Assembly (NCBI GenBank): GCA_030434875.1
Contig: JAUISW010000001.1
Location: forward strand, 2,801,501 to 2,865,500
Source: Lachnospiraceae bacterium C1.1
GTDB taxonomy: Bacteria > Bacillota > Clostridia > Lachnospirales > Lachnospiraceae
DNA: 64,000 nucleotides
Reading direction: 5' to 3'
Shown here: positions 1 through 64,000 of the stretch, in pieces
Position numbering within the stretch: the stretch's first letter is position 1
Layout: each line of letters opens with the position of its first letter
The notes under the pieces: model-generated
What the model was told of the DNA's origin: nothing
Database searches by the model: none
Seen by the model: only the letters and a program-made list of their open reading frames with translations
Made by a program: the position numbers and the translations under genes

Positions 1-80
1 CATACCGTATTACCCATCTCCGCAAAACATGTTCCTGTGACAAGTCCGACATAACCGGTTCCGATCACTGCTACCCTCAT
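1..80 (-). CDS. ugd: UDP-glucose 6-dehydrogenase, N-terminal fragment
   Basis: Only the first 26 or so codons lie in the window; the rest runs off the left edge. The visible N-terminus starts [20 protein letters not shown], which is the Rossmann GxGxxG NAD-binding start typical of the UDP-glucose/GDP-mannose dehydrogenase family. The family oxidises UDP-glucose to UDP-glucuronate for surface glycans. The gene lies 22 nt downstream of glf on the same strand, so it is probably the next gene of the same polysaccharide unit. UDP-GlcNAc or GDP-mannose dehydrogenase cannot be excluded from so short a piece. Confidence 0.8.
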
Positions 81-102
81 AATCTGTTCTCTCCTCTCTC
101 CT

Positions 103-1203
103 CTATCTCGCTGAATCCTCTAATGCCTCTTTGATCACCTTATCCATATCCATGTATCTGTATTTTCCAAGTCTGCCTCCAAATATCAGTCCCTTTTCAG
201 ATTCTGCAAGCTTTCTGTATTTTTCATATATATCAGCATTTCTTTCATTGTTTACCGGATAATAAGGCTCATCACCCCTGTTCCAGTCGATAGGGTATTC
301 TTTCGTGATAACGGTCTTATCCGGATTTCCTGCACCGAATAAAAAGTGCTTGTGCTCAATGATCCTTGTAAATTTATGATCTGTATCTGTGTAATTCATT
401 CCGGCAACACCCTGGAAATTTGCCATATCCAAAAGCTCGGTCTCAAATCTAAGGCTTCTGTATTCCAGCTCTCCATAACAATAATCAAAGTATTCATCTA
501 TCGTTCCTGTATAAACGACTTTGTCTGCAAGCTTTCTTAAACTCTCTCTATCCGAAAGATAATCAGTTCCAAGTCTGACTTCTATCCCATCAAGGATTTT
601 TTCAACCATCTTTGTATAGCCTTCAACAGGCACTCCCTGATAGGGATGATTAAAATAATTGTTGTCAAAGGTCAGTCTTACCGGAAGTCGTTTTATGATA
701 AATGCAGGAAGTTCTTTGCAGGGGCGCCCCCACTGCTTCTCTGTATATCCCTTGATAAGCTTTTCATAGATATCCGTTCCGACCAGGGATATTGCCTGTT
801 CCTCGAGATTTTGAGGATCTTTTATCCCGGCCTCTTCCCTCTGTTTTTTTATCCTCTCTTCAGCGTCTGCCGGAGTCTTAACATCCGGCCAGATCTTTGT
901 AAAGGTATTCATGTTAAAGGGAAGGTTATAAAGCTCTCCCTTATAATTAGCCACAGGACAGTAACGGAAGTGATTGAACTTTGCAAAACGGTTAACGTAT
1001 TGCCATACATCCTCTTTATCTGTATGAAAGATATGCGGTCCGTAAATATGAACTTCTATTCCTTCTTTCTTTTCAGAATAAATATTTCCTGCGATATGAT
1101 GACGCCTGTCAATGACAAGACATTTCTTACCGGCATCCGTTTTCTGCCTGGCATATACTGCTCCGTAAAGACCGGCACCAACTATCAGATAATCGTATTT
1201 CAT
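103..1203 (-). CDS. glf: UDP-galactopyranose mutase
   Basis: The protein (366 aa from this start) converts UDP-galactopyranose to UDP-galactofuranose, the donor for galactofuranose in surface polysaccharides. It is a cytosolic FAD enzyme. The N-terminus [18 protein letters not shown] carries the FAD-binding GxGxxG loop, and residues such as [17 protein letters not shown] and the C-terminal [12 protein letters not shown] are family hallmarks. Length fits the family (about 370 aa). An in-frame ATG lies five codons upstream, but the start used here follows a GGGAGAG ribosome site by 5 nt. It sits between galE and ugd on the same strand, so UDP-Gal made by GalE probably feeds it. Confidence 0.95.
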
Positions 1204-1247
1204 AAACTCTCCCATCAAAAGTCTCTCTTTTTAGCTATTAAACTCTA

Positions 1248-2222
1248 TTAATACTCTGCATTCTCATGCCATTCCCATGCATGTTTAACTATCGTGTCTA
1301 TATCAGCATATTTAGGTTCCCAGCCAAGCACTCTTCGCGCCTTCTCACTGCTTCCAACAAGCTTTGCAGGATCGCCTGCTCTTCTATCTGACAAAATAAC
1401 CTTAAAATCTTTTCCTGTAACTCTCTTAACAGAATCCACTATCTCCAGCACGGAAGTTCCTATCGTATTTCCCAGATTAAAGAAATCTCCCTCTCCGCCA
1501 TTTTCGAGATAATGAAGTGCCCTCAGATGTGCATCTGCAAGATCTGTCACATGTATGTAATCCCTGATACAGCTTCCATCCGGAGTATCATAGTCGGTTC
1601 CAAAAACTTTTATATCAGCCCTTTTACCTCTTGCCGCATCTAAAACTAATGGGATTATGTGAGTTTCCGGATCATGACTTTCACCAATCTCTCCATCGGG
1701 ATCAGCTCCTGCTGCATTAAAATATCTTAAAACTGCAAACTGTAAGCCGTATGCTTTTTTATAATCCTTAAATATCCTCTCAACCGTCAGCTTTGTCATC
1801 CCATAAGGGTTGATCGGGTTCTGTGGCATCTCCTCTGTTATCGGAATTTTTTCAGGTTCACCGTAAGTTGCACAGGTGGATGAGAAAATGATTTTCTTAC
1901 AGTTATGCTTTCTCATCACTTTCAATAAATTCAAAGTATTCACTACATTATTGTAATAATACTTTTCAGGCTCATTTACAGACTCTCCAACATAGGCGAA
2001 AGCTGCAAAGTGGAAGACAGCTTCTATATCATAAGTAGAAAATACTTTTTCAATATCTTCTGTATTTGATAAGTCACCTTCTATGAAAGTCCCCCATTTG
2101 ACAGCTTCCCTGTGCCCGTAAATGAGATTATCAAATACTACAGTCTCGTAACCATTTTTATTTAATTCTTTATTTATGTGAGATCCTATATATCCTGCCC
2201 CACCGCAGACAAGTATCGCCAT
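1248..2222 (-). CDS. galE: UDP-glucose 4-epimerase
   Basis: This 324-aa short-chain dehydrogenase interconverts UDP-glucose and UDP-galactose with bound NAD. The N-terminal GGAGYIGSH is the NAD-binding loop; the catalytic Ser/Tyr/Lys are seen as SSTCATYGEPEK and YGMTK. RYFNAAGADPDG and the CIRDYIHVTDLA segment are typical of bacterial GalE, and length matches the family. An SD GGAGA lies 9 nt before the ATG. It lies 44 nt upstream of glf and, with glf, gives a UDP-Glc to UDP-Gal to UDP-Galf route for the neighbouring glycosyltransferases. Confidence 0.95.
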   Translation of the reverse strand: MAILVCGGAGYIGSHINKELNKNGYETVVFDNLIYGHREAVKWGTFIEGDLSNTEDIEKVFSTYDIEAVFHFAAFAYVGESVNEPEKYYYNNVVNTLNLLKVMRKHNCKKIIFSSTCATYGEPEKIPITEEMPQNPINPYGMTKLTVERIFKDYKKAYGLQFAVLRYFNAAGADPDGEIGESHDPETHIIPLVLDAARGKRADIKVFGTDYDTPDGSCIRDYIHVTDLADAHLRALHYLENGGEGDFFNLGNTIGTSVLEIVDSVKRVTGKDFKVILSDRRAGDPAKLVGSSEKARRVLGWEPKYADIDTIVKHAWEWHENAEY

Positions 2223-2289
2223 TAGAAATCAGTCTCCAGTATTTTTTACTTAAATATTATTCATTAAGTTTCTATCAGTTATTTTTTTA

Positions 2290-3387
2290 TTATCTGAAAA
2301 GCAGTCTTCCAGTATGATATATCTTCAGATCATTTAAGTTCGCCATAAAATAAAGTGTTGTCAGGCTTTCGCTCATATATGCCGTATAACGGTCATGCCT
2401 GTCAGCTCCCTTTGGCTCTGATATTTCCTCTATCCTGTCCAGTATTGGATAGAGCCATGCACAATAGTCTGCAAAAACAGACTTCTTAGCAAGAAGCATG
2501 TTGTAGTTATAAAATTCATGCGCCTTAAAGACTTTATCAAATACTCTTCCATAGTCAGGATATAATTTCTGAACGACCTGCTTTAATATATTCCAATCCT
2601 TCTCCTTCACATACCAGCTGTGCTGAATCTCTGCATTCGGATAATGTATCATCGGGAACGGAAGGACTGCGTCTACTTCATTTTCCTTAATCTTTCTCAG
2701 ATCATCATCTGACAGATCAAGAAGCCTTCTGTAATGACAGATTCCGACATAATCATCATCTGTATTTAATCTGTTTTTCCAAACCCAGTAATGGGCTGTC
2801 ATTTCACAACGGTTAGGATTTTTTTCGGATATGTTGTCACCCTCGTTATCATAAAAATCCGCCTGTCCTTTTATATCTATCCCATTTTTAACTGCCCCGT
2901 CACAGCCGAGATATAATCTTTTTATATAGTCTGGGAATTTCGGAGGATTATTTAAGGGTTTATCTTTATAAAATGATGCTGCGTAAAAAGTTATATTTGG
3001 AATTTCCTCTTTCTTATTTTTTAGTTCCAAAGAACGGACCGATCTGAATTTTCCTTCAGATTCAAAATATTTTTCCATCAGATCAGCTTCCATTTTTGAA
3101 TCAAGCATGATTGGATTCTTAAATCCATTAGATTGAAGCAACTCTTTTATGTCCGGATGAATTAGTTCCGGAACTGCAGCATATATTTTTATCTTTTGCT
3201 TTTCTTCATCCGATAATAAAGCAGCTTCTTCTGATAAGGCCTTCACCGGTATTCCAAATATTTCATCAGCATTTTCTTTTGTATCCGATACTAAAAAAGC
3301 TTTCATTTTATCTTCCGGCTCTTTTTTTAATAAAGCTTTATATAAACCTGCTGCCGTAGCTTTTGCTCCAAAAATGTAATAATCCAA
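2290..3387 (-). CDS. DUF4422 capsular glycosyltransferase with N-terminal Rossmann-like module
   Basis: The protein has 365 aa. The C-terminal ~230 residues match the DUF4422 family of putative capsular/exopolysaccharide glycosyltransferases: NRCEMTAHYWVWKN, DDYVGICHYRR and the late HDRYTAYMSE segment are seen. The first ~110 residues (MDYYIFGAKATAAGLYKAL...) look like a small nucleotide-binding Rossmann fold, resembling the tails of the GT2 and radical SAM proteins next door. The start codon is TTG, preceded at 7 nt by GGGGG. It follows the GT2 gene by 22 nt. Sugar specificity is unknown. No signal peptide or membrane segment is seen. Confidence 0.82.
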   Translation of the reverse strand: MDYYIFGAKATAAGLYKALLKKEPEDKMKAFLVSDTKENADEIFGIPVKALSEEAALLSDEEKQKIKIYAAVPELIHPDIKELLQSNGFKNPIMLDSKMEADLMEKYFESEGKFRSVRSLELKNKKEEIPNITFYAASFYKDKPLNNPPKFPDYIKRLYLGCDGAVKNGIDIKGQADFYDNEGDNISEKNPNRCEMTAHYWVWKNRLNTDDDYVGICHYRRLLDLSDDDLRKIKENEVDAVLPFPMIHYPNAEIQHSWYVKEKDWNILKQVVQKLYPDYGRVFDKVFKAHEFYNYNMLLAKKSVFADYCAWLYPILDRIEEISEPKGADRHDRYTAYMSESLTTLYFMANLNDLKIYHTGRLLFR

Positions 3388-3409
3388 ATCTTTTCCCCCG
3401 AACTTACAA

Positions 3410-4657
3410 CTACCTTGCTCTTACAACAGCATCAAATGAAATATTCTGTGGGATATGTTCATCCGTGTCTGTCCAGTAAATAACCTCACAATAGTTCGAA
3501 AGCAGCAACTGCGAATACCAGTATCTTCCGACCATTCCCTTACCTACTAAAACTATCCTGCTGTTTTTCTTTATATCCTGATAAGGCACCTGAAAACGTA
3601 AGGGAGCTGTCGTCATGCTTCCTCCCGATGCCCTTGCCGATTCGAAAATAATCTCTTCCAATGTCTTCGTAGTTATAAGATGATACCATTCCCATATCCG
3701 CTCATCGTGGAAATATCCTTCCGGAAGATTTTCAGCCTCCAGCAAGGGAAAAATCTCTTCCCTGTATTTTTTATAAAGAAAGTCAGCTTTTTTATACTCT
3801 GTCATCCTGTCAAAATACTCTCTCATAAGACGTATCGAGACATTTAGATAACTCTGCTTAACCTCTTCCCAAAAACCAAGTTTCTTAAATCTTTCTACTA
3901 CCGTATAAACACCTTCATAAGCTGCTTCCGGATGTCTGGTCTGCGAATCACACTGGCTGTTCCCCGTCCCCACGCGATAGTTAATAAAAGCCCTGTCGAT
4001 GACTGCAACCTTTTTTGCTAAAACCGGAGCCAGCATTGAGATATCCTGGTCATCTGATATCGGGATCGGAGTAAATGAAAGGTCATTGTCTACTAAAAGC
4101 TGCCTCTTAAAAAGCTTATTCCAGGCATAATTATCAGCTATCTCACAGATATATCCCGGGCATTCCCTCCAGTTAAAAGAATCCTTATCCGGTGCATAGT
4201 TTAGATCCGGATGGGCTAAATTTCCGGTAACCTTTTTTAACTCATCGTCAAAAGTCCTGCCCCTGCAGATAACAACTTCTGCTCCTGTATCAATAGCTTT
4301 TCGTACCAGGGACTCCACCATATCGGCTTCGAAAAAATCATCACTGTCAAGAAACTGGATGTATTTTCCTCTGGCATTTTTAAGTCCCATGTTCCTCGCA
4401 GAAGCAGCACCACGGCCTTCGTTTTTTTTTGAAAAAACTCTCACGCGACTATCCTTTGAAGCATAGTCTTTTAGGATTTCCAGAGAATTATCTTTTGATC
4501 CGTCATTTACACATACGATATCCAGATCCTTCCAGGTCTGATCTAAAACAGAGTCCAGACACTGACTTAAATATTTCGCAGAATTATATACAGGAATAAC
4601 GATGGATACCGTATTTTCTGGCATTATTCTGTTTTCATTTTCAGTATCATTTTTCAA
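3410..4657 (-). CDS. GT2 family glycosyltransferase with C-terminal Rossmann-like tail
   Basis: The protein has 415 aa. Residues ~14-120 form a GT-A fold: VSIVIPVYNSAKYLSQCLDS, VNDGSKDNS and the metal-binding FLDSDDFF. This is the inverting GT2 family of surface glycan synthesis. The last ~50 residues begin with RIVLVGKGMVGRYWYSQLL, a truncated nucleotide-binding motif like that of the adjacent radical SAM proteins. The start is TTG, with AGGAG 7 nt upstream; an ATG start would lose the SD spacing. It lies in a minus-strand run with the DUF4422 gene (22 nt apart). Acceptor and donor are not predictable. Confidence 0.85.
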   Translation of the reverse strand: MKNDTENENRIMPENTVSIVIPVYNSAKYLSQCLDSVLDQTWKDLDIVCVNDGSKDNSLEILKDYASKDSRVRVFSKKNEGRGAASARNMGLKNARGKYIQFLDSDDFFEADMVESLVRKAIDTGAEVVICRGRTFDDELKKVTGNLAHPDLNYAPDKDSFNWRECPGYICEIADNYAWNKLFKRQLLVDNDLSFTPIPISDDQDISMLAPVLAKKVAVIDRAFINYRVGTGNSQCDSQTRHPEAAYEGVYTVVERFKKLGFWEEVKQSYLNVSIRLMREYFDRMTEYKKADFLYKKYREEIFPLLEAENLPEGYFHDERIWEWYHLITTKTLEEIIFESARASGGSMTTAPLRFQVPYQDIKKNSRIVLVGKGMVGRYWYSQLLLSNYCEVIYWTDTDEHIPQNISFDAVVRAR

Positions 4658-4746
4658 AAAAATTCTCCTGTTTCTTGTCTATGAAATTCCATTAAATATC
4701 AAGTTTTCAATTTCTTAGAAATTCAAAAAATCTGATTTTAGTTTTT

Positions 4747-6390
4747 CTAAATCTCATATGGCATTAAAATCTTTTCTTCCGGGATTCCCATCTCAAGAGC
4801 TTCTTTTTTTATCTCCTCAAATCTGAGATGGTGTGCGATCAAGAGATAATCATATTTCCCGGTTTCCTCTTTCAATGCAGAAGGTAATGAAATGGTTAAA
4901 CCTGCAAATTCCCTCCCCGTCTTATCCGCTGCCTTATCAACCACAAGTGTAAGATTTGCATCAGATAGACTGATCATTTCTGCAAAGGTCTCTCCAAGCA
5001 TCCCCGCTCCCCAGATCGCATAATTGGAATTCTTTTTTATGCTCTTACGTTTAAGAGAAGTCTTCTCATCCGTATCCGAAAGATTTATAATCTTTTCCTG
5101 AATCCATGAATCCTTAAATTCCTTTAATGACTTCATATCTGCTATCCGATCAAGTCCTGTCTTTCTAACCGATAATGCAGTCTTACAGAAAAAGATAAAT
5201 CCATTTCCTAAATGCAGTGTTCCCGGATTAAAAATCCTTTTACCTATCATGGATTTCAGTTCAGAAATATCTGCATTCTCATCCTGTCTCAAAAGAACCC
5301 ATTCCATTCCGGCAAAAATATTTTTAGTTGAAGTTTTTGAAATAATAGCTGCAAGATTTCTTCCGAAATCATCTTCGCCTTTAACTAAGACTTCCTGATA
5401 ATCCATCTTGAAAAGGACTGAATTTTTCTCTTGGAAACGATCCTCATATTTGGCTATATAGCGATCTCCCACTACAAACCGTTTATCCTCCGGAATGCTT
5501 TCCTTATCTATGACACCGTCTGTAATTTTTACAGGATTTATATGTCCTGACTTTAACTTTGGACTCTCCGTCTTTTTAAGCATTTCATAAACTGAAGGCG
5601 AAACATCATCTGTTTCTTCCTGTGAGTCTCTTGTAAAGGTCCGACCCTCTAATGCAAAGCCACATATCTCGCACCAGTGAAGTTGTTCTCCAAAATTCTC
5701 AGGTTTTCTCTTCCACCAACCTGGCTCTATCTTCCAGCCACCAGGCCCGTCAAAAAGCATATCTAGTGCTCCGGCTATTTCACAGAAAAAAGCACCTTTG
5801 GGAGTTATCGTCGCGCTCCAGCTGTTCTGTATCCAGCATTTATCACGAAGCTTAAACCATTCCTCATCCGGAATATTCAAGTCCTTCCTTGAAAAAAGTC
5901 CCGGTTGATGGTAGGAAGGATTTAAGTGGTCATTTAAGTATTCCACAGAAAATGTATCCTGAATTACTTCATAATACTTTCGGTAGGTCGCACTCATATT
6001 TGACCAGAGCCCTGCCCCATGCTTTCTCATGTAATGGCTTCCGTCTGCTCTTTCAGATACCCTTTCACTTCCAAGCTCACGGTCATGAATGCTGTGAATA
6101 AAATCTTTCTGAGGATAAAGAAGCCTGTCACCGCCTGATGGTTTTCCAAACTTTTCCCTCATGTAGTCTGCAAATCGTTCAAACTCAGGATGAAGTGTAG
6201 GCTCACCACCGATAAGTCCCGTAACTCCTTCAAAGCCCTCCATTGAATCCACTGCTCTCTTAAAAGTCTCAAAATCCATGAAAAAAGGCTTTGCGTGATT
6301 TCCGCAAAACCTCGTACAATTTGAGCAGCGCATATTGCAGGCATTTGTAATATCTATTTGTATAAATTCCATGTCTGACGGTGAACGCAT
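4747..6390 (-). CDS. Radical SAM protein with SPASM-like Cys cluster and Rossmann-like tail
   Basis: The protein has 547 aa. CNMRCSNC (residues ~18-25) is the CX3CX2C cluster-binding motif of radical SAM enzymes, and GGEPTLHPEF follows it. Near residues 190-260, Cys residues in DKCWIQ, FFCEIAG and HWCEICG suggest an auxiliary Fe-S site like SPASM/Twitch domains. The last ~100 residues (NYAIWGAGMLGETFAEM ... KILMPYE) form a Rossmann-like module. The reaction is unknown; sugar or peptide modification tied to a glycan is an inference from context. A broken paralog sits at 7.7-10.7 kb. GGGG lies 7 nt before the ATG. Confidence 0.85.
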   Translation of the reverse strand: MRSPSDMEFIQIDITNACNMRCSNCTRFCGNHAKPFFMDFETFKRAVDSMEGFEGVTGLIGGEPTLHPEFERFADYMREKFGKPSGGDRLLYPQKDFIHSIHDRELGSERVSERADGSHYMRKHGAGLWSNMSATYRKYYEVIQDTFSVEYLNDHLNPSYHQPGLFSRKDLNIPDEEWFKLRDKCWIQNSWSATITPKGAFFCEIAGALDMLFDGPGGWKIEPGWWKRKPENFGEQLHWCEICGFALEGRTFTRDSQEETDDVSPSVYEMLKKTESPKLKSGHINPVKITDGVIDKESIPEDKRFVVGDRYIAKYEDRFQEKNSVLFKMDYQEVLVKGEDDFGRNLAAIISKTSTKNIFAGMEWVLLRQDENADISELKSMIGKRIFNPGTLHLGNGFIFFCKTALSVRKTGLDRIADMKSLKEFKDSWIQEKIINLSDTDEKTSLKRKSIKKNSNYAIWGAGMLGETFAEMISLSDANLTLVVDKAADKTGREFAGLTISLPSALKEETGKYDYLLIAHHLRFEEIKKEALEMGIPEEKILMPYEI

Positions 6391-6411
6391 AAATTAACCC
6401 CTATTTCCAAC

Positions 6412-6458
6412 AAAAAAACTCCTGATATAAGACAATTTCATACCTTACATCAGGAGTT
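6412..6458 (-). terminator. Rho-independent terminator of the rpn-family gene
   Basis: Read on the minus strand, ACTCCTGATGTAAG pairs with CTTATATCAGGAGT around a short loop and is followed by T7. It lies just after the stop of the gene at 6494. The same hairpin in diverged form follows the second rpn-family fragment at 9396. Confidence 0.8.
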
Positions 6459-6493
6459 CTTATTCTTTACTTACTCAGAATTAACATTAAAAC

Positions 6494-7354
6494 TTACAAT
6501 TTACTATTAAATACCAACATTCTTTTTATATCATCAATAGTTGCACCGGACTCTATTGCCTTTAATATTTCTCCGTCCCTTTCCTCTCTGCCTTCTTCTC
6601 TGCCTTCTTCTCTGCCTTCTTCTCTGCCTTCTTCCTTAAACATCTCCATCGTTTTGGCTTCATCATATTCTGTCAGACACATATCTGTCACCTCCGCTTT
6701 GTTTAATTCAATACATTTGCGAATAACGAAGTTTTCAGGCATATCACCAAATGCTTTATCTACTGCCGGTTCAATCTCCATAGTTTTATTGTTAAGTCTT
6801 ATCCTATCAACAAACCATGAATACTCATACAATGGCCGGCATTTTTTTAGAAGTGAACTTCCTCTCTCATGATTAATATTAATCATCCTTACATTCACCT
6901 CCACATCAGATTCTGAAATAATACTATCTGAATCAAATGAATCAGATAAACGCAGAATCTTGTCTTCATGATTCTCAATACCATTGTAAAAAGTAACAAG
7001 CTTGGGAACAGGAAACTTTATTAGTCGTTTACCATAAATGTTCAAATTAAATTGATGTATATATTTATCATATATCTTTCCCAAATACATCAACTGTCTA
7101 ACCGGCATATTCGGGTTATATGTAGACTGCTGTTCATATAAACTCAGAACGCTGCTTAACAAAAAAGAAACATCATTCTTCATCCCCATATACACCGCAT
7201 CCTTAAGAGTGTTAAATACTATATCCGACTCTTCAAGATAATTTGTTCCATTCAGGGCATTGTAAAGCTCAAGCGTCCATTTTCTGTTTTCTTCTCTCCC
7301 AAAAAGAAAACAAAACAGCCTATCCTTGTGCTCTCTATTAATTTCTTCACCCAT
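6494..7354 (-). CDS. Rpn/PD-(D/E)XK family nuclease-like (putative transposase) protein
   Basis: From the ATG preceded by AGGAAGG this encodes 286 aa; an upstream in-frame ATG at 7411 has no comparable SD. It looks like the Rpn/PD-(D/E)XK family often annotated as recombination-promoting nuclease or putative transposase: REHKDRLFCFLFG near the start, KDAVYMGMKNDVSFLL in the middle, VPKLVTFYNG, and a C-terminal region with MFKEEGREEGREEGREEGRE repeats. Function in this family is poorly known; DNA cleavage is a family-based inference. It sits between the intact radical SAM gene and its broken paralog, with its own terminator, and may be an inserted cassette. Confidence 0.72.
   Translation of the reverse strand: MGEEINREHKDRLFCFLFGREENRKWTLELYNALNGTNYLEESDIVFNTLKDAVYMGMKNDVSFLLSSVLSLYEQQSTYNPNMPVRQLMYLGKIYDKYIHQFNLNIYGKRLIKFPVPKLVTFYNGIENHEDKILRLSDSFDSDSIISESDVEVNVRMININHERGSSLLKKCRPLYEYSWFVDRIRLNNKTMEIEPAVDKAFGDMPENFVIRKCIELNKAEVTDMCLTEYDEAKTMEMFKEEGREEGREEGREEGREERDGEILKAIESGATIDDIKRMLVFNSKL
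6589..6636 (-). repeat. 12-bp tandem repeat coding EEGR
   Basis: Three exact copies plus a partial copy of the 12-bp unit TGCCTTCTTCTC (plus strand) code for repeated Glu-Glu-Gly-Arg in the C-terminal part of the rpn-family protein. Copy number could change by replication slippage without changing frame. Confidence 0.85.
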
Positions 7355-7485
7355 TGTCCATTTCCTTCCTCTTTCATTTGCAGAATATGAGTTTGAGAAA
7401 TCAATAAACACACGTTCGCCTATATATTAAATATACCACAAAGAACTACTCATGTAAAGATTCAAATTGTCAAGGTACATAAGTC

Positions 7486-7632
7486 GTTACTGTTCACAGG
7501 CAAACTGCGCACTCCGCTGCGCAGTTATGCCACAATAACTCTGACTGAACACTGGGTTTTGCCCATTGCCGTAGGCAATCTTAAATGGCAAAACCCGTTA
7601 CTGGAGCACGCTGAAAGCGTGTGAACAGTAAC
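7486..7632. repeat. Multi-hairpin repeat element, copy A (short form)
   Basis: This 147-bp element is bounded by perfect 13-bp inverted ends GTTACTGTTCACA / TGTGAACAGTAAC. Inside are AACTGCGC/GCGCAGTT, GGGTTTTGCC/GGCAAAACCC (with ATTGCC-GTA-GGCAAT at its tip) and CACGCT-GAA-AGCGTG. It is the short form of the elements at 18495 and 31933, lacking two hairpin-tip extensions. It lies between the broken radical SAM gene and the rpn-family gene. No credible reading frame is present. Confidence 0.9.
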
Positions 7633-7652
7633 CATAAGTCTATATTTACTTC

Positions 7653-7699
7653 GTAACTGTTCACACCTTGCAGGTGCGCAGAGCTGTGTGAACTGTAAC
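7653..7699. repeat. Reduced single-hairpin derivative of the repeat
   Basis: Twenty bases after copy A, GTAACTGTTCACAC and GTGTGAACTGTAAC form a 47-bp hairpin. Its ends match the outer stem of the multi-hairpin element apart from two changes, while all internal arms are missing. It could be a deletion product or a solo terminal stem. Confidence 0.7.
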
Positions 7700-7717
7700 A
7701 GAACATTAAATAAAATC

Positions 7718-9119
7718 TTAACTCTTAACACCAATGCTCTCGATCATCTCATAAGGCATCAGTATTTTACCCTCATCAATACCCATATTTAAAAGATCTT
7801 TCTTTATTTCATCGAAAGCGGAATGGTTTGCAATTAATATTGCATCAAAATCATTTCTCTGCTCTCGCAGAATCTCCGGCACAAATATGGGAATTCCTCC
7901 AAATTTCTCGCCTTGTTTTTCTATTGATTTATCAATAAAGAAACTGACTTCTCCACCAGATAGCCTTACTGTCTTTGCAAAATATTCACCTAGAATACCG
8001 GATCCCCAGATTGCATATGACTTTCCACCTTCTATCAGATCACTTCCGATTCGAGTCATTTCTTTAATATCAGTCACATCAATTATCTTTCCATTCTCCC
8101 ACGAGTCTATCAGCTCACTTGAATCTGACATATGCGCTATTCCGTCAAATCCGATTTTTCTCAAAGATAAAGCTTTTTTAGAAAAGAAAAGATAATCCGT
8201 TCCTTTATGAAGAACGCCCGGATTAAAAACAGAATTTCCTAAGAATTCTACAAGTGTAGTTATATCCGCTTTGCTGCTAGTCCTAATTAAAATCCATTCC
8301 TTTTGACTTTCAGTAATAGCTTTATTCAATAGCTGTCCGAAATTGTCAGAACTCTCGACAATAAACTCATCATAATCAATATCAAAAAGAATGGAATTTT
8401 CTTTTTGAAAACGATCCGCATAATTTTCTATATAGCAGACTCCAAATATAAAGGGTGGTCTCTCCGCCTTGGATTCTTCAGAAATTTCACCGTTTTCTAT
8501 TTTCACAAGATTAATATGTCCATCCTTAAGCTTAGGACTATCCAGTTTTCTAAGCTTTTCATAGACAGTAGGGGATACATCATCTACTTCCTCTTTTGCA
8601 TCCCTGCTGAAAATGTTTTTCAAAGCAAACCCGCATAATTCACACCAATGAAGCTGATCCTTAAAATCCTCCGGTTGTCTTTTCCACCATCCCGGTTCAA
8701 TTTTCCAGCCACCCGGGCCATTAAACAGCATATCCAAAGCCCCGGCAACTTCACAGAAGAATGCTCCCCTTGGCGTAATCGTTGCACTCCATGAATTTTG
8801 CATCCAGCAATTATCTCTGAGCCTTATCCACTCCTCATCCGGAATACCTAAATCTTTTCTTGAAAAAAGTCCCGGCTGATGATATGACGGGTTAAGATGA
8901 TCATTTAAAAACTGGACTCCAAAAGTATCCTGAATAACCTCATAATGCCTCCGATATCCGGCACTCATATTTGACCATAAGCCTGCGCCCCGCTTTTTCA
9001 TATAACGGCTTCCATCTTTGTTTTCTATAATCCTCTCAGCTGAGAATTCACGTTCCTGCATCTTATATATAAAATCTTTTTCCGGAAAACACATGATATC
9101 CTTCTGTTTTCCATAATCT
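7718..9119 (-). pseudogene. Radical SAM protein paralog, C-terminal part (gene broken by inversion)
   Basis: The reading frame gives ~465 residues aligning with residues ~88 to the end of the intact radical SAM protein at 4747: DYGKQ (vs KFGKPS), KDFIYKMQERE, GLWSNMSA, LNDHLNPSYHQPGLFSRKDL, WCELCG, and the Rossmann-like tail SYAIWGSGILGEYFA ... ILMPYEM. The radical SAM CX3CX2C part is absent here and lies on the other strand at 10537-10732. The first available ATG (9094) is internal, so any product would lack the catalytic cluster. Similarity to the intact paralog is high but clearly diverged, so this is an old duplication. Confidence 0.85.
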
Positions 9120-9123
9120 TACT

Positions 9124-9384
9124 ATGAAACGAAAAAATATTCAGAAGAAGGTTGGTGATCTTATGGGTGGACATGTGATAGATTTGCCGGAGTTCAAGAT
9201 TTATGATAATGGAAAAGCAGATGGAATAGCTGAAGGAATACGAATTTTCATCGAAGATAAGCTAGAGGATGGAATTCCGGAAGAAACTATAGTTGAAAAG
9301 CTCAAGAAGAGATATGATCTGCCGGAAGAAAAAGCAAAAGAGTATATCGAACGGTATAGGTCAGCTGTTGAAGTAAATAAATAA
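9124..9384 (+). pseudogene. Rpn/PD-(D/E)XK family protein, C-terminal fragment
   Basis: About 86 codons match the typical C-terminal part of the family whose N-part lies at 10739-11464 on the opposite strand: KKVGDLMGGHVIDLPEF, then GKADGIAEGIRIF and an EETIVEKLKKRY / KAKEYIERY tail. The ATG used as the apparent start is internal to the original protein; no SD precedes it. The frame abuts the inversion breakpoint at ~9120. A terminator follows at 9396. Translation as a separate protein is unlikely but cannot be ruled out. Confidence 0.7.
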
Positions 9385-9395
9385 GAGAACGTTAG

Positions 9396-9440
9396 ACTTC
9401 CGATGTAAGGTATGAAATTTATCTTATGTCGGGAGTTTTT
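9396..9440 (+). terminator. Terminator after rpn C-fragment
   Basis: ACTTCCGATGTAAG and TCTTATGTCGGGAGT pair (with G-U pairs) around GTATGAAATTTA and are followed by T5. Sequence and layout match the terminator of the intact rpn-family gene at 6412. Confidence 0.75.
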
Positions 9441-9461
9441 ATTTTAAGTAATGTTGCAGGG

Positions 9462-9490
9462 AAGGTCATGTATAGTTGCATGGCCTTTTT
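9462..9490 (+). terminator. Second hairpin terminator upstream of the intron
   Basis: AAGGTCATG pairs with CATGGCCTT (one G-U) around TATAGTTG, followed by T5. It is the last recognisable element before the group II intron 5' end. Confidence 0.6.
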
Positions 9491-9532
9491 AGGTGTCTAA
9501 TTATTATTGGGAAACGTTAACAGTGACAGGCA

Positions 9533-10537
9533 GTGCGTCTAGAGAGGACGCTTTAGATAATGGATGGAAACCCCATATGGTAAGGAATTAACCACTCCAC
9601 CATTAGCAAGTCTTGGAGCCGAAGCGGTAACGTTAGGTTTAAGCGTAGTGCGCCAAGATAAGGGCGTACGTTCTAACTGGTGAGAAGCCAGTATGTTAAG
9701 GTCTAGCCAACCAACATTAGCGAGTCTTGGGTGGGCGTTGGAGACGGCGCCTGCCAAGCGTAGACAGCAAGATTGTAGGGTTGGGCAAATACGGCTCCGA
9801 AATGCTAGTCTGGGAAGCTGACGCCTCTACGCTGGCGGAAAGCAACAGAGAGGGTATCGCTAGGGCAAGATATCACCTCTTCCCACGGAGTACTAGTGCC
9901 AATCATGCAAAACATTGTGAACGTACAGTCAACTTGGGAGACCCACATATTCCCATAATGAAGTGGTATGCCGGAACAACCTACGCAGGGGAGAATGGTG
10001 ACGGATATGTGGGAGTCATATAGCTGCATAGTACCTGAGAAGGCGTGAAAAGGAAACTATAAGCGTTGGAGGAAAGGCGGCTACATAAAGTCATATCAAA
10101 AGGGAAACATAGTCTTATACTCAGTGATAGGAGAAACTATGGGAACGCAACTGGAGAGAATATCACAGATGTCAAGAGAAAATCCAGACATGGTCTTTAC
10201 ATCAATATTTCATCTCATCAACAAAGATCTGCTGAAAGCATGCCATACAGACATGGATGGAAAGAAGGCTGTTGGTATTGATGGAGTTACGAAAGAAATT
10301 TATGACAGCGAACTGGATGATAATCTTGACACACTGGTCTATAGACTCAGGAACAAGTCTTACAGGCCAAAGCCGGCAAGAAGAGTAGAAATTCCTAAAG
10401 ACAATGGCAAAACCAGACCTCTCAACATATACTGTTACGAGGATAAACTTGTACAGGATGCATTGAGAAGGGTACTTGAGGCCGTTTTTGAACCATCATT
10501 TTATAACGAAATGATGGGATTTAGACCACATAGGGGA
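9533..10537 (+). mobile_element. Group II intron, 5' part only
   Basis: The segment begins with GTGCG, the conserved 5' end of group II introns, and continues for ~600 nt of base-paired noncoding sequence (the ribozyme 5' domains) before an intron-encoded reverse transcriptase frame at 10139. The copy ends abruptly inside that frame at ~10537, where radical SAM coding sequence begins. The rest of the reverse transcriptase, the maturase region and domains V and VI are absent, so it cannot self-splice. Several apparent ORFs in 9539-10281 are ribozyme sequence read in frame by chance. Confidence 0.85.
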
Positions 10538-10558
10538 TCACGAATGCATGTAATTTAA
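10139..10558 (+). pseudogene. ltrA: Group II intron reverse transcriptase/maturase, N-terminal fragment
   Basis: The start is the ATG 5 nt after AGGAG at 10129-10133. About 133 codons match the N-terminus of LtrA-like proteins: NPDMVFTSIFHLINKDLL, GIDGVTKEIYD, YRPKPARRVEIPK, TRPLNI, EDKLVQDALRRVLEAVFEP and GFRPHRG. The family sequence should continue with CHDAL, but the frame passes into radical SAM sequence and stops 7 codons later at 10558. The YADD catalytic motif, X domain and nuclease domain are missing, so it is nonfunctional. Confidence 0.88.
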
Positions 10559-10732
10559 GATGCTCTAATTGCACAAGGTTTTGTGGGAATCACAAGAAGC
10601 CTTTTTTAATGGACATTGAAACATTCAGAAAGGCTGTTGATTCTTTGAAGGATTTTGATGGTGTTACAGGCATTATCGGAGGTGAGCCCACCCTTCACCC
10701 AGACTTTGAGAATTTTGCGTTATATATGCAGA
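10537..10732 (+). pseudogene. Radical SAM paralog, N-terminal part
   Basis: In the frame starting at 10537 the sequence reads ITNACNLRCSNCTRFCGNHK, then a segment matching FETFKRAVDS of the intact paralog, then GVTGIIGGEPTLHPDFENF and LYMQ. This corresponds to residues ~14-85 of the intact protein at 4747, including the CX3CX2C motif. The first ~13 codons are lost at the junction with the group II intron. The frame ends at the inversion breakpoint, and its continuation lies on the minus strand from 9119. Confidence 0.9.
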
Positions 10733-10738
10733 GTGTAC

Positions 10739-11464
10739 ATACGCAACTCTGTGTGTCAATTTTATGATAACACTAAGTGATATCGCCGACAAGTTGCCGT
10801 TCTCATTTTCCTTATCTAGTCTTGCGCGTATCTTCTTATATTCCTCAAGCAGATTGGAAAGTTCCTGGATGTCTCCATCGATCATATCCAATTTGTTTTC
10901 ATATTTGAATATATAGAATGGGATTAACATATAAAGCCTGTGTTCAAATATTTCATCTATGCTATAATCCCATATCCTTAAGAATGGAACTTTATATGAC
11001 GCAGCATTTCCATCTGGCATTTTTAATTCTATAAGAGCATTCTCTGGAGTGCGTTCAGTTTTTCTTAACAGCAAAAGTCCTGTATTTGGAAAATCAAATA
11101 TGACCTTATATAAGTCTCCCTCAACATCTGTTCTGGCTATCTGTGAATCATACTCGAATATCCTTATAAGAATTGATCCATCATACCTGCTGCTTTCGCA
11201 TTCAATGTGATATTTCTTGATCATTTCATCAAATATGATTTCAAAACTGGAATCAGTTATCTTCTTTTCCATTGATCCATTCTTGTGTTCTATGAATTCT
11301 TCATTTCGTAGTCTTTTGATAATCGCTCTTTTATCATATTTTTCTCCAAATATATGATTTACAAATGGAATCAGCAGATCATCACATTTTGTTTCCATTG
11401 TCCTGAATGCATCATCATACGGTGTCGACGATTCCATAGGGTTCTCTTTCTTTTCTTCTGACAT
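10739..11464 (-). pseudogene. Rpn/PD-(D/E)XK family protein, N-terminal part
   Basis: About 242 codons of a Rpn-like family common in Lachnospiraceae: ESSTPYDDAFRTMETKC near the start, KKITDSSFEIIFDEM, KKYHIECESSRYDGSILIRIFEYDSQIA (the Glu and following region fit a PD-(D/E)XK core) and LIPFYIFKYE. SD GAGGTG lies 6 nt before the ATG. After HRVAY the frame leaves the family and runs 22 meaningless codons across the inversion breakpoint to a stop at 10673. The C-part is at 9124-9384 on the plus strand. It is a different subfamily from the intact gene at 6494. Confidence 0.75.
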
Positions 11465-11745
11465 TTATTCACCTCAAATCTATTTATTTGCACTCAATTC
11501 ATGCTTAGATCAGAGTTGCGAATAGAGCTAGGAAAAGTTTCAAACAATTCTATTACACATCGATTACCTTATGATCATGGGAAAATTGGCGAACGCCGGA
11601 ATCTAATCATGAGTTGAAATGCCTAGATATAATATCATGTTAGATCACCAATGTAAAGTATGAAATTTTCAATGTTCAGAAATCTATATTCAAATTTAAT
11701 CTGTTTTCCTTAAAATTGTTTATAAAATCCATCCGTAAATTTTTA

Positions 11746-12516
11746 TTAACTTATCTTCTTAACATCCTCTGCAAACATTTCAATCTTTCTTTCACATCCA
11801 AACATACTTATTGTTGAATGGATTATTTTACTAGACTGATTTATGTAATCTACTGTAAAGATCCTGTCGCCGTAGACTTCCGGATACATGATCCTGTCAC
11901 CTACATGTATAAGTAGATCAGTATCCAATTGATAACTGTTATCCGCTAATGGCTCTTCTAAATCCTTTTTTCTTTCCTCCAGCCATGGCAGGCGGGGATC
12001 TCCGTCGCCCCATAGTCCAAAATTTATTATTCTTTTCTTTCCAAATATCTCTGCTTCTATAGTTGCATAACGATGTCTATATTCCATCTTTGTTATATAT
12101 TTATAATAATTTTTTAACGGCCCGATAACTTTGTCTATACGATTTGTTTTTGACAGGTGAACATAGCTCACATGCATGACACCATCATCAAGAATGCTTT
12201 TCAAGAATTCTTCATCTTCTTTACCAATCGGTATAAAGGTTTTCTCAGACTCTTTATTTTCTCTGCTTCCAAGTATCTCCGTAAAATAGGGAATTCTTTT
12301 CAAAGCTTTATCTACTTCCATTGGATTGTCGGTATCTATCAAAATATATCCCGGCAAAAGCCGACATAACATGATCAGACACTTTTCTTTTCTCCGCCTG
12401 ACACTTTCATAAACTGGAATGATACAATCCCTGTAATATTCTTTCTCAAGCCTGCTTTCTATCATAGACTTCAATTTCTGCTCATCACCACTTTTTACTC
12501 TTATCACATACCACAT
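11746..12516 (-). CDS. loaP: LoaP-type NusG paralog (transcription antiterminator)
   Basis: The protein has 256 aa from an ATG with GGGAG 5 nt upstream; in-frame ATGs further upstream would add a poorly conserved extension. The start MWYVIRVKSGDEQKLKSMI and the LLPGYILIDTD segment fit a NusG N-terminal (NGN) domain; the C-terminal ~60 residues, from HVGDRIMYPEVYGD on, fit a KOW-like domain. LoaP proteins are specialised NusG paralogs in Firmicutes that promote elongation through long polysaccharide or natural-product operons. Location at the head of the minus-strand glycan genes supports that role here. Whether it acts on the genes at 1-9 kb is inference, because the rearranged segment lies between. 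Confidence 0.82.
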   Translation of the reverse strand: MWYVIRVKSGDEQKLKSMIESRLEKEYYRDCIIPVYESVRRRKEKCLIMLCRLLPGYILIDTDNPMEVDKALKRIPYFTEILGSRENKESEKTFIPIGKEDEEFLKSILDDGVMHVSYVHLSKTNRIDKVIGPLKNYYKYITKMEYRHRYATIEAEIFGKKRIINFGLWGDGDPRLPWLEERKKDLEEPLADNSYQLDTDLLIHVGDRIMYPEVYGDRIFTVDYINQSSKIIHSTISMFGCERKIEMFAEDVKKIS

Positions 12517-12671
12517 ATTTTCTCCCTTTTTTAGCAAGCTTCGCCACTCCGCATATCCAATGATATGCAGCTTTTCTACATACAATATGACCACACTTTT
12601 GCAGCATCGGTACTCACCCCATACCTGCATCTAATGTTTATTAACAGAATCGAATAAAAAGCAATCTATTT

Positions 12672-12716
12672 TTTCGTAGATTAAGTCAATCTACGAAATA
12701 TTCGCAAATTTGACAA
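12672..12716 (-). promoter_or_regulatory. Promoter of loaP with overlapping operator-like dyad
   Basis: On the minus strand, TTGTCA (12716-12711) and TAGATT (12693-12688) are 17 nt apart. The -10 box lies inside the perfect 11-bp dyad TTTCGTAGATT-N5-AATCTACGAAA (12672-12698), which would cover the start region like a repressor operator. The predicted 5' leader is ~165 nt and holds a GCATATC/GATATGC hairpin at 12551-12568. Confidence 0.55.
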
Positions 12717-12721
12717 GGCCT

Positions 12722-12780
12722 AAAGGGCTCTTTTTTTTTTGCAAAAAATACAGAGCCTTTGCCCAAAAGGCATTGGCTCT
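12722..12780. terminator. Overlapping hairpins with T- and A-runs
   Basis: AGAGCCTTT at 12752-12760 can pair either with AAAGGGCTCT (12722-12731, beside T10) or, through AGAGCC, with GGCTCT at 12775-12780 (inner GCC/GGC). Read on the minus strand, the second hairpin is followed by GTATTTTTTGC and looks like a terminator insulating loaP from upstream transcription. The two folds exclude each other. Confidence 0.55.
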
Positions 12781-12817
12781 ATATGCTTCATTGAATCTTA
12801 TAGTCAGCGAATATAAT

Positions 12818-12873
12818 TTGACAAACTAATTAAAACTAATTAAAATTCCAATAACTAATTAAAACTAATTAAT
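12818..12873 (+). promoter_or_regulatory. Consensus-like promoter with 20-bp direct repeats
   Basis: TTGACA (12818-12823) and TAAAAT (12841-12846) are exactly 17 nt apart. The spacer and -10 region contain a 20-bp direct repeat AACTAATTAAAACTAATTAA, present at 12824-12843 and again at 12853-12872 (29-bp period), resembling paired regulator sites. It drives the ATPase remnant at 12915. Confidence 0.55.
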
Positions 12874-12914
12874 TCTTAAAGAACTAATTGACAATAATTA
12901 AAGGATGGTTAACT

Positions 12915-13046
12915 ATGAGCAATCCATACAGCCTGACATTTGGAAAAATCCCATACGAATTAGTATCCAGAGATGCTGAAATTCTGGAAATGATAGATAA
13001 TTTCAGAGTATTTGCAAGTTCATACCAGATGATGCTTATTGAGGAT
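12915..13046 (+). pseudogene. Remnant of an AAA-type ATP-binding protein, N-terminus only
   Basis: The frame starts MSNPYSLTFGKIPYELVSRD and continues to a region ending MMLIED. This resembles the first ~45 residues of a family of single-domain ATPases of Firmicutes that begin NPFSLTFGKEP and then carry a GVRGSGKT P-loop. Here the P-loop and all later domains are missing; the frame runs straight into the terminator of the gtrB-like gene and stops at 13190. AAGGATGG is a weak SD 5-8 nt upstream. The identification rests on a short motif from memory. Confidence 0.45.
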
Positions 13047-13062
13047 CTTCCGATCAATTTGC

Positions 13063-13105
13063 AAAAAACCCGTCCTGATCATTATCCGATCTGGACGGGT
13101 TTTTT
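13063..13105 (-). terminator. Bidirectional terminator of the gtrB-like gene
   Basis: AAAAAACCCGTCC and GGACGGGTTTTTT form a perfect 13-bp stem around a 17-nt loop. T-runs are present on both strands; it lies just after the stop codon of the glycosyltransferase at 13119. Confidence 0.85.
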
Positions 13106-13118
13106 AATTCTATATAAT

Positions 13119-14057
13119 TTATTTTTCCTCGCAATTGGTCTGCGATACGATATATATCGGTCTTCTCTTGGTTTCGAGATAGGTCTTTGAAAGATAAAGT
13201 CCGAGTATTCCCATGCAAAGGAGCTGGATTCCGGCTATGAAAACTACGATGGTCACTGTTGAAGCCCAGCCTGCAACAGGATCTCCGAAATAGAGCCTTC
13301 TTGCAATGATGAATATCATTGATATTATCGATACAAAGAAGCAAATGCAGCCAATGAGTGACGAAAGGGTCAGCGGGAATGTTGAGAATGCAACTATTCC
13401 TTCAAGGCTGTACTTAAAGAGCTTCCAGAATGACCATTTTGTCTCGCCTGCAACTCTTTCTACATTTTCGTATTCCAGCCATTTGGTCTTAAATCCGACC
13501 CAGCCGAAAAGTCCTTTCGAAAAGCGGTTGTATTCACTCATATCAAGCAGTGCATTTACAAATTTTCTGCTCATGAGACGGTAATCTCTTGCACCATCTA
13601 CCATGTCTGCCTGCGAAATATGATTCATTATCTTATAAAACATTCTTGCGAAGAATGAACGTATCGGGGGTTCACCTTTTCTTGTGACCCTGCGGGTTGC
13701 GACTGAATCGTAGCCCTGGTTTTTCACGACATCGTACATCTCCGGAAGGAGTGACGGCGGATCCTGCAGATCTGCGTCCATCATTACCACGTAATCTCCG
13801 GTGGAATTTTTAAGACCTGCGTATATGGCGCCTTCTTTTCCAAAATTTCTCGAGAATGATATATATCTGACTCTCGCATCTTTTTCTGCAAGTTCTTTCA
13901 TTTCCTTAAGCGAATCATCTTTTGAGCCGTCATCAACAAAAATAAGCTCAAATTCGACATCTTTCATTTCTGCTGTCGATTTAATAAATTCTTCATAAAA
14001 AAGCGGTATACTTTCCTGCTCGTTATAACAGGGTACTATTGCTGAAATCTTATCCAT
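13119..14057 (-). CDS. Polyprenyl-phosphate glycosyltransferase, GtrB/YkcC-like
   Basis: The protein has 312 aa. It starts ISAIVPCYNEQESIPLFYEE, has VDDGSKDDS and the metal-binding MDADLQDPP, and ends with two membrane segments (residues ~228-255, FPLTLSSLIGCICFFVSII, and ~263-290). This is the GtrB/CsbB/DPM1-like group that moves a sugar from a nucleotide donor to undecaprenyl phosphate at the inner face of the membrane, for glycan or teichoic acid decoration. No flippase or GtrA-like gene is adjacent. It has its own terminator, so it is probably monocistronic. Confidence 0.88.
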   Translation of the reverse strand: MDKISAIVPCYNEQESIPLFYEEFIKSTAEMKDVEFELIFVDDGSKDDSLKEMKELAEKDARVRYISFSRNFGKEGAIYAGLKNSTGDYVVMMDADLQDPPSLLPEMYDVVKNQGYDSVATRRVTRKGEPPIRSFFARMFYKIMNHISQADMVDGARDYRLMSRKFVNALLDMSEYNRFSKGLFGWVGFKTKWLEYENVERVAGETKWSFWKLFKYSLEGIVAFSTFPLTLSSLIGCICFFVSIISMIFIIARRLYFGDPVAGWASTVTIVVFIAGIQLLCMGILGLYLSKTYLETKRRPIYIVSQTNCEEK

Positions 14058-14175
14058 CTTCTTCTAACTCTCCACTATTACAGCATATCACAAACATCAT
14101 TCATAATAACACGAATAAAGTAAATCTTCAATTAGTCTAAGTCGCTAATTTTATACAATTTAGCCTATTATTACA

Positions 14176-14184
14176 TGTTATAAT
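14176..14184 (+). promoter_or_regulatory. Extended -10 promoter of dfx
   Basis: TGTTATAAT is an extended -10 (TGnTATAAT) about 50 nt before the desulfoferrodoxin start; no good -35 is seen, as usual for extended -10 promoters. Confidence 0.5.
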
Positions 14185-14234
14185 CTAAAGGTAGTTGTAT
14201 GCTTGTTATTCTTTAATGAACAGGAGGATTTCTT

Positions 14235-14618
14235 ATGGGCAAAATGATATTCTGCCGTTGTCAGAAATGCGGCAACTTCGTAACCTTTATTGGCGACAAA
14301 ACAGCCTGTACACCCAAGTGCTGCGGCGAAGAAATGAAGATTCTAAAGGCCAATTCTACCGATGGTGCTAATGAGAAGCATGTTCCCGATGTTAAGATCG
14401 ACGGCGACAAGGTCTGTGTACAGGTGGGCTCTGTTATGCATCCCGCCCTTGCAGAGCATCATATTGTTTTCATATGCCTCGAAACAGAAAACGGATGCCA
14501 GATGCACTATATTACCCCCGGCGACGAGCCTAAGACTGAATTTCTCCTGAATGGCGAGAAAGCCGTTGCTGTTTATGAATATTGCAACCTCCACGGTCTT
14601 TGGGTTAAGGAGCTTTAA
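14235..14618 (+). CDS. dfx: Desulfoferrodoxin / superoxide reductase
   Basis: The protein has 127 aa. The N-terminal ~35 residues hold CRCQKCG and CTPKCCGEEM, a rubredoxin-like centre I site. The C-terminal domain holds the centre II ligands of superoxide reductases: KHVP, MHPALAEHHI and the final CNLHG. The enzyme reduces superoxide to hydrogen peroxide without making O2, which suits a strict anaerobe. SD AGGAGG lies about 8 nt upstream of the ATG. A terminator of its own was not seen; the IS91 element at 14639 starts 21 nt after the stop and brings a terminator-like end that may serve. Confidence 0.92.
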   Translation: MGKMIFCRCQKCGNFVTFIGDKTACTPKCCGEEMKILKANSTDGANEKHVPDVKIDGDKVCVQVGSVMHPALAEHHIVFICLETENGCQMHYITPGDEPKTEFLLNGEKAVAVYEYCNLHGLWVKEL

Positions 14619-14642
14619 GCAATAAATTCAATCATTATAAAA

Positions 14643-14702
14643 AAGTGCCTTCGGCACTTCAACTCCCCTGCCCCTCACTCATGAGGGGTGGGGTTTTCTT
14701 TT
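14643..14702 (+). terminator. IS91 copy 1 left-end hairpin plus terminator-like stem
   Basis: AAGTGCC-TTC-GGCACTT (14643-14659) is followed by CCCC-N2-CCCCTCA-N4-TGAGGGG-N-GGGG and TTTTCTTTT (14665-14702). It would stop read-through from upstream genes into the transposase, and may also be the replication end of the element. Confidence 0.65.
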
Positions 14703-14728
14703 GCTCCATTTTCATTCATAATAGTTAT

Positions 14729-15877
14729 ATGAACATACTGCAAAAAATCTTTACCGACTACTATGAAACAATTATTTTCACAATGAAACCTCGCTCATCT
14801 GTCATTGAAAACATCGACAAGATGATTAATTGTGGCAATCCAGACTTTGGTGGTGCCATGTATGGATGCCCGGATTGCGGAAAACTTAAATTTGTTCCCT
14901 TTCGCTGTCACAGCCGCTTTTGTCCTTCATGCGGAAATAAGTATTCCATGGAACGCACCACTAACATGTCCTTCAAGCTGATTAAGGTCAATCATAGACA
15001 TTGCGTTTTTACCATTGCCGAAGATCTAAGGATTTACTTTTTACAGGATCGTTCTTTACTTAACTGCCTGTTTCATGCTGTTAACAGTGTTATTTCCCAT
15101 ATGTTCCGCAAAATAAATAAATCAAAAAATTTCACTCCCGGTTTTATCATGGTCCTGCACACTTTCGGACGTGATCTAAAATGGAATCCGCATATTCACT
15201 GTCTAATATCTGAAGGCGGTTACAGTGACAACGGCGAATGGCGAAACGTAACTCATTTTAATTACAAGCTTCTTCGCAGTTCATTTCAAACTGCACTTTT
15301 AAATGAATTAGAACCTTATCTTGGCTCTTCCTTTAAGAAAGTCAAAGCTGCCTGTTATGACAAAAATAAACAGGGCTTCTATGTTTATGCCAAGCCCAAC
15401 AAATGCAACCCTACCACCGTAATTAAATACATTGGACGTTACCTTGGCAGACCCGTCATTGCAACTTCACGTATTGACAAATATGACGGTGATTATGTCA
15501 CTTTCCACTACAACCGCCACGAAGATGACAAATATGTAGAAGAAACCATCCCTGCAACCGAGTTCATTGAACGTCTGATACGGCATATACCTGAAAAACA
15601 CTTTAAGATGATACGTTATGGTGGTATTTATGCCCGTCACAGAGACATTGACAAAAATCTTAACCGCGCCATTTCAAAAGAAAAGCACTCATTTCTTCGT
15701 GGCTTCAATAAATGGCGTACTGCACAGCTTTCCGCGTTCGGATATGATCCTCTAAAATGCGATTGCGGTTCAACAATGCTGTTCCTGGAACTATATTTTA
15801 ATCATAAGCGCGTTTCTCTTGAAGAACTATACGAGAAAGCCATGTCCAAGTCTCGTGGATTGCGTTCATCTGCATAA
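14729..15877 (+). CDS. IS91-family transposase (HUH, Y2)
   Basis: The protein has 382 aa. An N-terminal zinc-binding segment CPDCGKLKFVPFRC ... RFCPSCG is followed by the HUH motif (NPHIHCL, preceded by HTFGRDLKW) and two tyrosines three residues apart in KYIGRYLGRP, the Y2 signature of rolling-circle transposases. The C-terminal third carries a second CDCG. An in-frame upstream extension exists in this copy only; copy 2 has one extra G in the left-end stem that breaks it, so the ATG at 14729 is the likely start. No clear SD is seen. All catalytic motifs look intact. Confidence 0.93.
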   Translation: MNILQKIFTDYYETIIFTMKPRSSVIENIDKMINCGNPDFGGAMYGCPDCGKLKFVPFRCHSRFCPSCGNKYSMERTTNMSFKLIKVNHRHCVFTIAEDLRIYFLQDRSLLNCLFHAVNSVISHMFRKINKSKNFTPGFIMVLHTFGRDLKWNPHIHCLISEGGYSDNGEWRNVTHFNYKLLRSSFQTALLNELEPYLGSSFKKVKAACYDKNKQGFYVYAKPNKCNPTTVIKYIGRYLGRPVIATSRIDKYDGDYVTFHYNRHEDDKYVEETIPATEFIERLIRHIPEKHFKMIRYGGIYARHRDIDKNLNRAISKEKHSFLRGFNKWRTAQLSAFGYDPLKCDCGSTMLFLELYFNHKRVSLEELYEKAMSKSRGLRSSA

Positions 15878-15927
15878 CTTTATTAATCCGACTATACTTG
15901 GTATAATCCTTTCAGGAGGATACCAAC

Positions 15928-16101
15928 ATGAAACAAAACATTGAGAAACTGCGCAAAAAGTACATGGATAACCCACCAGAAGGTTTTTCTCCCAAGGACA
16001 TTCGCAATATGAGCGAGGATGAACTTTTGGATTTGGATTATTTCTTAAATGATGACGAACTTGATGACGATTTTGGAGAAGATGGTTTCTACATCTTTTA
16101 A
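15928..16101 (+). CDS. Small acidic IS91-associated protein (57 aa), copy 1
   Basis: This short frame lies 50 nt after the transposase stop, inside the element, with a strong SD CAGGAGG 7-8 nt before the ATG. It starts MKQNIEKLRKKYMDNPPEG and ends in a very acidic stretch (DDELDDDFGEDGFYIF). The second IS copy encodes the same 57 residues with three replacements, while most nucleotide changes are silent. I do not recognise a family. It could be a transposition cofactor, DNA-mimic or regulator. It is missed by annotators that drop ORFs under ~60 aa. Confidence 0.75.
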   Translation: MKQNIEKLRKKYMDNPPEGFSPKDIRNMSEDELLDLDYFLNDDELDDDFGEDGFYIF

Positions 16102-16159
16102 TTTCCATACCGTCTGTTTGTCATGCATTCCTTCATTATTCATTTCAATTTAATGTCCG

Positions 16160-16169
16160 AACGTACGTT
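16160..16169. repeat. Right-end palindrome of IS91 copy 1
   Basis: AACGTACGTT is a perfect 10-bp palindrome, 45 bp before the element end and followed by AGGATT. In copy 2 the same site reads AACATATGTT: two symmetric changes that keep the dyad. Confidence 0.6.
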
Positions 16170-16217
16170 AGGATTTGTTGTCCAAAAAATTGGAATTTCC
16201 TATAAAGTAAAAAAGAA

Positions 16218-16278
16218 CGCATAATAAAAGACCCTTATGAAGATTTACCACTATCTTCATAAGGGTCTTTTTTATGCG
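16218..16278 (-). terminator. Long bidirectional terminator of the chemotaxis receptor gene
   Basis: CGCATAATAAAAGACCCTTA... (16218-16244) pairs with 16253-16278 over ~26 bp with one bulge around an 8-nt loop; T-runs occur on both strands. It directly abuts the right end of IS91 copy 1. Confidence 0.85.
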
Positions 16279-16293
16279 TCAGCTGCGCCGGAT

Positions 16294-18327
16294 TTATGAA
16301 ATTTTAAATATGCTCACAGAATCTTTTATCGCATCAGATCCGTTAGCAACAGCATCTGCGCTGTTCTGTACATCCGAACTCTTTGATGCAACCTGCTCTG
16401 CACTTGCTGTCAGGGCATCCACTGTAGCCGATACTTCCTCCGAGCTTGCTGACTGCTCTTCAGATATGGCAGCAACATTGGTTGCTATGGTATTTACATC
16501 TCCCATGATCGAGATCATCGTCTTCATGGTTGTACCGGTGTTATCAAGATTCCTAAAGATCTCCTCAAATGTCTTTTCTGCTGTTGCAACAGACTCCGTG
16601 CTCTTTTTGATCGCATCGACATTTTCAGTTGATTTCTTGGACAGTGCAGCAATCTGCTGTGCTATATCTCCTATGATCGCAGCTATCTCTGTTGTGGCAT
16701 TTGCGCTGTCATTTGCAAGCTTTCCGATCTCATCTGCAACTACAGCAAATCCCTTGCCGGCCTCACCAGCCCTGGCTGCTTCTATAGATGCATTCAGTGA
16801 CAGGAGGTTTGTCTGACCAGCTATGGAATTGATCATTTCAATGATATCCGTTATCTTCTTTGCCGACTCGTCAACCGAAACAACTGCTGTATCAACTTCG
16901 CCCATAGCCTTTGCAATAGAAGCCATGCTGTCTGTTACAGCCCTCATGTCATTCTGGCCTTCTCCCGCCTTAGAAACAAGGTTCGTCATGATCTCATTTG
17001 TCTCATTACCCTGATTTGTAAGGTCGCTGACCTTATTGGCAAGCTCTGTTGCGTCATTGGCAAGCTCTGTAACCGCATGTGCCATTCCATCCATCGTTTC
17101 CTTGATCTGGTTCATGGAATCAGCCTGTTTCCTTGCCTCTTCTGTCAGTTCATCAGCTACTGTCCTGCTGACACCTGCTTCCTGCGAAAGCTGTCCTGTC
17201 ACGTCTCTCATGTTTGACAGGGTTTCTCTCATATGGGTTATGAACTTTCGCATATTGTGGTTCATTACGCCTATTTCATCATTACCGCGTTCTTCTATTT
17301 CAATGGAGAAATCATTGTCGGTGATGCTCATGAGATTCTCCGTAAGCTTCTTAACCGGTTTTGCAACGATCGCATATATCAGGCTTCTCATGACAAATCC
17401 GATCACAACTATCATGACCACTGCCAATATAGTGCAGATTATCAAAAACTGATTCAGTTTTGCAAGTATATTGCCCTGATCCACTGTAGAGATAAGTGTC
17501 CATCCTGTACCCGGTACGTTTTCGCAGTCAACATAGATCACATCCTTGCCGGATTTCATTGTGACAACTGTAGATGTGCCCTTCTGCGCTACGGAATAAA
17601 TCTCCTGTATATAAATATCATCCGGATGATCTTCAACAGATGTTCCGTTATATTCAGCATCATAGAACGAAATGATCATATTTCCATCCATGAGCATGCT
17701 TTTACCTGTTCCCATCGGCTTTAATCCGGTAACAGTTTCCATTATCTTGGCAAGGGAGAAATCTGATGCCGCAACACCATGTCTGCCATCCTTAACTGTG
17801 ATATCCCTTGAAATCGGAACAACCATTGCATTTGTAACCATATCAAAATAAGCTGAACCCACAGCAAAGCTCTTATGCGTCGTACCATCCTGGTACCAGC
17901 CTCTGGTCGTACAGTCATAATCCGCATCCGGCACCCATCCGCTCGGGTCAACCCAGTCCCCATTATCAAAACCTATATATATTCCGTTTTCAGCACTTGC
18001 ATTAAAGGTTTTTGATAATTCGAGGAAAGCCAGCAGATCAGCATCGTCTTTGAAATCTCTTGTCTCGAGAGTCAGTGCCATGGCATCCGCAGAACCGATA
18101 AACTTTTCAATATCTGCTCCTAAAATATTGGCATTTGCAATACTTTCCTGCTGAAGATTATTCTCTGACAGCTGTTAAATAATCCCTCTTGCCTGCATGG
18201 AAAGAAATACTATCATAAATACAATAAGTACGCCAATAAGCGGTATCAGGATCTTCATAAGTTTTCCGCTTATTGTCTTAATCGGCTTGTTATGGGCAGA
18301 TGCTTCCTTTTTTTTGATTCCTTTCAT
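16294..18327 (-). pseudogene. Methyl-accepting chemotaxis protein with in-frame stop at codon 51
   Basis: The ATG at 18327 has AGGAGGG 7 nt upstream and starts MKGIKKKEAS, then a membrane segment (LMKILIPLIGVLIVFMIVFLS). A TAA at 18175-18177 follows GII; the same frame then continues without a break ([19 protein letters not shown]...) to 16294. The remainder encodes a dCache-like extracellular sensor ([20 protein letters not shown]), a second membrane segment, HAMP, and a signalling domain with [15 protein letters not shown]. Expected full length is 677 aa. A single base change would restore it, so it is a recent nonsense mutation, a read-through case or a sequence error. An internal-start product would lack the first membrane anchor. 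Confidence 0.85.
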
Positions 18328-18494
18328 ATAACTTCCCTCCTGGTAAAAAAGTTTACAATATCCCATTTAGCAAATTTTCTTATTCTATGTTAATAATGCA
18401 CAATTCCCACAAGTCTCAAGAGCGTCTGTTATTGTTATTATACAAAATAATCCATTATATTTGTTGCATGTACCCCATAAAAAGCAAAAAAGAA

Positions 18495-18744
18495 GTTACT
18501 GTTCACAGGCAAACTGCGCACTCCGCTACTCTGTACGCTATTTCACTAAGTGCTGAAGCACTAAGTGAAATATGTGTGCGCAGTTATGCCACAATAACTT
18601 TGACTGAACACTGGGTTTTGCCCATTGCCGTATGCGCATAATACTTAGCGAAGCAAAGCTGAGCTTAGTATATGCCACACAGAGGGGGCAATCTTAAATG
18701 GCAAAACCCGTTACTGGAGCACGCTGAAAGCGTGTGAACAGTAA
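18495..18744. repeat. Multi-hairpin repeat element, copy B (long form)
   Basis: This 250-bp copy has the same outer stem (GTTACTGTTCACA ... TGTGAACAGTAA) and arms as copy A, with two extra hairpins: TATTTCACTAAGTGCT/AGCACTAAGTGAAATA at the tip of the first arm and GCATAATACTTAGC/GCTTAGTATATGC at the tip of the second. The last C of the outer stem is lost where IS91 copy 2 begins. It lies upstream of the chemotaxis receptor gene; the remaining sequence of 18328-18494 shows no gene. Confidence 0.9.
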
Positions 18745-18749
18745 TAAAA

Positions 18750-18810
18750 AAGTGCCTTCGGCACTTCAACTCCCCTGCCCCTCACTCATGAGGGGGTGGG
18801 GTTTTCTTTT
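18750..18810 (+). terminator. IS91 copy 2 left-end hairpin plus terminator-like stem
   Basis: It carries the same two stems as copy 1, with one extra G in the GC-rich stem (five Gs after ATGA), followed by TTTTCTTTT. The extra base shifts the upstream frame and supports the ATG at 18837 as the transposase start. Confidence 0.62.
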
Positions 18811-18836
18811 GTTCCATTTTCATTCATAATAGTTAT

Positions 18837-19985
18837 ATGAACATACTGCAAAAAATCTTTACCGACTACTATGAAACAATTATTTTCACAATGAAACCTC
18901 GCTCATATGTCATTGAAAACATCGACAAGATGATTAATTGTGGCAATCCAGACTTTGGTGGTGCCATGTATGGATGCCCGGATTGCGGAAAACTTAAATT
19001 TGTTCCCTTTCGCTGTCACAGCCGCTTTTGTCCTTCATGCGGAAATAAGTATTCCATGGAACGCACCACTAACATGTCCTTCAAGCTGATTAAGGTCAAT
19101 CATAGACATTGCGTTTTTACCATTGCAGAAGATTTAAGGATCTACTTCTTACAGGATCGTACTCTTCTAAATTGCTTGTTCCACGCTGTTAACAGTGTTA
19201 TTTCCCATATGTTCCGCAAAATAAATAAATCAAAAAATTTCACTCCCGGTTTTATCATGGTCCTGCACACTTTCGGACGTGATCTAAAATGGAATCCGCA
19301 TATTCACTGTCTAATATCTGAAGGCGGTTACAGTGACAACGGCGAATGGCGAAACGTAACTCATTTTAATTACAAGCTTCTTCGCAGTTCATTTCAAACT
19401 GCACTTTTAAATGAATTAGAACCTTATCTTGGCTCTTCCTTTAAGAAAGTCAAAGCTGCCTGTTATGACAAAAATAAACAGGGCTTCTATGTTTATGCCA
19501 AGCCCAACAAATGCAACCCTACCACCGTAATTAAATACATTGGACGTTACCTTGGCAGACCCGTCATTGCAACTTCACGTATTGACAAATATGACGGTGA
19601 TTATGTCACTTTCCACTACAACCGCCACGAAGATGACAAATATGTAGAAGAAACCATCCCTGCAACCGAGTTCATTGAACGTCTGATACGGCATATACCT
19701 GAAAAACACTTTAAGATGATACGTTATGGTGGTATTTATGCCCGTCACAGAGACATTGACAAAAATCTTAACCGCGCCATTTTAAAAGAAAAGCACTCAT
19801 TTCTTCGTGGCTTCAATAAATGGCGTACTTCACAGCTATCCGCATTCGGATATGATCCTTTAAAATGCGATTGCGGTTCAACAATGCTGTTCTTGGAACT
19901 ATATTTTAATCACAAGCGCGTTTCTCTTGAAGAACTATACGAGAAAGCAATGTCCAAATCTCGTGGATTGCATTCATCTGCATGA
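18837..19985 (+). CDS. IS91-family transposase (HUH, Y2), copy 2
   Basis: The 382 aa are nearly identical to the copy at 14729. Replacements seen include S to Y after MKPRS, RS to RT in the LQDR segment, S to L in AISKEKHS and A to S in WRTAQLS. Zinc ligands, the HUH motif NPHIHCL and the KYIGRY tyrosines are intact. One ~75-bp patch (about 19124-19195) has a dozen or so mostly silent differences, whereas the following ~580 bp appear identical to copy 1, pointing to recombination between diverged copies. Confidence 0.93.
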   Translation: MNILQKIFTDYYETIIFTMKPRSYVIENIDKMINCGNPDFGGAMYGCPDCGKLKFVPFRCHSRFCPSCGNKYSMERTTNMSFKLIKVNHRHCVFTIAEDLRIYFLQDRTLLNCLFHAVNSVISHMFRKINKSKNFTPGFIMVLHTFGRDLKWNPHIHCLISEGGYSDNGEWRNVTHFNYKLLRSSFQTALLNELEPYLGSSFKKVKAACYDKNKQGFYVYAKPNKCNPTTVIKYIGRYLGRPVIATSRIDKYDGDYVTFHYNRHEDDKYVEETIPATEFIERLIRHIPEKHFKMIRYGGIYARHRDIDKNLNRAILKEKHSFLRGFNKWRTSQLSAFGYDPLKCDCGSTMLFLELYFNHKRVSLEELYEKAMSKSRGLHSSA

Positions 19986-20035
19986 CTTTCTTAAACAGTC
20001 TATACTTGATATAATCCTTTCAGGAGGATACCAAC

Positions 20036-20209
20036 ATGGAACAAAACATTGAGAAACTGCGCAAAAAATACATGGATAACCCACCAGAAGGTTTTTCGTC
20101 CAAGGACATTCGCAATATGAGCGAGGATGAACTTTTGGACATGGATTATTTTCTAAATGATGACGAACTTGATGACGATTTTGGAGAAGATGGTTTCTAT
20201 ATCTTCTAA
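20036..20209 (+). CDS. Small acidic IS91-associated protein (57 aa), copy 2
   Basis: The frame is in the same position, with the same SD (CAGGAGG) and length, as the ORF at 15928. Relative to that copy it has K2E, one P to S and one L to M replacement, against about six silent changes. Retention of frame and length with mostly silent change suggests selection on the protein. The family is not recognised. Confidence 0.75.
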   Translation: MEQNIEKLRKKYMDNPPEGFSSKDIRNMSEDELLDMDYFLNDDELDDDFGEDGFYIF

Positions 20210-20266
20210 TTGCCCTATCGTCTTTTTATCATCCCCTTCCTTTGTTCTTCCCTTTTCATTCGTTCG

Positions 20267-20276
20267 AACATATGTT
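20267..20276. repeat. Right-end palindrome of IS91 copy 2
   Basis: AACATATGTT, 45 bp before the element end and followed by AGGATT. It differs from copy 1 at two positions that are symmetric in the dyad, so self-complementarity is kept. Confidence 0.6.
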
Positions 20277-20321
20277 AGGATTGATTGCAAAAAAAATCGG
20301 AATTTCCTATAAAGCAAAAAA

Positions 20322-20349
20322 GAATCCGGCTCATCACCGGATCCTTTTT
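20322..20349 (-). terminator. Terminator of glgB
   Basis: ATCCGG-CTCATCA-CCGGAT is flanked by an A-run on the left (part of the IS end) and T5 on the right. It lies just after the glgB stop on the minus strand. The IS91 right end forms its A-tract. Confidence 0.65.
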
Positions 20350-20367
20350 AGGAACTGTCAATGTCAT

Positions 20368-22461
20368 CTAGTCAAATTCATATATTGCCACACCGAACGG
20401 TGCAAGAGGGAAACCTATTGAATAATCGCAATTATCCCAGGATATCTTCTCTGTCTTAAGAGTTTTAGGAAGCAGAAGTCCTGTTCCTCCAAAACGTTTC
20501 TCATCACTGTTCAATACAAGATGAGCTGTTGTATCTTTTAAGAATCCCATGCGGTAATCATCTCTTCTCACGGGTGTGAAGTTTACAACTACTGCGAGAT
20601 TCTTCTTTTTCGTATGATCCATTCTTACGAATGAATAGAGGCTCTTCTCGGTATCATCGGCATTTATCCATCTGAAGCCTTCTTCTTTATTATCAAGCTC
20701 CCATAATGCAGGATATTCACGATATATCTCAAGAAGCTCTTTAACGTAAGCCTTCATAGCTGCATGAGCGGGATCCTCAAGGAGGAACCAGTCAAGCTCT
20801 CTTGCCTCACTCCACTCTCTTTCCTGGGCAAATTCCTGTCCCATAAAGAGAAGCTTCTTGCCTGCATGAGCCATCATGAAGCCATATCCTGCTCTGAGAT
20901 TGGCAAATTTCTGCTCCTTATCTCCGGGCATTTTATTGAGCATTGAGCACTTAAGATGTACTACCTCGTCATGCGATAATACAAGAATATAATTTTCAGC
21001 CTGATTATAGCTCATGGCGAAAGTCATCTTGTAGTGATTATCTTTTCTGAAATATGGATCAAGGCGCATATAATCGCAGAAATCATGCATCCATCCCATG
21101 TTCCATTTAAATGTGAATCCGAGACCACCGTCTTCAGGCTTCGATGTAACCTTCGGCCATGCGGTGGACTCTTCTGCGATCATTACTGTTCCGTGGAACA
21201 TTCCAAGGACTACAGAATTCAAATGCTCGAAGAATGCGATAGCCTCGAGGTTCTTATTTCCGCCGTAACGGTTGGGAACCCACTGACCTCCCTGCTTACC
21301 ATAGTCGAGATAAAGCATGGAAGCGACCGCATCAACTCTGAGTCCGTCGATGTGGAACTCTCTCATCCAGTAGATTGCATTTGCAATGAGGAAATTCTTG
21401 ACCTCACTCTTGCCATAGTCAAATATCTTTGTACCCCAGTCCGGATGCTCTCCCTTTCTGGGATCTGTATATTCAAATAAAGGCTCTCCATCGAAGTCTG
21501 CAAGACCGAATTCATCCCTCGGGAAGTGTGCCGGTACCCAGTCAAGGATAACGCCGATTCCATTCTCATGGAGTTTGTTTACGAGATAACGGAAGTCGTC
21601 AGGGGTTCCGTATCTGGAGGTCGGTGCATAATAACCGGTAACCTGATATCCCCAGGAACCATCAAATGGATATTCTGAAATACCCATAAGCTCGACATGG
21701 GTATATTTCATATCCTGCAGATATTCAACGATCCTGTCTGCAAATTCACGGTAGCTGTACATTCCGTCATTTTCAGGGTGCGGATGGCGCATCCATGAAC
21801 CCATGTGGCACTCATATATAGCAAACGGCTGACGGTTGGGATCCTTCGTTTCTCTTTCCGACATCCATTTTGTATCTGACCATTTAAAGTTTGAAAAATA
21901 TACTCTTGAAGCTGTGCCCGGACGAAGTTCTGCATACTGTGCAAATGGATCTGCCTTGTAAACTACTCCGCCGTTTCTCTTCTCTATGCAGAATTTATAG
22001 AGTGTGCCGGACTTTATACCCGGTACGAATGTCTGCCAGATCCCAAGCGGCTCGAGACGTTCCATCCTGTTTCTGGAGGTATCCCATTCATTGAAATCAC
22101 CCACCAGACTGACATTTCTGGCATGAGGAGCCCAGACTGAGAAGTAAACTCCCTCAACTCCGTTCTCTACAGAAAGATGAGCTCCGAGTTTCTTATAAAT
22201 ATCATAGTGTGTACCGGTTCCGAAATAATACTGGTCATCATTTGAGATGTAGACCTTTTCAGGTTTTTTTTCTGCTTCTGAATCTTTAAGCCACTGCGGA
22301 ACTGCAGGTGCTGTAGGCGGTGCCTCGATAGGAACCACTTCTGACAGATTCTTTTCTTTTACAAGCTTCTCTTCCTCTGAAAGCTTTGCTGCTCCCACAG
22401 ATGCGTTTTTAGCTGATGACTGCTGAGCATAATTTCTGTTTTTATTCTTGTGCTTGCCCAT
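20368..22461 (-). CDS. glgB: 1,4-alpha-glucan branching enzyme
   Basis: The protein has 697 aa. It transfers alpha-1,4 glucan segments to form alpha-1,6 branches in glycogen. After a ~70-aa basic and low-complexity N-terminal extension comes a CBM48 domain (HARNVSLVGDFNEWD), then a GH13 barrel with GLRVDAVASMLYLDY (nucleophile Asp), IAEESTAWP (acid/base Glu) and LSHDEVVH. The C-terminal domain ends FGVAIYEFD. SD GGGGG lies about 10 nt before the ATG. No other glycogen gene is beside it. It follows the TPR protein gene by 37 nt, so co-transcription is possible. Confidence 0.95.
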   Translation of the reverse strand: MGKHKNKNRNYAQQSSAKNASVGAAKLSEEEKLVKEKNLSEVVPIEAPPTAPAVPQWLKDSEAEKKPEKVYISNDDQYYFGTGTHYDIYKKLGAHLSVENGVEGVYFSVWAPHARNVSLVGDFNEWDTSRNRMERLEPLGIWQTFVPGIKSGTLYKFCIEKRNGGVVYKADPFAQYAELRPGTASRVYFSNFKWSDTKWMSERETKDPNRQPFAIYECHMGSWMRHPHPENDGMYSYREFADRIVEYLQDMKYTHVELMGISEYPFDGSWGYQVTGYYAPTSRYGTPDDFRYLVNKLHENGIGVILDWVPAHFPRDEFGLADFDGEPLFEYTDPRKGEHPDWGTKIFDYGKSEVKNFLIANAIYWMREFHIDGLRVDAVASMLYLDYGKQGGQWVPNRYGGNKNLEAIAFFEHLNSVVLGMFHGTVMIAEESTAWPKVTSKPEDGGLGFTFKWNMGWMHDFCDYMRLDPYFRKDNHYKMTFAMSYNQAENYILVLSHDEVVHLKCSMLNKMPGDKEQKFANLRAGYGFMMAHAGKKLLFMGQEFAQEREWSEARELDWFLLEDPAHAAMKAYVKELLEIYREYPALWELDNKEEGFRWINADDTEKSLYSFVRMDHTKKKNLAVVVNFTPVRRDDYRMGFLKDTTAHLVLNSDEKRFGGTGLLLPKTLKTEKISWDNCDYSIGFPLAPFGVAIYEFD

Positions 22462-22498
22462 TAGTATAATGCCCCCGTTTTATATTTATATTTTATTT

Positions 22499-24853
22499 TT
22501 AAATTGAAAAATCTTTTTCCCTCAATACTATCAGATCATTGTCATCATAACGTTTGCCGACTATAAGGTCTATCAAATGACCCGGTGTCCTTCTGTCTGC
22601 GTGGTTTATGGCGCTGTCAACAATTTTTTCAACTTCATTTATGTTTACTGAATGATCTGCTGTCTGCATTTCATCGATACGGGTATAAAGAGCAAGCACG
22701 CCCATATCGTCGATAGCATATTCTCTCTGCCTTGCGTATTCCCTTGCATGGAAAACAAGATCGTCATTCGTATAAGTTGGAATATTTATATTTACATTAA
22801 AGAAGTCTTCCATCCACTCATGTGATGCCAGTGTTTTTTTCATTGTAAGTCTTGCATCTTCAAGGAAGAGAACAATGTTTGTATCCTGGTTATCGAGCAT
22901 CTCTTTTATTGTCTCAAGTGATTTTTCACTTAAGTCTCCGGCTCTTTCTATGAGCAGGGCTCCGGTATCAAGAGATCTGATGGCTTTCTTTATATCTTTT
23001 TTATTCAAAAGGTCTGACTTTATCTTTGCGATTTTTCCAAGGAAATCCGGATTTGTCTCCCTTAGATCGTTTGCGAGTGCACCGGCAAGACGTACTCTGG
23101 CTGATTCCTCGTTTCCGGTTATTATGACATTTCCGCGGTTTCCGACCATCTCGATATTATCGAGAGCTGATTTTATCAGCTCCGGAAGTTCATGCATGGC
23201 AAGGAAATCTGCAAAAATTTCTTTTTCCTCATCAGTAAATCCGGTGACCTCCTTAGGCTGAGGAGCTTTATATTTCTTCTTAGCCTTAATTTCGGCATCA
23301 TCATTTTTCCTGGATTTTTTAACTTTGCGTGCTTTCTGGGACTCTGCCTTGATTTCCTTCGGTCTGTCATTTTCCCTTATCGAACGCTCTTCAAATTCAA
23401 CTTCCTCATCCTGCTCATAACGACGCTTAAACTGCTTGCTTTGCGCAGTTTTTCCGGCAGCTATCTTCGGAAGCTCATCTTCTGCTGTCATTTCTGCAGT
23501 TATATCTCCCGGAAGCTCTCCGGTCATTTCTGCAGTTATATCTCCTGGAAGCTCTCCGGTCATTTCTGCGCTTATATCTCCCGGAAGTTCTCCGGTCATT
23601 TCCGCAGTTATATCCCCTGTATATTCAGCAGTCTTTTTAGCCTCGCTGACAGGTCTCTTTCTTTCCTCTGTTTCAAACGGAATTATCCTTTCCTCTTTTT
23701 CATGGATAGGCTGTCCCGTTCTTTTAGCAAATTCAGCAAGATTTTTTCTGATCTCATCCTGAAGGTTTACTGTGCTGTAAACACCGGTGTTAAAAGGCTT
23801 TATTTCTATTTCATCAATATTTATCCTGTTAAGGATCTCCTGATGAGGTATTCTCTTTGTGGGCTGATCTGAAACATCGACGCTCTTTATTTCTATCGAC
23901 ATTGACGGATCGGATTTTACCGGTGCTTTCTCCGGAAGCGGTTCCGGCTTTGCATCTTCAAAGCGAGCCTCTGACTCGACTTCAGCTTTTGCCCTGGCTT
24001 CAGCTTCTGCATTTACTTCTGTTTCTGTCTCAGGCTCTGTTTCCTCAGCTATTTCTTCAGCAGTTTCTTCTATTTCTTCTGCAGGCTCAGCTTCCTTGAC
24101 TCTTTCTCTGACCTGAACTTTTTCAGCCTTCTGTAATTTATGCGGCTTAGTATCCCTGACCTCGTCTCCGAGCCTTAATTCTGCTTCTTCAAGATCATTC
24201 TCATCACCGTTTTCTTCCAGTTCTCCATTAGAACGAAGTTTGGCACCGGACTGATTGTATTTTCTCTGTTGATCTTCTGTCAGGCTGACATGTTCCATTT
24301 TGAGTTCCATAGCCTTTGTGACATATTTGCCCCGTCCAAACCAGACTATAAGCTCATCACATTCGTCTATGCAATTCTTTTCCTGACCGTCTAAATGATA
24401 TAGATAGGCAAGTTCATAAGCCCAGCGCTCATCATATTCTACAGCTTTTAATTTCTTCAAAAGCTCTATGCATTCGCCGAGTCCTACTCCCTGTGACCTG
24501 TATAATTTGTATTGAAGTATATATACTCCGGAATCACCTTTAGCCAGACGCATATATTCCTTCAGATATTTTACTGCATCCGTGATCTCCCCGAGTTTTA
24601 TACTGATCTCACAAAGCGCATAAACCGTAGTCCTAAGCTCAGGATTACGATTATACATCATCATAAGGATGCCCTTCGCATCATCATAACGTCTGTTAAC
24701 TTTGTAGATTTCACTGACCATTCCGAGCATAGAAGCACTTCTGACTCTTCGCCAGTCAATAGTATCAACTATATTCATCGCTTCATAGAAATCTTTGCTC
24801 GCTATCAATGATTTTATCTGTGCCACACGCACTTTATATTCATAACGATCCAA
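22499..24853 (-). CDS. TPR protein with degenerate AAA-like C-terminal domain
   Basis: The protein has 784 aa and no known function. Residues ~1-200 look like TPR helical repeats (RYDDAKGILMMMYNRNPEL, DAVKYLKEYMRLAKGDSG). Residues ~210-530 are Glu/Lys/Ala-rich low complexity, including an 11-12 residue tandem repeat (EMTGELPGDITA). Residues ~560-784 resemble an AAA+ domain: NVIITGNEESARVRLAGAL sits where a Walker A would be but lacks GKT/S, and ALLIERAGDL resembles the Walker B strand. ATP binding is therefore doubtful. Such proteins recur in Lachnospiraceae genomes; a scaffold role is only a guess. Confidence 0.7.
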   Translation of the reverse strand: MDRYEYKVRVAQIKSLIASKDFYEAMNIVDTIDWRRVRSASMLGMVSEIYKVNRRYDDAKGILMMMYNRNPELRTTVYALCEISIKLGEITDAVKYLKEYMRLAKGDSGVYILQYKLYRSQGVGLGECIELLKKLKAVEYDERWAYELAYLYHLDGQEKNCIDECDELIVWFGRGKYVTKAMELKMEHVSLTEDQQRKYNQSGAKLRSNGELEENGDENDLEEAELRLGDEVRDTKPHKLQKAEKVQVRERVKEAEPAEEIEETAEEIAEETEPETETEVNAEAEARAKAEVESEARFEDAKPEPLPEKAPVKSDPSMSIEIKSVDVSDQPTKRIPHQEILNRINIDEIEIKPFNTGVYSTVNLQDEIRKNLAEFAKRTGQPIHEKEERIIPFETEERKRPVSEAKKTAEYTGDITAEMTGELPGDISAEMTGELPGDITAEMTGELPGDITAEMTAEDELPKIAAGKTAQSKQFKRRYEQDEEVEFEERSIRENDRPKEIKAESQKARKVKKSRKNDDAEIKAKKKYKAPQPKEVTGFTDEEKEIFADFLAMHELPELIKSALDNIEMVGNRGNVIITGNEESARVRLAGALANDLRETNPDFLGKIAKIKSDLLNKKDIKKAIRSLDTGALLIERAGDLSEKSLETIKEMLDNQDTNIVLFLEDARLTMKKTLASHEWMEDFFNVNINIPTYTNDDLVFHAREYARQREYAIDDMGVLALYTRIDEMQTADHSVNINEVEKIVDSAINHADRRTPGHLIDLIVGKRYDDNDLIVLREKDFSI
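23493..23620 (-). repeat. 36-bp tandem repeat in the TPR protein gene
   Basis: Three full units and one partial unit of a 36-bp repeat (start TCTGCAGTTATATCTCC on the plus strand) code for the repeated EMTGELPGDITA. Units differ by a few bases, mostly silent, so the protein repeat appears maintained. Confidence 0.85.
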
Positions 24854-24958
24854 CTCTTTATACCCCTTACTGCCTCTTTAAAACTGAATTGTATCCATTC
24901 TTCGACATAAGTTTAACACAGTGCTCAACTACTGTCAAAAACTTGTTGACTTTTTATA

Positions 24959-25828
24959 TCAACCGTGTATTTCTTTTAAAATTCCTGTTAATTTTGCAAA
25001 TTCTTCAAGCGAAAGTTCCTCTCCCCTTACGGTAACTTTTTTATCAATTCTTAAAATAGAACTTTCAATTTCTTCTTTTGAAAACTGAAGAAGCGGAGAA
25101 TTCTTTAATGCATTTGCCAATGTCTTTCTTCTCTGGTTAAAAGCTGCCCTTATAAGGCTGAACATAAGCTTTTCATCCGCCACTTCCACCTTTGGTGCCT
25201 TTGCCCTCTCTAGATGAACCACCGTAGAACCAACCTTTGGTGCAGGTATAAAGCATTTAGGTGAGACCTCCGCCACAATCTCAACATTTGAATAATACTG
25301 AACTGCAAGCGAAAGCGCCCCGTAATCTTTGCTTTTAGGCCCCGCCTTCATCCTGTCAGCAACTTCTTTCTGAATCATAACCGTTATGGAGGCGATAGGC
25401 GCATGACTTTCGAAAAGTCCCATTATTATCGGCGTTGTTATATAATATGGAAGATTTGCAACTATATGAAAAGGCTTACCGTCATTTTCCTTTGCTGCAA
25501 GCTCGTTTAAGTCCATTTTAAGGATATCATTATTGATCACCCTCACATTATCGTATTCTCCAAGAGTCTCTCCCAGCACAGGAATAAGCTTATCATCTAT
25601 CTCTACGGCTATTACTTTTCCTGCCGCTTCACAAAGATGCTGTGTCATGGCTCCGATTCCCGGTCCTATCTCAACTACGAAATCATCTTTTGTCACGCCT
25701 GAAGAAGACACGATTTTCTTTAATATATTATCATCTATCAGAAAATTCTGTCCGAATTTTTTCTTCAGGACAAAATCGTATTTCTGCATTATTTCTTTTG
25801 TTCTTGATGGATTTCCAAGATCAGCCAT
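24959..25828 (-). CDS. rsmA: 16S rRNA dimethyladenosine transferase
   Basis: The protein has 289 aa and dimethylates A1518/A1519 of 16S rRNA during 30S maturation, using SAM. KKKFGQNFLIDDNIL, the SAM loop VVEIGPGIGAMTQHL and the catalytic ANLPYYITTP are all present. Length is normal. SD AAGGAG lies ~11 nt upstream. It is 26 nt after tatD on the same strand, the common Firmicutes arrangement of tatD and rsmA. Confidence 0.96.
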   Translation of the reverse strand: MADLGNPSRTKEIMQKYDFVLKKKFGQNFLIDDNILKKIVSSSGVTKDDFVVEIGPGIGAMTQHLCEAAGKVIAVEIDDKLIPVLGETLGEYDNVRVINNDILKMDLNELAAKENDGKPFHIVANLPYYITTPIIMGLFESHAPIASITVMIQKEVADRMKAGPKSKDYGALSLAVQYYSNVEIVAEVSPKCFIPAPKVGSTVVHLERAKAPKVEVADEKLMFSLIRAAFNQRRKTLANALKNSPLLQFSKEEIESSILRIDKKVTVRGEELSLEEFAKLTGILKEIHG

Positions 25829-25854
25829 AGGCTTAAAAACTCCTTAATTTCAAC

Positions 25855-26637
25855 TTATTCTTCTATCCTGTAAAGTCTCAGCGCATTCTCATAGGTCTTT
25901 TCATAAACCTCATCCACGGATATTTCCTTTATCTCGGCAATTCTTTCTGCAACATTCGGGAGCAGATCTGACGAATTTCTCTCTCCCCTATGGGGTGTCG
26001 GTGCCAGATAAGGGCAATCCGTCTCCAGAACAAGAGTTTCCAGCGGCATTTTTCTTACAACTTCTACCGTCTTTTTAGCATTCTTAAATGTAACGACTCC
26101 GCCAATGCCCAGGAAAAATCCCATTTTGACGTATTCTGCCGCTATTTCGGGCGAATATGAAAAGCAGTGAATTACTCCTCCGATCTTTCCGGCATCCTCA
26201 GCTTTCATTATCTCAAGCGTATCCGCTGCTGCATCCCTCGAATGTATCACTACGGGTTTATTTGTCTGTCTGGCAAGATCCAGCTGCCTTATAAACCATT
26301 TTTTCTGTATTTCCGGAGCGGGATTTTCTTTCCAGTAATAGTCAAGCCCTATCTCTCCCACTGCCACTGCCCTGTCAAAAGAACTGAGCTTTTCTCCGAT
26401 CGATACTATATCATTTTCAGTGATATCTCCGCATTCGCCCGGAATTATTCCCAGTGCTGCATAGGATTCCTCATGTTCTTTTACCAGATTAAGACAGGTA
26501 TCCACTGATTTCAGGTCAGAAGCAACATTTACAAAATGTCTTACCCCTGCTTCCCTGATCTTTTTTATTGCATTTTCTCTGTCTTCATCAAATCTGCTGT
26601 CGTCATAGTGCGCATGTGTATCAAAAATTTTTATCAT
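25855..26637 (-). CDS. tatD: TatD family metal-dependent hydrolase
   Basis: The protein has 260 aa. FDTHAHYDDSRF (metal ligands HxH), VGEIGLDYYW, VIHSRDAAADT, GVIHCFSYS and ETDCPYLAP are the TatD signature motifs. The family has 3'-5' DNase activity and roles in DNA repair. An in-frame ATG 18 codons upstream overlaps the cotH-like gene; the start here fits the family N-terminus. It lies between the cotH-like gene and rsmA. Confidence 0.93.
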   Translation of the reverse strand: MIKIFDTHAHYDDSRFDEDRENAIKKIREAGVRHFVNVASDLKSVDTCLNLVKEHEESYAALGIIPGECGDITENDIVSIGEKLSSFDRAVAVGEIGLDYYWKENPAPEIQKKWFIRQLDLARQTNKPVVIHSRDAAADTLEIMKAEDAGKIGGVIHCFSYSPEIAAEYVKMGFFLGIGGVVTFKNAKKTVEVVRKMPLETLVLETDCPYLAPTPHRGERNSSDLLPNVAERIAEIKEISVDEVYEKTYENALRLYRIEE

Positions 26638-26653
26638 TTTCCAATTAATCCAA

Positions 26654-28189
26654 TTAATCCAATTCTTCCATCTCTTCTTCGATCCAGTCACATCTCATAG
26701 TCAGCCAGTCTTCCAGCCATTCGATCTGACTATCCCAGGAATTATCTCCGTAAACTTCCGCAACTTTATTGCTTTCCTCTTCTTCGAGCACATCCCATCT
26801 GATGAAATTCATTTCGGCATCATATTCTATATTATATGCTCTGTCGGCTACTTCATCTGCCGCCTTCTCGAAAGCTTCTTTTACTCCGTTCTCGTAGACA
26901 TCTTTCATAACCTCAAGGAATGTTTCATTTTTCAATAAAGCCGGATAATAATCTCTCGCTCTTGCAGTCCATCCCGTAGGCCATAAATAATCTTCCTCCA
27001 GGAATGGCATTTCTATGATCCCAGCCGTTCTGTCATAGTCCCAGGCAGGTCCCATATACATTTTGCCTTCACTTGAAATCCAGTAGAGATAAACACTTCT
27101 TCCTGTTGGATCAGTGGTTTTCGAAAACTCCTGCAGCCAGTAATATTTTGCCACTGACTCCACGTCCAGCAGTGAAAGATCCGATTTGCTGTCGTAAAGC
27201 TGCTCCATTGCATCTATAAGGTATTGCTCTGAACGCTTTATTTTTTCGCTTCCGCGTACGTCCCTCAGTTCTCCGTAAAGCTTTTTGAAATTACCTTCTC
27301 CCTCGGCATCTTCATTCAGATATGCCAAAAATGAAAATCCGTCAGCGTCCATTCCTATACGATATAAGTAATCACCGTCTCCAAGCTCTACCCTGTTTTT
27401 CGCATTTTCTACTTTTTCAGCCAGAGAATATACTCCGCGGTATTCTCCGTTTATAAAGAGATTAACCTCCTTGATCTCTGCTGTATAGGGCATGCCCATA
27501 TCTGCTGCCAGATTTAAGAATACCTCATTTCTTAAAAGCGAAAAGTCCCCGGCATTTGCAAGCAATACCCAGGTCTTTGCCTCACCCATGTTAAGGAGAT
27601 CTGTGGATTTCTCAAATTTTATCTGATATGATTTCTTATCTTCTTTCCAGGAAGTATTTCCGCGGCCACGCATTTTTACTACGCCATCGATTATATTTCC
27701 CTCATAATCATCCATTTCGAAATATGCCTTTGTAGAAACATTATGATCCTTATCCGCCTCAACATCCTCGAGTGCAGGATATTCATCATAAATCCCTAAA
27801 TTTATACTCGGCAGATCAGACTTCATAACTGTCACATTTATTCCACATATCTCCATATCAGCCTCTGTGAAATCATGCTGAACTCTTTTCAAGAGAGCTC
27901 CATCCTCGTCAGTCAGGTAAAATATTAATTCTGACTCATCTGCTGTCTCCGGCAAAAAGATATATGCCTCATCTTCTTTCATATATGCTTCTACGTCAAA
28001 ATACATTCCGGGGTTTTCCTTTGCCCTGACTACGATTCCGGAAAACTCATCCACTTCTGTATTAAATTTTGTTTTTTGAGGAAGGTAATCTTTAACCGCC
28101 ATGTATATTGAAAACGAAATAATAAGAACGCTCACCAATAATACTATAAGAAAAAGCCAGTCAAAGCCCGATTTTTTTCTTTTCTTCAT
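26654..28189 (-). CDS. CotH kinase family protein, membrane-anchored
   Basis: The protein has 511 aa with one N-terminal membrane segment (FDWLFLIVLLVSVLIISFSIYM), so the rest should be outside the cell. CotH-type kinase features are seen: MRGRGNTSWKEDKKSYQIKF, LANAGDFSLLRNEV, FINGEYRGVYSLAEKVE and WDYDRTAG. CotH proteins phosphorylate spore coat proteins in Bacillus, while other members are surface proteins of unknown target. Whether this one phosphorylates a coat or a surface protein cannot be told. It starts 22 nt after cls and ends 17 nt before tatD. Confidence 0.85.
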   Translation of the reverse strand: MKKRKKSGFDWLFLIVLLVSVLIISFSIYMAVKDYLPQKTKFNTEVDEFSGIVVRAKENPGMYFDVEAYMKEDEAYIFLPETADESELIFYLTDEDGALLKRVQHDFTEADMEICGINVTVMKSDLPSINLGIYDEYPALEDVEADKDHNVSTKAYFEMDDYEGNIIDGVVKMRGRGNTSWKEDKKSYQIKFEKSTDLLNMGEAKTWVLLANAGDFSLLRNEVFLNLAADMGMPYTAEIKEVNLFINGEYRGVYSLAEKVENAKNRVELGDGDYLYRIGMDADGFSFLAYLNEDAEGEGNFKKLYGELRDVRGSEKIKRSEQYLIDAMEQLYDSKSDLSLLDVESVAKYYWLQEFSKTTDPTGRSVYLYWISSEGKMYMGPAWDYDRTAGIIEMPFLEEDYLWPTGWTARARDYYPALLKNETFLEVMKDVYENGVKEAFEKAADEVADRAYNIEYDAEMNFIRWDVLEEEESNKVAEVYGDNSWDSQIEWLEDWLTMRCDWIEEEMEELD

Positions 28190-28210
28190 ATTAATTATTC
28201 ATTCTGCAAT

Positions 28211-29767
28211 TTAAAGCATCGGTGCCACCAGTCTCAAGAGGCTATGCTTTATCCTTACCGGTATGCTTCTATGCGCAATATACTTTTCTGTAACTTCTTC
28301 GCTTTCATCAAACATTTCCATAAAGTCATCGTATATTTCGCTTATCATCTTTGTTCTGTAGAAAAATACCCCGTTTTCAAAATGAAGATAAAGGCTCCTG
28401 AAATCCAGATTAACAGATCCTACAGTGGCCTTTTCATCATCCGATATACACATCTTTGCATGAGCAAAGCCAGGCGTATATTCGTATATCCTTACCCCCG
28501 ATCTGACCAGCGGTGCATAATAGGAACGCGTTTCTGCATAAACCAGTTTCTTGTCCGGTATACCGGGTGTTATTATCCTCACATCAACTCCGCGTTTTGC
28601 CGCATCAGTCAGCTCCCTCATAAACTCATCAGTTATTATAAGGTATGGCGTAACAAAATAGCAATAGTTCTTTGCCATACGGACTATATTAAGGTAAACA
28701 CCTTCAGCCAGTGGCTCCTCTGTCATTGGACTGTCCGCATAAGGCTGTATAAAGCCATCATTTTCCGGAAGGCTCACGGTCGATCCCAGATATTTTTCCA
28801 ATGTATACTGATTATCAGTTTCTTTTATATAATTCCACATCTCAAGAAAGATAATGCTGAAACTTAAAACGGCTTCGCCTGTGATCTTTACACCGCTGTC
28901 TTTCCAATAACCGTAAGGTTTCGTGAAATGAAAATACTCATCTGCCAGATTATAGCCTCCGGTAAATGCGACACGTCCGTCTATTACTGTTATTTTACGA
29001 TGATCCCTGTAATTCATGAAAACATGAAAGAGCGGCGATATAGGATTAAAATCCAGTATCTGGACTCCTGCCTCTTTCATCGCATTTATAAAATCACGGT
29101 TTATGAACATTATGCTTCCGACATCGTCAAATATAAGTCTTACTTCGACTCCGGCTCTTGCCTTTTCACAAAGCACATTAAAAAAGGGATCAAATCCCGG
29201 TCCATCCTGTATGGCATGATATTCCATAAAAATAAAGCTCTCGGCCTTTCGAAGTTCTTCCACCTGTGCCAATGCACCTAATGTCGGATCATTATAGTAT
29301 TCTGCACTGCTGTGCTCCCATACCGGCATTCCCGATGCAGATTTGATATAGGAGCATGATGCCGCTACATAGCTGTCATCTTTTCTTATCTTATCTATAA
29401 TTTCAGCATTTCCAACAGACAATTTTTTTACCAGATCATCTAACTCCCGATATTCTCTTTTCTGCCTGTCTATCGCGCCTTTTCTTCCAAAAATCACATA
29501 CATGACCGCGCCCATCGGGCTGAATGCCAGCACAATGACAAGCCATGGCAGTTTATAGGAAGCATTGATATGGCGCCCGTAGACCGCAAGACTTATCATA
29601 AGCGGTATAAGTGCATAGGCTATTCTTATCCAGGGACTTTCTTTATAGAGAATTAGCAAAAGATAGGTGATCCACCATATCTGAATGCAAACTGATGCCA
29701 GGACGATCAAGATCCTGACTATGCTGACTTTAACATCGGTTTTACGTTCAACTCTGATTTTTGCCAT
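28211..29767 (-). CDS. cls: Cardiolipin synthase
   Basis: The protein has 518 aa. Two N-terminal membrane segments (VSIVRILIVLASVCIQIWWITYLL and IAYALIPLMISLAVYG) are followed by a PLD nuclease domain pair with both HKD motifs, HRKITVIDGRVAFTGG and HAKMCISDDEKATVGSVN. It joins phosphatidylglycerol molecules into cardiolipin at the membrane. The start chosen (MAKIRVERKTDVK) follows AGGTAAAG; a longer frame from 29803 lacks an SD. Confidence 0.94.
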   Translation of the reverse strand: MAKIRVERKTDVKVSIVRILIVLASVCIQIWWITYLLLILYKESPWIRIAYALIPLMISLAVYGRHINASYKLPWLVIVLAFSPMGAVMYVIFGRKGAIDRQKREYRELDDLVKKLSVGNAEIIDKIRKDDSYVAASCSYIKSASGMPVWEHSSAEYYNDPTLGALAQVEELRKAESFIFMEYHAIQDGPGFDPFFNVLCEKARAGVEVRLIFDDVGSIMFINRDFINAMKEAGVQILDFNPISPLFHVFMNYRDHRKITVIDGRVAFTGGYNLADEYFHFTKPYGYWKDSGVKITGEAVLSFSIIFLEMWNYIKETDNQYTLEKYLGSTVSLPENDGFIQPYADSPMTEEPLAEGVYLNIVRMAKNYCYFVTPYLIITDEFMRELTDAAKRGVDVRIITPGIPDKKLVYAETRSYYAPLVRSGVRIYEYTPGFAHAKMCISDDEKATVGSVNLDFRSLYLHFENGVFFYRTKMISEIYDDFMEMFDESEEVTEKYIAHRSIPVRIKHSLLRLVAPML

Positions 29768-29841
29768 AAATTCTTTACCTGTTTTCCTATAAAAAATAAG
29801 CATAGTCCGAGTATCTAATTATCCTATTATACTCTATTTTA

Positions 29842-29880
29842 CAAAAAAATCCCACCGGCAAAGCCGATGGGATTTGGTTA
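29842..29880 (-). terminator. Terminator of ptsI
   Basis: On the minus strand AAATCCCATCGGC and GCCGGTGGGATTT pair (one wobble) and T7 follows. It lies directly after the ptsI stop codon. Confidence 0.82.
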
Positions 29881-29890
29881 ACATATGATA

Positions 29891-31504
29891 TTAATCACAA
29901 TCGCGAACTATCTTCCTTACCTTGAGGACTGAAGGAGGAGCTACTGAGAGCTCATCTACACCCATTTCAAGGAATGTCTTTGTAAGCGATGTGTCTGCTG
30001 CAAGTTCTCCGCAGATTCCTGCCCAGATTCCTGCTGCATGTGCATTGTCTACTGTCATCTTTATAAGACGAAGTACTGCCTCATGATGTGTATCACAGAA
30101 ATCATCAAGTGCTGCATTCTGACGGTCTATAGCGAGTGTATACTGTGTCAGATCGTTAGTACCGATGCTGAAGAAGTCAACTTCTTTTGCAAGAAGGTCA
30201 GTAATAACTGCTGCTGCAGGTGTCTCGATCATAACACCCTGAGGTGCATCTTTATAAGGTACACCCTGCTCTTCGAGCTCAGCCTTAACCTCTGCAACTA
30301 TCTTCTTTATCTGACTGATCTCAGACATTGAAGTGATCATCGGATACATGATATAAATGTTTCCGTATGCTGCTGCGCGGAAGAGTGCTCTGAGCTGTGT
30401 CTTGAAGACTTCCGGTCTCTTGAGGCAGATTCTTATAGCTCTGAATCCCATAGCAGGATTTTCCTCATGACCGAGCTCAAAATAATCACACTGTTTATCT
30501 GCACCTATGTCCAGTGTACGGATGATAACCTTTTTACCGGCCATAAGCTCTGCAGCCTTACGATAGATTGCAAACTGTTCTTCCTCTGTAGGATATGTTT
30601 CCTTGCCGAGGTAGATAAACTCACTTCTGAAAAGACCAATTCCGCCTGCATCATACTGCAGTGCAGAAGCAATATCAGAAAGATTTCCAACATTTGCATA
30701 AAGCATAATGCTCTTTCCGGACTTTGTCTCAGTAGGTTTGCCCTTTAAGTCCTGAAGAAGCTGTTTTTTCTGATTCTGCTCATCAAGAAGCGCTTCGTAC
30801 ATCTTCATTGTTGTCTCATCCGGGTCAACAATAAAAATGTTCTTATCAGAATCAAGAATACCCATCTTACCATTCCAGCTCTCATTTACATCAATGTTTA
30901 TGATCGCAGGAATATTCATTGTACGTGCAAGAATTGCCGTATGTGAATTTGATGAGCCCTTTCTTGTAACAAACGCAAGAATCTTCGACTTATCAAGCTG
31001 AACAGTCTCTGAAGGAGTAAGATCATCAGCTACAAGGATTGAAGGTACAGTTGCATCTACAGATGCTTCACCCTCTCCTGTAAGAATTCTGATGACACGC
31101 TCCGATATATCTTTTACATCAACAGAACGAGCCTTGAAATACTCATCATCCATGGAGGCAAAAGTCTCGGCAAAGTTATCTCCGGTAACAGCTACAGCAT
31201 ATTCAGCATTCATTTTCTGTGCTTCAATGATGTTATATACGGAATCATTGTAACCATCATCCTCAAGCATCATTGCATGTACATCAAAAATTTCAGCATC
31301 TGCTTCACCGATCTCGGTCTTTGTCTTTTCGTAAAGGGCTCTAAGCTGGCTTATTGCCTCTTCACGTGCAGATTCATAGCGCCTTTTCTCGCCTTCACTG
31401 TCTTCTGTATGTTTTCTTTCGACAACCTGTTCTTTCTTTCCAAGATAGGCAATCTTTCCGATTGCTATCCCTTCATAGATTTTCTTCCCTGTATAGCGTT
31501 CCAT
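29891..31504 (-). CDS. ptsI: PTS enzyme I (PEP-protein phosphotransferase)
   Basis: The protein has 537 aa, slightly shorter than the usual ~570. The phosphorylated His is in GSSNSHTAILAR; PEP-binding motifs GGIGLFRSEFIYL, DIGADKQCDYF, GFRAIRI, IMYPMI and SIGTNDLTQYTLAIDR are present, with the catalytic Cys in WAGICGELAAD. It transfers phosphate from PEP to HPr. ptsH lies 24 nt upstream, forming a ptsHI unit. Confidence 0.96.
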   Translation of the reverse strand: MERYTGKKIYEGIAIGKIAYLGKKEQVVERKHTEDSEGEKRRYESAREEAISQLRALYEKTKTEIGEADAEIFDVHAMMLEDDGYNDSVYNIIEAQKMNAEYAVAVTGDNFAETFASMDDEYFKARSVDVKDISERVIRILTGEGEASVDATVPSILVADDLTPSETVQLDKSKILAFVTRKGSSNSHTAILARTMNIPAIINIDVNESWNGKMGILDSDKNIFIVDPDETTMKMYEALLDEQNQKKQLLQDLKGKPTETKSGKSIMLYANVGNLSDIASALQYDAGGIGLFRSEFIYLGKETYPTEEEQFAIYRKAAELMAGKKVIIRTLDIGADKQCDYFELGHEENPAMGFRAIRICLKRPEVFKTQLRALFRAAAYGNIYIMYPMITSMSEISQIKKIVAEVKAELEEQGVPYKDAPQGVMIETPAAAVITDLLAKEVDFFSIGTNDLTQYTLAIDRQNAALDDFCDTHHEAVLRLIKMTVDNAHAAGIWAGICGELAADTSLTKTFLEMGVDELSVAPPSVLKVRKIVRDCD

Positions 31505-31528
31505 TAAATTCTCCTTAATTTTCTGGAA

Positions 31529-31786
31529 TTACAGATTCTCTTCCATGAATTTTTTAACTTCGCTGCAAGCTGTCTCTTCGTCTTCACCTTCAACAGTAAT
31601 CTTAACAACAGCATCTTTCATAACGCCCATTGCCATAATAGCCATAAGTGCCTTTGCACTTGCAGACTTACCATTATATTCAACCTTGATGTCACTCTTA
31701 AACTGCTTAGCGCACTTTACAAGTAATCCAGCCGGACGTGCATGTAATCCTACTTCATCTGTTATCTTATACTCGAATTCTTTCAT
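31529..31786 (-). CDS. ptsH: HPr phosphocarrier protein with Ala at position 46
   Basis: The protein has 85 aa. GLHARPAG carries His15, the site phosphorylated by enzyme I. Counting from Met1 and aligning with B. subtilis HPr without gaps, position 46, normally the regulatory Ser (K-S-IMGVMSLG), is Ala here (K-A-LMAIMAMG); position 52 is Ala as well. HPrK-dependent Ser46 control of catabolite repression would then not act on this HPr. It is not Crh, because His15 is kept. Transport phosphorelay should be intact. Confidence 0.95.
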   Translation of the reverse strand: MKEFEYKITDEVGLHARPAGLLVKCAKQFKSDIKVEYNGKSASAKALMAIMAMGVMKDAVVKITVEGEDEETACSEVKKFMEENL

Positions 31787-31932
31787 CTTTTTCTGTTCTC
31801 CTTTTTCCTGATTTAGAACCTTTTTTGATGCCTACTCTTCGATAGGCATTCCACCTTAATCTACATTATAACAGAAAGTTCAACAATAATCATTAAAATT
31901 ATTATGATTATTCATAAAATCTTGAATTAATC

Positions 31933-32180
31933 GTTACTGTTCACAGGCAAACTGCGCACTCCGCTACTCTGTACGCTATTTCACTAAGTGCTGAAGCACT
32001 AAGTGAAATATGTGTGCGCAGTTATGCCACAATAACTCTGACTGAACACTGGGTTTTGCCCATTGCCGTATGCGCATAATACTTAGCGAAGCAAAGCTGA
32101 GCTTAGTATTATGCCAGAGGGGGCAATCTTAAATGGCAAAACCCGTTACTGGAGCACGCTGAAAGCGTGTGAACAGTAAC
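31933..32180. repeat. Multi-hairpin repeat element, copy C (long form)
   Basis: This 248-bp copy has perfect outer 13-bp inverted ends. It is nearly identical to copy B, apart from a small indel in the second extension (GTATTATGCCAGAGG here). It sits in the otherwise empty ptsH/32281 divergent intergenic region (31787-32280), ~50 nt upstream of the 32281 promoter. No coding potential was seen. Confidence 0.92.
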
Positions 32181-32218
32181 AACAATTGTATGCAATTGTA
32201 CTTTGAAAAAAGCTTTGT

Positions 32219-32241
32219 CAGACAATTCTTTATGTTATAAT
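32219..32241 (+). promoter_or_regulatory. Promoter of the 125-aa protein gene
   Basis: A perfect TATAAT at 32236-32241 is preceded by TTGTCA/TTTGTC at 15-16 nt, slightly short of the ideal spacing, ~40 nt before the start codon. Confidence 0.55.
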
Positions 32242-32280
32242 GGTTTTGGATGAACTTTTTTATTTATTGGGGGATTTGAA

Positions 32281-32658
32281 ATGGCAGGCAGCAGCGCAAA
32301 ATACAAAGATTTTACATATCTTGCTCCGGGCGACATGATCATAGTCGGAAATGCTTTCGGCAAAAATTTTGCCTACGTTGATGATGTGGCAAAAACAGGA
32401 AGGATCATTCTCACCACCGGAGACTCTTTTTATCCTCTCGACGGACTGCAGGTAGGCGGCGATAAAAATCATCCTCAGCGCCTTTTTCACTGTACAGAAG
32501 AGGCTATAAGCGAGGTTCATAACCGTCAGCAGATCGTAAAAACGCTCCATCAGCTCAAAGAAATCACAAGCCTGACTTACGACCAGGCTATTATGATCGA
32601 AGCGGTATTGAAAAGTGACTGGGGAGAAGTTACCCAGCTTTTGAAAAAAATCCGCTGA
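32281..32658 (+). CDS. Conserved hypothetical protein, 125 aa
   Basis: I do not recognise this family. The first half is beta-rich (FTYLAPGDMIIVGNAFGKNFAYVDDV ... RIILTTGDSFYPLDGLQV) and the second half helical (EEAISEVHNRQQIVKTLHQLKE, YDQAIMIEAVLKSDWGEVTQLLKKI). No signal peptide or membrane segment is seen, so it is probably cytosolic. SD GGGGG lies about 8 nt before the ATG; it has its own promoter and a strong terminator, and so is monocistronic. Repeat copy C lies just upstream. Confidence 0.75.
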   Translation: MAGSSAKYKDFTYLAPGDMIIVGNAFGKNFAYVDDVAKTGRIILTTGDSFYPLDGLQVGGDKNHPQRLFHCTEEAISEVHNRQQIVKTLHQLKEITSLTYDQAIMIEAVLKSDWGEVTQLLKKIR

Positions 32659-32673
32659 TAATTTGCCAAAAAG

Positions 32674-32715
32674 GGGCAGGGATGCCTTCGAAGTCTGAAC
32701 GTCCCTGCCCTTTTT
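32674..32715 (+). terminator. Bidirectional terminator
   Basis: GGGCAGGGA and TCCCTGCCC (9-bp GC-rich stem) flank a 19-nt loop, with A5 before and T5 after. It serves the 125-aa gene and, on the other strand, the NlpC/P60 gene at 32737. Confidence 0.85.
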
Positions 32716-32736
32716 ATTTTTGAATTCTAATTTTTA

Positions 32737-33900
32737 TCAGTCGCTTATTACTCTTCTGATAGCCACCGGTGTACGGTAGTATGTATTCGATATCTTGATT
32801 CCTGTTTTCGGACTTGATGCATTTATTACCTGACCATTTCCGATGTATATCGCAACGTGATTTACACGGCCATACTTTGCATAAAATACCAGATCGCCCG
32901 GCTTCATCTCACTTGCGGATACTTTTGTACCACAGGTAGCCTGCTGTGATGATGTTCTCGGAAGATATATATTAAAGTGCTTGAATATACTCTGAACATA
33001 TCCTGAGCAGTCAGCTCCGTGTGTAAGAGATGTTCCGCCCCATACATAAGGATTTCCAAGGAACTGTTTTGCATAGTTTACTATTGAAACTCTGACATCT
33101 GATACGCCTTCGCCGTATTTAAGTTCCTGAATTGAGATCGCTGTCTCAAGTTTTTCAACAAATTTGATATAATCAGCACTTATATAACCTTCGTCTTCAT
33201 CGATCTCGATCTTGATCCAGTCGTCGCCCTCTTCACCTTCGGTTATTTCAAGCTCTTCATCCATGGGAACCATTGTAAGGATCCGTGCATCTGTATTGGG
33301 TTCCTCGCGGACATAAAGAGTAGTAGTGCAGACCCTTGCCATAAGCGTCTCAACTTCCCTTGCTCTTTCCAAGGCTTCATCTCCGGTAAGAAGGTACTCG
33401 GCCTTAACATATCCCTGCACCGATCCGGATTTTATATGAGCCCATTCACCATCGACATCTAAGATCTCACAGGCTGAATTCTTTCTCATCTTTCCGACAA
33501 GCTCTGACTCTCCGTCTGCTTTTTCTCTAATATTAAGGTTATCGTCTACCTTTGCAATACCAAGATTTTCATAGCCCGATATAGAGCCATCCTCGGTATT
33601 TGCAGCTTCTTCAAGCATTTCGGCATTTTCTTCTATAGACCTTACGGATCCGGCTCCGGCAGATATCTCCTCGGTGGAAGTTATTGCTTCGGTACTCTCC
33701 TCCGTATCGGTCTCAATATCTTCTTCATCATTTATTATGATCGCGCCGCTTTCATCCTCTTCTTCCTCTTCTTCGGCTTCTGTTGAGGACTCGACAACTG
33801 TCGCAACTCCCGCTGCATATCTTACTTTTGAAGCAGCAAAAACAGTTGCAGGTATAAAAACAAGCCCGATTGAAAGGGCTATCAATGATTTCTTAAACAT
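32737..33900 (-). CDS. Secreted SH3 - NlpC/P60 cell-wall hydrolase
   Basis: The protein has 387 aa. An N-terminal signal peptide (KKSLIALSIGLVFIPATVFAAS) is followed by an acidic linker (residues ~35-115), two bacterial SH3 domains (~120-180 and ~190-245) and a C-terminal NlpC/P60 domain with the catalytic Cys in HGADCSGYV and His in VNHVAIYIG. Such enzymes cut peptidoglycan stem peptides, usually gamma-D-Glu to diamino acid. No anchor other than the SH3 domains is visible. It is probably monocistronic. Confidence 0.93.
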   Translation of the reverse strand: MFKKSLIALSIGLVFIPATVFAASKVRYAAGVATVVESSTEAEEEEEEDESGAIIINDEEDIETDTEESTEAITSTEEISAGAGSVRSIEENAEMLEEAANTEDGSISGYENLGIAKVDDNLNIREKADGESELVGKMRKNSACEILDVDGEWAHIKSGSVQGYVKAEYLLTGDEALERAREVETLMARVCTTTLYVREEPNTDARILTMVPMDEELEITEGEEGDDWIKIEIDEDEGYISADYIKFVEKLETAISIQELKYGEGVSDVRVSIVNYAKQFLGNPYVWGGTSLTHGADCSGYVQSIFKHFNIYLPRTSSQQATCGTKVSASEMKPGDLVFYAKYGRVNHVAIYIGNGQVINASSPKTGIKISNTYYRTPVAIRRVISD

Positions 33901-34097
33901 TCGGATTTTCCCCTAATACACTTCTGTGTATTTAAAAAAATACATTAAATAACTACACAAGGATAATTATATATTCTCTTTGCGAAAAGCGTCAATATAT
34001 TTTTAAGTTTCTTAATTTTTATTTAACATTTTATTTCTTAGCTGTAGCCAAAATACTTTGGTCACCTTTCTTTAGCCTCTGTTCACTTTTCTTTCAC

Positions 34098-34126
34098 TTG
34101 AAAGCTTTTTTCTCACATGATAATAT
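34098..34126 (+). promoter_or_regulatory. SigA-type promoter of the lipoprotein gene
   Basis: TTGAAA and TAATAT are separated by exactly 17 nt, with the start codon 45 nt downstream. Confidence 0.65.
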
Positions 34127-34171
34127 GATTTAGAAAAATTTCTATAAATTAAATATAATATGAGGTGAAAA

Positions 34172-34861
34172 ATGAGAAAAAAATATGTTTCAAAGATCGC
34201 AGCTTTGACAACAGCAATTATAGTCGCATCAGTTTCTTTCAGCGGATGCGGTAAATACAATTCTTCAAATGTACCCGGAAATACCACTGCAACTGAAGAG
34301 ACTCAAAACTTTGATGGAAATACTGATATTACAGCCGGCGTTGTAGATGATGGCGGATATTATTACTGCGAAGCAAGCCTTGGTGAAGCTCAGATTCCTG
34401 TAACCGTCGATTCATTAGGCTCATCTGTAAAGACAAGTGATTTTTCAAATGTCAGCGCTCTTGCCGATAAAAGTGAAAAAAACTTAAATGATGCAAGAGT
34501 TCAGTATCTTATGGATGCCTATGCTGAGGATGAGGAAACTGCAAATGAAGATCTCAAGGAGCTTTATTCAGATCCCGCACCTACAGATGCACAGCTTGCC
34601 GGCATCAAAGTATATTCTGACGACCTTGCAAAGGTTATTGCACAGTTTGGTATAACTTATTATGATTTTACAGCACCTTACATTAACAACAGTGAAGATT
34701 CTGAATCTATCTTTTTTGAATATGATTTCTATACAGATGATTACAGACTTTTTAATGTAGATGTGATGTTATCCGGAGATGAAGTTACTTCGATCGATAT
34801 CTATGAAGACTATGATGTTGCAAGCAGTACCACAGAAGTAGCAACTGAGGCAGATCAGTAA
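34172..34861 (+). CDS. Putative lipoprotein, 229 aa
   Basis: The N-terminus MRKKYVSKIAALTTAIIVASVSFSGCGK is a lipoprotein signal with FSGC as lipobox. A Ser/Thr-rich linker follows, then a domain I do not recognise, with YYYCEASLGEAQIPVTVDSL and a Tyr/Asp-rich C-terminal part (FFEYDFYTDDYRLFNVDVML). It should be anchored to the outer face of the membrane. SD GAGGTG lies about 7 nt upstream. A promoter and a terminator bracket it, so it is a single-gene unit. Confidence 0.75.
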   Translation: MRKKYVSKIAALTTAIIVASVSFSGCGKYNSSNVPGNTTATEETQNFDGNTDITAGVVDDGGYYYCEASLGEAQIPVTVDSLGSSVKTSDFSNVSALADKSEKNLNDARVQYLMDAYAEDEETANEDLKELYSDPAPTDAQLAGIKVYSDDLAKVIAQFGITYYDFTAPYINNSEDSESIFFEYDFYTDDYRLFNVDVMLSGDEVTSIDIYEDYDVASSTTEVATEADQ

Positions 34862-34880
34862 TAATAAAATAAATACAGTA

Positions 34881-34918
34881 AAAACGGATGCCATGACTGA
34901 TTACGGCTTCCGTTTTTT
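34881..34918 (+). terminator. Terminator of the lipoprotein gene
   Basis: AAAACGGAtGCC pairs with GGCtTCCGTTTT around an 11-nt loop and is followed by further T. Confidence 0.8.
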
Positions 34919-34961
34919 ATTTATTCAAATTCCTTTCCAAATACATAGTTTAAGTTCACGC

Positions 34962-35412
34962 TGACGAAAAGTCATAGGTTTTTGTTTTTTAGATTTCGCA
35001 TCTTACGCCGTTCGCCTTAAAGTTCCTACGAGGAACGCTCTCGCTTTGGGCTCCGACGCAGCAGTACGTAATGCCGCAAAAAAACGCGGCATAAGTGCTG
35101 GCGTCTCGCACAATCCTCTTTAGGAACATTTAAGGTTCGCGGCTTCAGTTTACATTATCGTTTTTTACTTAATTAAATACTTACCAAACATATTTTTTAT
35201 ATAAGTAACTGTTATTGAAAACGTAAGTTGCGAGGATTATATGTTTCCAAAAGAGGGGCATGAAAAACGCCGGTCCTTGTTCCGCGTATTTTGCGGAACT
35301 AGTACCGCTGCGATTTTTCACTTGAAGCGAGAGCGTCCCTCGTTGGAAACATATAAGCCGAACAACGCAACTGGTGAAATCCTAAAAAACAAAAACCTAT
35401 GTGTTTTGGTCA
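34962..35412. repeat. Composite palindromic element, ~450 bp, with inverted ends
   Basis: A perfect 20-bp inverted repeat (CATAGGTTTTTGTTTTTTAG at 34973-34992; complement at 35382-35401) extends outward to 31 bp with three mismatches. Each half is itself a long imperfect palindrome: the left holds ATGCCGC/GCGGCAT at its tip; the right holds TTATATGTTTCC/GGAAACATATAA and, at the tip, GTTCCGC/GCGGAAC. The halves share the segment ACGAGG-ACGCTCTCGCTT in opposite orientation. The right end overlaps the stop codon of the MTHFR gene. The small ORF at 35241 is not convincing. Confidence 0.85.
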
Positions 35413-37218
35413 CTCTAATATATGATTTAACAGATATAATCTGTTAAAAGGTACCGAGAAATAATAGCCGTCTGCAAAATCAGACGTATCTTCTATGACT
35501 TTTTTTGCGATCTTTATTCCGCTTTCTTCGCCCTCTTCCCTCGTTCCGTTTTCCTTAAACATTTCTATTATCTCGTCTGTAACGTTGATGCCAGGCATCT
35601 CATTTTTCATGAAAAGCGCATTTTTTCTGCTGACAAGGGGCATTACTCCGCATATCAGTTTTATCTCCTTATCAATCGCCTTTATCATTTCATTGATCTC
35701 TCTCAGTCTTTCCTTTTCCATATCTGAAAAAACGGGCTGACTTATGAAAAATCTTGCTCCGCATTCGATTTTTTTAAGAATTCTCTTTTTTTCGACTTCA
35801 ATATTTTTTCGACCCTGATTTATCGCCCCACCAAAAACAATCTTGTCATTCTTAAATTCTTCTTCATTCATTTCGCTGATGACTTTCATGAGTCCCGTGG
35901 AATCAAAAGGAAATACACCCTTGACCGTCTGTCTCATAAGTGTCGGAACCGGGTCTCCTGTTATGATCAGCAGATTTCTGATGCCATTCAGATAAGCGCC
36001 CAATATCTCTGACCTGAGCGCGATCATGTTCTTATCCCTGCAGCATATGTGGGGCATTGTCCTGATCCCTGTATCATTCATTATCTTCGCTCCCATAAGG
36101 CATGAATCTGCCCTGGTTCTTCCTGAAGGTGAATCCGGAATGGTTATTATATCTGCCTTTAGCTCAGCTGCCGTATTGGCAGAATCCATCATTTTCACAT
36201 CATCCGCTCCAAATGGTGGTGCAAGCTCTATTGCAAATATCTTCTTTGCAGAATCCTTTTCCCAGAAGACATTTTTCAGATCATTTACTGCAGCAGAGCT
36301 GTCTTTCCTGCTTTCATTTATGTCAGAAGAAGCTCCTCTGTCTTTCGACTTCTGTTCTAAGGATATCTTCTCATGAAGTTTTTTTATATAAAGCGGCGAT
36401 GTTCCACAGCAGCCCCCAATGATATCAACTTTTTCTGCAATTTTTATCATTCGTTCTGCGAAATAGTCAATATTGTTTCTGAATATCGGTTTTTCCGCGC
36501 CCGATGCAGGAAAACCGGCATTTGGAACCGCTGTTATATAGCATCCGCTGCCAATCTGTGAATCCATGATCATATTTTCCATGGAGGAAGGGCCGATACC
36601 GCAGTTAAATCCACAGGCATCAATAAGCCCTGACCCGGATGCCTTTTTCGCAAGCTTCTGTCCGTTCAGCCCCAGGCTTGTATAACCATGCTGGTTTACA
36701 CAGAACTGGGCTATTATAAAGCTTTCTTTATTTTTTGACTTTATATAAGCTGCAGTTTCAAGAATATCATCGACATCCGCAAAGGTCTCAAATACAAATA
36801 TATCGATTTCTTCTTCAAGGAAAAATCCGGCTATTTTCTTATATTCTTCTGCCGGACTTTCATCACTTGTCCTGAAGGCAGATGCTATCGGTCCGATATC
36901 AGCAGCTACAAATATCTCTTTGCCTGTATTTTTTGCTTTCTCCGCCTCTCCCAAAGCTATACGGCATGCGGACTTTATATTCTTTTCAAGTCCTTTGAGA
37001 TCAGTCTTTAATGAGTTCATATTGGACGCAAATGTATTTGTCCTTAAAAGCACGGCTCCAGCATCTATATATTCGGCATGGATCTCTCCCACCATCTCAG
37101 GCTTCTCTGTGTTCATGCTTTCAGGAAGCTCATCACTGTTATATTTGGTAGAAAAGTAGGTTCCAAAAGATCCATCGGTAAGTATTTTCTTTGTCTTAAG
37201 GTATTCTCTTATCTGCAT
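35410..37218 (-). CDS. Bifunctional homocysteine S-methyltransferase / methylenetetrahydrofolate reductase
   Basis: The protein has 602 aa. The N-terminal half is a homocysteine methyltransferase with Zn-binding Cys in GFNCGIG and IIGGCCGTSP. The C-terminal half is a MetF-like FAD barrel (FAIELAPPFGADD, NLLIITGDPVP, GARFFISQPVF, CGVMPL). It resembles B. subtilis YitJ and would make and use methyl-folate for methionine synthesis. Start chosen at MQIREYLKTKKILTDGSFGT; the only SD-like GGAGG is ~13 nt upstream, and a longer frame extends over the divergent promoter. The stop codon touches the palindromic element. No S-box is seen. Confidence 0.9.
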   Translation of the reverse strand: MQIREYLKTKKILTDGSFGTYFSTKYNSDELPESMNTEKPEMVGEIHAEYIDAGAVLLRTNTFASNMNSLKTDLKGLEKNIKSACRIALGEAEKAKNTGKEIFVAADIGPIASAFRTSDESPAEEYKKIAGFFLEEEIDIFVFETFADVDDILETAAYIKSKNKESFIIAQFCVNQHGYTSLGLNGQKLAKKASGSGLIDACGFNCGIGPSSMENMIMDSQIGSGCYITAVPNAGFPASGAEKPIFRNNIDYFAERMIKIAEKVDIIGGCCGTSPLYIKKLHEKISLEQKSKDRGASSDINESRKDSSAAVNDLKNVFWEKDSAKKIFAIELAPPFGADDVKMMDSANTAAELKADIITIPDSPSGRTRADSCLMGAKIMNDTGIRTMPHICCRDKNMIALRSEILGAYLNGIRNLLIITGDPVPTLMRQTVKGVFPFDSTGLMKVISEMNEEEFKNDKIVFGGAINQGRKNIEVEKKRILKKIECGARFFISQPVFSDMEKERLREINEMIKAIDKEIKLICGVMPLVSRKNALFMKNEMPGINVTDEIIEMFKENGTREEGEESGIKIAKKVIEDTSDFADGYYFSVPFNRLYLLNHILE

Positions 37219-37372
37219 CTTGATTTCATGCCTCCGGATTTGTTTTCTCAACATTGTAACACATATATACTTTAACGATAAACAGGAATGTGATAAAATC
37301 AATGATTAAGGATGCCTTTCGCTGTATTTAAGGGGAATCCAAATCGGGAAAATATAATCAGGAGGTATAAAA

Positions 37373-37768
37373 ATGGCATGTTTTACTGTATCGGCAGCTG
37401 AAGCAGTCATCGTTTCAGCCGTCAAAAAAATTGAGGAGAAAAAAGAGTTAAAAGCAGCCGCAGACGGCATTAGGGAAAAAGAAGTTTCGATCCCTTTAAG
37501 CCGTAAGCTTGGCTGGCTCAGAAATATGCTCGGAGGCGGGTCTGCTCTTCTGGCTTTTGAACATATATGGCATGGAGAGATCAGTCCCTGGTTTCCATTT
37601 CTGACTGCAATGTCCAACAAGGCTGACACTATAGAAATGCTCAATGAAATTGCAACTGTCGGTGTCTCTATGGCTGTTCTCATTACAGCTGTCTGGGCAG
37701 TTATCTGTAAGGCAGCAGATGTCATTGTAAAAAGAGGAGCAGAGGATTCTCAGAAATCCACTGTTTAA
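37373..37768 (+). CDS. Small membrane-associated protein, 131 aa
   Basis: I do not recognise this family. It has a strong SD AGGAGG before the ATG, an N-terminal amphipathic region (VSAAEAVIVSAVKKIEEKKE), and two hydrophobic segments (MLGGGSALLAFEHIWHG and EIATVGVSMAVLITAVWAVI). It is followed after 12 nt by another small membrane protein gene, with which it probably forms a pair. An antisense frame covers the same region but lacks SD and plausible composition. It diverges from the MTHFR gene. Confidence 0.72.
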   Translation: MACFTVSAAEAVIVSAVKKIEEKKELKAAADGIREKEVSIPLSRKLGWLRNMLGGGSALLAFEHIWHGEISPWFPFLTAMSNKADTIEMLNEIATVGVSMAVLITAVWAVICKAADVIVKRGAEDSQKSTV

Positions 37769-37780
37769 GGAGGTAAATTC

Positions 37781-38101
37781 ATGACTTTATTAATATCTGT
37801 TTTTGCCGCCATAATCACTACGGTCATATGGTATAGCCGTAAAGATGACAATATGCGGCTTGGTTTTCTTGTTCTCATGTTCTGGGGCGCATCGCTCATG
37901 TGGTTCGTAGATGCGATTTTTGAATATGCAGAGTTAAAAGCCGACTATTTTACACCGTCTGCAGCAGATATGTTAAATGATAGTTTTTTAGGAGCTGCTG
38001 TTGTGGCAGTCGCTCTTATTATCTGGCTTGTGCGTCTGCTCATCGCAGATCCGGAAGGTAAAATACACAGAAGCTTAGCAAAAAAGGCCTCGATCAATTG
38101 A
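37781..38101 (+). CDS. Small membrane protein, 106 aa
   Basis: I do not recognise this family. Three membrane segments are visible: LLISVFAAIITTVIWYS, LGFLVLMFWGASLMWFVDAIF and FLGAAVVAVALIIWLVRLLI. SD AAGGAGG lies ~7 nt before the ATG, 12 nt after the preceding gene. The stop codon lies inside the terminator hairpin. Pairing with the 131-aa protein suggests a two-component membrane complex; this is inference from gene order only. Confidence 0.72.
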   Translation: MTLLISVFAAIITTVIWYSRKDDNMRLGFLVLMFWGASLMWFVDAIFEYAELKADYFTPSAADMLNDSFLGAAVVAVALIIWLVRLLIADPEGKIHRSLAKKASIN

Positions 38102-38115
38102 TCGAGGTCTTTTTT
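38088..38115 (+). terminator. Terminator of the small membrane protein pair
   Basis: CCTCGATCAATTGATCGAGG is a perfect 20-bp palindrome followed by T6 and preceded by A6; it includes the TGA stop codon of the upstream gene. Confidence 0.85.
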
Positions 38116-38126
38116 GTTAAGACTCT

Positions 38127-38182
38127 AAAATTGCTTCGCAATTTTTTCGTTGTGACTCGGATTGCTTCGCAATCCGAGTCAC
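38127..38182. repeat. Two tandem perfect hairpins with a common tip
   Basis: AAAATTGC-TTC-GCAATTTT (38127-38145) and a 14-bp perfect stem GTGACTCGGATTGC-TTC-GCAATCCGAGTCAC (38152-38182) share the tip TTGCTTCGCAA. The second has no T-run after it, so it is not an ordinary terminator. Confidence 0.75.
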
Positions 38183-38215
38183 ATGTTACAAAATTAAAAA
38201 TAACTAAATTAATTC

Positions 38216-38244
38216 TTTACAATTTAATTAAATTATTGTAAAAT
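38216..38244 (+). promoter_or_regulatory. SigA-type promoter of the secreted protein gene
   Basis: TTTACA and TAAAAT are exactly 17 nt apart in an AT-rich stretch, ~55 nt before the start codon. Confidence 0.65.
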
Positions 38245-38298
38245 GTTTTTGTTTTCAAACATTCCCACTCAAAAAAATTACGAAAAAAGGAGACGAAA

Positions 38299-38973
38299 AT
38301 GATTAAGAAGTTCATAAGCAAGAAAATAGCCGGTATCATGGCTGCAGCCTTGATCGCTGTCCAGTTTGGTCAGCCGGCAGCAGTATATGCGGCAAATTCT
38401 TCGCTGACAGAGTATCACGAAGTTGTTGATTCAGCTGAGCTCCAGTCTGAGAACAGCCTTGAAACAGCAAGTGAATACTTAACAACATGCAGTTCAGGTT
38501 CTGTTTCAGGCAATCAGTCTACAGCAGAAGTTGCCAGCGGATTCGTTGTTACTTACCATCCGCAGGTTGAGTATTTAGGACACAAAATGAAATCTGCAGA
38601 TGATTTTGGTATAAGCATAACCTACAACGGTACCACCTACTCATCATCAGATGTTAAACTCAAGGTTAAAAACGGCAAAAATGCCGGTACAGCAACAGTT
38701 ACCGTTAAGTCTATCAAGAGCTTAAAGGGTTCTAAAAAGCTCCTTAAGGGCAGCACTGCTTTAAGCATTGTTATCAATCCTTACACGATCAGACACAGCA
38801 GTTCCGAGAATATTATCGGTTATGTTGCTTTCGGCAGCAAAAAGATCAAGTACATCAAGATCACTATTAACAATAAGAGATTTAAGATTCCGAAGAAGTT
38901 CTGGTCACAGGACGGAAATACTGTTACTTTCAGTGGCAACTATGATGGAACATGCTATTTTAACCTTTATTGA
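38299..38973 (+). CDS. Secreted protein with one repeat-type module, 224 aa
   Basis: A signal peptide (KKIAGIMAAALIAVQFGQPAAVYAA) is followed by a Ser-rich segment and a C-terminal ~130-aa domain. Its core (ITYNGTTYSSSDVKLKVKNG, then KNAGTATVTVKSIKSLKG) resembles the C-terminal repeat modules of the 2,210-aa pectate lyase (VNGIKLTKNKDYKLVYKG, then NSKAGTASVKIKGIKDYTG). It could be a carbohydrate- or surface-binding module protein. SD AAGGAG lies ~7 nt upstream; promoter and terminator make it monocistronic. No enzyme motif is seen. Confidence 0.75.
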   Translation: MIKKFISKKIAGIMAAALIAVQFGQPAAVYAANSSLTEYHEVVDSAELQSENSLETASEYLTTCSSGSVSGNQSTAEVASGFVVTYHPQVEYLGHKMKSADDFGISITYNGTTYSSSDVKLKVKNGKNAGTATVTVKSIKSLKGSKKLLKGSTALSIVINPYTIRHSSSENIIGYVAFGSKKIKYIKITINNKRFKIPKKFWSQDGNTVTFSGNYDGTCYFNLY

Positions 38974-39014
38974 TTTTTGATAAAACCATATTTCGCTTTA
39001 TTGATCTAAGCAAT

Positions 39015-39068
39015 AAAAAAACTTTTTATCTATAAGCCGGCTAAAAGGCTTAGATAAAAAGTTTTTTT
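39015..39068. terminator. Bidirectional terminator
   Basis: AAAAAACTTTTTATCTA..AGCC pairs with GGCT..TAGATAAAAAGTTTTTT over more than 20 bp; T-runs on both strands serve the secreted protein gene and rsgI. Confidence 0.85.
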
Positions 39069-39086
39069 ATTTATCATTTTTATTTA

Positions 39087-40136
39087 TCAGTTTCCAATTG
39101 TAGTTTCTTTTATGACAGACCCTGCAGGCTCTTTGATAAGCTTCTCTTCTTTGATTTCCTTCTCTTTTTTCTTATCTTCCTTATTGTCTGTTTCGTTTTC
39201 TGTATTGTCCTGCTCTGTATTATCTGACTTTTCGGAATCTACGATCGTTTCCTGACGTTCATTTTCCTTAGTTTCAGAAATTATATTTTTTTTTAAGCTG
39301 TCCTCATATATTTTTGACATATTGTCATTTGTGGTGTTTTTGCTATTATCTGCTTCAGTTCCGGAACCTTCGGTGGGATTTGTTGATTCCGGTATCTCTG
39401 TTTTTGTGGATTTATCCGTCCCAAGCACCGGCTGAACGGTCAGACCTGTATCAGTTGTTTTTTTCTCCTGTTTTTCTTTCTCCGCGGTCTTCTCTGTATC
39501 CTTATCAACAGTATGATTATCGAGAGGTCCGTTTATTGAAATACTGCTCTCAGGCTTTGACTCTTTTCCTTCATCCATAACTGTCTCAGGAAGTTCTGAG
39601 CCCTTCTTTTCCGCAGCATCATTTTCAACAACGATCTCTTCTTTTTTCAACGGCTCTGCAAGATCTTCTTCAGTCTTTTCCTCTGAAGCTTCTGCCGTAA
39701 ATGTTATTTCTTCATTACGTGCTTCAATCTGCGCCTTTGTTGTTTCTTTGACTTTTTCAACAGATTCAAATTTCTTAAAACTTATTTCCTGTACAGGTTT
39801 CGCTTCATCATTATTACTGCTGGTCTTGACATCAAGTACCTGGTCAAAACGATTTACCGTATAAGTGATCTCTGTCTCGCCATCATCGCTGGTCTCTGTA
39901 TAGCTTGTATAAGGTGTCACATATGCGTAGGCATATACACCTCCCGCCAGAACAAATACAGCTGCCGCTGCCGCAATAGCGGTAAATTTCCTGGAGAATC
40001 TGATGATCCCGGAACTTTTCTTAATTTCTATCGAAGCCCCTACGGTATATCCGGCATTTTTTATGGTTTCAAAGCTTCCGTCTTCTTTAAGGACTACAGC
40101 TTCTTTACCGCGTATTTCCATTACAAGCGCCTTCAA
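39087..40136 (-). CDS. rsgI: Anti-sigma-I factor RsgI-like
   Basis: The protein has 349 aa. Residues 1-50 (MKALVMEIRGKEAVVLKEDG, IKNAGYTVGASIEI) form the RsgI N-terminal domain that holds SigI. A single membrane segment follows (FTAIAAAAAVFVLAGGVYAYAY, ~52-75), then a short folded region (~75-150) and ~200 residues of Glu/Lys/Thr/Ser low complexity. Unlike cellulolytic clostridial RsgIs it has no recognisable carbohydrate-binding C-domain. It overlaps the stop of sigI by 4 nt, so translation is coupled. Confidence 0.88.
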   Translation of the reverse strand: MKALVMEIRGKEAVVLKEDGSFETIKNAGYTVGASIEIKKSSGIIRFSRKFTAIAAAAAVFVLAGGVYAYAYVTPYTSYTETSDDGETEITYTVNRFDQVLDVKTSSNNDEAKPVQEISFKKFESVEKVKETTKAQIEARNEEITFTAEASEEKTEEDLAEPLKKEEIVVENDAAEKKGSELPETVMDEGKESKPESSISINGPLDNHTVDKDTEKTAEKEKQEKKTTDTGLTVQPVLGTDKSTKTEIPESTNPTEGSGTEADNSKNTTNDNMSKIYEDSLKKNIISETKENERQETIVDSEKSDNTEQDNTENETDNKEDKKKEKEIKEEKLIKEPAGSVIKETTIGN

Positions 40137-40765
40137 CTCATCATCTCCTCTCTTATATATTTCATATAATCCTGAACTATGGGAAAATCTCCATCCATAA
40201 TCTCTACTGCTGCTATTATGTATTTACGATGCGTCTCTATTATTTTACGGGGCAGTCCTGTAACTTTCATGATTTTTGCTATAGGAAGAAGTTTTTTGAG
40301 CCGTAATTCCGTCAATATTTCTTCATTCACCAGCACCGCCGCAACTGCTCTGGCACAGTCCCTGCGTGCCTTATCCTTCTTTGGACTCACCTTGCTCAGA
40401 TCATAAAATCCAAATCCATAATCTCCAAAAATCCCATTAAGAGCATCGATCTCATCCTTTGCAGGATTTTCCGGATTTACGGATGCCGCTTTTGCGACTG
40501 ACAGCTTAAAGCTTGCCTCCGGATCATCATCATCCGGATCTCCGTCAAAACATTCAGGAGTAACATTCATTTCCTCACTGTATTTCCTGTTTGATCTATA
40601 AAAGTCGGTAAGTCTGGATCTTATTATAAGTGAAGCATATGACGCAAAATTTCCTCTTTCAGGTGTAAAGGAGTTTATAGCCTGGTTGAAAGCCAAAAGG
40701 GCAAAAGACCACTCATCATCGGATTTTGTAACGAATCTTCCGATAACCCTGTAAGCCTCTTTCAA
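40133..40765 (-). CDS. sigI: Sigma factor SigI (start unclear; N-terminus in another frame or frameshifted)
   Basis: The sequence from the TTG at 40765 gives 210 aa: DDEWSFALLAFNQAINSF and GNFASYASLIIRSRLTDFYR (region 2), and AKIMKVTGLPRKIIETHRKYIIAAVEI (region 4-like), as in SigI. The same frame is open further upstream and encodes expected N-terminal residues (NENAIAAASDPAYREKFIKE), but no ATG/GTG/TTG start lies there. An ATG at 40868 is one base out of frame; removing one A from A5 (40852-40856) would join it. This may be a frameshift, an AUA/AUU start or a sequencing error. It is coupled to rsgI. Confidence 0.8.
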   Translation of the reverse strand: MKEAYRVIGRFVTKSDDEWSFALLAFNQAINSFTPERGNFASYASLIIRSRLTDFYRSNRKYSEEMNVTPECFDGDPDDDDPEASFKLSVAKAASVNPENPAKDEIDALNGIFGDYGFGFYDLSKVSPKKDKARRDCARAVAAVLVNEEILTELRLKKLLPIAKIMKVTGLPRKIIETHRKYIIAAVEIMDGDFPIVQDYMKYIREEMMS

Positions 40766-40989
40766 TATGAACTTTTCATTTTCTTTAATAAATTTCTCTC
40801 GATATGCCGGATCAGAAGCCGCGGCAATCGCGTTTTCATTTAAGTTCTCTATTTTTCCGGTCTCCCATCTGTCTATTCTTTAGGAGGCAGTGGCTATCAA
40901 AATAAATCCCTATAACCCTTTTTCATGCCTCTATTATCTATGATACCACATTCCGTGATTAAATCGACCTTTTCAAAAAAATTTCACTC

Positions 40990-41018
40990 TTGCCAAAAAA
41001 AGATTAAACAGTTACAAT
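40990..41018 (+). promoter_or_regulatory. Promoter of the DUF1858 gene
   Basis: TTGCCA and TACAAT are exactly 17 nt apart, ~100 nt before the start codon at 41118. Confidence 0.6.
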
Positions 41019-41117
41019 ACTCTTACTGATAAAATTATGTTTCAACCGACATAAATCAGAAAGATGGATTTATCAGAGAAATACACAGTTTTTTATTTTA
41101 CAAGGAGGATTAAACAA

Positions 41118-41321
41118 ATGGGTGTTGTTACTAAAGAAACTACCATTGGAGATATTTTAAGAGTTAAGCCTGCAGCAGTACCGCTTCTCATGGAGATCGG
41201 AATGCACTGTCTTGGATGCCCTGCATCTATGGGTGAGACCGTTGAGGAAGCAGCTGCAGTTCATGGCGTTGACGCTGAGGAACTCATCAATCGTATGAAT
41301 GCGCTTCCTGATGAGGCATAA
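41118..41321 (+). CDS. DUF1858 domain protein, 67 aa
   Basis: This small protein begins MGVVTKETTIGDILRVKPAA and contains GMHCLGCPASMGETVEEAA, the conserved CxxC of the DUF1858 (hybrid-cluster-associated disulfide) family. The Cys pair may bind metal or act in redox; the biochemical role is unknown. SD AAGGAGG lies ~8 nt before this ATG; an in-frame ATG 18 codons upstream lacks an SD. A promoter and a terminator bracket it. Confidence 0.88.
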   Translation: MGVVTKETTIGDILRVKPAAVPLLMEIGMHCLGCPASMGETVEEAAAVHGVDAEELINRMNALPDEA

Positions 41322-41349
41322 CTAAAAATTTTTTTCAACACACAATTAA

Positions 41350-41377
41350 CCCCCGGCAGATTTCTGTCGGGGGTTTC
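41350..41377 (+). terminator. Terminator of the DUF1858 gene
   Basis: CCCCCGGCAGA pairs with TCTGTCGGGGG (one G-U) around a short loop, followed by TTTCT. Confidence 0.78.
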
Positions 41378-41404
41378 TCATTAGCATTTTTCAGTCTTTA
41401 GTTT

Positions 41405-42781
41405 TTAATCTTCATCCTCTTCTTCGTCTTCCTCGTCTTCGTCTTCATCCCCATCTTCATCCTCTTCATCCTCTTCTTCCTCGTCTTCTGATTCTTCCGA
41501 AGATTCAGTTTCTTCCGAGCTTTCTGATGATTCCGATGATTCTGATGACGATGATGAAGATTCAGAATCCTTTAAGGAATCCTCTGCAGTGCCATATCCG
41601 GAATATTTTCCTGTCCAATAGAGATAGAAAACGTGATGACCTATGATCGTGCCCTTGATTCCCGGAACTATAGTCCTGAAGAAAAGGCATTCTCCGATAT
41701 TATTGGCACCCTTGAGTACTTCATCCGCTGCCTTCATACAGGTTGAATTTGCTCCCTGGGACAGAACGATTGCAAGTCGTCCCGAAGCAACCGGTTCAAA
41801 CTGATTCGACTGATAGACAACACCTGTAATAGTATCCGGGAAAGCTCCGCTCATTACTCGGTTCATGACTACCGCGCCCACCGCTATCTTACCGGCATAT
41901 GGCTCTCCTCCGGCTTCGCACTGAATGATAGCTCCCAAAAGAAGGCGCTCTCCTTCTGACCATGTAACCTCAGAAAGGCTTCTCTTCTTCATTGACTGGG
42001 ATCTTCTTGCCAGTTCTTCTTCCTGCTTTAACTGCTGCTGAAGCGTTGCGACATTGTTTTTAGCCGCAATCAGCTTTGCCTCGTATGCAAGAGCCTCTGC
42101 CTCAGCCTCCGATATTTCCCCGGCGTAGACTGTTATGGAATTCTTTGTAGCAGTAACCATCTGCTTGACTTTATCCTGCTCGGCTTTTGCATCCTCATGC
42201 AGGGCTTCAAGCTCGGCTTCTTCCTCTTCAAGCTTTTCCTTCTCAGCTGTCGTATCTGCCACAAGATCCTTATATTTTGCCAGCATACGCTGGTCATATT
42301 CATTTACTCTCTCGACATACTCAGCGCGATTAAGAAATTCACCAAAGTCTGTTGTATTTAAGAAAAGTTCAAGGTAACTCTGGGTTCCCTGCTCGTATAT
42401 CGTACGTATACGTGCTTTTATAAAAGCATATTGCTCTTTTTGCTTGTCGATGGCCTCTTCCAGTCTGGATGTGGTCTCCTCAATCTCTTCCTGCTTTTCT
42501 TTTTCCTGCTCTTCTATTTCTGCTAACTTTTCCGATACCTGTGTGAGCGTGCTGTTGAGTTGATTTAAGTTGCTCTGGAGTCCACTCTGTGTATCCTTAA
42601 GGTCTGAAACCTTATCTTTTGCCGTTGATACATCTTCCTCAGCTTCTTTCTGGGCATCTTTGGCATCCTCAAGTTTCTCTGATGTCGTTTTGGCAAATGC
42701 CTCAGACAGATCCGATGATGACATTATCATCGAAACGGCTATAATAAAGACCATCACAATTCCTGTGATCTTCTTTTTCAT
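41405..42781 (-). CDS. Coiled-coil SleB/CwlJ-type cell-wall hydrolase with polyacidic tail
   Basis: The protein has 458 aa. A signal peptide (KITGIVMVFIIAVSMIMSS) is followed by a long coiled coil (~30-260, PcsB/CwlO-like heptads) and a SleB Hydrolase_2 domain (~270-385: LLLGAIIQCEAGGEPYAGK, GAVVMNRVMSG). The last ~55 residues are almost only Ser, Glu and Asp. SleB enzymes cut cortex or wall glycan; the coiled coil suggests control by FtsX or a surface partner. It overlaps rpiB by 4 nt (ATGA), so it is translationally coupled. Confidence 0.88.
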   Translation of the reverse strand: MKKKITGIVMVFIIAVSMIMSSSDLSEAFAKTTSEKLEDAKDAQKEAEEDVSTAKDKVSDLKDTQSGLQSNLNQLNSTLTQVSEKLAEIEEQEKEKQEEIEETTSRLEEAIDKQKEQYAFIKARIRTIYEQGTQSYLELFLNTTDFGEFLNRAEYVERVNEYDQRMLAKYKDLVADTTAEKEKLEEEEAELEALHEDAKAEQDKVKQMVTATKNSITVYAGEISEAEAEALAYEAKLIAAKNNVATLQQQLKQEEELARRSQSMKKRSLSEVTWSEGERLLLGAIIQCEAGGEPYAGKIAVGAVVMNRVMSGAFPDTITGVVYQSNQFEPVASGRLAIVLSQGANSTCMKAADEVLKGANNIGECLFFRTIVPGIKGTIIGHHVFYLYWTGKYSGYGTAEDSLKDSESSSSSSESSESSESSEETESSEESEDEEEEDEEDEDGDEDEDEEDEEEDED

Positions 42782-43215
42782 AGCTCGTCTATTTTACCTA
42801 TACGTCTCTTATGACGCTCCTCATTTGAAAATTCAGTGTTTAAGAAAGTATCTGTAATATCGATAGCAAGGCTCTCGCCGATAACATTTGCGCCCATTGC
42901 AAGCACATTTGCATTGTTGTGGAGTCTTGTCATCTTTGCCATGTACTCGTTTGTGCAAAGTGCGGCTCTTACACCCTTGATCCTGTTTGCGGTAATGGAA
43001 ATTCCGATACCTGTAGAACAGATAACTATACCATAATCCACTTCTCCGTTAACTACAGCATTTCCCACAGCTCTGCCGTATTCAGGATAATCGCAGGATT
43101 CCTCGGAATATGTTCCCATATCCTTAACCTCATAACCGCCTTCTTTAAGATGATCTATTAAAGCAGCTTTGAGCTTGAATCCGCCGTGATCGCTTCCAAT
43201 TGCTATTGATGCCAT
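42778..43215 (-). CDS. rpiB: Ribose 5-phosphate isomerase B
   Basis: The protein has 145 aa and interconverts ribose 5-P and ribulose 5-P. IAIGSDHGGFKLK, DYPEYG, GIVICSTGIGISITANRIKG and NANVLAMGANVIG are the RpiB motifs, with the catalytic Cys in ICSTGIG. SD AGGGAGG precedes the ATG. It sits between sua5 and the SleB gene in one minus-strand unit. Confidence 0.95.
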   Translation of the reverse strand: MASIAIGSDHGGFKLKAALIDHLKEGGYEVKDMGTYSEESCDYPEYGRAVGNAVVNGEVDYGIVICSTGIGISITANRIKGVRAALCTNEYMAKMTRLHNNANVLAMGANVIGESLAIDITDTFLNTEFSNEERHKRRIGKIDEL

Positions 43216-43262
43216 TTTTAAATTACCTCCCTGGAACTTCTTTCCTCTTTTTCTTTGTCAGT

Positions 43263-44318
43263 TCATGCCTTAACTATTTTATGTCCCGCCGCTCTTATGA
43301 GGCGGTTCATTATTGCCATTCCCATTCTCGGTGTATCAAAAGCTTCGGTATAAATGACAGAAACTTCGAGCTCATCAAGTTCCCTCAATACAGAAAAGAG
43401 GTTATGAGCTATTGATTCCTCATCATTTCTCGAACCGACGTCTTTTATTATATCACAATTATATAAATCTTTCGTCTCGTCTGATGCAATTACTGCAACT
43501 TTTTCTCCCTTCTTTTCTGCTTCTTCTGTGAGAGAATTTATTTTTTCCGTTACAGCCTTTTCATCGCCCTCTACTATGTATAATTCACCCTTTGGCGCAT
43601 AGTGCTTGTATTTCATTCCAGGTGCCTTCGGATGTGCTGATGCGTCCATGACACCGCCGATCGAAGGATCGACCTCTATCTTTCCCAAGACCTCTTCCAG
43701 CATTTCTATATTTATATAACCGGGTCTTAAAAGACAAGGTGTTTCAGAAGTCATATCAACTATCGTGGATTCTATGCCTATTCCCACGGCACCGCCGTCT
43801 ATGATAAGGGCTATTTCACCCTTCATGTCGTTTAATACATGTTCTGCGGTTGTACAGCTTGGTCTTCCGGATTTATTGGCGCTTGGAGCTGCAATATAAC
43901 CGCCAGAAGCCCTGATAAACTCCCTCGAGATTTCATTTACAGGCATCCTGACTGCTACCGTATCAAGGCCTCCGCTGGTTTCATAAGGGACTATATCTGA
44001 TTTCTTAAAAACCATTGTAAGGGGACCCGGCCAGTATTTTTCTGCTAAAGCCTTTGCTCCCTCAGGCACTTCCCTTACTATCTTATCAAGAGCCTCTATA
44101 TCCGCTATATGAACTATAAGCGGATTATCCGAAGGACGTCCCTTTGCCGCATATATTTTCTTTGACGATTCTTTATTTAAGGCATCTCCCGCAAGTCCGT
44201 AGACTGTTTCGGTAGGCATAGCAACAAGGCCGCCGGCGCGTATTATATCTCCGGCCTCTTTCATCAGTTCCCTGTCTTTTTCTTCGTCACCATATGCCTT
44301 AACAACTCTTGTTTCCAA
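43263..44318 (-). CDS. sua5: L-threonylcarbamoyladenylate synthase (Sua5 type)
   Basis: The protein has 351 aa: an N-terminal YrdC domain (MPTETVYGLAGDALN, KGRPSDNPLIVHI, RMPVNEISREFI, APSANKSGRPSCT) and a C-terminal Sua5 domain (APGMKYKHYAPKGELYIVEG). It makes threonylcarbamoyl-AMP for the t6A37 tRNA modification. Length fits the two-domain type. It lies 23 nt after the GH18 gene and 47 nt before rpiB. Confidence 0.95.
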   Translation of the reverse strand: METRVVKAYGDEEKDRELMKEAGDIIRAGGLVAMPTETVYGLAGDALNKESSKKIYAAKGRPSDNPLIVHIADIEALDKIVREVPEGAKALAEKYWPGPLTMVFKKSDIVPYETSGGLDTVAVRMPVNEISREFIRASGGYIAAPSANKSGRPSCTTAEHVLNDMKGEIALIIDGGAVGIGIESTIVDMTSETPCLLRPGYINIEMLEEVLGKIEVDPSIGGVMDASAHPKAPGMKYKHYAPKGELYIVEGDEKAVTEKINSLTEEAEKKGEKVAVIASDETKDLYNCDIIKDVGSRNDEESIAHNLFSVLRELDELEVSVIYTEAFDTPRMGMAIMNRLIRAAGHKIVKA

Positions 44319-44341
44319 AATCTGCTTCCTTTACTGCTGTT

Positions 44342-46135
44342 TTATTTCAGCCATTCATTCACTGCATCCCATACGCCTGATTCATCAAATCCCAGACGCC
44401 AGAAGGCTACACCTTCAAGCTCATATTTTTTCATGATATCGAGCTTTGCCTTTATCGAGTCAAGATCCTCGAGCCATACCTGATGGCTGCCGCTTCCGTC
44501 CTCTCCGTAATAATAATTGTATCCGCTGCTCTCATCCCAGGAACCTTCCAGAGAATGATTTGCAACAAAGGCTGATGCATCGCTCATGCCAACTGCCTGA
44601 GAATTAAGAGTTCCGTCCTTTGTAGTCCAGATCCTCGTATAAAGCGGGATTGCGTTTATTACCTTTGATTTATCTACATCTTCGAGGGTCTTTGCTATAC
44701 CGTCATCAACAAATGATGAAGATGCCACAGGTCCGGCTTCCTCTGATGATGTATTATATTCATCATAGCCCATGATCACCACGTAATCTGCGACTTTTCC
44801 CTGAACTTCTCTGTGATAAAGCTCTGAATATGACTTTGGTACGTAATTGTCTACCGAAAGAGCTATCGATGCCTTGCGGCATTCTATCGAAAGCTCACGT
44901 ATAAACTGTGCAAAATGAGGTCCGCTTTCAGTTGAAAGGAGCTCAAAATCGACGTTCAGTCCATCAGCGCCTACTGCTGTAACGCTGCTTACAAGCTCTG
45001 AAGCGAGCTTCTGTCTTACTGCTGTGTTTGAAAGCAGTGTGTAGCTGTCGTCCGTTGCAGCAAAATCCGATGAATTAAAATTATCGACCACCGCCCAGAC
45101 TTTTATGCCTGCATTGTGTGCCTTTGTGACATAATCGCTGCTGCAGAGGTTACTGAAGCTTCCGTCTGTTGATGTTAGAGTCAGCCAGGTCGGAGCTATT
45201 ACGTTCAGGTCTCCGGAATTTCCTATATAATCATCAATATAGCTGTTTGCCGTATCATTAAATACCTGATGCCAGCCAAGAACTATGGGCTCGTCATAAT
45301 GGATCGAGCTGTATTCAAAACTTTCTGCATTTGATGCAGGAGTTTCCTCATAATCAGTTATTTCACCAAGACGCTTATTCTCAACATATCCTAAAAGTCC
45401 GTCCTCGGTCTCCGCATAACTGTATATCTCATTGACACTTACGATCCTTAAGCTTTCGCCCTTTACGAGCTCTTTCATGCGGGTATTCTGCCTTGATGGT
45501 CCTCTTCTGAGCCATGCTTTTCTCTTAACTGTGGCCGTTTTTGCCTCTCCCCACTGATTTCTGATCACAACCCTGTAAGGATCTGTAAACAGCTCTGTTT
45601 TATCAAGATCAGTGTACTTGCTTATCAGTGTAAGCGAAATATAAGCAGTGCCGTCTTTTACTTTTAAATCGCCTGAATCTTCATTAAACACAACTGTCTC
45701 GGTCGGTGTCGAATAAAGAATATTCCCATCATTTTCGTTATAATAAAGATCACCGTTGAGCTCTGTCCTCACAAATTCATAAGGGAGATAAACCTCGCCG
45801 TTCTCCGTGATTCCCGTAGTCTCTATATATTCGTCGTTATAAAGTATTCCTACTTCATCTTCTTCATCTATCGAAAACAGAGCCTCTATATCTGTCGGCT
45901 CCGTATTTGTTCCTATATCATCAAAAACTCCGGATTTAACAGCAGCTACTCCTGCGATTATCACAGCAATGATTATGAAAAAACTGATCCAGAGTCCTGC
46001 CGGGATCTTAAATCCCTTTTCTTTTCGCTCTTTTCTTCTCCTTCTGCGGTTTTTAAAGTCCTTAATTCTTTCGTCTATTTCAAAATCCTTGTCAAGGCCA
46101 TTGTCTTTGTCAGAATTATCAGTTCTTAATTTCAT
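44342..46135 (-). CDS. Membrane-anchored GH18 hydrolase (SleL/YdhD-like)
   Basis: The protein has 597 aa. A basic cytoplasmic N-terminus (~1-45) is followed by one membrane segment (GLWISFFIIIAVIIAGVAAV), an extracellular copper-amine-oxidase-N-like domain, an SH3 domain (~205-260) and a GH18 barrel with ADGLNVDFELLS, the DxxxDxE catalytic strand. Such proteins are N-acetylglucosaminidases acting on peptidoglycan or cortex. It is probably the first gene of the unit with sua5, rpiB and the SleB gene, which hints at a shared wall/spore role for the two hydrolases. Confidence 0.9.
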   Translation of the reverse strand: MKLRTDNSDKDNGLDKDFEIDERIKDFKNRRRRRKERKEKGFKIPAGLWISFFIIIAVIIAGVAAVKSGVFDDIGTNTEPTDIEALFSIDEEDEVGILYNDEYIETTGITENGEVYLPYEFVRTELNGDLYYNENDGNILYSTPTETVVFNEDSGDLKVKDGTAYISLTLISKYTDLDKTELFTDPYRVVIRNQWGEAKTATVKRKAWLRRGPSRQNTRMKELVKGESLRIVSVNEIYSYAETEDGLLGYVENKRLGEITDYEETPASNAESFEYSSIHYDEPIVLGWHQVFNDTANSYIDDYIGNSGDLNVIAPTWLTLTSTDGSFSNLCSSDYVTKAHNAGIKVWAVVDNFNSSDFAATDDSYTLLSNTAVRQKLASELVSSVTAVGADGLNVDFELLSTESGPHFAQFIRELSIECRKASIALSVDNYVPKSYSELYHREVQGKVADYVVIMGYDEYNTSSEEAGPVASSSFVDDGIAKTLEDVDKSKVINAIPLYTRIWTTKDGTLNSQAVGMSDASAFVANHSLEGSWDESSGYNYYYGEDGSGSHQVWLEDLDSIKAKLDIMKKYELEGVAFWRLGFDESGVWDAVNEWLK

Positions 46136-46217
46136 AAAATTTAATCCTTCTATATATTAATACGTTTGTACCCTACAAATTTTCAGTATACCATAAGCCT
46201 CTTCTTTTTTAAATCTG

Positions 46218-46247
46218 AAAAACCTCCGGGAGAATATCTCCCGGAGG
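46218..46247 (-). terminator. Terminator of the pectate lyase gene
   Basis: CCTCCGGGAGA-ATA-TCTCCCGGAGG is a perfect 11-bp stem; on the minus strand it is followed by TTTTT just after the gene stop at 46262. Confidence 0.88.
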
Positions 46248-46261
46248 CCAATTCTTAAAGG

Positions 46262-49200
46262 TTATTCTGACTTAGCAATTGTAAATTTGAATCTCTTTGT
46301 TCCGCTGTAGTTTCCAATACCCTTTATCAGCACTGAAGCGCTCTTTCCAACCTTGGTGTTGTTCTTGTAGCTGCCTTCAACGATTTCATAATCTGTGCCG
46401 TATGTAAGTGCTACACCGTTAAGCTTAACCTTTCCGGAAAGATCTGTAGATGTAAGCTCAACCGGCATTCCGGTATAAGTCTTTGTGATGGTTGAAACCT
46501 CAGCATAGTTTACTGTTACTCTGGGGTTACGAACTCTGTACACGATCTTGAGTCTTCCGGCATAGTCGCCCTTACCGTAAATTTCAACAGAAGCATGTCC
46601 CTTCTTTGTAAGACCGGTATATGTTGTGTCATCTACGTCAAAGTCTGTACCATAGTTAAGGTATGTCTTGCCGATCTTAATCCTTGAGATATAATTGCCA
46701 TCGCTGTCTGTTGTGTAGAACTCGTTCTTGCTCTTGTCTGTCTTGTTGATCTGGATCATTACGTCCTTCTCATCAATTACAGTATCGCTGTTTACGTTTG
46801 TTTCAAGGTATTTATCAGGGAAGCTTGTATATGTAGCATTGTTCAAAAGCTGCTTACTTGATCCTACTACCTTGTAAGTTACATCATATGAACCTGTGTA
46901 GTTGCCTGCCTTATTTGTTGCAGTTACTCTTGCGATGATGCTGTCACCGCTTACAACGAGGTTCTTCTGATTTCCAAGTGCTGTAAATGCATTTGCATCA
47001 GCTACTGAATTGAGATAGTACTCTACGCTGTAATCTTTTCTTGAGCTGAGTGCATTTCCTCTCTGATCAAGTACTTTTACAAATGACTTGTAGCTGCTGA
47101 GTTTAGCATTCTTCTTGTAGCATACATCATTTACCTTGTAGGTGATTCCTTCAGCAGTATCACCATTCATATAAGCTGCAAGATCTGTAGGATTGATCGT
47201 AAACTTAACTTCGATATTTCCCTTGAGACCACGCATACCCTTGATAACTGCTGTAGGTGCCTTGCTGTCTGATGCATTTGCAACCTTTGTGTTGTTCTTA
47301 TAGCTTACTCTGTAATCCTTGTTCTTGACCATTGTATGTCCGCCAACTGTAAGGACAATCTCAGGTCTTGTTCCACGCATTGTGTAGCATGCGGATACTG
47401 TTGATACTCCGGATGCGTCTACGCAGTCGCTGCTTCCGCCAACGATCTTGTCGCTGTCTGTTGCGATGTCATAAGCCTGGATCTTGAACTTGTGGCTTAC
47501 TGCACCGGTGTAATCCTTGATACCCTTAATCTTAACGCTTGCCGTACCTGCCTTGCTGTTTCCTTTGTAAACAAGCTTGTAGTCTTTATTCTTAGTAAGT
47601 TTGATGCCGTTTACATATACCTTAAGTGAGCCAATTGTAATAGGACTTCCCTTATAGGTTGCAGGATTAGATGTTGTGTAAGTAATTCCATCCAGAGATA
47701 CAGTTGAGGAGTTGAGCTTTCCTCCCTTGATCTTGAATTTCTTTACCTTTGTTCCTACATATACAGTACCTGTACCCTTGATAGTAACTGTTGCTGTTCC
47801 GATCTCTACGTTGTTGCCGTAAGTTACTGTGTAGTCAGTACCTTCTGTAAGAAGCTGTTTCTTGTACTTAACTGTTATTGCAGGCTTGATCTCGCTTCCT
47901 GTGTAATACTGTGTCTTGATGGAAGAGATCTTTGCCTTCTTCATCATTACATGTGTCTTATCGTTCTTGTCTAAAAGTGTTTCTGTTACAGTTCTGCTGC
48001 CTGTGAAGTTTCCTCCTTCAACTGAAGCCATAACGATATCATAGCTTCCTGCTGATGTATAATCGCCTGAAGATGTGTAGCTTAAGGTATAATCTGTGCC
48101 TGCCTTAAGAGTCTTTCCATTGTAAGTAGCTGCTGGCTCAAGCTTCTTAACCTTGCCGTTTGCATATTCTACAGGCTCTTCTACTGCGATATCATCAGAA
48201 CTTAAATCCTTAGGCTGGATATCAAAGGTCTTTGTGTAGCTTCCCTTGTATGTACCCTTGCCCTTGATAACGATCGTAGGAGCGTCATTGTTGCTGTAAG
48301 CACTGTCAGATGCAAGATATGCATTCTTATTATGTCTGAAGCTTAATGTATAATCTGTACCTTCTTCAAGTCTTGTAGTTCCCATGTAAACGTGAACTTC
48401 AGGCTCTACTGCCTTACCTGTGTAGTAAACGTCCTCATTGAGATCAGCGATCCATAAACCATACTCATTGTAGTCAGCTGAATCTACGTCAGCAGAATCT
48501 ACACCTGATGAATCTGAGGTATCATTTGAACCTCTGTCAATTGTTCCGTCCGTCTCTTCACCGATAGTGATGCTGCTTGAAGCTGTTCCTCCAAGGCATG
48601 TATCAGGAGCATATGCCTTAGCTTCATCTGTAAGCTCAAGATATCCGTCAACATCAAGGACACCTGTGCTTGTTCTTGCGATTCCTCCGTCAAGAACCTT
48701 ATCGGTATCAAGACTTACGAACCAGTCATCCTCTACTGCAACTCCGTCAGAGTTCATTGAATACTCTGTTGAAACATCAGAGTTGTAAAGGAATGTTGAT
48801 GAGTTAAGATATTTGCTTGTATCCTGTGATCCTACAGGTGCTAACTGATCCTTTACTCCGGGATACTCTTTTCTGAAGGAAATAATACCCTCAGCAAGGA
48901 AATCTGTGTTTGAAGCGTTCTTTGTGTAGAATGCTACGTTGTAGCCTTCGTTATCGAATGCTACTGAATCATAAAGCTGAATGTCAGGGCAGCTGTTTGA
49001 ATCAAAGCCCTTTGCCTTATTTGCAAATGCAAGTGAATTCTTTAATGTATGATAACCTGTGATAGATGTACCACCCATCTTGAATCCGTTACCGTTACCT
49101 GCATCTGTCTCTGTTCCGTCAAGGTCAAGTGAACCATTCTTTAAGAGAACATAACCATTCTTATAAGCAATACTGTTCTGAATTACAACCTGTCCGATCT

Positions 49201-52200
49201 GGCCTGACTCTGATTTAGCGTAGAGATCCCAACCATCATCGGCATTGTAAGCTGCGATACATCCGTCAAATACGTTGCCTGCGCCTACTGTAAGCTTAGC
49301 TGCAAATCCATCTGCATCCTCATAACCCGAATCAGAGTTGAGGTATGAAGTACAGTTGCGGATTGTGTTGTACTGAGGCCACTCATCCCATGTAGTATCT
49401 GAATCATACAGTCTGCTTACCTGTATACCTGTGTTTCCGTTCTTATAAGTATTGATATCCTCAAGCAAGTTATATGAACCTGAAAGCTGGATACCCTTCT
49501 GTCCATCAGAAGATTTTGTTACGTCAAATCCCTTGAACTGCCAATAGTTACCGGCCATGATAAATCCTGATGACTTTGCAACCTTACTGCAGTCGATGAT
49601 AACATTTGCATTGTTGAAAGGATCTGTTCTGTCAGGAAGATTCTCAGCGATCATTGTTATAGGTGCAGATTCTGTACCATCAACACCACGATCGATCTTA
49701 AGAGCCTTTGTGAGTTTATAAGTACCATCCTGAAGGACGATAGTCTGTCCCGGCTGAACATATTTTACTGCTGTGTAGATATCAAGCGGATCATCAGATG
49801 TACCTGTACCTGCAGCTGATCCGTCAGGTGATACATAAAGTGACTGACCTTCCTGGCCATATTTTCTCCATGTTACTGAAAGAGAGATATTTTCTGCACT
49901 GTAATCTGAAAGTACTGTGTAATCATCCGGTGCCCAGCTTGAATCCGGAACGAATGTTGCTGTATAAGTATTTACACCGATGCTGAGGGGAACTGTTGTT
50001 GAAACCTTTCCTCCCGCTGTTACATCATCAACGGATACAGTGTCCTTAAGTACTACTGAACCTGCGCTGTCACGAACAGTTACTGTTCCTCTCCAGTTTG
50101 CGCAGAATGTCATGTTGTAGTTAGAGCTGTTTGCTGTTGAGCCTGACTGGAACTCATAGGTAGGAGTTATAGTCTCGATCTCACGCTCTTCAGCCTCTGA
50201 ATCTTCATCCTTTGCAACTGTTGTGTAGCTGATGTCGCTGAATGTGATATTTGCATTTCTTGCAGCGAAGAATCCGATGTAAACCTTATCGCTGTCGATC
50301 TGGCTCAGAGCCTCTGTATCATAGTATTTCTTAGTTGTTGTGTTTCCGTCCTCGTCTGTGTAGCTTACGAAGTAACCTGTGTTGTTCTTCTGGATCGATA
50401 ACTTAAGATCTGTGATATGATCAATTGTTATCGGGCTCATGCTCTCTTCGTTCTCGCAGTTACCGATGATATTGTAGTTCTTACCGCCGATATATCCGCG
50501 TTCCGGAGCACTTGTCTCAAGTGTTGTTGTAGATGTTACAAACTTGGAAGGGATTGTTGCACCGTTTGCAAGTTCCTCAAGACCTGATGCATCCACACCG
50601 GTTCTTGCAAGTGAGCCGATACCAAGTCTCATTGAATATTTAGGAGACTCTGTATCATCTGTAACTTCACCGTCTGCATAGTTATATTCAATCTTTGAAG
50701 AAATAGCCATGTAGGAGTTATTCCAGAAATCAGCACCGTCGCCGTACTCTCCGATTGAGTCAGATGCCATAAGTCCGAAACCTTCCTGGCCGTTTGAATA
50801 TTTCCAGTTGTTTACGTGAGCATTTGCTTCAAGTGTGAAGTTCGTTGTATCAGGATCTACTGTTGTGTAGTAGAATGCAAGTCCGTCAGTTGAATTAGGA
50901 ACGATCTTACCTGCTCCGCCTTCTGAGAATACTGTTACTTCACCGTCGTTTGCATTTCCTTCATAACCGTCTTTTGTTGTTGAAATAGATGCACCGTAGG
51001 TTGTGAATCCCCACTCGATCTCTTCCTCAGACTTAACTGTTGCTGTGATGGAAGATGCCTCTGATTTCTCGCTTCCTCTCAATGCATAAGCAAGAAATGT
51101 GTAATCAGATCCAACTGTAAGTCCTTCAAATGTTGCGCTTAATGTATCTGCATCATTTGTAACGCTGTCAACAACTGTTGTAAGATCGGATGAAAGATAA
51201 GCTTCTACAAGATAGCCTGTAGCTTCATCAACATCACCATACTTAACTTCTACCGAGCCGTTACCTTTGTTTGTTGCGGATGCGATAGCAGGTGTTCCGA
51301 GCGGAAGGAGGAAATCAACGGCTGCGCTTGTCTCGCCGGACTTTTCTTCTGTCTCGTCATCTCTTGAAAGTACAGGTGTGAAGTAATACTTGCCTGATGC
51401 TTCAGGTGTGAAGCTGAATGAATAGCTTGTACCCTCTTTTATTGATTTCTGGCTCTCTACAACGTTTCCGGAAACATCTGTCATATTAACGACAAGCTTG
51501 TCACCGCCTTCAGTCTCAGAAATAACTGCATCAACGTTAACCACGATGTTGCTTTCTGACTGCTCTGCAGATGTGATCGAAGGAGCTGCAACGTCTGACC
51601 ATGCTGTTACAGGATCAACGTATGTAGAACCGTTATTATCATGTACTTCTACTTTGAAAATGTAGTTATTTGCACCGGTATTACCAAGGTAATATGTGCC
51701 GGCTTCAGGGATCTCCAAAGTTGTTACCGGAGCCATCTCATCCTTTACAGCGATGGTATCGGATGCTGCAACAACATCTCCATCCTCATCAAGGATGCTG
51801 ATTCCGCTTTCTGTAGCGGAAGATGAGATCCACCAAACTGTTGCTGTACCATAGTCAGCTGTTGTGAACTTAATAGCGTTCTGTGAAGTTGACATGGTAT
51901 TTCTGAAGTTAAGTCTCTTTGTAGATGTCCATTCATCTTCGAAAGTCTTGCTCTTCTCGTCTACTGATGAATTCTTGGCATCTGTTCCGTAATAGATAAC
52001 TTCGAATGCGTCATCTGTTCCGGCAGTCTCAACTGTACCCTTTTCTTTTTCTCCGGTCTCAAGATCTCCTGCATCAAGAGTGTAATCCTTTGCCAGATCT
52101 TCATCCGAAGAATCGCTTTCCTTTTCGTAGGTCTGCTCTGTTGTGATCGTATAAAGTCTTGTTGCTCTGTTGTAATCCTCGTTATAAGGTGAAACAAGGG

Positions 52201-52894
52201 CATAATCACCAGCTTCAAGACCTGTGTATGAGATTTCAGTTACGGAAGTACCTGTAACGATCTCAATATTTTCATTATTTGCTATGGTTGTTTCAGAACC
52301 ATCCTCAGCATACTTAACAAGTGCTACAACCGAAGAGTTGCTTCCGCCTGTTGATGAAACGCCTGCTGTAAGATCAGCTGTTCCTTCAACGGTAAACTTC
52401 ATTACACCGGATTCCCACTTACCAAGCTCTACTGATTTTACCGCGCCTGTAGTGGAATTTACTCTCTTAACGATACTTCCGCTTGTAGATGCTGTTTCAC
52501 CTGATGATTTGGTAACTGTAACATCCTTAAGAGATGCTTCATAATAGCCATCTGCGAATTTCTCACCGTCTTCAATGGCTTCCTTATCTGCTGCTGCAGT
52601 AAGCTCTGTTGCATCAAAGCTGAATGTCTCTGTTACTGTCTCAGTTTCTTTGTCATTGCTGCTCTGTGTTTCGAGTTCTGTATCTTCAACCTCAACGGTA
52701 TCCGATGCTTCCTCTTCTGTTTCCTCAGATGCTTCAGCGTCTTCAACAACTTCTACGCTCTCAGCATCTTCGCTGCTTTCTGTTGTTTCCACGGCTTCAT
52801 CAGCTATTGCTGTTTCCGCCGGAAGCAGTGACATTGTCATTGCTGCGGAAAGAATCACAGAAAGTATCCTTCTCCTCAGTTTTCTGCTACCCAT
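46262..52894 (-). CDS. Giant secreted multi-domain pectate lyase (PL9 type)
   Basis: The protein has 2,210 aa. It has a signal peptide (~1-31), then an acidic Ser/Thr/Glu linker to ~85. Beta-rich modules with two FN3-like units follow (~430-620), then a jelly-roll-like region (~620-895). The parallel beta-helix (~1,030-1,335) carries PL9 marks: GTGTSDDPLDIYTAVKYVQPG, DADGFAAKLTVGAGN (catalytic Lys region), ADDGWDLYAK and NGFKMGG. From ~1,480 to the end are about eight ~80-aa repeats (YTGxxIxP ... GTDYTVTYGNN ... GTATVTIKGTG). PL9 enzymes cleave polygalacturonate by beta-elimination. No LPXTG is seen; the repeats may hold it at the surface. It is followed by its own terminator. Confidence 0.88.
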   Translation of the reverse strand: MGSRKLRRRILSVILSAAMTMSLLPAETAIADEAVETTESSEDAESVEVVEDAEASEETEEEASDTVEVEDTELETQSSNDKETETVTETFSFDATELTAAADKEAIEDGEKFADGYYEASLKDVTVTKSSGETASTSGSIVKRVNSTTGAVKSVELGKWESGVMKFTVEGTADLTAGVSSTGGSNSSVVALVKYAEDGSETTIANNENIEIVTGTSVTEISYTGLEAGDYALVSPYNEDYNRATRLYTITTEQTYEKESDSSDEDLAKDYTLDAGDLETGEKEKGTVETAGTDDAFEVIYYGTDAKNSSVDEKSKTFEDEWTSTKRLNFRNTMSTSQNAIKFTTADYGTATVWWISSSATESGISILDEDGDVVAASDTIAVKDEMAPVTTLEIPEAGTYYLGNTGANNYIFKVEVHDNNGSTYVDPVTAWSDVAAPSITSAEQSESNIVVNVDAVISETEGGDKLVVNMTDVSGNVVESQKSIKEGTSYSFSFTPEASGKYYFTPVLSRDDETEEKSGETSAAVDFLLPLGTPAIASATNKGNGSVEVKYGDVDEATGYLVEAYLSSDLTTVVDSVTNDADTLSATFEGLTVGSDYTFLAYALRGSEKSEASSITATVKSEEEIEWGFTTYGASISTTKDGYEGNANDGEVTVFSEGGAGKIVPNSTDGLAFYYTTVDPDTTNFTLEANAHVNNWKYSNGQEGFGLMASDSIGEYGDGADFWNNSYMAISSKIEYNYADGEVTDDTESPKYSMRLGIGSLARTGVDASGLEELANGATIPSKFVTSTTTLETSAPERGYIGGKNYNIIGNCENEESMSPITIDHITDLKLSIQKNNTGYFVSYTDEDGNTTTKKYYDTEALSQIDSDKVYIGFFAARNANITFSDISYTTVAKDEDSEAEEREIETITPTYEFQSGSTANSSNYNMTFCANWRGTVTVRDSAGSVVLKDTVSVDDVTAGGKVSTTVPLSIGVNTYTATFVPDSSWAPDDYTVLSDYSAENISLSVTWRKYGQEGQSLYVSPDGSAAGTGTSDDPLDIYTAVKYVQPGQTIVLQDGTYKLTKALKIDRGVDGTESAPITMIAENLPDRTDPFNNANVIIDCSKVAKSSGFIMAGNYWQFKGFDVTKSSDGQKGIQLSGSYNLLEDINTYKNGNTGIQVSRLYDSDTTWDEWPQYNTIRNCTSYLNSDSGYEDADGFAAKLTVGAGNVFDGCIAAYNADDGWDLYAKSESGQIGQVVIQNSIAYKNGYVLLKNGSLDLDGTETDAGNGNGFKMGGTSITGYHTLKNSLAFANKAKGFDSNSCPDIQLYDSVAFDNEGYNVAFYTKNASNTDFLAEGIISFRKEYPGVKDQLAPVGSQDTSKYLNSSTFLYNSDVSTEYSMNSDGVAVEDDWFVSLDTDKVLDGGIARTSTGVLDVDGYLELTDEAKAYAPDTCLGGTASSSITIGEETDGTIDRGSNDTSDSSGVDSADVDSADYNEYGLWIADLNEDVYYTGKAVEPEVHVYMGTTRLEEGTDYTLSFRHNKNAYLASDSAYSNNDAPTIVIKGKGTYKGSYTKTFDIQPKDLSSDDIAVEEPVEYANGKVKKLEPAATYNGKTLKAGTDYTLSYTSSGDYTSAGSYDIVMASVEGGNFTGSRTVTETLLDKNDKTHVMMKKAKISSIKTQYYTGSEIKPAITVKYKKQLLTEGTDYTVTYGNNVEIGTATVTIKGTGTVYVGTKVKKFKIKGGKLNSSTVSLDGITYTTSNPATYKGSPITIGSLKVYVNGIKLTKNKDYKLVYKGNSKAGTASVKIKGIKDYTGAVSHKFKIQAYDIATDSDKIVGGSSDCVDASGVSTVSACYTMRGTRPEIVLTVGGHTMVKNKDYRVSYKNNTKVANASDSKAPTAVIKGMRGLKGNIEVKFTINPTDLAAYMNGDTAEGITYKVNDVCYKKNAKLSSYKSFVKVLDQRGNALSSRKDYSVEYYLNSVADANAFTALGNQKNLVVSGDSIIARVTATNKAGNYTGSYDVTYKVVGSSKQLLNNATYTSFPDKYLETNVNSDTVIDEKDVMIQINKTDKSKNEFYTTDSDGNYISRIKIGKTYLNYGTDFDVDDTTYTGLTKKGHASVEIYGKGDYAGRLKIVYRVRNPRVTVNYAEVSTITKTYTGMPVELTSTDLSGKVKLNGVALTYGTDYEIVEGSYKNNTKVGKSASVLIKGIGNYSGTKRFKFTIAKSE

Positions 52895-52972
52895 ACCTTA
52901 ATCCTCCATACGGATATTCATGCCTCAGCTTTTTTCTGAGCGCACGTTCTCTTTGCTACCCTCCAAAATAAA

Positions 52973-54502
52973 TCAGAGTACTACTCCATCTTTAAAAATG
53001 GAAATTTCACGACATCCGCTTCTCTCAGAAGCCGTCTGCCTTCCTGATGCGGTCTCCAGAACAAAATCAAGAAGTCTGTCTCCCGCTTCGTCTAAACTTT
53101 CACCTCCTTCAGCAACTGAACCTGCGTTAAAATCTATCCATCCGGCTTTCTTCTCATATAAAGCCGTGTTGGTCGAAATTTTGATAGTCGGTGCAGGAGC
53201 CCCAAAAGGTGTTCCTCTTCCTGTTGTAAACAAGATCAGCTGTGCACCGGCTGCTGTCAGATCTGTAGCACTTACAAGATCGTTTCCGGGACCTGATAAA
53301 AGGTTAAGTCCCTTCTTTTCAACACGTCCCGCATAAGGAAGAACGTCTACTATCTGGGCACTTCCGCCTTTCTGTACACATCCACAGGACTTATCTTCAA
53401 GTGTTGTGATACCGCCCGCTTTATTTCCGGGACTCGGATTTTCATAAACAACCTGACCGTGGTCTGTAAAATATTTCTTGAAATCATCAACCATCTTAAC
53501 TGCCTTGTTGAAGACTTCCTTATCTTTACATCTTGAGAAAAGAATCTTTTCTGCTCCGAACATCTCCGGAACCTCTGTAAGTATCGTACTTCCGCCCAGT
53601 GCGATGAGTCTGTCTGAAAAACGTCCTACGGTCGGATTTGCGGTGATTCCCGAAAGTCCATCGCTACCGCCGCACTTCATGCCTATTACAAGCTTGTCCG
53701 CACTGATCTCCTGTCTCTTAAACTGCGATGCATAATCCGCAAGCTCTTTTAGGAGTTTACTTCCTTCTTCAACTTCATCCTCAACATCCTGGCAAACAAG
53801 GAATTTAACTCTGTTCGAATCCTTCGCATCATCACCAAGTGCTTCCTTGAAGCTCTCAAGGGTGAGATTCTCACATCCGAGTGAAAGTACCAGAACACCT
53901 CCGGCATTCGGATGATGAACTAAATCTGCAAGTATTTTTTTTGTCTGCTCTAAATCTCCGCCAAGCTGAGAACAGCCAAAAGGATGTGTGAAGCTGTAGA
54001 GTCCGTCGATGCTCTTATATTTCTCATCTGTCTTCATTCCGGGAAGCTTACCGAGGCCTCCTACAAGGTTCTGGTTTCTCTTTACCAGCTCGTTTGCAAC
54101 GCCGTTGACACAACCAACTGTAGGAATGATCCAGATTTCATTTCTTACCGCTGCCCTGCCGTCAGCTCTTAAATATCCGTCAAAGCTTCTGCCGCTGAGG
54201 CTTGGAAGTTCATAACTTATATGATCGTAGCTGTACTCAGCGCCTTCACTGAGCTCTGTTTCCGCATTATGCGTATGAACCCACTGACCGGGTTCAATAT
54301 CGCACTTTGCTCTTGCTATTACATTTCCGTATTTAATTATGTCTTCACCCTTATTTATCTTCTTAAGAGCCATTTTGTGTCCGCGGGCGATCTTTTCTGC
54401 TGCTTCTACAGCATTTTCGCCCTCGAGAACTTTTTCTCCCGCATCAATGTCGCTTAATGCTACAGCGACATTGTCGAGAGGGTGTATGTGTATTGCTTTC
54501 AT
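52973..54502 (-). CDS. uxaA: Altronate dehydratase
   Basis: The protein has 509 aa. The N-terminal SAF domain (IHPLDNVAVALSDIDAGEKV, residues ~1-95) is joined to the large dehydratase domain (GYLRADGRAAVRNEIWIIPTVGCVN, CGGSDGLSGITANPTVG). It converts altronate to 2-keto-3-deoxygluconate, with Fe in the family. SD AAGGGTG lies 5 nt before the ATG. It lies 10 nt after uxaB, so uxaB-uxaA are one unit. The product feeds KdgK. Confidence 0.95.
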   Translation of the reverse strand: MKAIHIHPLDNVAVALSDIDAGEKVLEGENAVEAAEKIARGHKMALKKINKGEDIIKYGNVIARAKCDIEPGQWVHTHNAETELSEGAEYSYDHISYELPSLSGRSFDGYLRADGRAAVRNEIWIIPTVGCVNGVANELVKRNQNLVGGLGKLPGMKTDEKYKSIDGLYSFTHPFGCSQLGGDLEQTKKILADLVHHPNAGGVLVLSLGCENLTLESFKEALGDDAKDSNRVKFLVCQDVEDEVEEGSKLLKELADYASQFKRQEISADKLVIGMKCGGSDGLSGITANPTVGRFSDRLIALGGSTILTEVPEMFGAEKILFSRCKDKEVFNKAVKMVDDFKKYFTDHGQVVYENPSPGNKAGGITTLEDKSCGCVQKGGSAQIVDVLPYAGRVEKKGLNLLSGPGNDLVSATDLTAAGAQLILFTTGRGTPFGAPAPTIKISTNTALYEKKAGWIDFNAGSVAEGGESLDEAGDRLLDFVLETASGRQTASERSGCREISIFKDGVVL

Positions 54503-54512
54503 ATGATCACCC

Positions 54513-56027
54513 TTATGCTGTCTTAACAGCCTTTACAGTTTTAAGGCAGCTCTTATATGCCTCAAGTGCGCCTACGCCTCTGATGATTGCAAGGTCAGAA
54601 ATAACTGCCTCTGTAAGACCTTCGATCTTTCTGAGATCCTGACCCCACATCTTTTCATTTGAAAGAACATCTCTTACAAGATTTTCGATCTCATAATCTT
54701 TTCTTGCATAGTAGAAATCAAGTACCCATGCATCATCGTTTACTGTATATTCAGTTCCGTCAGCCCTTCTGCAAACAAGTCCGTTCTCGCTTCTGCTCTG
54801 GATATCGTTGCTGTAGAAAGCGATATAAGCTGCAAGGCTCATTGTGAGGCATGTAGGAAGTGACTTAAATTTCTCAATATACTCAAGGAATGAAGGCATA
54901 TTTCTTGCTCTCCATTTTGAAGTTGAGTTAAGTGAGATGCTTAAAAGAGCATGATCAACAAAAGGATTGTTGAAACGGTCTGTTACTGCTGCTGCGAAAT
55001 TCTCACAATCTGACTTCTCAAGAGGAAGTACAGGAATTACCTCTTCATAGAGCATCTTGTTCATGAAGCCGTGTACTGTCTCGTCCTTCATGCAGTCACG
55101 AACGATGTTGAAGCCTGCAAGATAAGCGCCAAGAACAAATCCGGTATGTGCTCCGTTAAGGATTCTTACCTTTCTCTTCTTATAAGGTGCTACTTCAGGA
55201 ACAACGTGTACATTAAGACCTGCTCTCTTGAAAGGAAGCTTCTCAGCAAGCCATTCAGGACCTTCGATATACCAAACACCGAATACTTCACCAACATCAA
55301 GAAGTGCATCTGTGTAGCCGTTCTCTTCCTCGATCTTCTTAACTTCCTCTGCATCGCGGATACGTCCGGGAACGATCCTGTCAACGAGTGTTGAGCAGAA
55401 GAGGCAGTCATTTTCCATCCAGTTTTTGAAGTCCTCTCCAAGTCCCCAGTCATCTGCATGCTGCTTGCAGCACTTAAGAAGTTCTTTACCATTGTTATCT
55501 ATAAGCTCGCAGGAAAGAATGATAAGACCCTTTCTTCCTGCCTTGAATCTCTCGTGAAGAAGTACTGTGAGCTTTGCAGGGAATGATGCAGGCGGAACGT
55601 CGTCCATTTTGCAGCTACCGTCATAAACGATTCCGGCCTCTGTAGTATTGGAAGCTACATACTCAAGCTCCTCAGATGCAGCGATAGCCTTAAGCTCTTC
55701 CCAGTCTGCATAAGGGTTTTTGCAGCTGTCTACAAGTGAGATAACTCTCTTTCTGTTTACAGCCTCACCATTCTCAGAACCTCTAAGATAAAGTGTGTAA
55801 AGACCTTCCTGCTCATTTATAAGCTCTGTAAGTCCCTGTGAAATAGGCTGTACAAGAACTGCCTTGCCGTTAAAATCAGCCTTTTCATTTGACATATCGA
55901 ACCAGTAATCAACGAATGCTCTGAGGAAATTTCCCTCGCCGAACTGAAGAAGCTTTACAGGAGCCTTCTCCAGAACATATCCGTCATAGCCTGACTTTTT
56001 CAGAACCTCATAATTCAATTTTTCCAT
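54513..56027 (-). CDS. uxaB: Tagaturonate reductase (altronate oxidoreductase)
   Basis: The protein has 504 aa from the ATG about 10 nt after AAGGAG; a GTG two codons upstream is too close to the SD. It belongs to the long-chain mannitol dehydrogenase family: LLQFGEGNFLRAFVDYWFD (NAD-binding start), RVIPGR, RILNGAHTGFVLGAYLAGF (catalytic Lys/Asn/His region) and NPFVDHALLSISLNSTSKW. It reduces tagaturonate to altronate with NADH. It lies between uxaC and uxaA. Confidence 0.94.
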   Translation of the reverse strand: MEKLNYEVLKKSGYDGYVLEKAPVKLLQFGEGNFLRAFVDYWFDMSNEKADFNGKAVLVQPISQGLTELINEQEGLYTLYLRGSENGEAVNRKRVISLVDSCKNPYADWEELKAIAASEELEYVASNTTEAGIVYDGSCKMDDVPPASFPAKLTVLLHERFKAGRKGLIILSCELIDNNGKELLKCCKQHADDWGLGEDFKNWMENDCLFCSTLVDRIVPGRIRDAEEVKKIEEENGYTDALLDVGEVFGVWYIEGPEWLAEKLPFKRAGLNVHVVPEVAPYKKRKVRILNGAHTGFVLGAYLAGFNIVRDCMKDETVHGFMNKMLYEEVIPVLPLEKSDCENFAAAVTDRFNNPFVDHALLSISLNSTSKWRARNMPSFLEYIEKFKSLPTCLTMSLAAYIAFYSNDIQSRSENGLVCRRADGTEYTVNDDAWVLDFYYARKDYEIENLVRDVLSNEKMWGQDLRKIEGLTEAVISDLAIIRGVGALEAYKSCLKTVKAVKTA

Positions 56028-56073
56028 TTTCACTTATCTCCTTAATAAACGTAAGTTTATATGTTGACATAGC

Positions 56074-56122
56074 CTGTCGGTTGCCGCATCTGTATGTCAC
56101 ATGCTGACGCATGTTCCGACAG
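56074..56122 (-). other. Branched hairpin between uxaC and uxaB
   Basis: CTGTCGG (56074-56080) pairs with CCGACAG (56116-56122), with an inner ACATGC-TGAC-GCATGT. No T-run follows on either strand. It may be an mRNA processing or stability element, or a short palindromic repeat. Confidence 0.5.
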
Positions 56123-56137
56123 CTGCTGGCTCCCTTC

Positions 56138-57571
56138 TCAGATACCAAAGTATCTCTCAGCATTTTTATAGCTGATTCCTTCAACTATTTTCTTAAGTGA
56201 CTCTTCCCTTGCAGGATATTCTCCATTTTCTACCCAGCCGCCGATCAGATTGCAAGCTATGCGTCTGAAATACTCGTGTCTGGTATATGAAAGGAATGAT
56301 CTCGAATCTGTAAGCATTCCTATGAAGTTTCCAAGAAGCCCAAGGTTTGCAAGAGATCTCATCTGCTCTTCCATTCCATCCCTTGTATCAAGGAACCACC
56401 ATGCTGCACCAAGCTGCATCTTTCCGGGAACCTCATCTGACTGGAAAGCACCGAGGCAGGTTGTGATCTCATTGAAATCATTGTGATCAAGTGAGAATAC
56501 TACTGTCTTTGGAAGTTCATTTGTGCTGTCAAGATCTGAGAAAAGACCTGCAAGAGCTTCACCGCTGTTGCTCTTTGCGATCATGTCAAAACCTGTATCC
56601 GGTCCTTCGATCTTGAACATCTTCTTATTTACATTTCTTGCACATGAGTAATGGATCTCCATTACGATATTTTCTTTATGATATTTTCTTGCGAGTGAAA
56701 GAAGTACTGTTGTCTGATATTTCTCAGCCTCTTCAACTGTGATAGCCTCACCGGCCATAGCTTTCTTAAAGATCCTGTCTGCCTCTTCCATTTCGCAGGG
56801 ACGATAAAATACATAATCGATACCGTGATCGGAAGCCTTGCAGCCGTGTGCCTTGAAGTAATCTATTCTCTCGTTTAATGCCTCGCATACCTCAGCAGCG
56901 CTCTTAAGTTCGTCCTTGCCGACTGCCTTTGCGAGCTCTCCGATATACTCCTTAAAGCCGTCCTTGCAGATGTTGATAGCTTTATCAGGTCTGAATGACG
57001 GGCAAACCATAAATTCGATGGAATCATCTTTCTTTATAAGTTCATGATATTTAAGGTCATCGATCGGATCATCAGTTGTTCCTACATATTTAACGTTTGA
57101 CTGTCTGATGATGCCCCTTACTGTAAGGTTAGGATCATTTGCAAGCATATCGCTTGTCTTATCCCAGATCTTACCGGCATTGTGCTCGTTTAAGTCTTCT
57201 TCAACTCCGAAATACTTATGAAGCTCTAAGTTTGACCAATGGTACATCGGATTGCCGATAGCCATTTCCAATGTTTTTGCAAAAGAAAGGAATTTCTGGA
57301 AAGGCTCTGCATCGCCGGTAACTATGTTCTCATTTACTCCGTTAGATCTCATAAGTCTCCACTTATAATGATCTCCGAAATAACTTCCGTCGCTGTTGCG
57401 TCCTCCAAGCCAAACCTCTGCAATGTTGCTGTAACGTCGATCCTCATAGATCTCCTTAGGAGAAATATGACAATGATAGTCAATGATCGGCAGTTTCTCA
57501 GAATAATCGTGGAAAAGATGTTTTGCTGTTTCAGTCTGCAGCAAAAAGTCCTGATCCATAAATGCTTTCAT
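56138..57571 (-). CDS. uxaC: Uronate isomerase
   Basis: The protein has 477 aa. IDYHCHISPKEIYEDRRY, DDPIDDLKYHE, HYSCARNVNKKMF and RDGMEEQMRSLANLG are typical of glucuronate/galacturonate isomerase in the amidohydrolase superfamily. It isomerises galacturonate to tagaturonate (and glucuronate to fructuronate). SD AGGAGG lies ~8 nt before the ATG. It is the first gene of the uxaC-uxaB-uxaA run; an operator-like dyad lies ~65 nt upstream. Confidence 0.95.
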   Translation of the reverse strand: MKAFMDQDFLLQTETAKHLFHDYSEKLPIIDYHCHISPKEIYEDRRYSNIAEVWLGGRNSDGSYFGDHYKWRLMRSNGVNENIVTGDAEPFQKFLSFAKTLEMAIGNPMYHWSNLELHKYFGVEEDLNEHNAGKIWDKTSDMLANDPNLTVRGIIRQSNVKYVGTTDDPIDDLKYHELIKKDDSIEFMVCPSFRPDKAINICKDGFKEYIGELAKAVGKDELKSAAEVCEALNERIDYFKAHGCKASDHGIDYVFYRPCEMEEADRIFKKAMAGEAITVEEAEKYQTTVLLSLARKYHKENIVMEIHYSCARNVNKKMFKIEGPDTGFDMIAKSNSGEALAGLFSDLDSTNELPKTVVFSLDHNDFNEITTCLGAFQSDEVPGKMQLGAAWWFLDTRDGMEEQMRSLANLGLLGNFIGMLTDSRSFLSYTRHEYFRRIACNLIGGWVENGEYPAREESLKKIVEGISYKNAERYFGI

Positions 57572-57634
57572 GGAAGAACCTCCTATGTTCTGCTTTATAT
57601 ATATTCACTTTTTAATAAGTTTACTCACGGATTT

Positions 57635-57661
57635 CACTCGAGCAGTTTAACTGCCCGAGTG
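57635..57661 (-). promoter_or_regulatory. Operator-like dyad upstream of uxaC
   Basis: CACTCG-A-GCAGTT-T-AACTGC-C-CGAGTG is a 27-bp dyad, 13 bp per arm with one mismatch. No T-run follows on either strand, so regulator binding or an mRNA leader structure is more likely than termination. Confidence 0.55.
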
Positions 57662-57780
57662 TAACGAAATGATCAAAAGATATATTTTGTAAGCAATTTA
57701 AGTTTAGTTCAAGTTTGTATCTATGTCAATGCATTTGTCAAAAAATCAGTGGTTCTTCGGTGATAAAAGCAAAATAACTT

Positions 57781-58653
57781 TCAGGCGTTTTCTTTATCTC
57801 TTTTCATACTCTGCGCCAGCAAATAATCAGTCGTCTTTGAATTTCGGTAAGCCCTTGGTGAAAGACCGTATTCCTTTTTAAAGGCATCCTTAAAATAGTT
57901 GCTGTCCGAAAATCCGGAATTCATAGAAACCTCTGTGACCGAATGATCTGTAGAGATCAGCTCAAGTGCCGCATGGGTAAGTCTTGTATGGCAGAGATAT
58001 TCCTTCATTCCGCAGCCTGTAATCTGGCGGAATCTCCTGCTGAAATAGCTGGGAGAAAGGTTTACGCTCTTTGAAAGGCTTTCTAATGTAATATTCTGAT
58101 TATAATGCTCTGTGATATACTGTGCGGACCTTAAGATATCAGAGTCCATGTCTCCGTCACTCACCGTCTTTCCTGCCTTGGCAACACAGCAGCGGTTACA
58201 ATATAGAAGAAATTCCTTGAGCATAAGCTGCATGAGTACCTTTGTACTTTCATCATCAACCTTATCCTCTTTAAGCATTGACTCTAAAACATTATCAATA
58301 GTCGATCTGTATGCCCTTGGAATATGTGTGAGATTTGCCGAAAGAAATTTTTCCTTCAAATTTTCCACTATAGGTCTTCCATCGTCATCAAGATCCTCTT
58401 CATTAAAGTAGATATTTATTCTTTCGCACTGGGTATTGTACTTATTATAATGTGGTTCTCTCGGCGGTATAACGATGAAATCTCCGCCCTTCATTTCATA
58501 AAGATTGTCATAGATGAAGCATCTGCAGCTTCCGGATTTGACGTAAAATAATTCGTAATAATAATGGAAGTGATTTTCCACCATCTTAAAATCTTTTCCT
58601 CTTATAACGGAATTAATATAGACTCTGTCAATGTTTAAATCTGATACTCTCAT
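57781..58653 (-). CDS. AraC-family transcriptional regulator
   Basis: The protein has 290 aa from the ATG that follows AGAGGTG. The N-terminal cupin domain (HFHYYYELFYVKSG, GGDFIVIPPREPHYNKY) should sense a sugar. The C-terminal ~100 residues hold two helix-turn-helix motifs (ITLESLSKSVNLSPSYFSRRFRQ and SVTEVSMNSGFSDSNYFKDAFKKEYG). It lies between the uxaCBA unit and the divergent 59164-64000 operon, so it likely controls pectin or galacturonate genes. An upstream in-frame extension of 30 codons lacks an SD. Confidence 0.92.
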   Translation of the reverse strand: MRVSDLNIDRVYINSVIRGKDFKMVENHFHYYYELFYVKSGSCRCFIYDNLYEMKGGDFIVIPPREPHYNKYNTQCERINIYFNEEDLDDDGRPIVENLKEKFLSANLTHIPRAYRSTIDNVLESMLKEDKVDDESTKVLMQLMLKEFLLYCNRCCVAKAGKTVSDGDMDSDILRSAQYITEHYNQNITLESLSKSVNLSPSYFSRRFRQITGCGMKEYLCHTRLTHAALELISTDHSVTEVSMNSGFSDSNYFKDAFKKEYGLSPRAYRNSKTTDYLLAQSMKRDKENA

Positions 58654-59163
58654 ACGTAAAACACCTCTCTTGATCAGGCAGAAATCACAAAAGCTGTCGG
58701 ATTCCCCCTTTCCGACTGCATATATATTTCTCGCCTTAGCCAAAAATCATTAGATAATCCGCTGTATTCTCGTCAATTTAACAAGCAATACCGCTGATTT
58801 ATTTCTCTTGCCTTGTATATTATAACATACATAAGTAAAAAAAACAGTGCTTCGAATAAAAAATCGTACAATTACAAGTATTTTTAATTATTGCCATGAG
58901 TTATCTTATATATAACGAAAGACAAAAGAAAAAAGTAAGCAAAACAGCAACCCATTAACAGACAATTTACTATTATTAGTCTTCTCAATCTTTTTAACCT
59001 TTTTAACCTTTTAACCTCAAATTGCCCGGAGAGTGCTTCAGGAAAGTGACGCTCCCCGGGTAAAAATTTTTAAGAAAATAATGTTTTTCTTTTCCCCCGT
59101 ATCAATACAGGTTCAGGCTAAACTAAGGTTTTCAGATCGAAAATAGAGGGAGGCAGACAACAA
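58654..59163. promoter_or_regulatory. Divergent regulatory region of the pectin operon
   Basis: No gene is seen in these ~510 bp. Three tandem TTTTTAACC-type repeats lie at 58991-59016. A strong hairpin at 59025-59060 (CCCGG-A-GAG ... CTC-C-CCGGG) is followed by TAAAAATTTTT rather than a clean T-run. Together they could be AraC sites followed by a leader hairpin; the promoter itself was not assigned with confidence. Confidence 0.5.
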
Positions 59164-60030
59164 ATGATTCAATTTGGATTAAGACTTCACGATTCGGAGG
59201 CCCTTCCTTTAGAGGAACGTCTGAAAAAGGTAAAGTCGCAGGGATTCAGCACAGTACATCTTGCCCTTTCAAAGATCGGACTTCCATCCGGAATGGACGA
59301 AAGAGGATACGGTGTTTTAACGCCCGGTTATGCATTTTATCTTAAAAAGATATTTGCCGATGCAGGCATCAACATTGCGATCATCGGATGCTACTTAAAT
59401 CTTGGACATCCCGATGAAACAGAATGGCAGAGACTGAGAAAAATTTACAGAGCACATTTAAGATTTGCAAGAGATTTAGGCTGCGGTATGGTCGGCACAG
59501 AAACAGGCGCCCCAAACCCGACCTATAGTTATGATAAAGAGAGCTGCCACTCACGAGAGGCACTCGAGATCACAAAAAGACATTTAAGCGAAGTTGTTTC
59601 CGATGCCGAAAAGATTGGCATGACAATAGGTATAGAACCGGTTTACAAGCATATCGTCTGGAACAGTGCCAGAGCAAGAGAAATACTCGACAGTATCGCT
59701 TCTCCGGCATTGCAGATCATTTTTGATCCTGTAAACCTTCTTCACCCGGACAACTTAAATGAAAGAGACGAAGTTATCAGCAAAGCGATTGAGGATCTCG
59801 GCGATGAGGTCGCCCTAATTCACCTTAAGGATTATGTCCTTAAAGATAACGCCGGAGAAAAGAAAATGGAATGTCTCGCTCCCGGTCTCGGAGAAATGGA
59901 CTATTCCAGAATTCTCAAATTCGCCTGCGAAAAGAAGCCTTTTATACAGGCAACTTTGGAAAACACAAAACCGGACAATGCCGAAGCGGCACTAAAATTT
60001 CTAGAGGTGAAATCTAATGACTGGGCTTAA
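59164..60030 (+). CDS. Sugar phosphate isomerase/epimerase family TIM barrel
   Basis: The protein has 288 aa of the AP-endonuclease-2 / xylose-isomerase-like barrel family. Likely metal ligands are Glu in VGTETGAPNP, Glu in GIEPVYKH, Asp in IFDPVNLLHP, His in LIHLKDYVL and Glu in ATLENTKP. The substrate is unknown; its place as first gene of the GH105-GH28-kdgK-kduI operon suggests a uronate or pectin-derived keto-sugar. SD GAGGGAGG precedes the ATG. Its stop lies 14 nt inside the next gene. Confidence 0.85.
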   Translation: MIQFGLRLHDSEALPLEERLKKVKSQGFSTVHLALSKIGLPSGMDERGYGVLTPGYAFYLKKIFADAGINIAIIGCYLNLGHPDETEWQRLRKIYRAHLRFARDLGCGMVGTETGAPNPTYSYDKESCHSREALEITKRHLSEVVSDAEKIGMTIGIEPVYKHIVWNSARAREILDSIASPALQIIFDPVNLLHPDNLNERDEVISKAIEDLGDEVALIHLKDYVLKDNAGEKKMECLAPGLGEMDYSRILKFACEKKPFIQATLENTKPDNAEAALKFLEVKSNDWA

Positions 60031-61195
60031 GCTTATGACTGACTCAGATGAGAAAATAAAAAAATATATTGATTATATGATAGAGAATTCCACGGCAGAG
60101 ATGCCCTACTGGAATCAGGAAAAAATACGAAGCGGTAAAGCCAACAAATGGAATTACATCGATGGCTGTATGATCACAGCCATTCTTGAGCTTTACGAGA
60201 TCACTCAGGATCAAAAATATGCAGATTTTGCAGATTCGTTCGTAGGCTGGTTTATAAATGATGACGGCAGCGTAAAAACCTATGATCCGGAAGAGAAAAA
60301 TCTCGACCATCTTGGAGCTGCAAGAAATCTTTTCAAGCTTTACGACATCACTAAAAACGAAAAATACAGGAAGGCCATGGAGGTTTTCCGTCACCAGCTG
60401 GATATCCAGCCGAGAACCAGTGAGGGAAGCTTCTGGCATAAGAATATTTACCCCAATCAGGTATGGCTCGACGGTCTTTACATGGCTGAACCTTTCTATA
60501 TGACATATGAAACAAGATACAACAGAATGCGCTTCTGTTCTGACAGTTTCAAACAGTTCGAGATAGTTAAAAGCCGCATGAAAAATACCGGAAACGGTCT
60601 TTATTATCACGGTTATGACGAATCCAGAGAGATGTACTGGGCAGATAAGAATACAGGATGTTCCCAGTGCACCTGGCTCCGTTCAATGGGCTGGATGATG
60701 TGCGCTCTTGTAGAGACAGCAGCAGCCATGGACGAGTCACTTTATTACGAATACAGAACATTGGGAAAAATGCTTAAAGATGCGGCTGATGCCCTTGCCG
60801 ACTGGCAGGATGAAAGCGGTCTTTTCTATCAGGTCGTTGACCATCCGGAAGCAACGGGAAATTACCTTGAGACTTCAGGAACCGCACTTATAGCATATGC
60901 ACTCCTTAAAGGAGTCAGACTCGAAATACTTCCTGATCGTTTCGAAGCGATCGGAGAAAAAGCTTTCGAAGGAATAGTAAAGAACAAACTTAAATTTAAG
61001 GAAGATGGTGTGATCTCCTTAAGTGATATTTGTCTTGTAGCAGGTCTTGGCGGTGAAAACCACCGTGACGGGAGTATGGAATATTATTTCAGCGAGCCTA
61101 TAGTTGAAGATGATGCAAAGGGATCAGCTCCATTTATTCTGGCTTACACTGAGATCTTAAGAAGGAAGAAAAAAGCATGGAATTTGAAATTATAG
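60017..61195 (+). CDS. GH105 unsaturated glucuronyl/galacturonyl hydrolase
   Basis: The protein has 392 aa. This (alpha/alpha)6-barrel family hydrolyses the unsaturated uronic acid at the end of pectin or rhamnogalacturonan oligomers (as YteR/YesR). NYIDGCMITAILELYE, QVWLDGLYMAEPFYMTYE and CTWLRSMGWMMCALVET match the family; the Asp in VWLDG is a catalytic candidate. There is no signal peptide, so it is cytoplasmic. It overlaps the previous gene by 14 nt and the next by 19 nt, so translation is coupled. Its product would be the KduI substrate. Confidence 0.92.
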   Translation: MTGLKLMTDSDEKIKKYIDYMIENSTAEMPYWNQEKIRSGKANKWNYIDGCMITAILELYEITQDQKYADFADSFVGWFINDDGSVKTYDPEEKNLDHLGAARNLFKLYDITKNEKYRKAMEVFRHQLDIQPRTSEGSFWHKNIYPNQVWLDGLYMAEPFYMTYETRYNRMRFCSDSFKQFEIVKSRMKNTGNGLYYHGYDESREMYWADKNTGCSQCTWLRSMGWMMCALVETAAAMDESLYYEYRTLGKMLKDAADALADWQDESGLFYQVVDHPEATGNYLETSGTALIAYALLKGVRLEILPDRFEAIGEKAFEGIVKNKLKFKEDGVISLSDICLVAGLGGENHRDGSMEYYFSEPIVEDDAKGSAPFILAYTEILRRKKKAWNLKL

Positions 61196-62766
61196 AAATA
61201 TTCAACCGCAGCGTGACCATAGAGGTTGACAGCGGTTATAAATATCGTTCTAAAAATTCTTTTAAGGTTTATATAAACGGAGAGCTTCGTGCAGAGAAGA
61301 AAGAAAATGTAGTTTCTATCTCCTCTCTTACTCCCGACACTGTTTACCTCATAACGATCGAGGATTCCAATAAAAGCAGATGTGAAAAATCTTTCAGGAC
61401 TCTTGAAGAATCAGTTCTCCTGGACGTAACCAAATTCGGAGCTGTAGCAGACGGTAATTATGATGATACGGCACCTATACAGGCAGCGATCCTTGCATGC
61501 CCTCCAAAGGGAACCATATATTTTCCCAGAGGAACCTATCTTTCAAGACCTATTTTCTTAAAGAGCAATATTACACTTTATCTCGATGAGGAAGCAGTTA
61601 TCATGGGCTTCCCCGAGCGTGAAAAATATCCTATCTTACCGGGTATGGTTCAGCGCACCGACGAAAGTGATGAATATAATATCGCAAGCTGGGAAGGAAA
61701 TCCCCTCTCCTCTTTTGCCTCTCTTATCACAGGCATCGAGGTTCACGATGTAGATATCATCGGCGGCGGCTGTATTGATGGCAATGCTTCAAACGGCGAC
61801 TGGTGGGTGAATCCTAAAGTCAAGCGAGGCGCCTGGAGACCAAATATCGTATTTTTATGCAAATGCCACGATATCAGAGTTCAGAACGTGCTTATAACAA
61901 ATTCACCCGGATGGACGGTTCATCCTTACTACAGCGATCATCTCAAATTCATGAACATTATCATCGAGAATCCTTACAATTCTCCTAATACAGATGGATT
62001 TGATCCCGAAAGCTGCACTGATGTTTCACTTATCGGTTCGAGAATCTCCGTTGGTGATGACTGCGTAGCTATAAAGAGCGGCAAATATTACATGAGCCGT
62101 TATCATTTCAAACGCACAAAGGGCATCAACATAAGAAACTGCTTCTTTGAAAGAGGCCACGGCAGCGTGACTATAGGAAGCGAAATGGCCTGCGGTGTTG
62201 ACGGAGTAAGCGTTTCCAACTGCGTATTTAAGGGTACAGACCGAGGTATCCGCTTAAAGACCAGGCGCGGACGCGGCAAGAGAGGTGTTATCGACAATCT
62301 CAGATTTGAAAATATCGAAATGGCCGATGTAATGATGCCTCTTACAGTAAATATGTTTTATTACTGTGATCCGGACGGTCATTCAGACTACGTACAGGAT
62401 CAGGAAAGATACCCTGTCGACGAGCGTACACCCAAGATCGGTACCATTACTGTAAAAGATGTCGACTGCACAGGTGCAAATGCTTCATTCGCCTGCTGCT
62501 ACGGACTTCCGGAGCAGCCTATAGAAGGGCTTGAGTTTTCCAATGTTAATGTTTCTTTCCTTCCGGAAAGCGAACTTCATCCGGTATGTCCTATCATGAT
62601 GGACAATTTCCCGGAGCTCAAAGGAAAGAGTTTCTTCTTAAAGAATGTAAAAAAAGTAATCCTCAATAATGTAAATATTCAGGGTTCCATAGAGGAAGCC
62701 GAGTTTATAAATACTGATGTAAACGGAGAAGTTGTTTACGAAGACAGTAAAGCCCGCGCTGTATAA
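61177..62766 (+). CDS. GH28 exo-polygalacturonase, intracellular
   Basis: The protein has 529 aa. An N-terminal FN3-like domain (~1-88) precedes a GH28 beta-helix with all key motifs: NTDGFDPESC, VGDDCVAIKSG, RGHGSVTIGSE and RGIRLKTRRGRG. The FN3 plus GH28 layout is that of exo-polygalacturonases (PehX type) that release galacturonate from chain ends. No signal peptide, so it should act on imported oligomers. SD AAGGAAG precedes the ATG within the GH105 gene. Confidence 0.93.
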   Translation: MEFEIIEIFNRSVTIEVDSGYKYRSKNSFKVYINGELRAEKKENVVSISSLTPDTVYLITIEDSNKSRCEKSFRTLEESVLLDVTKFGAVADGNYDDTAPIQAAILACPPKGTIYFPRGTYLSRPIFLKSNITLYLDEEAVIMGFPEREKYPILPGMVQRTDESDEYNIASWEGNPLSSFASLITGIEVHDVDIIGGGCIDGNASNGDWWVNPKVKRGAWRPNIVFLCKCHDIRVQNVLITNSPGWTVHPYYSDHLKFMNIIIENPYNSPNTDGFDPESCTDVSLIGSRISVGDDCVAIKSGKYYMSRYHFKRTKGINIRNCFFERGHGSVTIGSEMACGVDGVSVSNCVFKGTDRGIRLKTRRGRGKRGVIDNLRFENIEMADVMMPLTVNMFYYCDPDGHSDYVQDQERYPVDERTPKIGTITVKDVDCTGANASFACCYGLPEQPIEGLEFSNVNVSFLPESELHPVCPIMMDNFPELKGKSFFLKNVKKVILNNVNIQGSIEEAEFINTDVNGEVVYEDSKARAV

Positions 62767-62806
62767 GTCGGGCTCTGCTCTCTTTATCTGCACATAGGAG
62801 GTGCAT

Positions 62807-63826
62807 ATGAATAAAAAATATGATCTGGTTACCTTCGGAGAAGTCATGATGCGTCTTTCTTCACCGAATTCAAGCCGGGTCGCTGAATCAGATTCTTTTA
62901 ATAAATGTGCTGGAGGTTCCGAGCTCAACGTTGCGGCAGGTGCATCGATCCTCGGAGCTAAATCAGCTTTTATAACAAGCATTCCGGATAATTTCAACGG
63001 AAATTATGTTAGAAGTAAGATTCGTGAAAAAGGCGTTTTTGATGAGTATGTTCTTACCGATGAAAGCAAGGATGCACGTCTTGGCATCTACTATTACGAA
63101 TTCGGTGCTTCTCCCAAAAAGCCCACTGTAGTTTATGACAGAAATGATTCATCTTTTTCTAAGATTTCTCTGGACAGTATTCCTGAAGAAGTATTTTCTT
63201 CCACAGAAATTTTCCATACCTGCGGCATTTCACTTGCCTTAAATAAAAACTTAAATTCTGTCACCAAAGCTCTCATTAAGAAATTCAAAGAGCACGGTGC
63301 TCTCATATCTTTCGACTGCAACTTCCGCGCAAACCTCTGGTCTGTAGAGGAAGCAAGAGCTGCAGTAACAGAAATTCTCCCGTTGATCGACATCTTCTTT
63401 GTTTCCGAAGAAACTAACTACCATATGATGGGCAGAACCGGTACTCTCGAAGACATCATGAAGAGCTACAGTGATGAATACGGAGTAAGCCTTGTATTTA
63501 CAACACAGCGTAAGGTTAAGAGTCCCAAAACTCATGATTTCACCTCTATCGCTTACGATGCAGCCGCTGACAGATACTTTACCGAAAAGCCTTACGAGGA
63601 TATCGATATTGTAGACCGCGTCGGCTCAGGTGATGCATATTGCTCAGGCGTTCTCGGAGGACTTATAAAACATTCCGATACTCTCACAGCACTTCAGTAC
63701 GGAAATGCTGCAGCCGCTATTAAATGCACAGTTCCGGGCGATATGATCTCAACAGATAAAAAAGAAATTGACAGTATCATAAGGGAACATAACACAGATG
63801 GTCCCAAGCATGAAATGAATAGATAA
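62807..63826 (+). CDS. kdgK: 2-keto-3-deoxygluconate kinase (PfkB family)
   Basis: The protein has 339 aa and phosphorylates 2-keto-3-deoxygluconate with ATP. LVTFGEVMMRLSSPN, AGGSELNVAAGASILG and DRVGSGDAYCSGVLGGL (PfkB signature 2, catalytic Asp) are seen. The ATG at 62807 lies 5 nt after AGGAGG; a GTG two codons earlier overlaps the SD. Substrate choice is supported by neighbours: KDG comes from both UxaA and the KduI branch. A KDPG aldolase gene is not in the window. Confidence 0.9.
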   Translation: MNKKYDLVTFGEVMMRLSSPNSSRVAESDSFNKCAGGSELNVAAGASILGAKSAFITSIPDNFNGNYVRSKIREKGVFDEYVLTDESKDARLGIYYYEFGASPKKPTVVYDRNDSSFSKISLDSIPEEVFSSTEIFHTCGISLALNKNLNSVTKALIKKFKEHGALISFDCNFRANLWSVEEARAAVTEILPLIDIFFVSEETNYHMMGRTGTLEDIMKSYSDEYGVSLVFTTQRKVKSPKTHDFTSIAYDAAADRYFTEKPYEDIDIVDRVGSGDAYCSGVLGGLIKHSDTLTALQYGNAAAAIKCTVPGDMISTDKKEIDSIIREHNTDGPKHEMNR

Positions 63827-63848
63827 AAAGTTAAAGGAGGCTCAAATA

Positions 63849-64000
63849 ATGGACACAAGATATTCATGTAACCCAGAAGATTTCAAAAGATATAACACAG
63901 ATGAGATAAGAAAGGAATTTCTTATTGAGAATCTTTATGTTGATGATAAGGTAACTGCTGTTTACAGTCATGTAGACAGAATGGTAACTCTCGGTATCAA
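63849..64000 (+). CDS. kduI: 5-keto-4-deoxyuronate isomerase, N-terminal part
   Basis: Only the first 50 codons are in the window. MDTRYSCNPEDFKRYNTDEI and FLIENLYVDDKV match the KduI N-terminus. KduI isomerises 5-keto-4-deoxyuronate, the product of unsaturated uronate ring opening, to 2,5-diketo-3-deoxygluconate. SD AAGGAGG lies ~8 nt upstream, 22 nt after kdgK. KduD is expected just beyond the right edge. Confidence 0.92.
   Translation, partial: MDTRYSCNPEDFKRYNTDEIRKEFLIENLYVDDKVTAVYSHVDRMVTLGI

Follow-up and report, generated by a model that had tools for sequence, protein, structure and literature searches.

Three copies of a repeat are present on the + strand of the window, which is the whole 64,000-nucleotide stretch of the Lachnospiraceae bacterium C1.1 genome that was analysed. 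All three share the ends GTTACTGTTCACA...TGTGAACAGTAAC. A first-pass annotation of this DNA had reported such a three-copy element, and the likeness is confirmed here as far above chance by both 13-mer counts and fold shuffles.

Copy 1 (7486 to 7632) is a short type A element, 147 bp in length, without the tip modules described below. It has 100% identity over its 147 bp to three other places in the genome. The 8-bp sequence CATAAGTC, read from the DNA itself as a target duplication, lies on its left at 7478 to 7485 and on its right at 7633 to 7640. The left terminal inverted repeat, GTTACTGTTCACA, occupies positions 7486 to 7498, and the right terminal inverted repeat, TGTGAACAGTAAC, occupies positions 7620 to 7632. 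These ends had been described as a 13-bp outer stem. The repeat is present as described, with the left end as its 5’ side, and is a transposon terminal inverted repeat, not a covarying helix, as no covariation exists between the two ends.

The interior of copy 1 contains three arms. Arm 1 (7499 to 7531) is a 13-bp stem with one bulged A, in which 7499-7511 pairs with 7518-7531. Arm 2 (7554 to 7596) is composed of a 10-bp outer stem (7554-7563 with 7587-7596) and a 6-bp inner stem (7565-7570 with 7574-7579). Both arms are seen in the fold and by covariation. Arm 3 (7606 to 7622) has seven pairs, 7606-7612 with 7616-7622, as used in the covariation count; five of them form in the + strand RNA fold. 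An alternative right-end hairpin, GTTACTG...CAGTAAC (7597 to 7632), encloses arm 3 and is mutually exclusive with the outer stem, the right terminal repeat doubling as its 3’ side. This hairpin belongs to the minimum-energy DNA fold of the copy 1 + strand, and a compensatory change within it exists in one other copy (L106). Downstream of copy 1, also on the + strand, is a 47-bp remnant (7653 to 7699) whose sequence comprises both ends of a type B element with the interior missing.

Copies 2 and 3 are long type A elements containing both modules. Copy 2 (18495 to 18745) is 251 bp in length, and its 8-bp flanks agree at only 5 of the 8 positions. It ends one base further than first annotated, with T and not C as the last base; the limits given for copies 1 and 3 stand. 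Its arm-1 tip module is 50 bp (18528 to 18577) and its arm-2 tip module is 54 bp (18633 to 18686), the latter with the core CTTAGCGAA..TGAGCTTAG. Copy 3 (31933 to 32180) is 248 bp in length and, with agreement at 4 of the 8 flanking positions, lacks a clear target duplication. It has a 50-bp arm-1 tip module (31966 to 32015) and a 51-bp variant of the arm-2 tip module (32071 to 32121).

The long copies thus differ from the short one by two tip inserts, as the first-pass annotation held; these are 50 bp in arm 1 and 54 or 51 bp in arm 2. Its further rule, that length changes only at the tips, fails in a congener (G009), where the 3’ strand of arm 1, rather than its tip, carries a related module. 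The description of the inserts as imperfect hairpins holds, both being largely self-paired in the copy 2 fold. The minimum-energy RNA fold of all 251 bp of copy 2 contains the modules but has a rearranged arm-1 base, and the common three-arm form is therefore clearest in the short copy. The two modules are present or absent independently of each other. Identical modules also occur at the same positions on the A and B backbones, which differ at about 50 of 150 columns.

A search of the genome for the 13-bp ends, which had been proposed as a check, returned 77 and 78 exact matches (155 in total); the reversed control returned none for either end. The 147-bp query gave at least 54 aligned pieces in the genome, with the best 40 of 91 first-look candidates scored. 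The family was rebuilt as 68 full copies and one 47-bp remnant, and its size range is 146-265 bp. Target duplications were counted over 70 entries from the retrieved loci after three overlapping pairs of 177, 214, and 353 bp had been dropped; these include a 37-bp entry that is the right-end hairpin of a 253-bp copy (L140) and is excluded from the 69 copies. An 8-bp duplication is perfect in 54 of the 70 entries and has at most one mismatch in 61. Perfect duplications of 4, 5, 6, 7, 9, 10, 11, and 12 bp number 1, 0, 2, 0, 1, 0, 0, and 0, respectively. Nine entries are without a near-perfect 8-bp duplication. They include window copies 2 and 3, one listing artefact, the 47-bp remnant, and L140, which has a 9-bp repeat.

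The family has the properties of a bacterial miniature inverted-repeat transposable element (MITE): it is short (under about 600 bp), non-coding, and high in copy number, with terminal inverted repeats of 13 bp and fixed-length target duplications. The copies adjoin genes, the median distance to the closest ORF of at least 100 aa being about 100 bp, and none of 58 lies within such an ORF. No match was found in a phage collection searched with copy 1 or in a plasmid collection searched with copy 2.

Empty sites in relatives were sought, as had also been proposed, and one was found. A contig (L086) of the closely related RUI497 MAG contains a single TTTGTTTT where one copy of the family (L022) sits between two, and the flanks are 97-98% identical. 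Insertion into an empty site is seen at this one site. None was recovered for window copies 1 and 2, and the conspecific G049 assembly has no long match to most of window positions 6000-25900.

Autonomous elements with related ends were identified in congeners. One (in G013) is 2314 bp in length with ORFs of 587 and 147 aa and the duplication AGAGGATT. Its end bases match those of MITE subfamily C at 19 of 24 positions on the left and 21 of 24 on the right; with exchanged polarity the match is 18 of 24 at each end, only slightly worse. Another (in G042) is 2193 bp in length with ORFs of 534 and 104 aa and the duplication GTTCATTT; it starts with GTTACTGTTCACTGG, an end shared with MITE subfamily A. 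The large ORFs of the two score 53 and 71 bits, respectively, against PF03050 (IS66), for which the cut-off is 23, and have E values of 8.5e-51 and 2.2e-48 against the NCBIfam IS66 model. The five IS66-like large ORFs scanned score 94 to 173 bits, all under the NCBIfam cut-off of 180 bits, and are for this reason regarded as divergent members of the family; one (L212) is also under the Pfam cut-off. Among 10 candidate IS66-like or derived elements, two have perfect 8-bp duplications, four show no duplication (mismatches at 5-7 of 8 positions), and four are cut by contig ends. At one further locus (L197), a MITE of this genome is fused to an IS66-like end, with 61 of 75 bases matching the element in G044. 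The family therefore has ends in common with autonomous IS66 elements of its genus and a duplication of 8 bp, as in IS66.

No IS66-like transposase was found in the genome itself by a one-query search and a two-row profile search, or in the conspecific G049 assembly, 86% complete, by a profile search. Mobilisation in trans is accordingly inferred from the ends. With no such enzyme found in the genome, the copies may at present be stranded or reliant on an enzyme from another strain, and current mobility in this genome is not supported.

Two other elements were considered as an autonomous partner in the same genome, and both were rejected. The 1.7-kb insert located between some of the MITE ends is an IS4-family element of 1734 bp with a 443-aa transposase, present in several copies. 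It lies inside MITE ends at 6 of its 9 full-length places (5 of 8 without a contig-end duplicate), a point in favour of its being the mobiliser. It has ends of its own (CAATGTCAGTAAG...), however, and is an insertion inside the MITE ends; 10-bp duplications border it at 8 of these 9 places, including three that are not in a MITE. At the ninth (L179), it lies between two MITE ends without matching duplications. That it mobilises the family is extremely improbable. The other candidate, 752 bp in length, has GTTACTGTTCAG ends and contains a 105-aa ORF; listed twice owing to a contig-end overlap, it is the sole copy of its kind and has no target duplication.

The 105-aa ORF of the 752-bp element resembles ORF1 of IS66-like elements (33 of 56 residues in G013). 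It also resembles the start of IS1634 transposases, by the annotation of two plasmid matches.

The three repeats are very probably copies of a non-coding IS66-type MITE, with about 70 in the genome, that depends on the transposase of another element, keeps the pairing of its arms despite changes in sequence, and has gained and lost extra hairpins near the arm tips. The MITE reading offered in the first-pass annotation is supported by the 8-bp duplications, the congener IS66 elements with common ends, and the one empty site. An IS66-family transposase would bind the terminal repeats and would move or copy the element into AT-rich intergenic DNA.

The 147-bp copy has an RNA fold of -64.9 kcal/mol, compared with a shuffle mean of -38.0 (z of -7.5), and none of 200 shuffles was as good. 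Compensatory changes, the test suggested beforehand, were counted over seven subfamily templates in a hand-fitted structural alignment. The arms covary, with 13 of 36 pairs changed on both sides, a count reached by none of 500 shuffles. Pair counts from the default alignment understate the pairing because subfamily B and the base of arm 1 are out of register. The templates contain 31 distinct substitutions over 567 paired positions and 73 over 363 unpaired positions (odds 0.27, p 2e-9). A role of the fold would be contradicted by numerous copies with differences that disregard the predicted pairs; in these counts, a partial test, such copies are not seen. The claim that the folded form matters gains indirect support from the arm covariation; correction of quasi-palindromes, of which two copies bear direct signs, can also yield paired changes.

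Selection on a transcribed RNA (a structured RNA, mRNA stabiliser, RNase III target, or attenuator), with the MITE only as its vehicle, would account for paired positions changing less than unpaired ones, for the arm pairs changed on both sides, and for the position of the copies beside genes. Covarying helices are seen in the arms only, in the hand-fitted alignment, and DNA palindromes could also covary. Distinct one-sided changes number 16 for GU and 4 for CA (binomial p 0.012), which had been taken as a strand preference; this was dropped after control with unpaired positions, where 16:8 compared with 16:20 is not significant (p 0.12). Orientation to the flanking genes is not clearly biased (++ 21, -- 14, -+ 20, +- 3; n = 58, copies with less than 1200 bases of flank being left out). 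A copies that have both modules give ++ 8, -- 1, -+ 7, +- 1, and short A copies give ++ 9, -- 7, -+ 10, +- 1; the two are not taken as differing. An earlier count over 68 copies, in which long copies appeared co-oriented with the downstream gene, was rejected, since small and element-internal ORFs had been counted. No Rfam family reached its gathering score in the elements when the whole window was scanned; for copy 2 alone, the best match was a microRNA model below gathering (E 0.7). Scanning the three copies for terminators gave one weak internal match, at 32082-32101 in the arm-2 module of copy 3 (expected from shuffles: 0.6), and a hairpin that directly adjoins copy 2. The structured RNA of the first-pass annotation gains no support from Rfam or, against its control, from the strand-preference test. 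Selection on RNA is an unlikely explanation of the arms.

Palindrome correction alone, that is, template switching on quasi-palindromes, could make both the paired changes and the longer tips with no selection on folding. Template switching is reported, in passages of PMC7202029, to make imperfect inverted repeats more perfect. The right-end hairpin of L140 has been made perfect, and in another copy (L165) arm 1 and its module form a perfect palindrome. Against this, imperfections persist: subfamilies D-G keep a GGA/GGA internal loop in arm 1 and tandem G-A mismatches in arm 3, the bulged A is retained in A and C, and C, D, E, F, and G all still have an imperfect outer inverted repeat. The lower substitution rate of the stems is also not explained by correction itself. 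Correction as the sole cause is possible, and somewhat less probable than not. The preferred reading is that the arms owe their retention in part to selection on the element (for example, for tolerable folding beside host genes or for assistance in end pairing) and in part to palindrome correction.

The tip modules could themselves be nested mobile hairpins: small palindromes, each built around a CTTAGCG..GCTTAG core, inserting into the arms. The core CTTAGCGAA...TGAGCTTAG is common to the arm-2 module and a different G009 module (L286, L289), free-standing CTTAGCGAGG..CGAGCTTAG hairpins occur in three fetched loci (L008, L165, and L277), and the same modules are at the same positions in two diverged backbones. 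Such shared positions in A and B would, however, arise more easily by exchange than by repeated insertion, and the module borders, from their sequences, have no target duplication. The long query gave 93 first-look candidates and the short query 91 (best 40 of each scored), which suggests that modules are seldom found outside the element. Nested insertion is doubtful. Exchange of modules between copies is inferred from the identical modules on diverged backbones together with the two copies with an arm made perfect. A tentative extension is that the arms act as acceptors for palindromic DNA, with tip modules captured, exchanged, and lost by template switching between copies; element length would then evolve by a folded-strand mechanism, and the “compensatory” changes of the stems would be largely a by-product and not a sign of RNA selection.

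Under the preferred reading, the interior would form three hairpin arms whose pairing is largely retained while their sequence has changed. Template switching or short-homology recombination on palindromes would be the most likely route by which the arms gain, lose, and exchange modules between copies. Structured repeats are often called functional on the basis of stem covariation. Here the arms covary, the terminal repeat stem does not, and two copies have a perfected arm, all seen within one genome and across congeners; the family can therefore serve as a natural test case for what covariation in palindromic mobile DNA indicates, selection or template switching. It is also a large MITE family of a Lachnospiraceae genus linked to IS66-family transposases. 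A limited literature search gave no matching description of IS66 MITEs or of MITEs of this bacterial family, which does not imply absence in print.

REP elements are palindromic, high-copy sequences of 20-40 bp tied to their own transposase (TnpA-REP). The present family is likewise palindromic and high in copy number, and differs in its inverted terminal repeats and 8-bp duplications. With terminal inverted repeats as its ends and with target duplications, the family does not support the REP-like reading of the first-pass annotation in the strict Y1/RAYT sense. The bcr1 and ERIC repeats are structured MITE-like sequences reported to fold, and the likeness is drawn from their description. Correia/NEMIS elements of Neisseria target TA, unlike the 8-bp duplications here. 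They are similar in that one MITE has two size classes, of about 107 and 155 bp, and in that their transcripts are described as folded, with a proposed role for RNase III, in passages of PMC2229807. BOX elements of Streptococcus pneumoniae are, from portions of PMC3049150, also high-copy and MITE-like, with modular length variation (the variable boxB) tolerated by the fold. In BOX, the variation comes from tandem boxB units in the middle, whereas this family varies independently by two different hairpin modules at the arm tips; the two were compared by description. There is also a likeness to IS66 itself, in which 8-bp repeats are described for ISPpa5a and ISPpa7 (PMC3281130), matching the 8-bp target duplications of the MITE. 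The IS66 elements of this genus are multi-ORF elements with a PF03050 transposase, and their ends start with GTTAC(T/A/C)(G/A)TTCA, matching the MITE ends. The MITE differs from them in lacking a transposase gene and in having an interior of folded arms.

The multi-hairpin element has three copies in the window, all lying where the first-pass annotation placed them, except that copy 2 is longer by one base. Copy 1 (7486-7632) is a short type A form, while copies 2 (18495-18745) and 3 (31933-32180) are long type A forms with both tip modules. Each element has 13-bp terminal inverted repeats (the outer stem) and three arms. The genome-wide search for the 13-bp ends that had been proposed returned 155 exact matches (77 forward and 78 reverse) in the 4.23-Mb host genome, versus 0 for the reversed control. 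The start and end of the 4.09-Mb main contig C1 duplicate each other (for example, 5447 equals 4084173 and 11046 equals 4089772). Several places within these two ends (~1-13.8 kb and 4078.7-4092.5 kb) match exactly with a fixed offset, which is consistent with an untrimmed circular chromosome. Because of this repetition, copies were counted by their flanks and the counts corrected for duplication.

The fetched loci gave 69 rebuilt copies, of which 68 span 146-265 bp and one is a 47-bp remnant (7653-7699); an artefact row brings the table to 70 rows. This number is a lower bound that rests on the fetched loci (100 listed of 155 ends); it does not include copies that another IS interrupts, that are truncated, or that have more degenerate ends, nor unfetched places. 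A 147-bp sequence is identical at four places, copy 1 included, so the spread is probably recent. Also in the window, a radical SAM gene (7718-9094) lacks 87 N-terminal residues that are present in a 545-aa relative (protein P0121; 98% identity). In the sequence upstream of this gene (9113-10150), 9113-9372 has an 88% match in the conspecific genome G049, and 9683-9900 matches a group II intron (RF02005).

A perfect 8-bp direct repeat borders the element in 54 of the 70 rows, and in 61 rows the repeat has no more than one mismatch. At each other length from 4 to 12 bp, the same rows contain only 0 to 2 perfect repeats. Copy 1 lies between two CATAAGTC repeats; the 8-bp flanks mismatch at 3 positions for copy 2 and at 4 for copy 3. 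The empty site sought in relatives was found once. A contig of Lachnospiraceae MAG RUI497 contains a single TTTGTTTT where the host genome has a copy (L022) between two, with 97-98% identity to the flanks of that copy. Border repeats and empty site together indicate that the element has transposed.

The short element matches 9 of the 41 genomes searched, the host genome included. The 42 distinct short forms were sorted by eye into seven subfamilies (A-G). Types A and B occur in the same genome and differ at 49-56 of ~150 alignment columns. Another multi-hairpin repeat (L092, left of 2760, minus strand; L179) begins GTTACTGTTCAGTTAGCAGCC, has its own CTTAGCGC..GCGCTTAG hairpin, and is perhaps a further subfamily.

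Across 13 folds, most single copies score far better than shuffles, both as RNA and as DNA, with z between -2.9 and -7.8. At the weak end is the RNA fold of subfamily D, which 2 of 200 shuffles equal. Covariation was computed on a structural alignment fitted by hand, and compensatory change was seen in the arms and not in the outer stem. Among the seven subfamily templates, 13 of 36 arm pairs are changed on both sides and still paired (shuffle mean 4.9, 0 of 500 reaching 13). All 42 short forms again give 13 arm pairs (shuffle mean 10.7, 1 of 500 reaching 13). These shuffles ignore relatedness, and D-G are close kin. By segment, the observed template count is reached in 6 (arm 1), 2 (outer arm 2), 202 (inner arm 2), and 42 (arm 3) of 500 shuffles. 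The outer stem has zero pairs changed on both sides, and its four varying pairs are each broken where they vary. Standard pairs make up 92.6% of arm pairs and 92.7% of outer-stem pairs in the 42 forms. The outer stem is thus conserved as a terminal repeat without covariation. It is mutually exclusive with a local hairpin at the right end, in which copy L106 has a compensatory change. Stems have fewer substitutions, with 31 distinct events at 567 paired positions versus 73 at 363 unpaired ones. Pairing in D-G is imperfect, arm 1 having a GGA/GGA loop and arm 3 tandem G-A mismatches.

Covariation in the arms is no proof of selection, since template switching on quasi-palindromes is reported to turn imperfect inverted repeats into more perfect ones (PMC7202029). 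The right end of copy L140 reads GTTACTGTTCACACGC versus GTTACTGGAGCACGC in other A copies, giving a perfect palindrome. Arm 1 with its module is likewise a perfect palindrome in copy L165, where the change may have run in either direction. Both look like signs of template switching. As to RNA or DNA, GU versus CA changes stand at 16:4 (p 0.012); against an unpaired control (16:8 versus 16:20) the difference is not significant (p 0.12). Orientation relative to neighbouring genes has no clear bias in 58 copies, of which 0 lie inside an ORF of at least 100 aa and 3 lie between convergent ORFs. Rfam gave no family within the elements at the gathering score. Terminator scans of the three copies gave one weak match in the arm-2 module of copy 3 and one hairpin adjoining copy 2.

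The modules, 50 bp at arm 1 and 54 bp at arm 2, are hairpins. With the artefact row and the remnant removed, type A copies have none (27), arm-2 only (9), arm-1 only (2), or both (17), and type B copies have none (11), arm-1 only (1), or both (1). Copies interrupted by an IS4-family element add A forms with the arm-1 module and with none, and B forms with the arm-2 module and with both, so that all eight type and module combinations exist. Counting distinct sequences (one B form comes from G049), 17 of type A and 4 of type B have the same arm-1 module, and one more A sequence has a differing one. For the arm-2 module, 13 A and 3 B sequences agree exactly, and 9 more A sequences vary slightly. 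It follows that modules were transferred or swapped between backbones differing at one third of positions. Module borders have one base (arm 1) or zero bases (arm 2) in common, so gain or loss is unexplained by simple slippage between direct repeats. The claim that size changes only at hairpin tips is correct for copies 2 and 3 and is not general, because in congener G009 arm 1 has a different module (CTTAGCGAA..TGAGCTTAG kind) on its 3' strand. Free-standing CTTAGCGAGG..CGAGCTTAG hairpins with a core as in the arm-2 module (L008, L165, and L277) are possibly a separate small repeat family.

The IS4-family element (C1, L179-L187; loci L089, L091, L092, and L195) is 1734 bp in length, with a 443-aa transposase and 10-bp duplications. 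Five of its eight distinct copies lie inside the ends of the multi-hairpin element (NNGTGTGAAC in four), with a probability of ~1e-11 under random insertion. Two multi-hairpin copies (L005 and L019) lie in or against CAATGTCATTAAGTTAAG-like ends. A short element (L195, ~6696-6793) whose inverted-repeat ends resemble CAATGTCATTAAGTTAAG is perhaps a MITE (a small non-coding element needing another element's transposase) of the IS4-family element. An ORF at L092:628-870 consists mostly of simple sequence, a tandem (TDRQ)n repeat.

A profile built from two IS66-like proteins matches 13 of 48 genomes of the genus; the host genome and G049 are not among the 13. The ends of IS66-like elements begin GTTAC(T/A/C)(G/A)TTCA, with a further change in one right end. 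The 2314-bp G013 element, with 587-aa and 147-aa ORFs, has AGAGGATT on either side. Its ends match subfamily C at 19 (left) and 21 (right) of 24 bases; exchanging the ends gives 18 and 18. The G042 element is 2193 bp (ORFs of 534 and 104 aa), begins GTTACTGTTCACTGG, and has GTTCATTT at both flanks. The large ORFs are predicted IS66 transposases by PF03050 (53 and 71 bits; cut-off 23), with NCBIfam IS66 scores of 173 and 165, slightly below the cut-off of 180. Among 10 candidate elements, 8-bp duplications flank 2 and are absent from 4, and the other 4 are cut by contig ends.

A chimera at L197 (~1440-1650; C1:3406939 onwards) joins the left half of a type A copy with its arm-1 module to an IS66-like end, which agrees with the one in G044 at 61 of 75 bases. 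The orthologous position in G049 is occupied by a short type A copy whose left side is cut by the contig end. The chimera suggests that the lineage formerly carried such an IS66-like element and that it recombined with the multi-hairpin element. A single 752-bp element with GTTACTGTTCAG ends (L195:7634-8385; C1:12133-12884) contains 105-aa and 67-aa ORFs. The 105-aa protein has 361 homologues, and the element is apparently an IS66-like relic that retained ORF1.

The element as a whole has covarying arms, ends without covariation, and modular tips. IS66 elements bordered by 8-bp repeats are already described (PMC3281130). The multi-hairpin element is a MITE and as such ordinary; here it is tied to the IS66 family, and its fold is unusually well documented.
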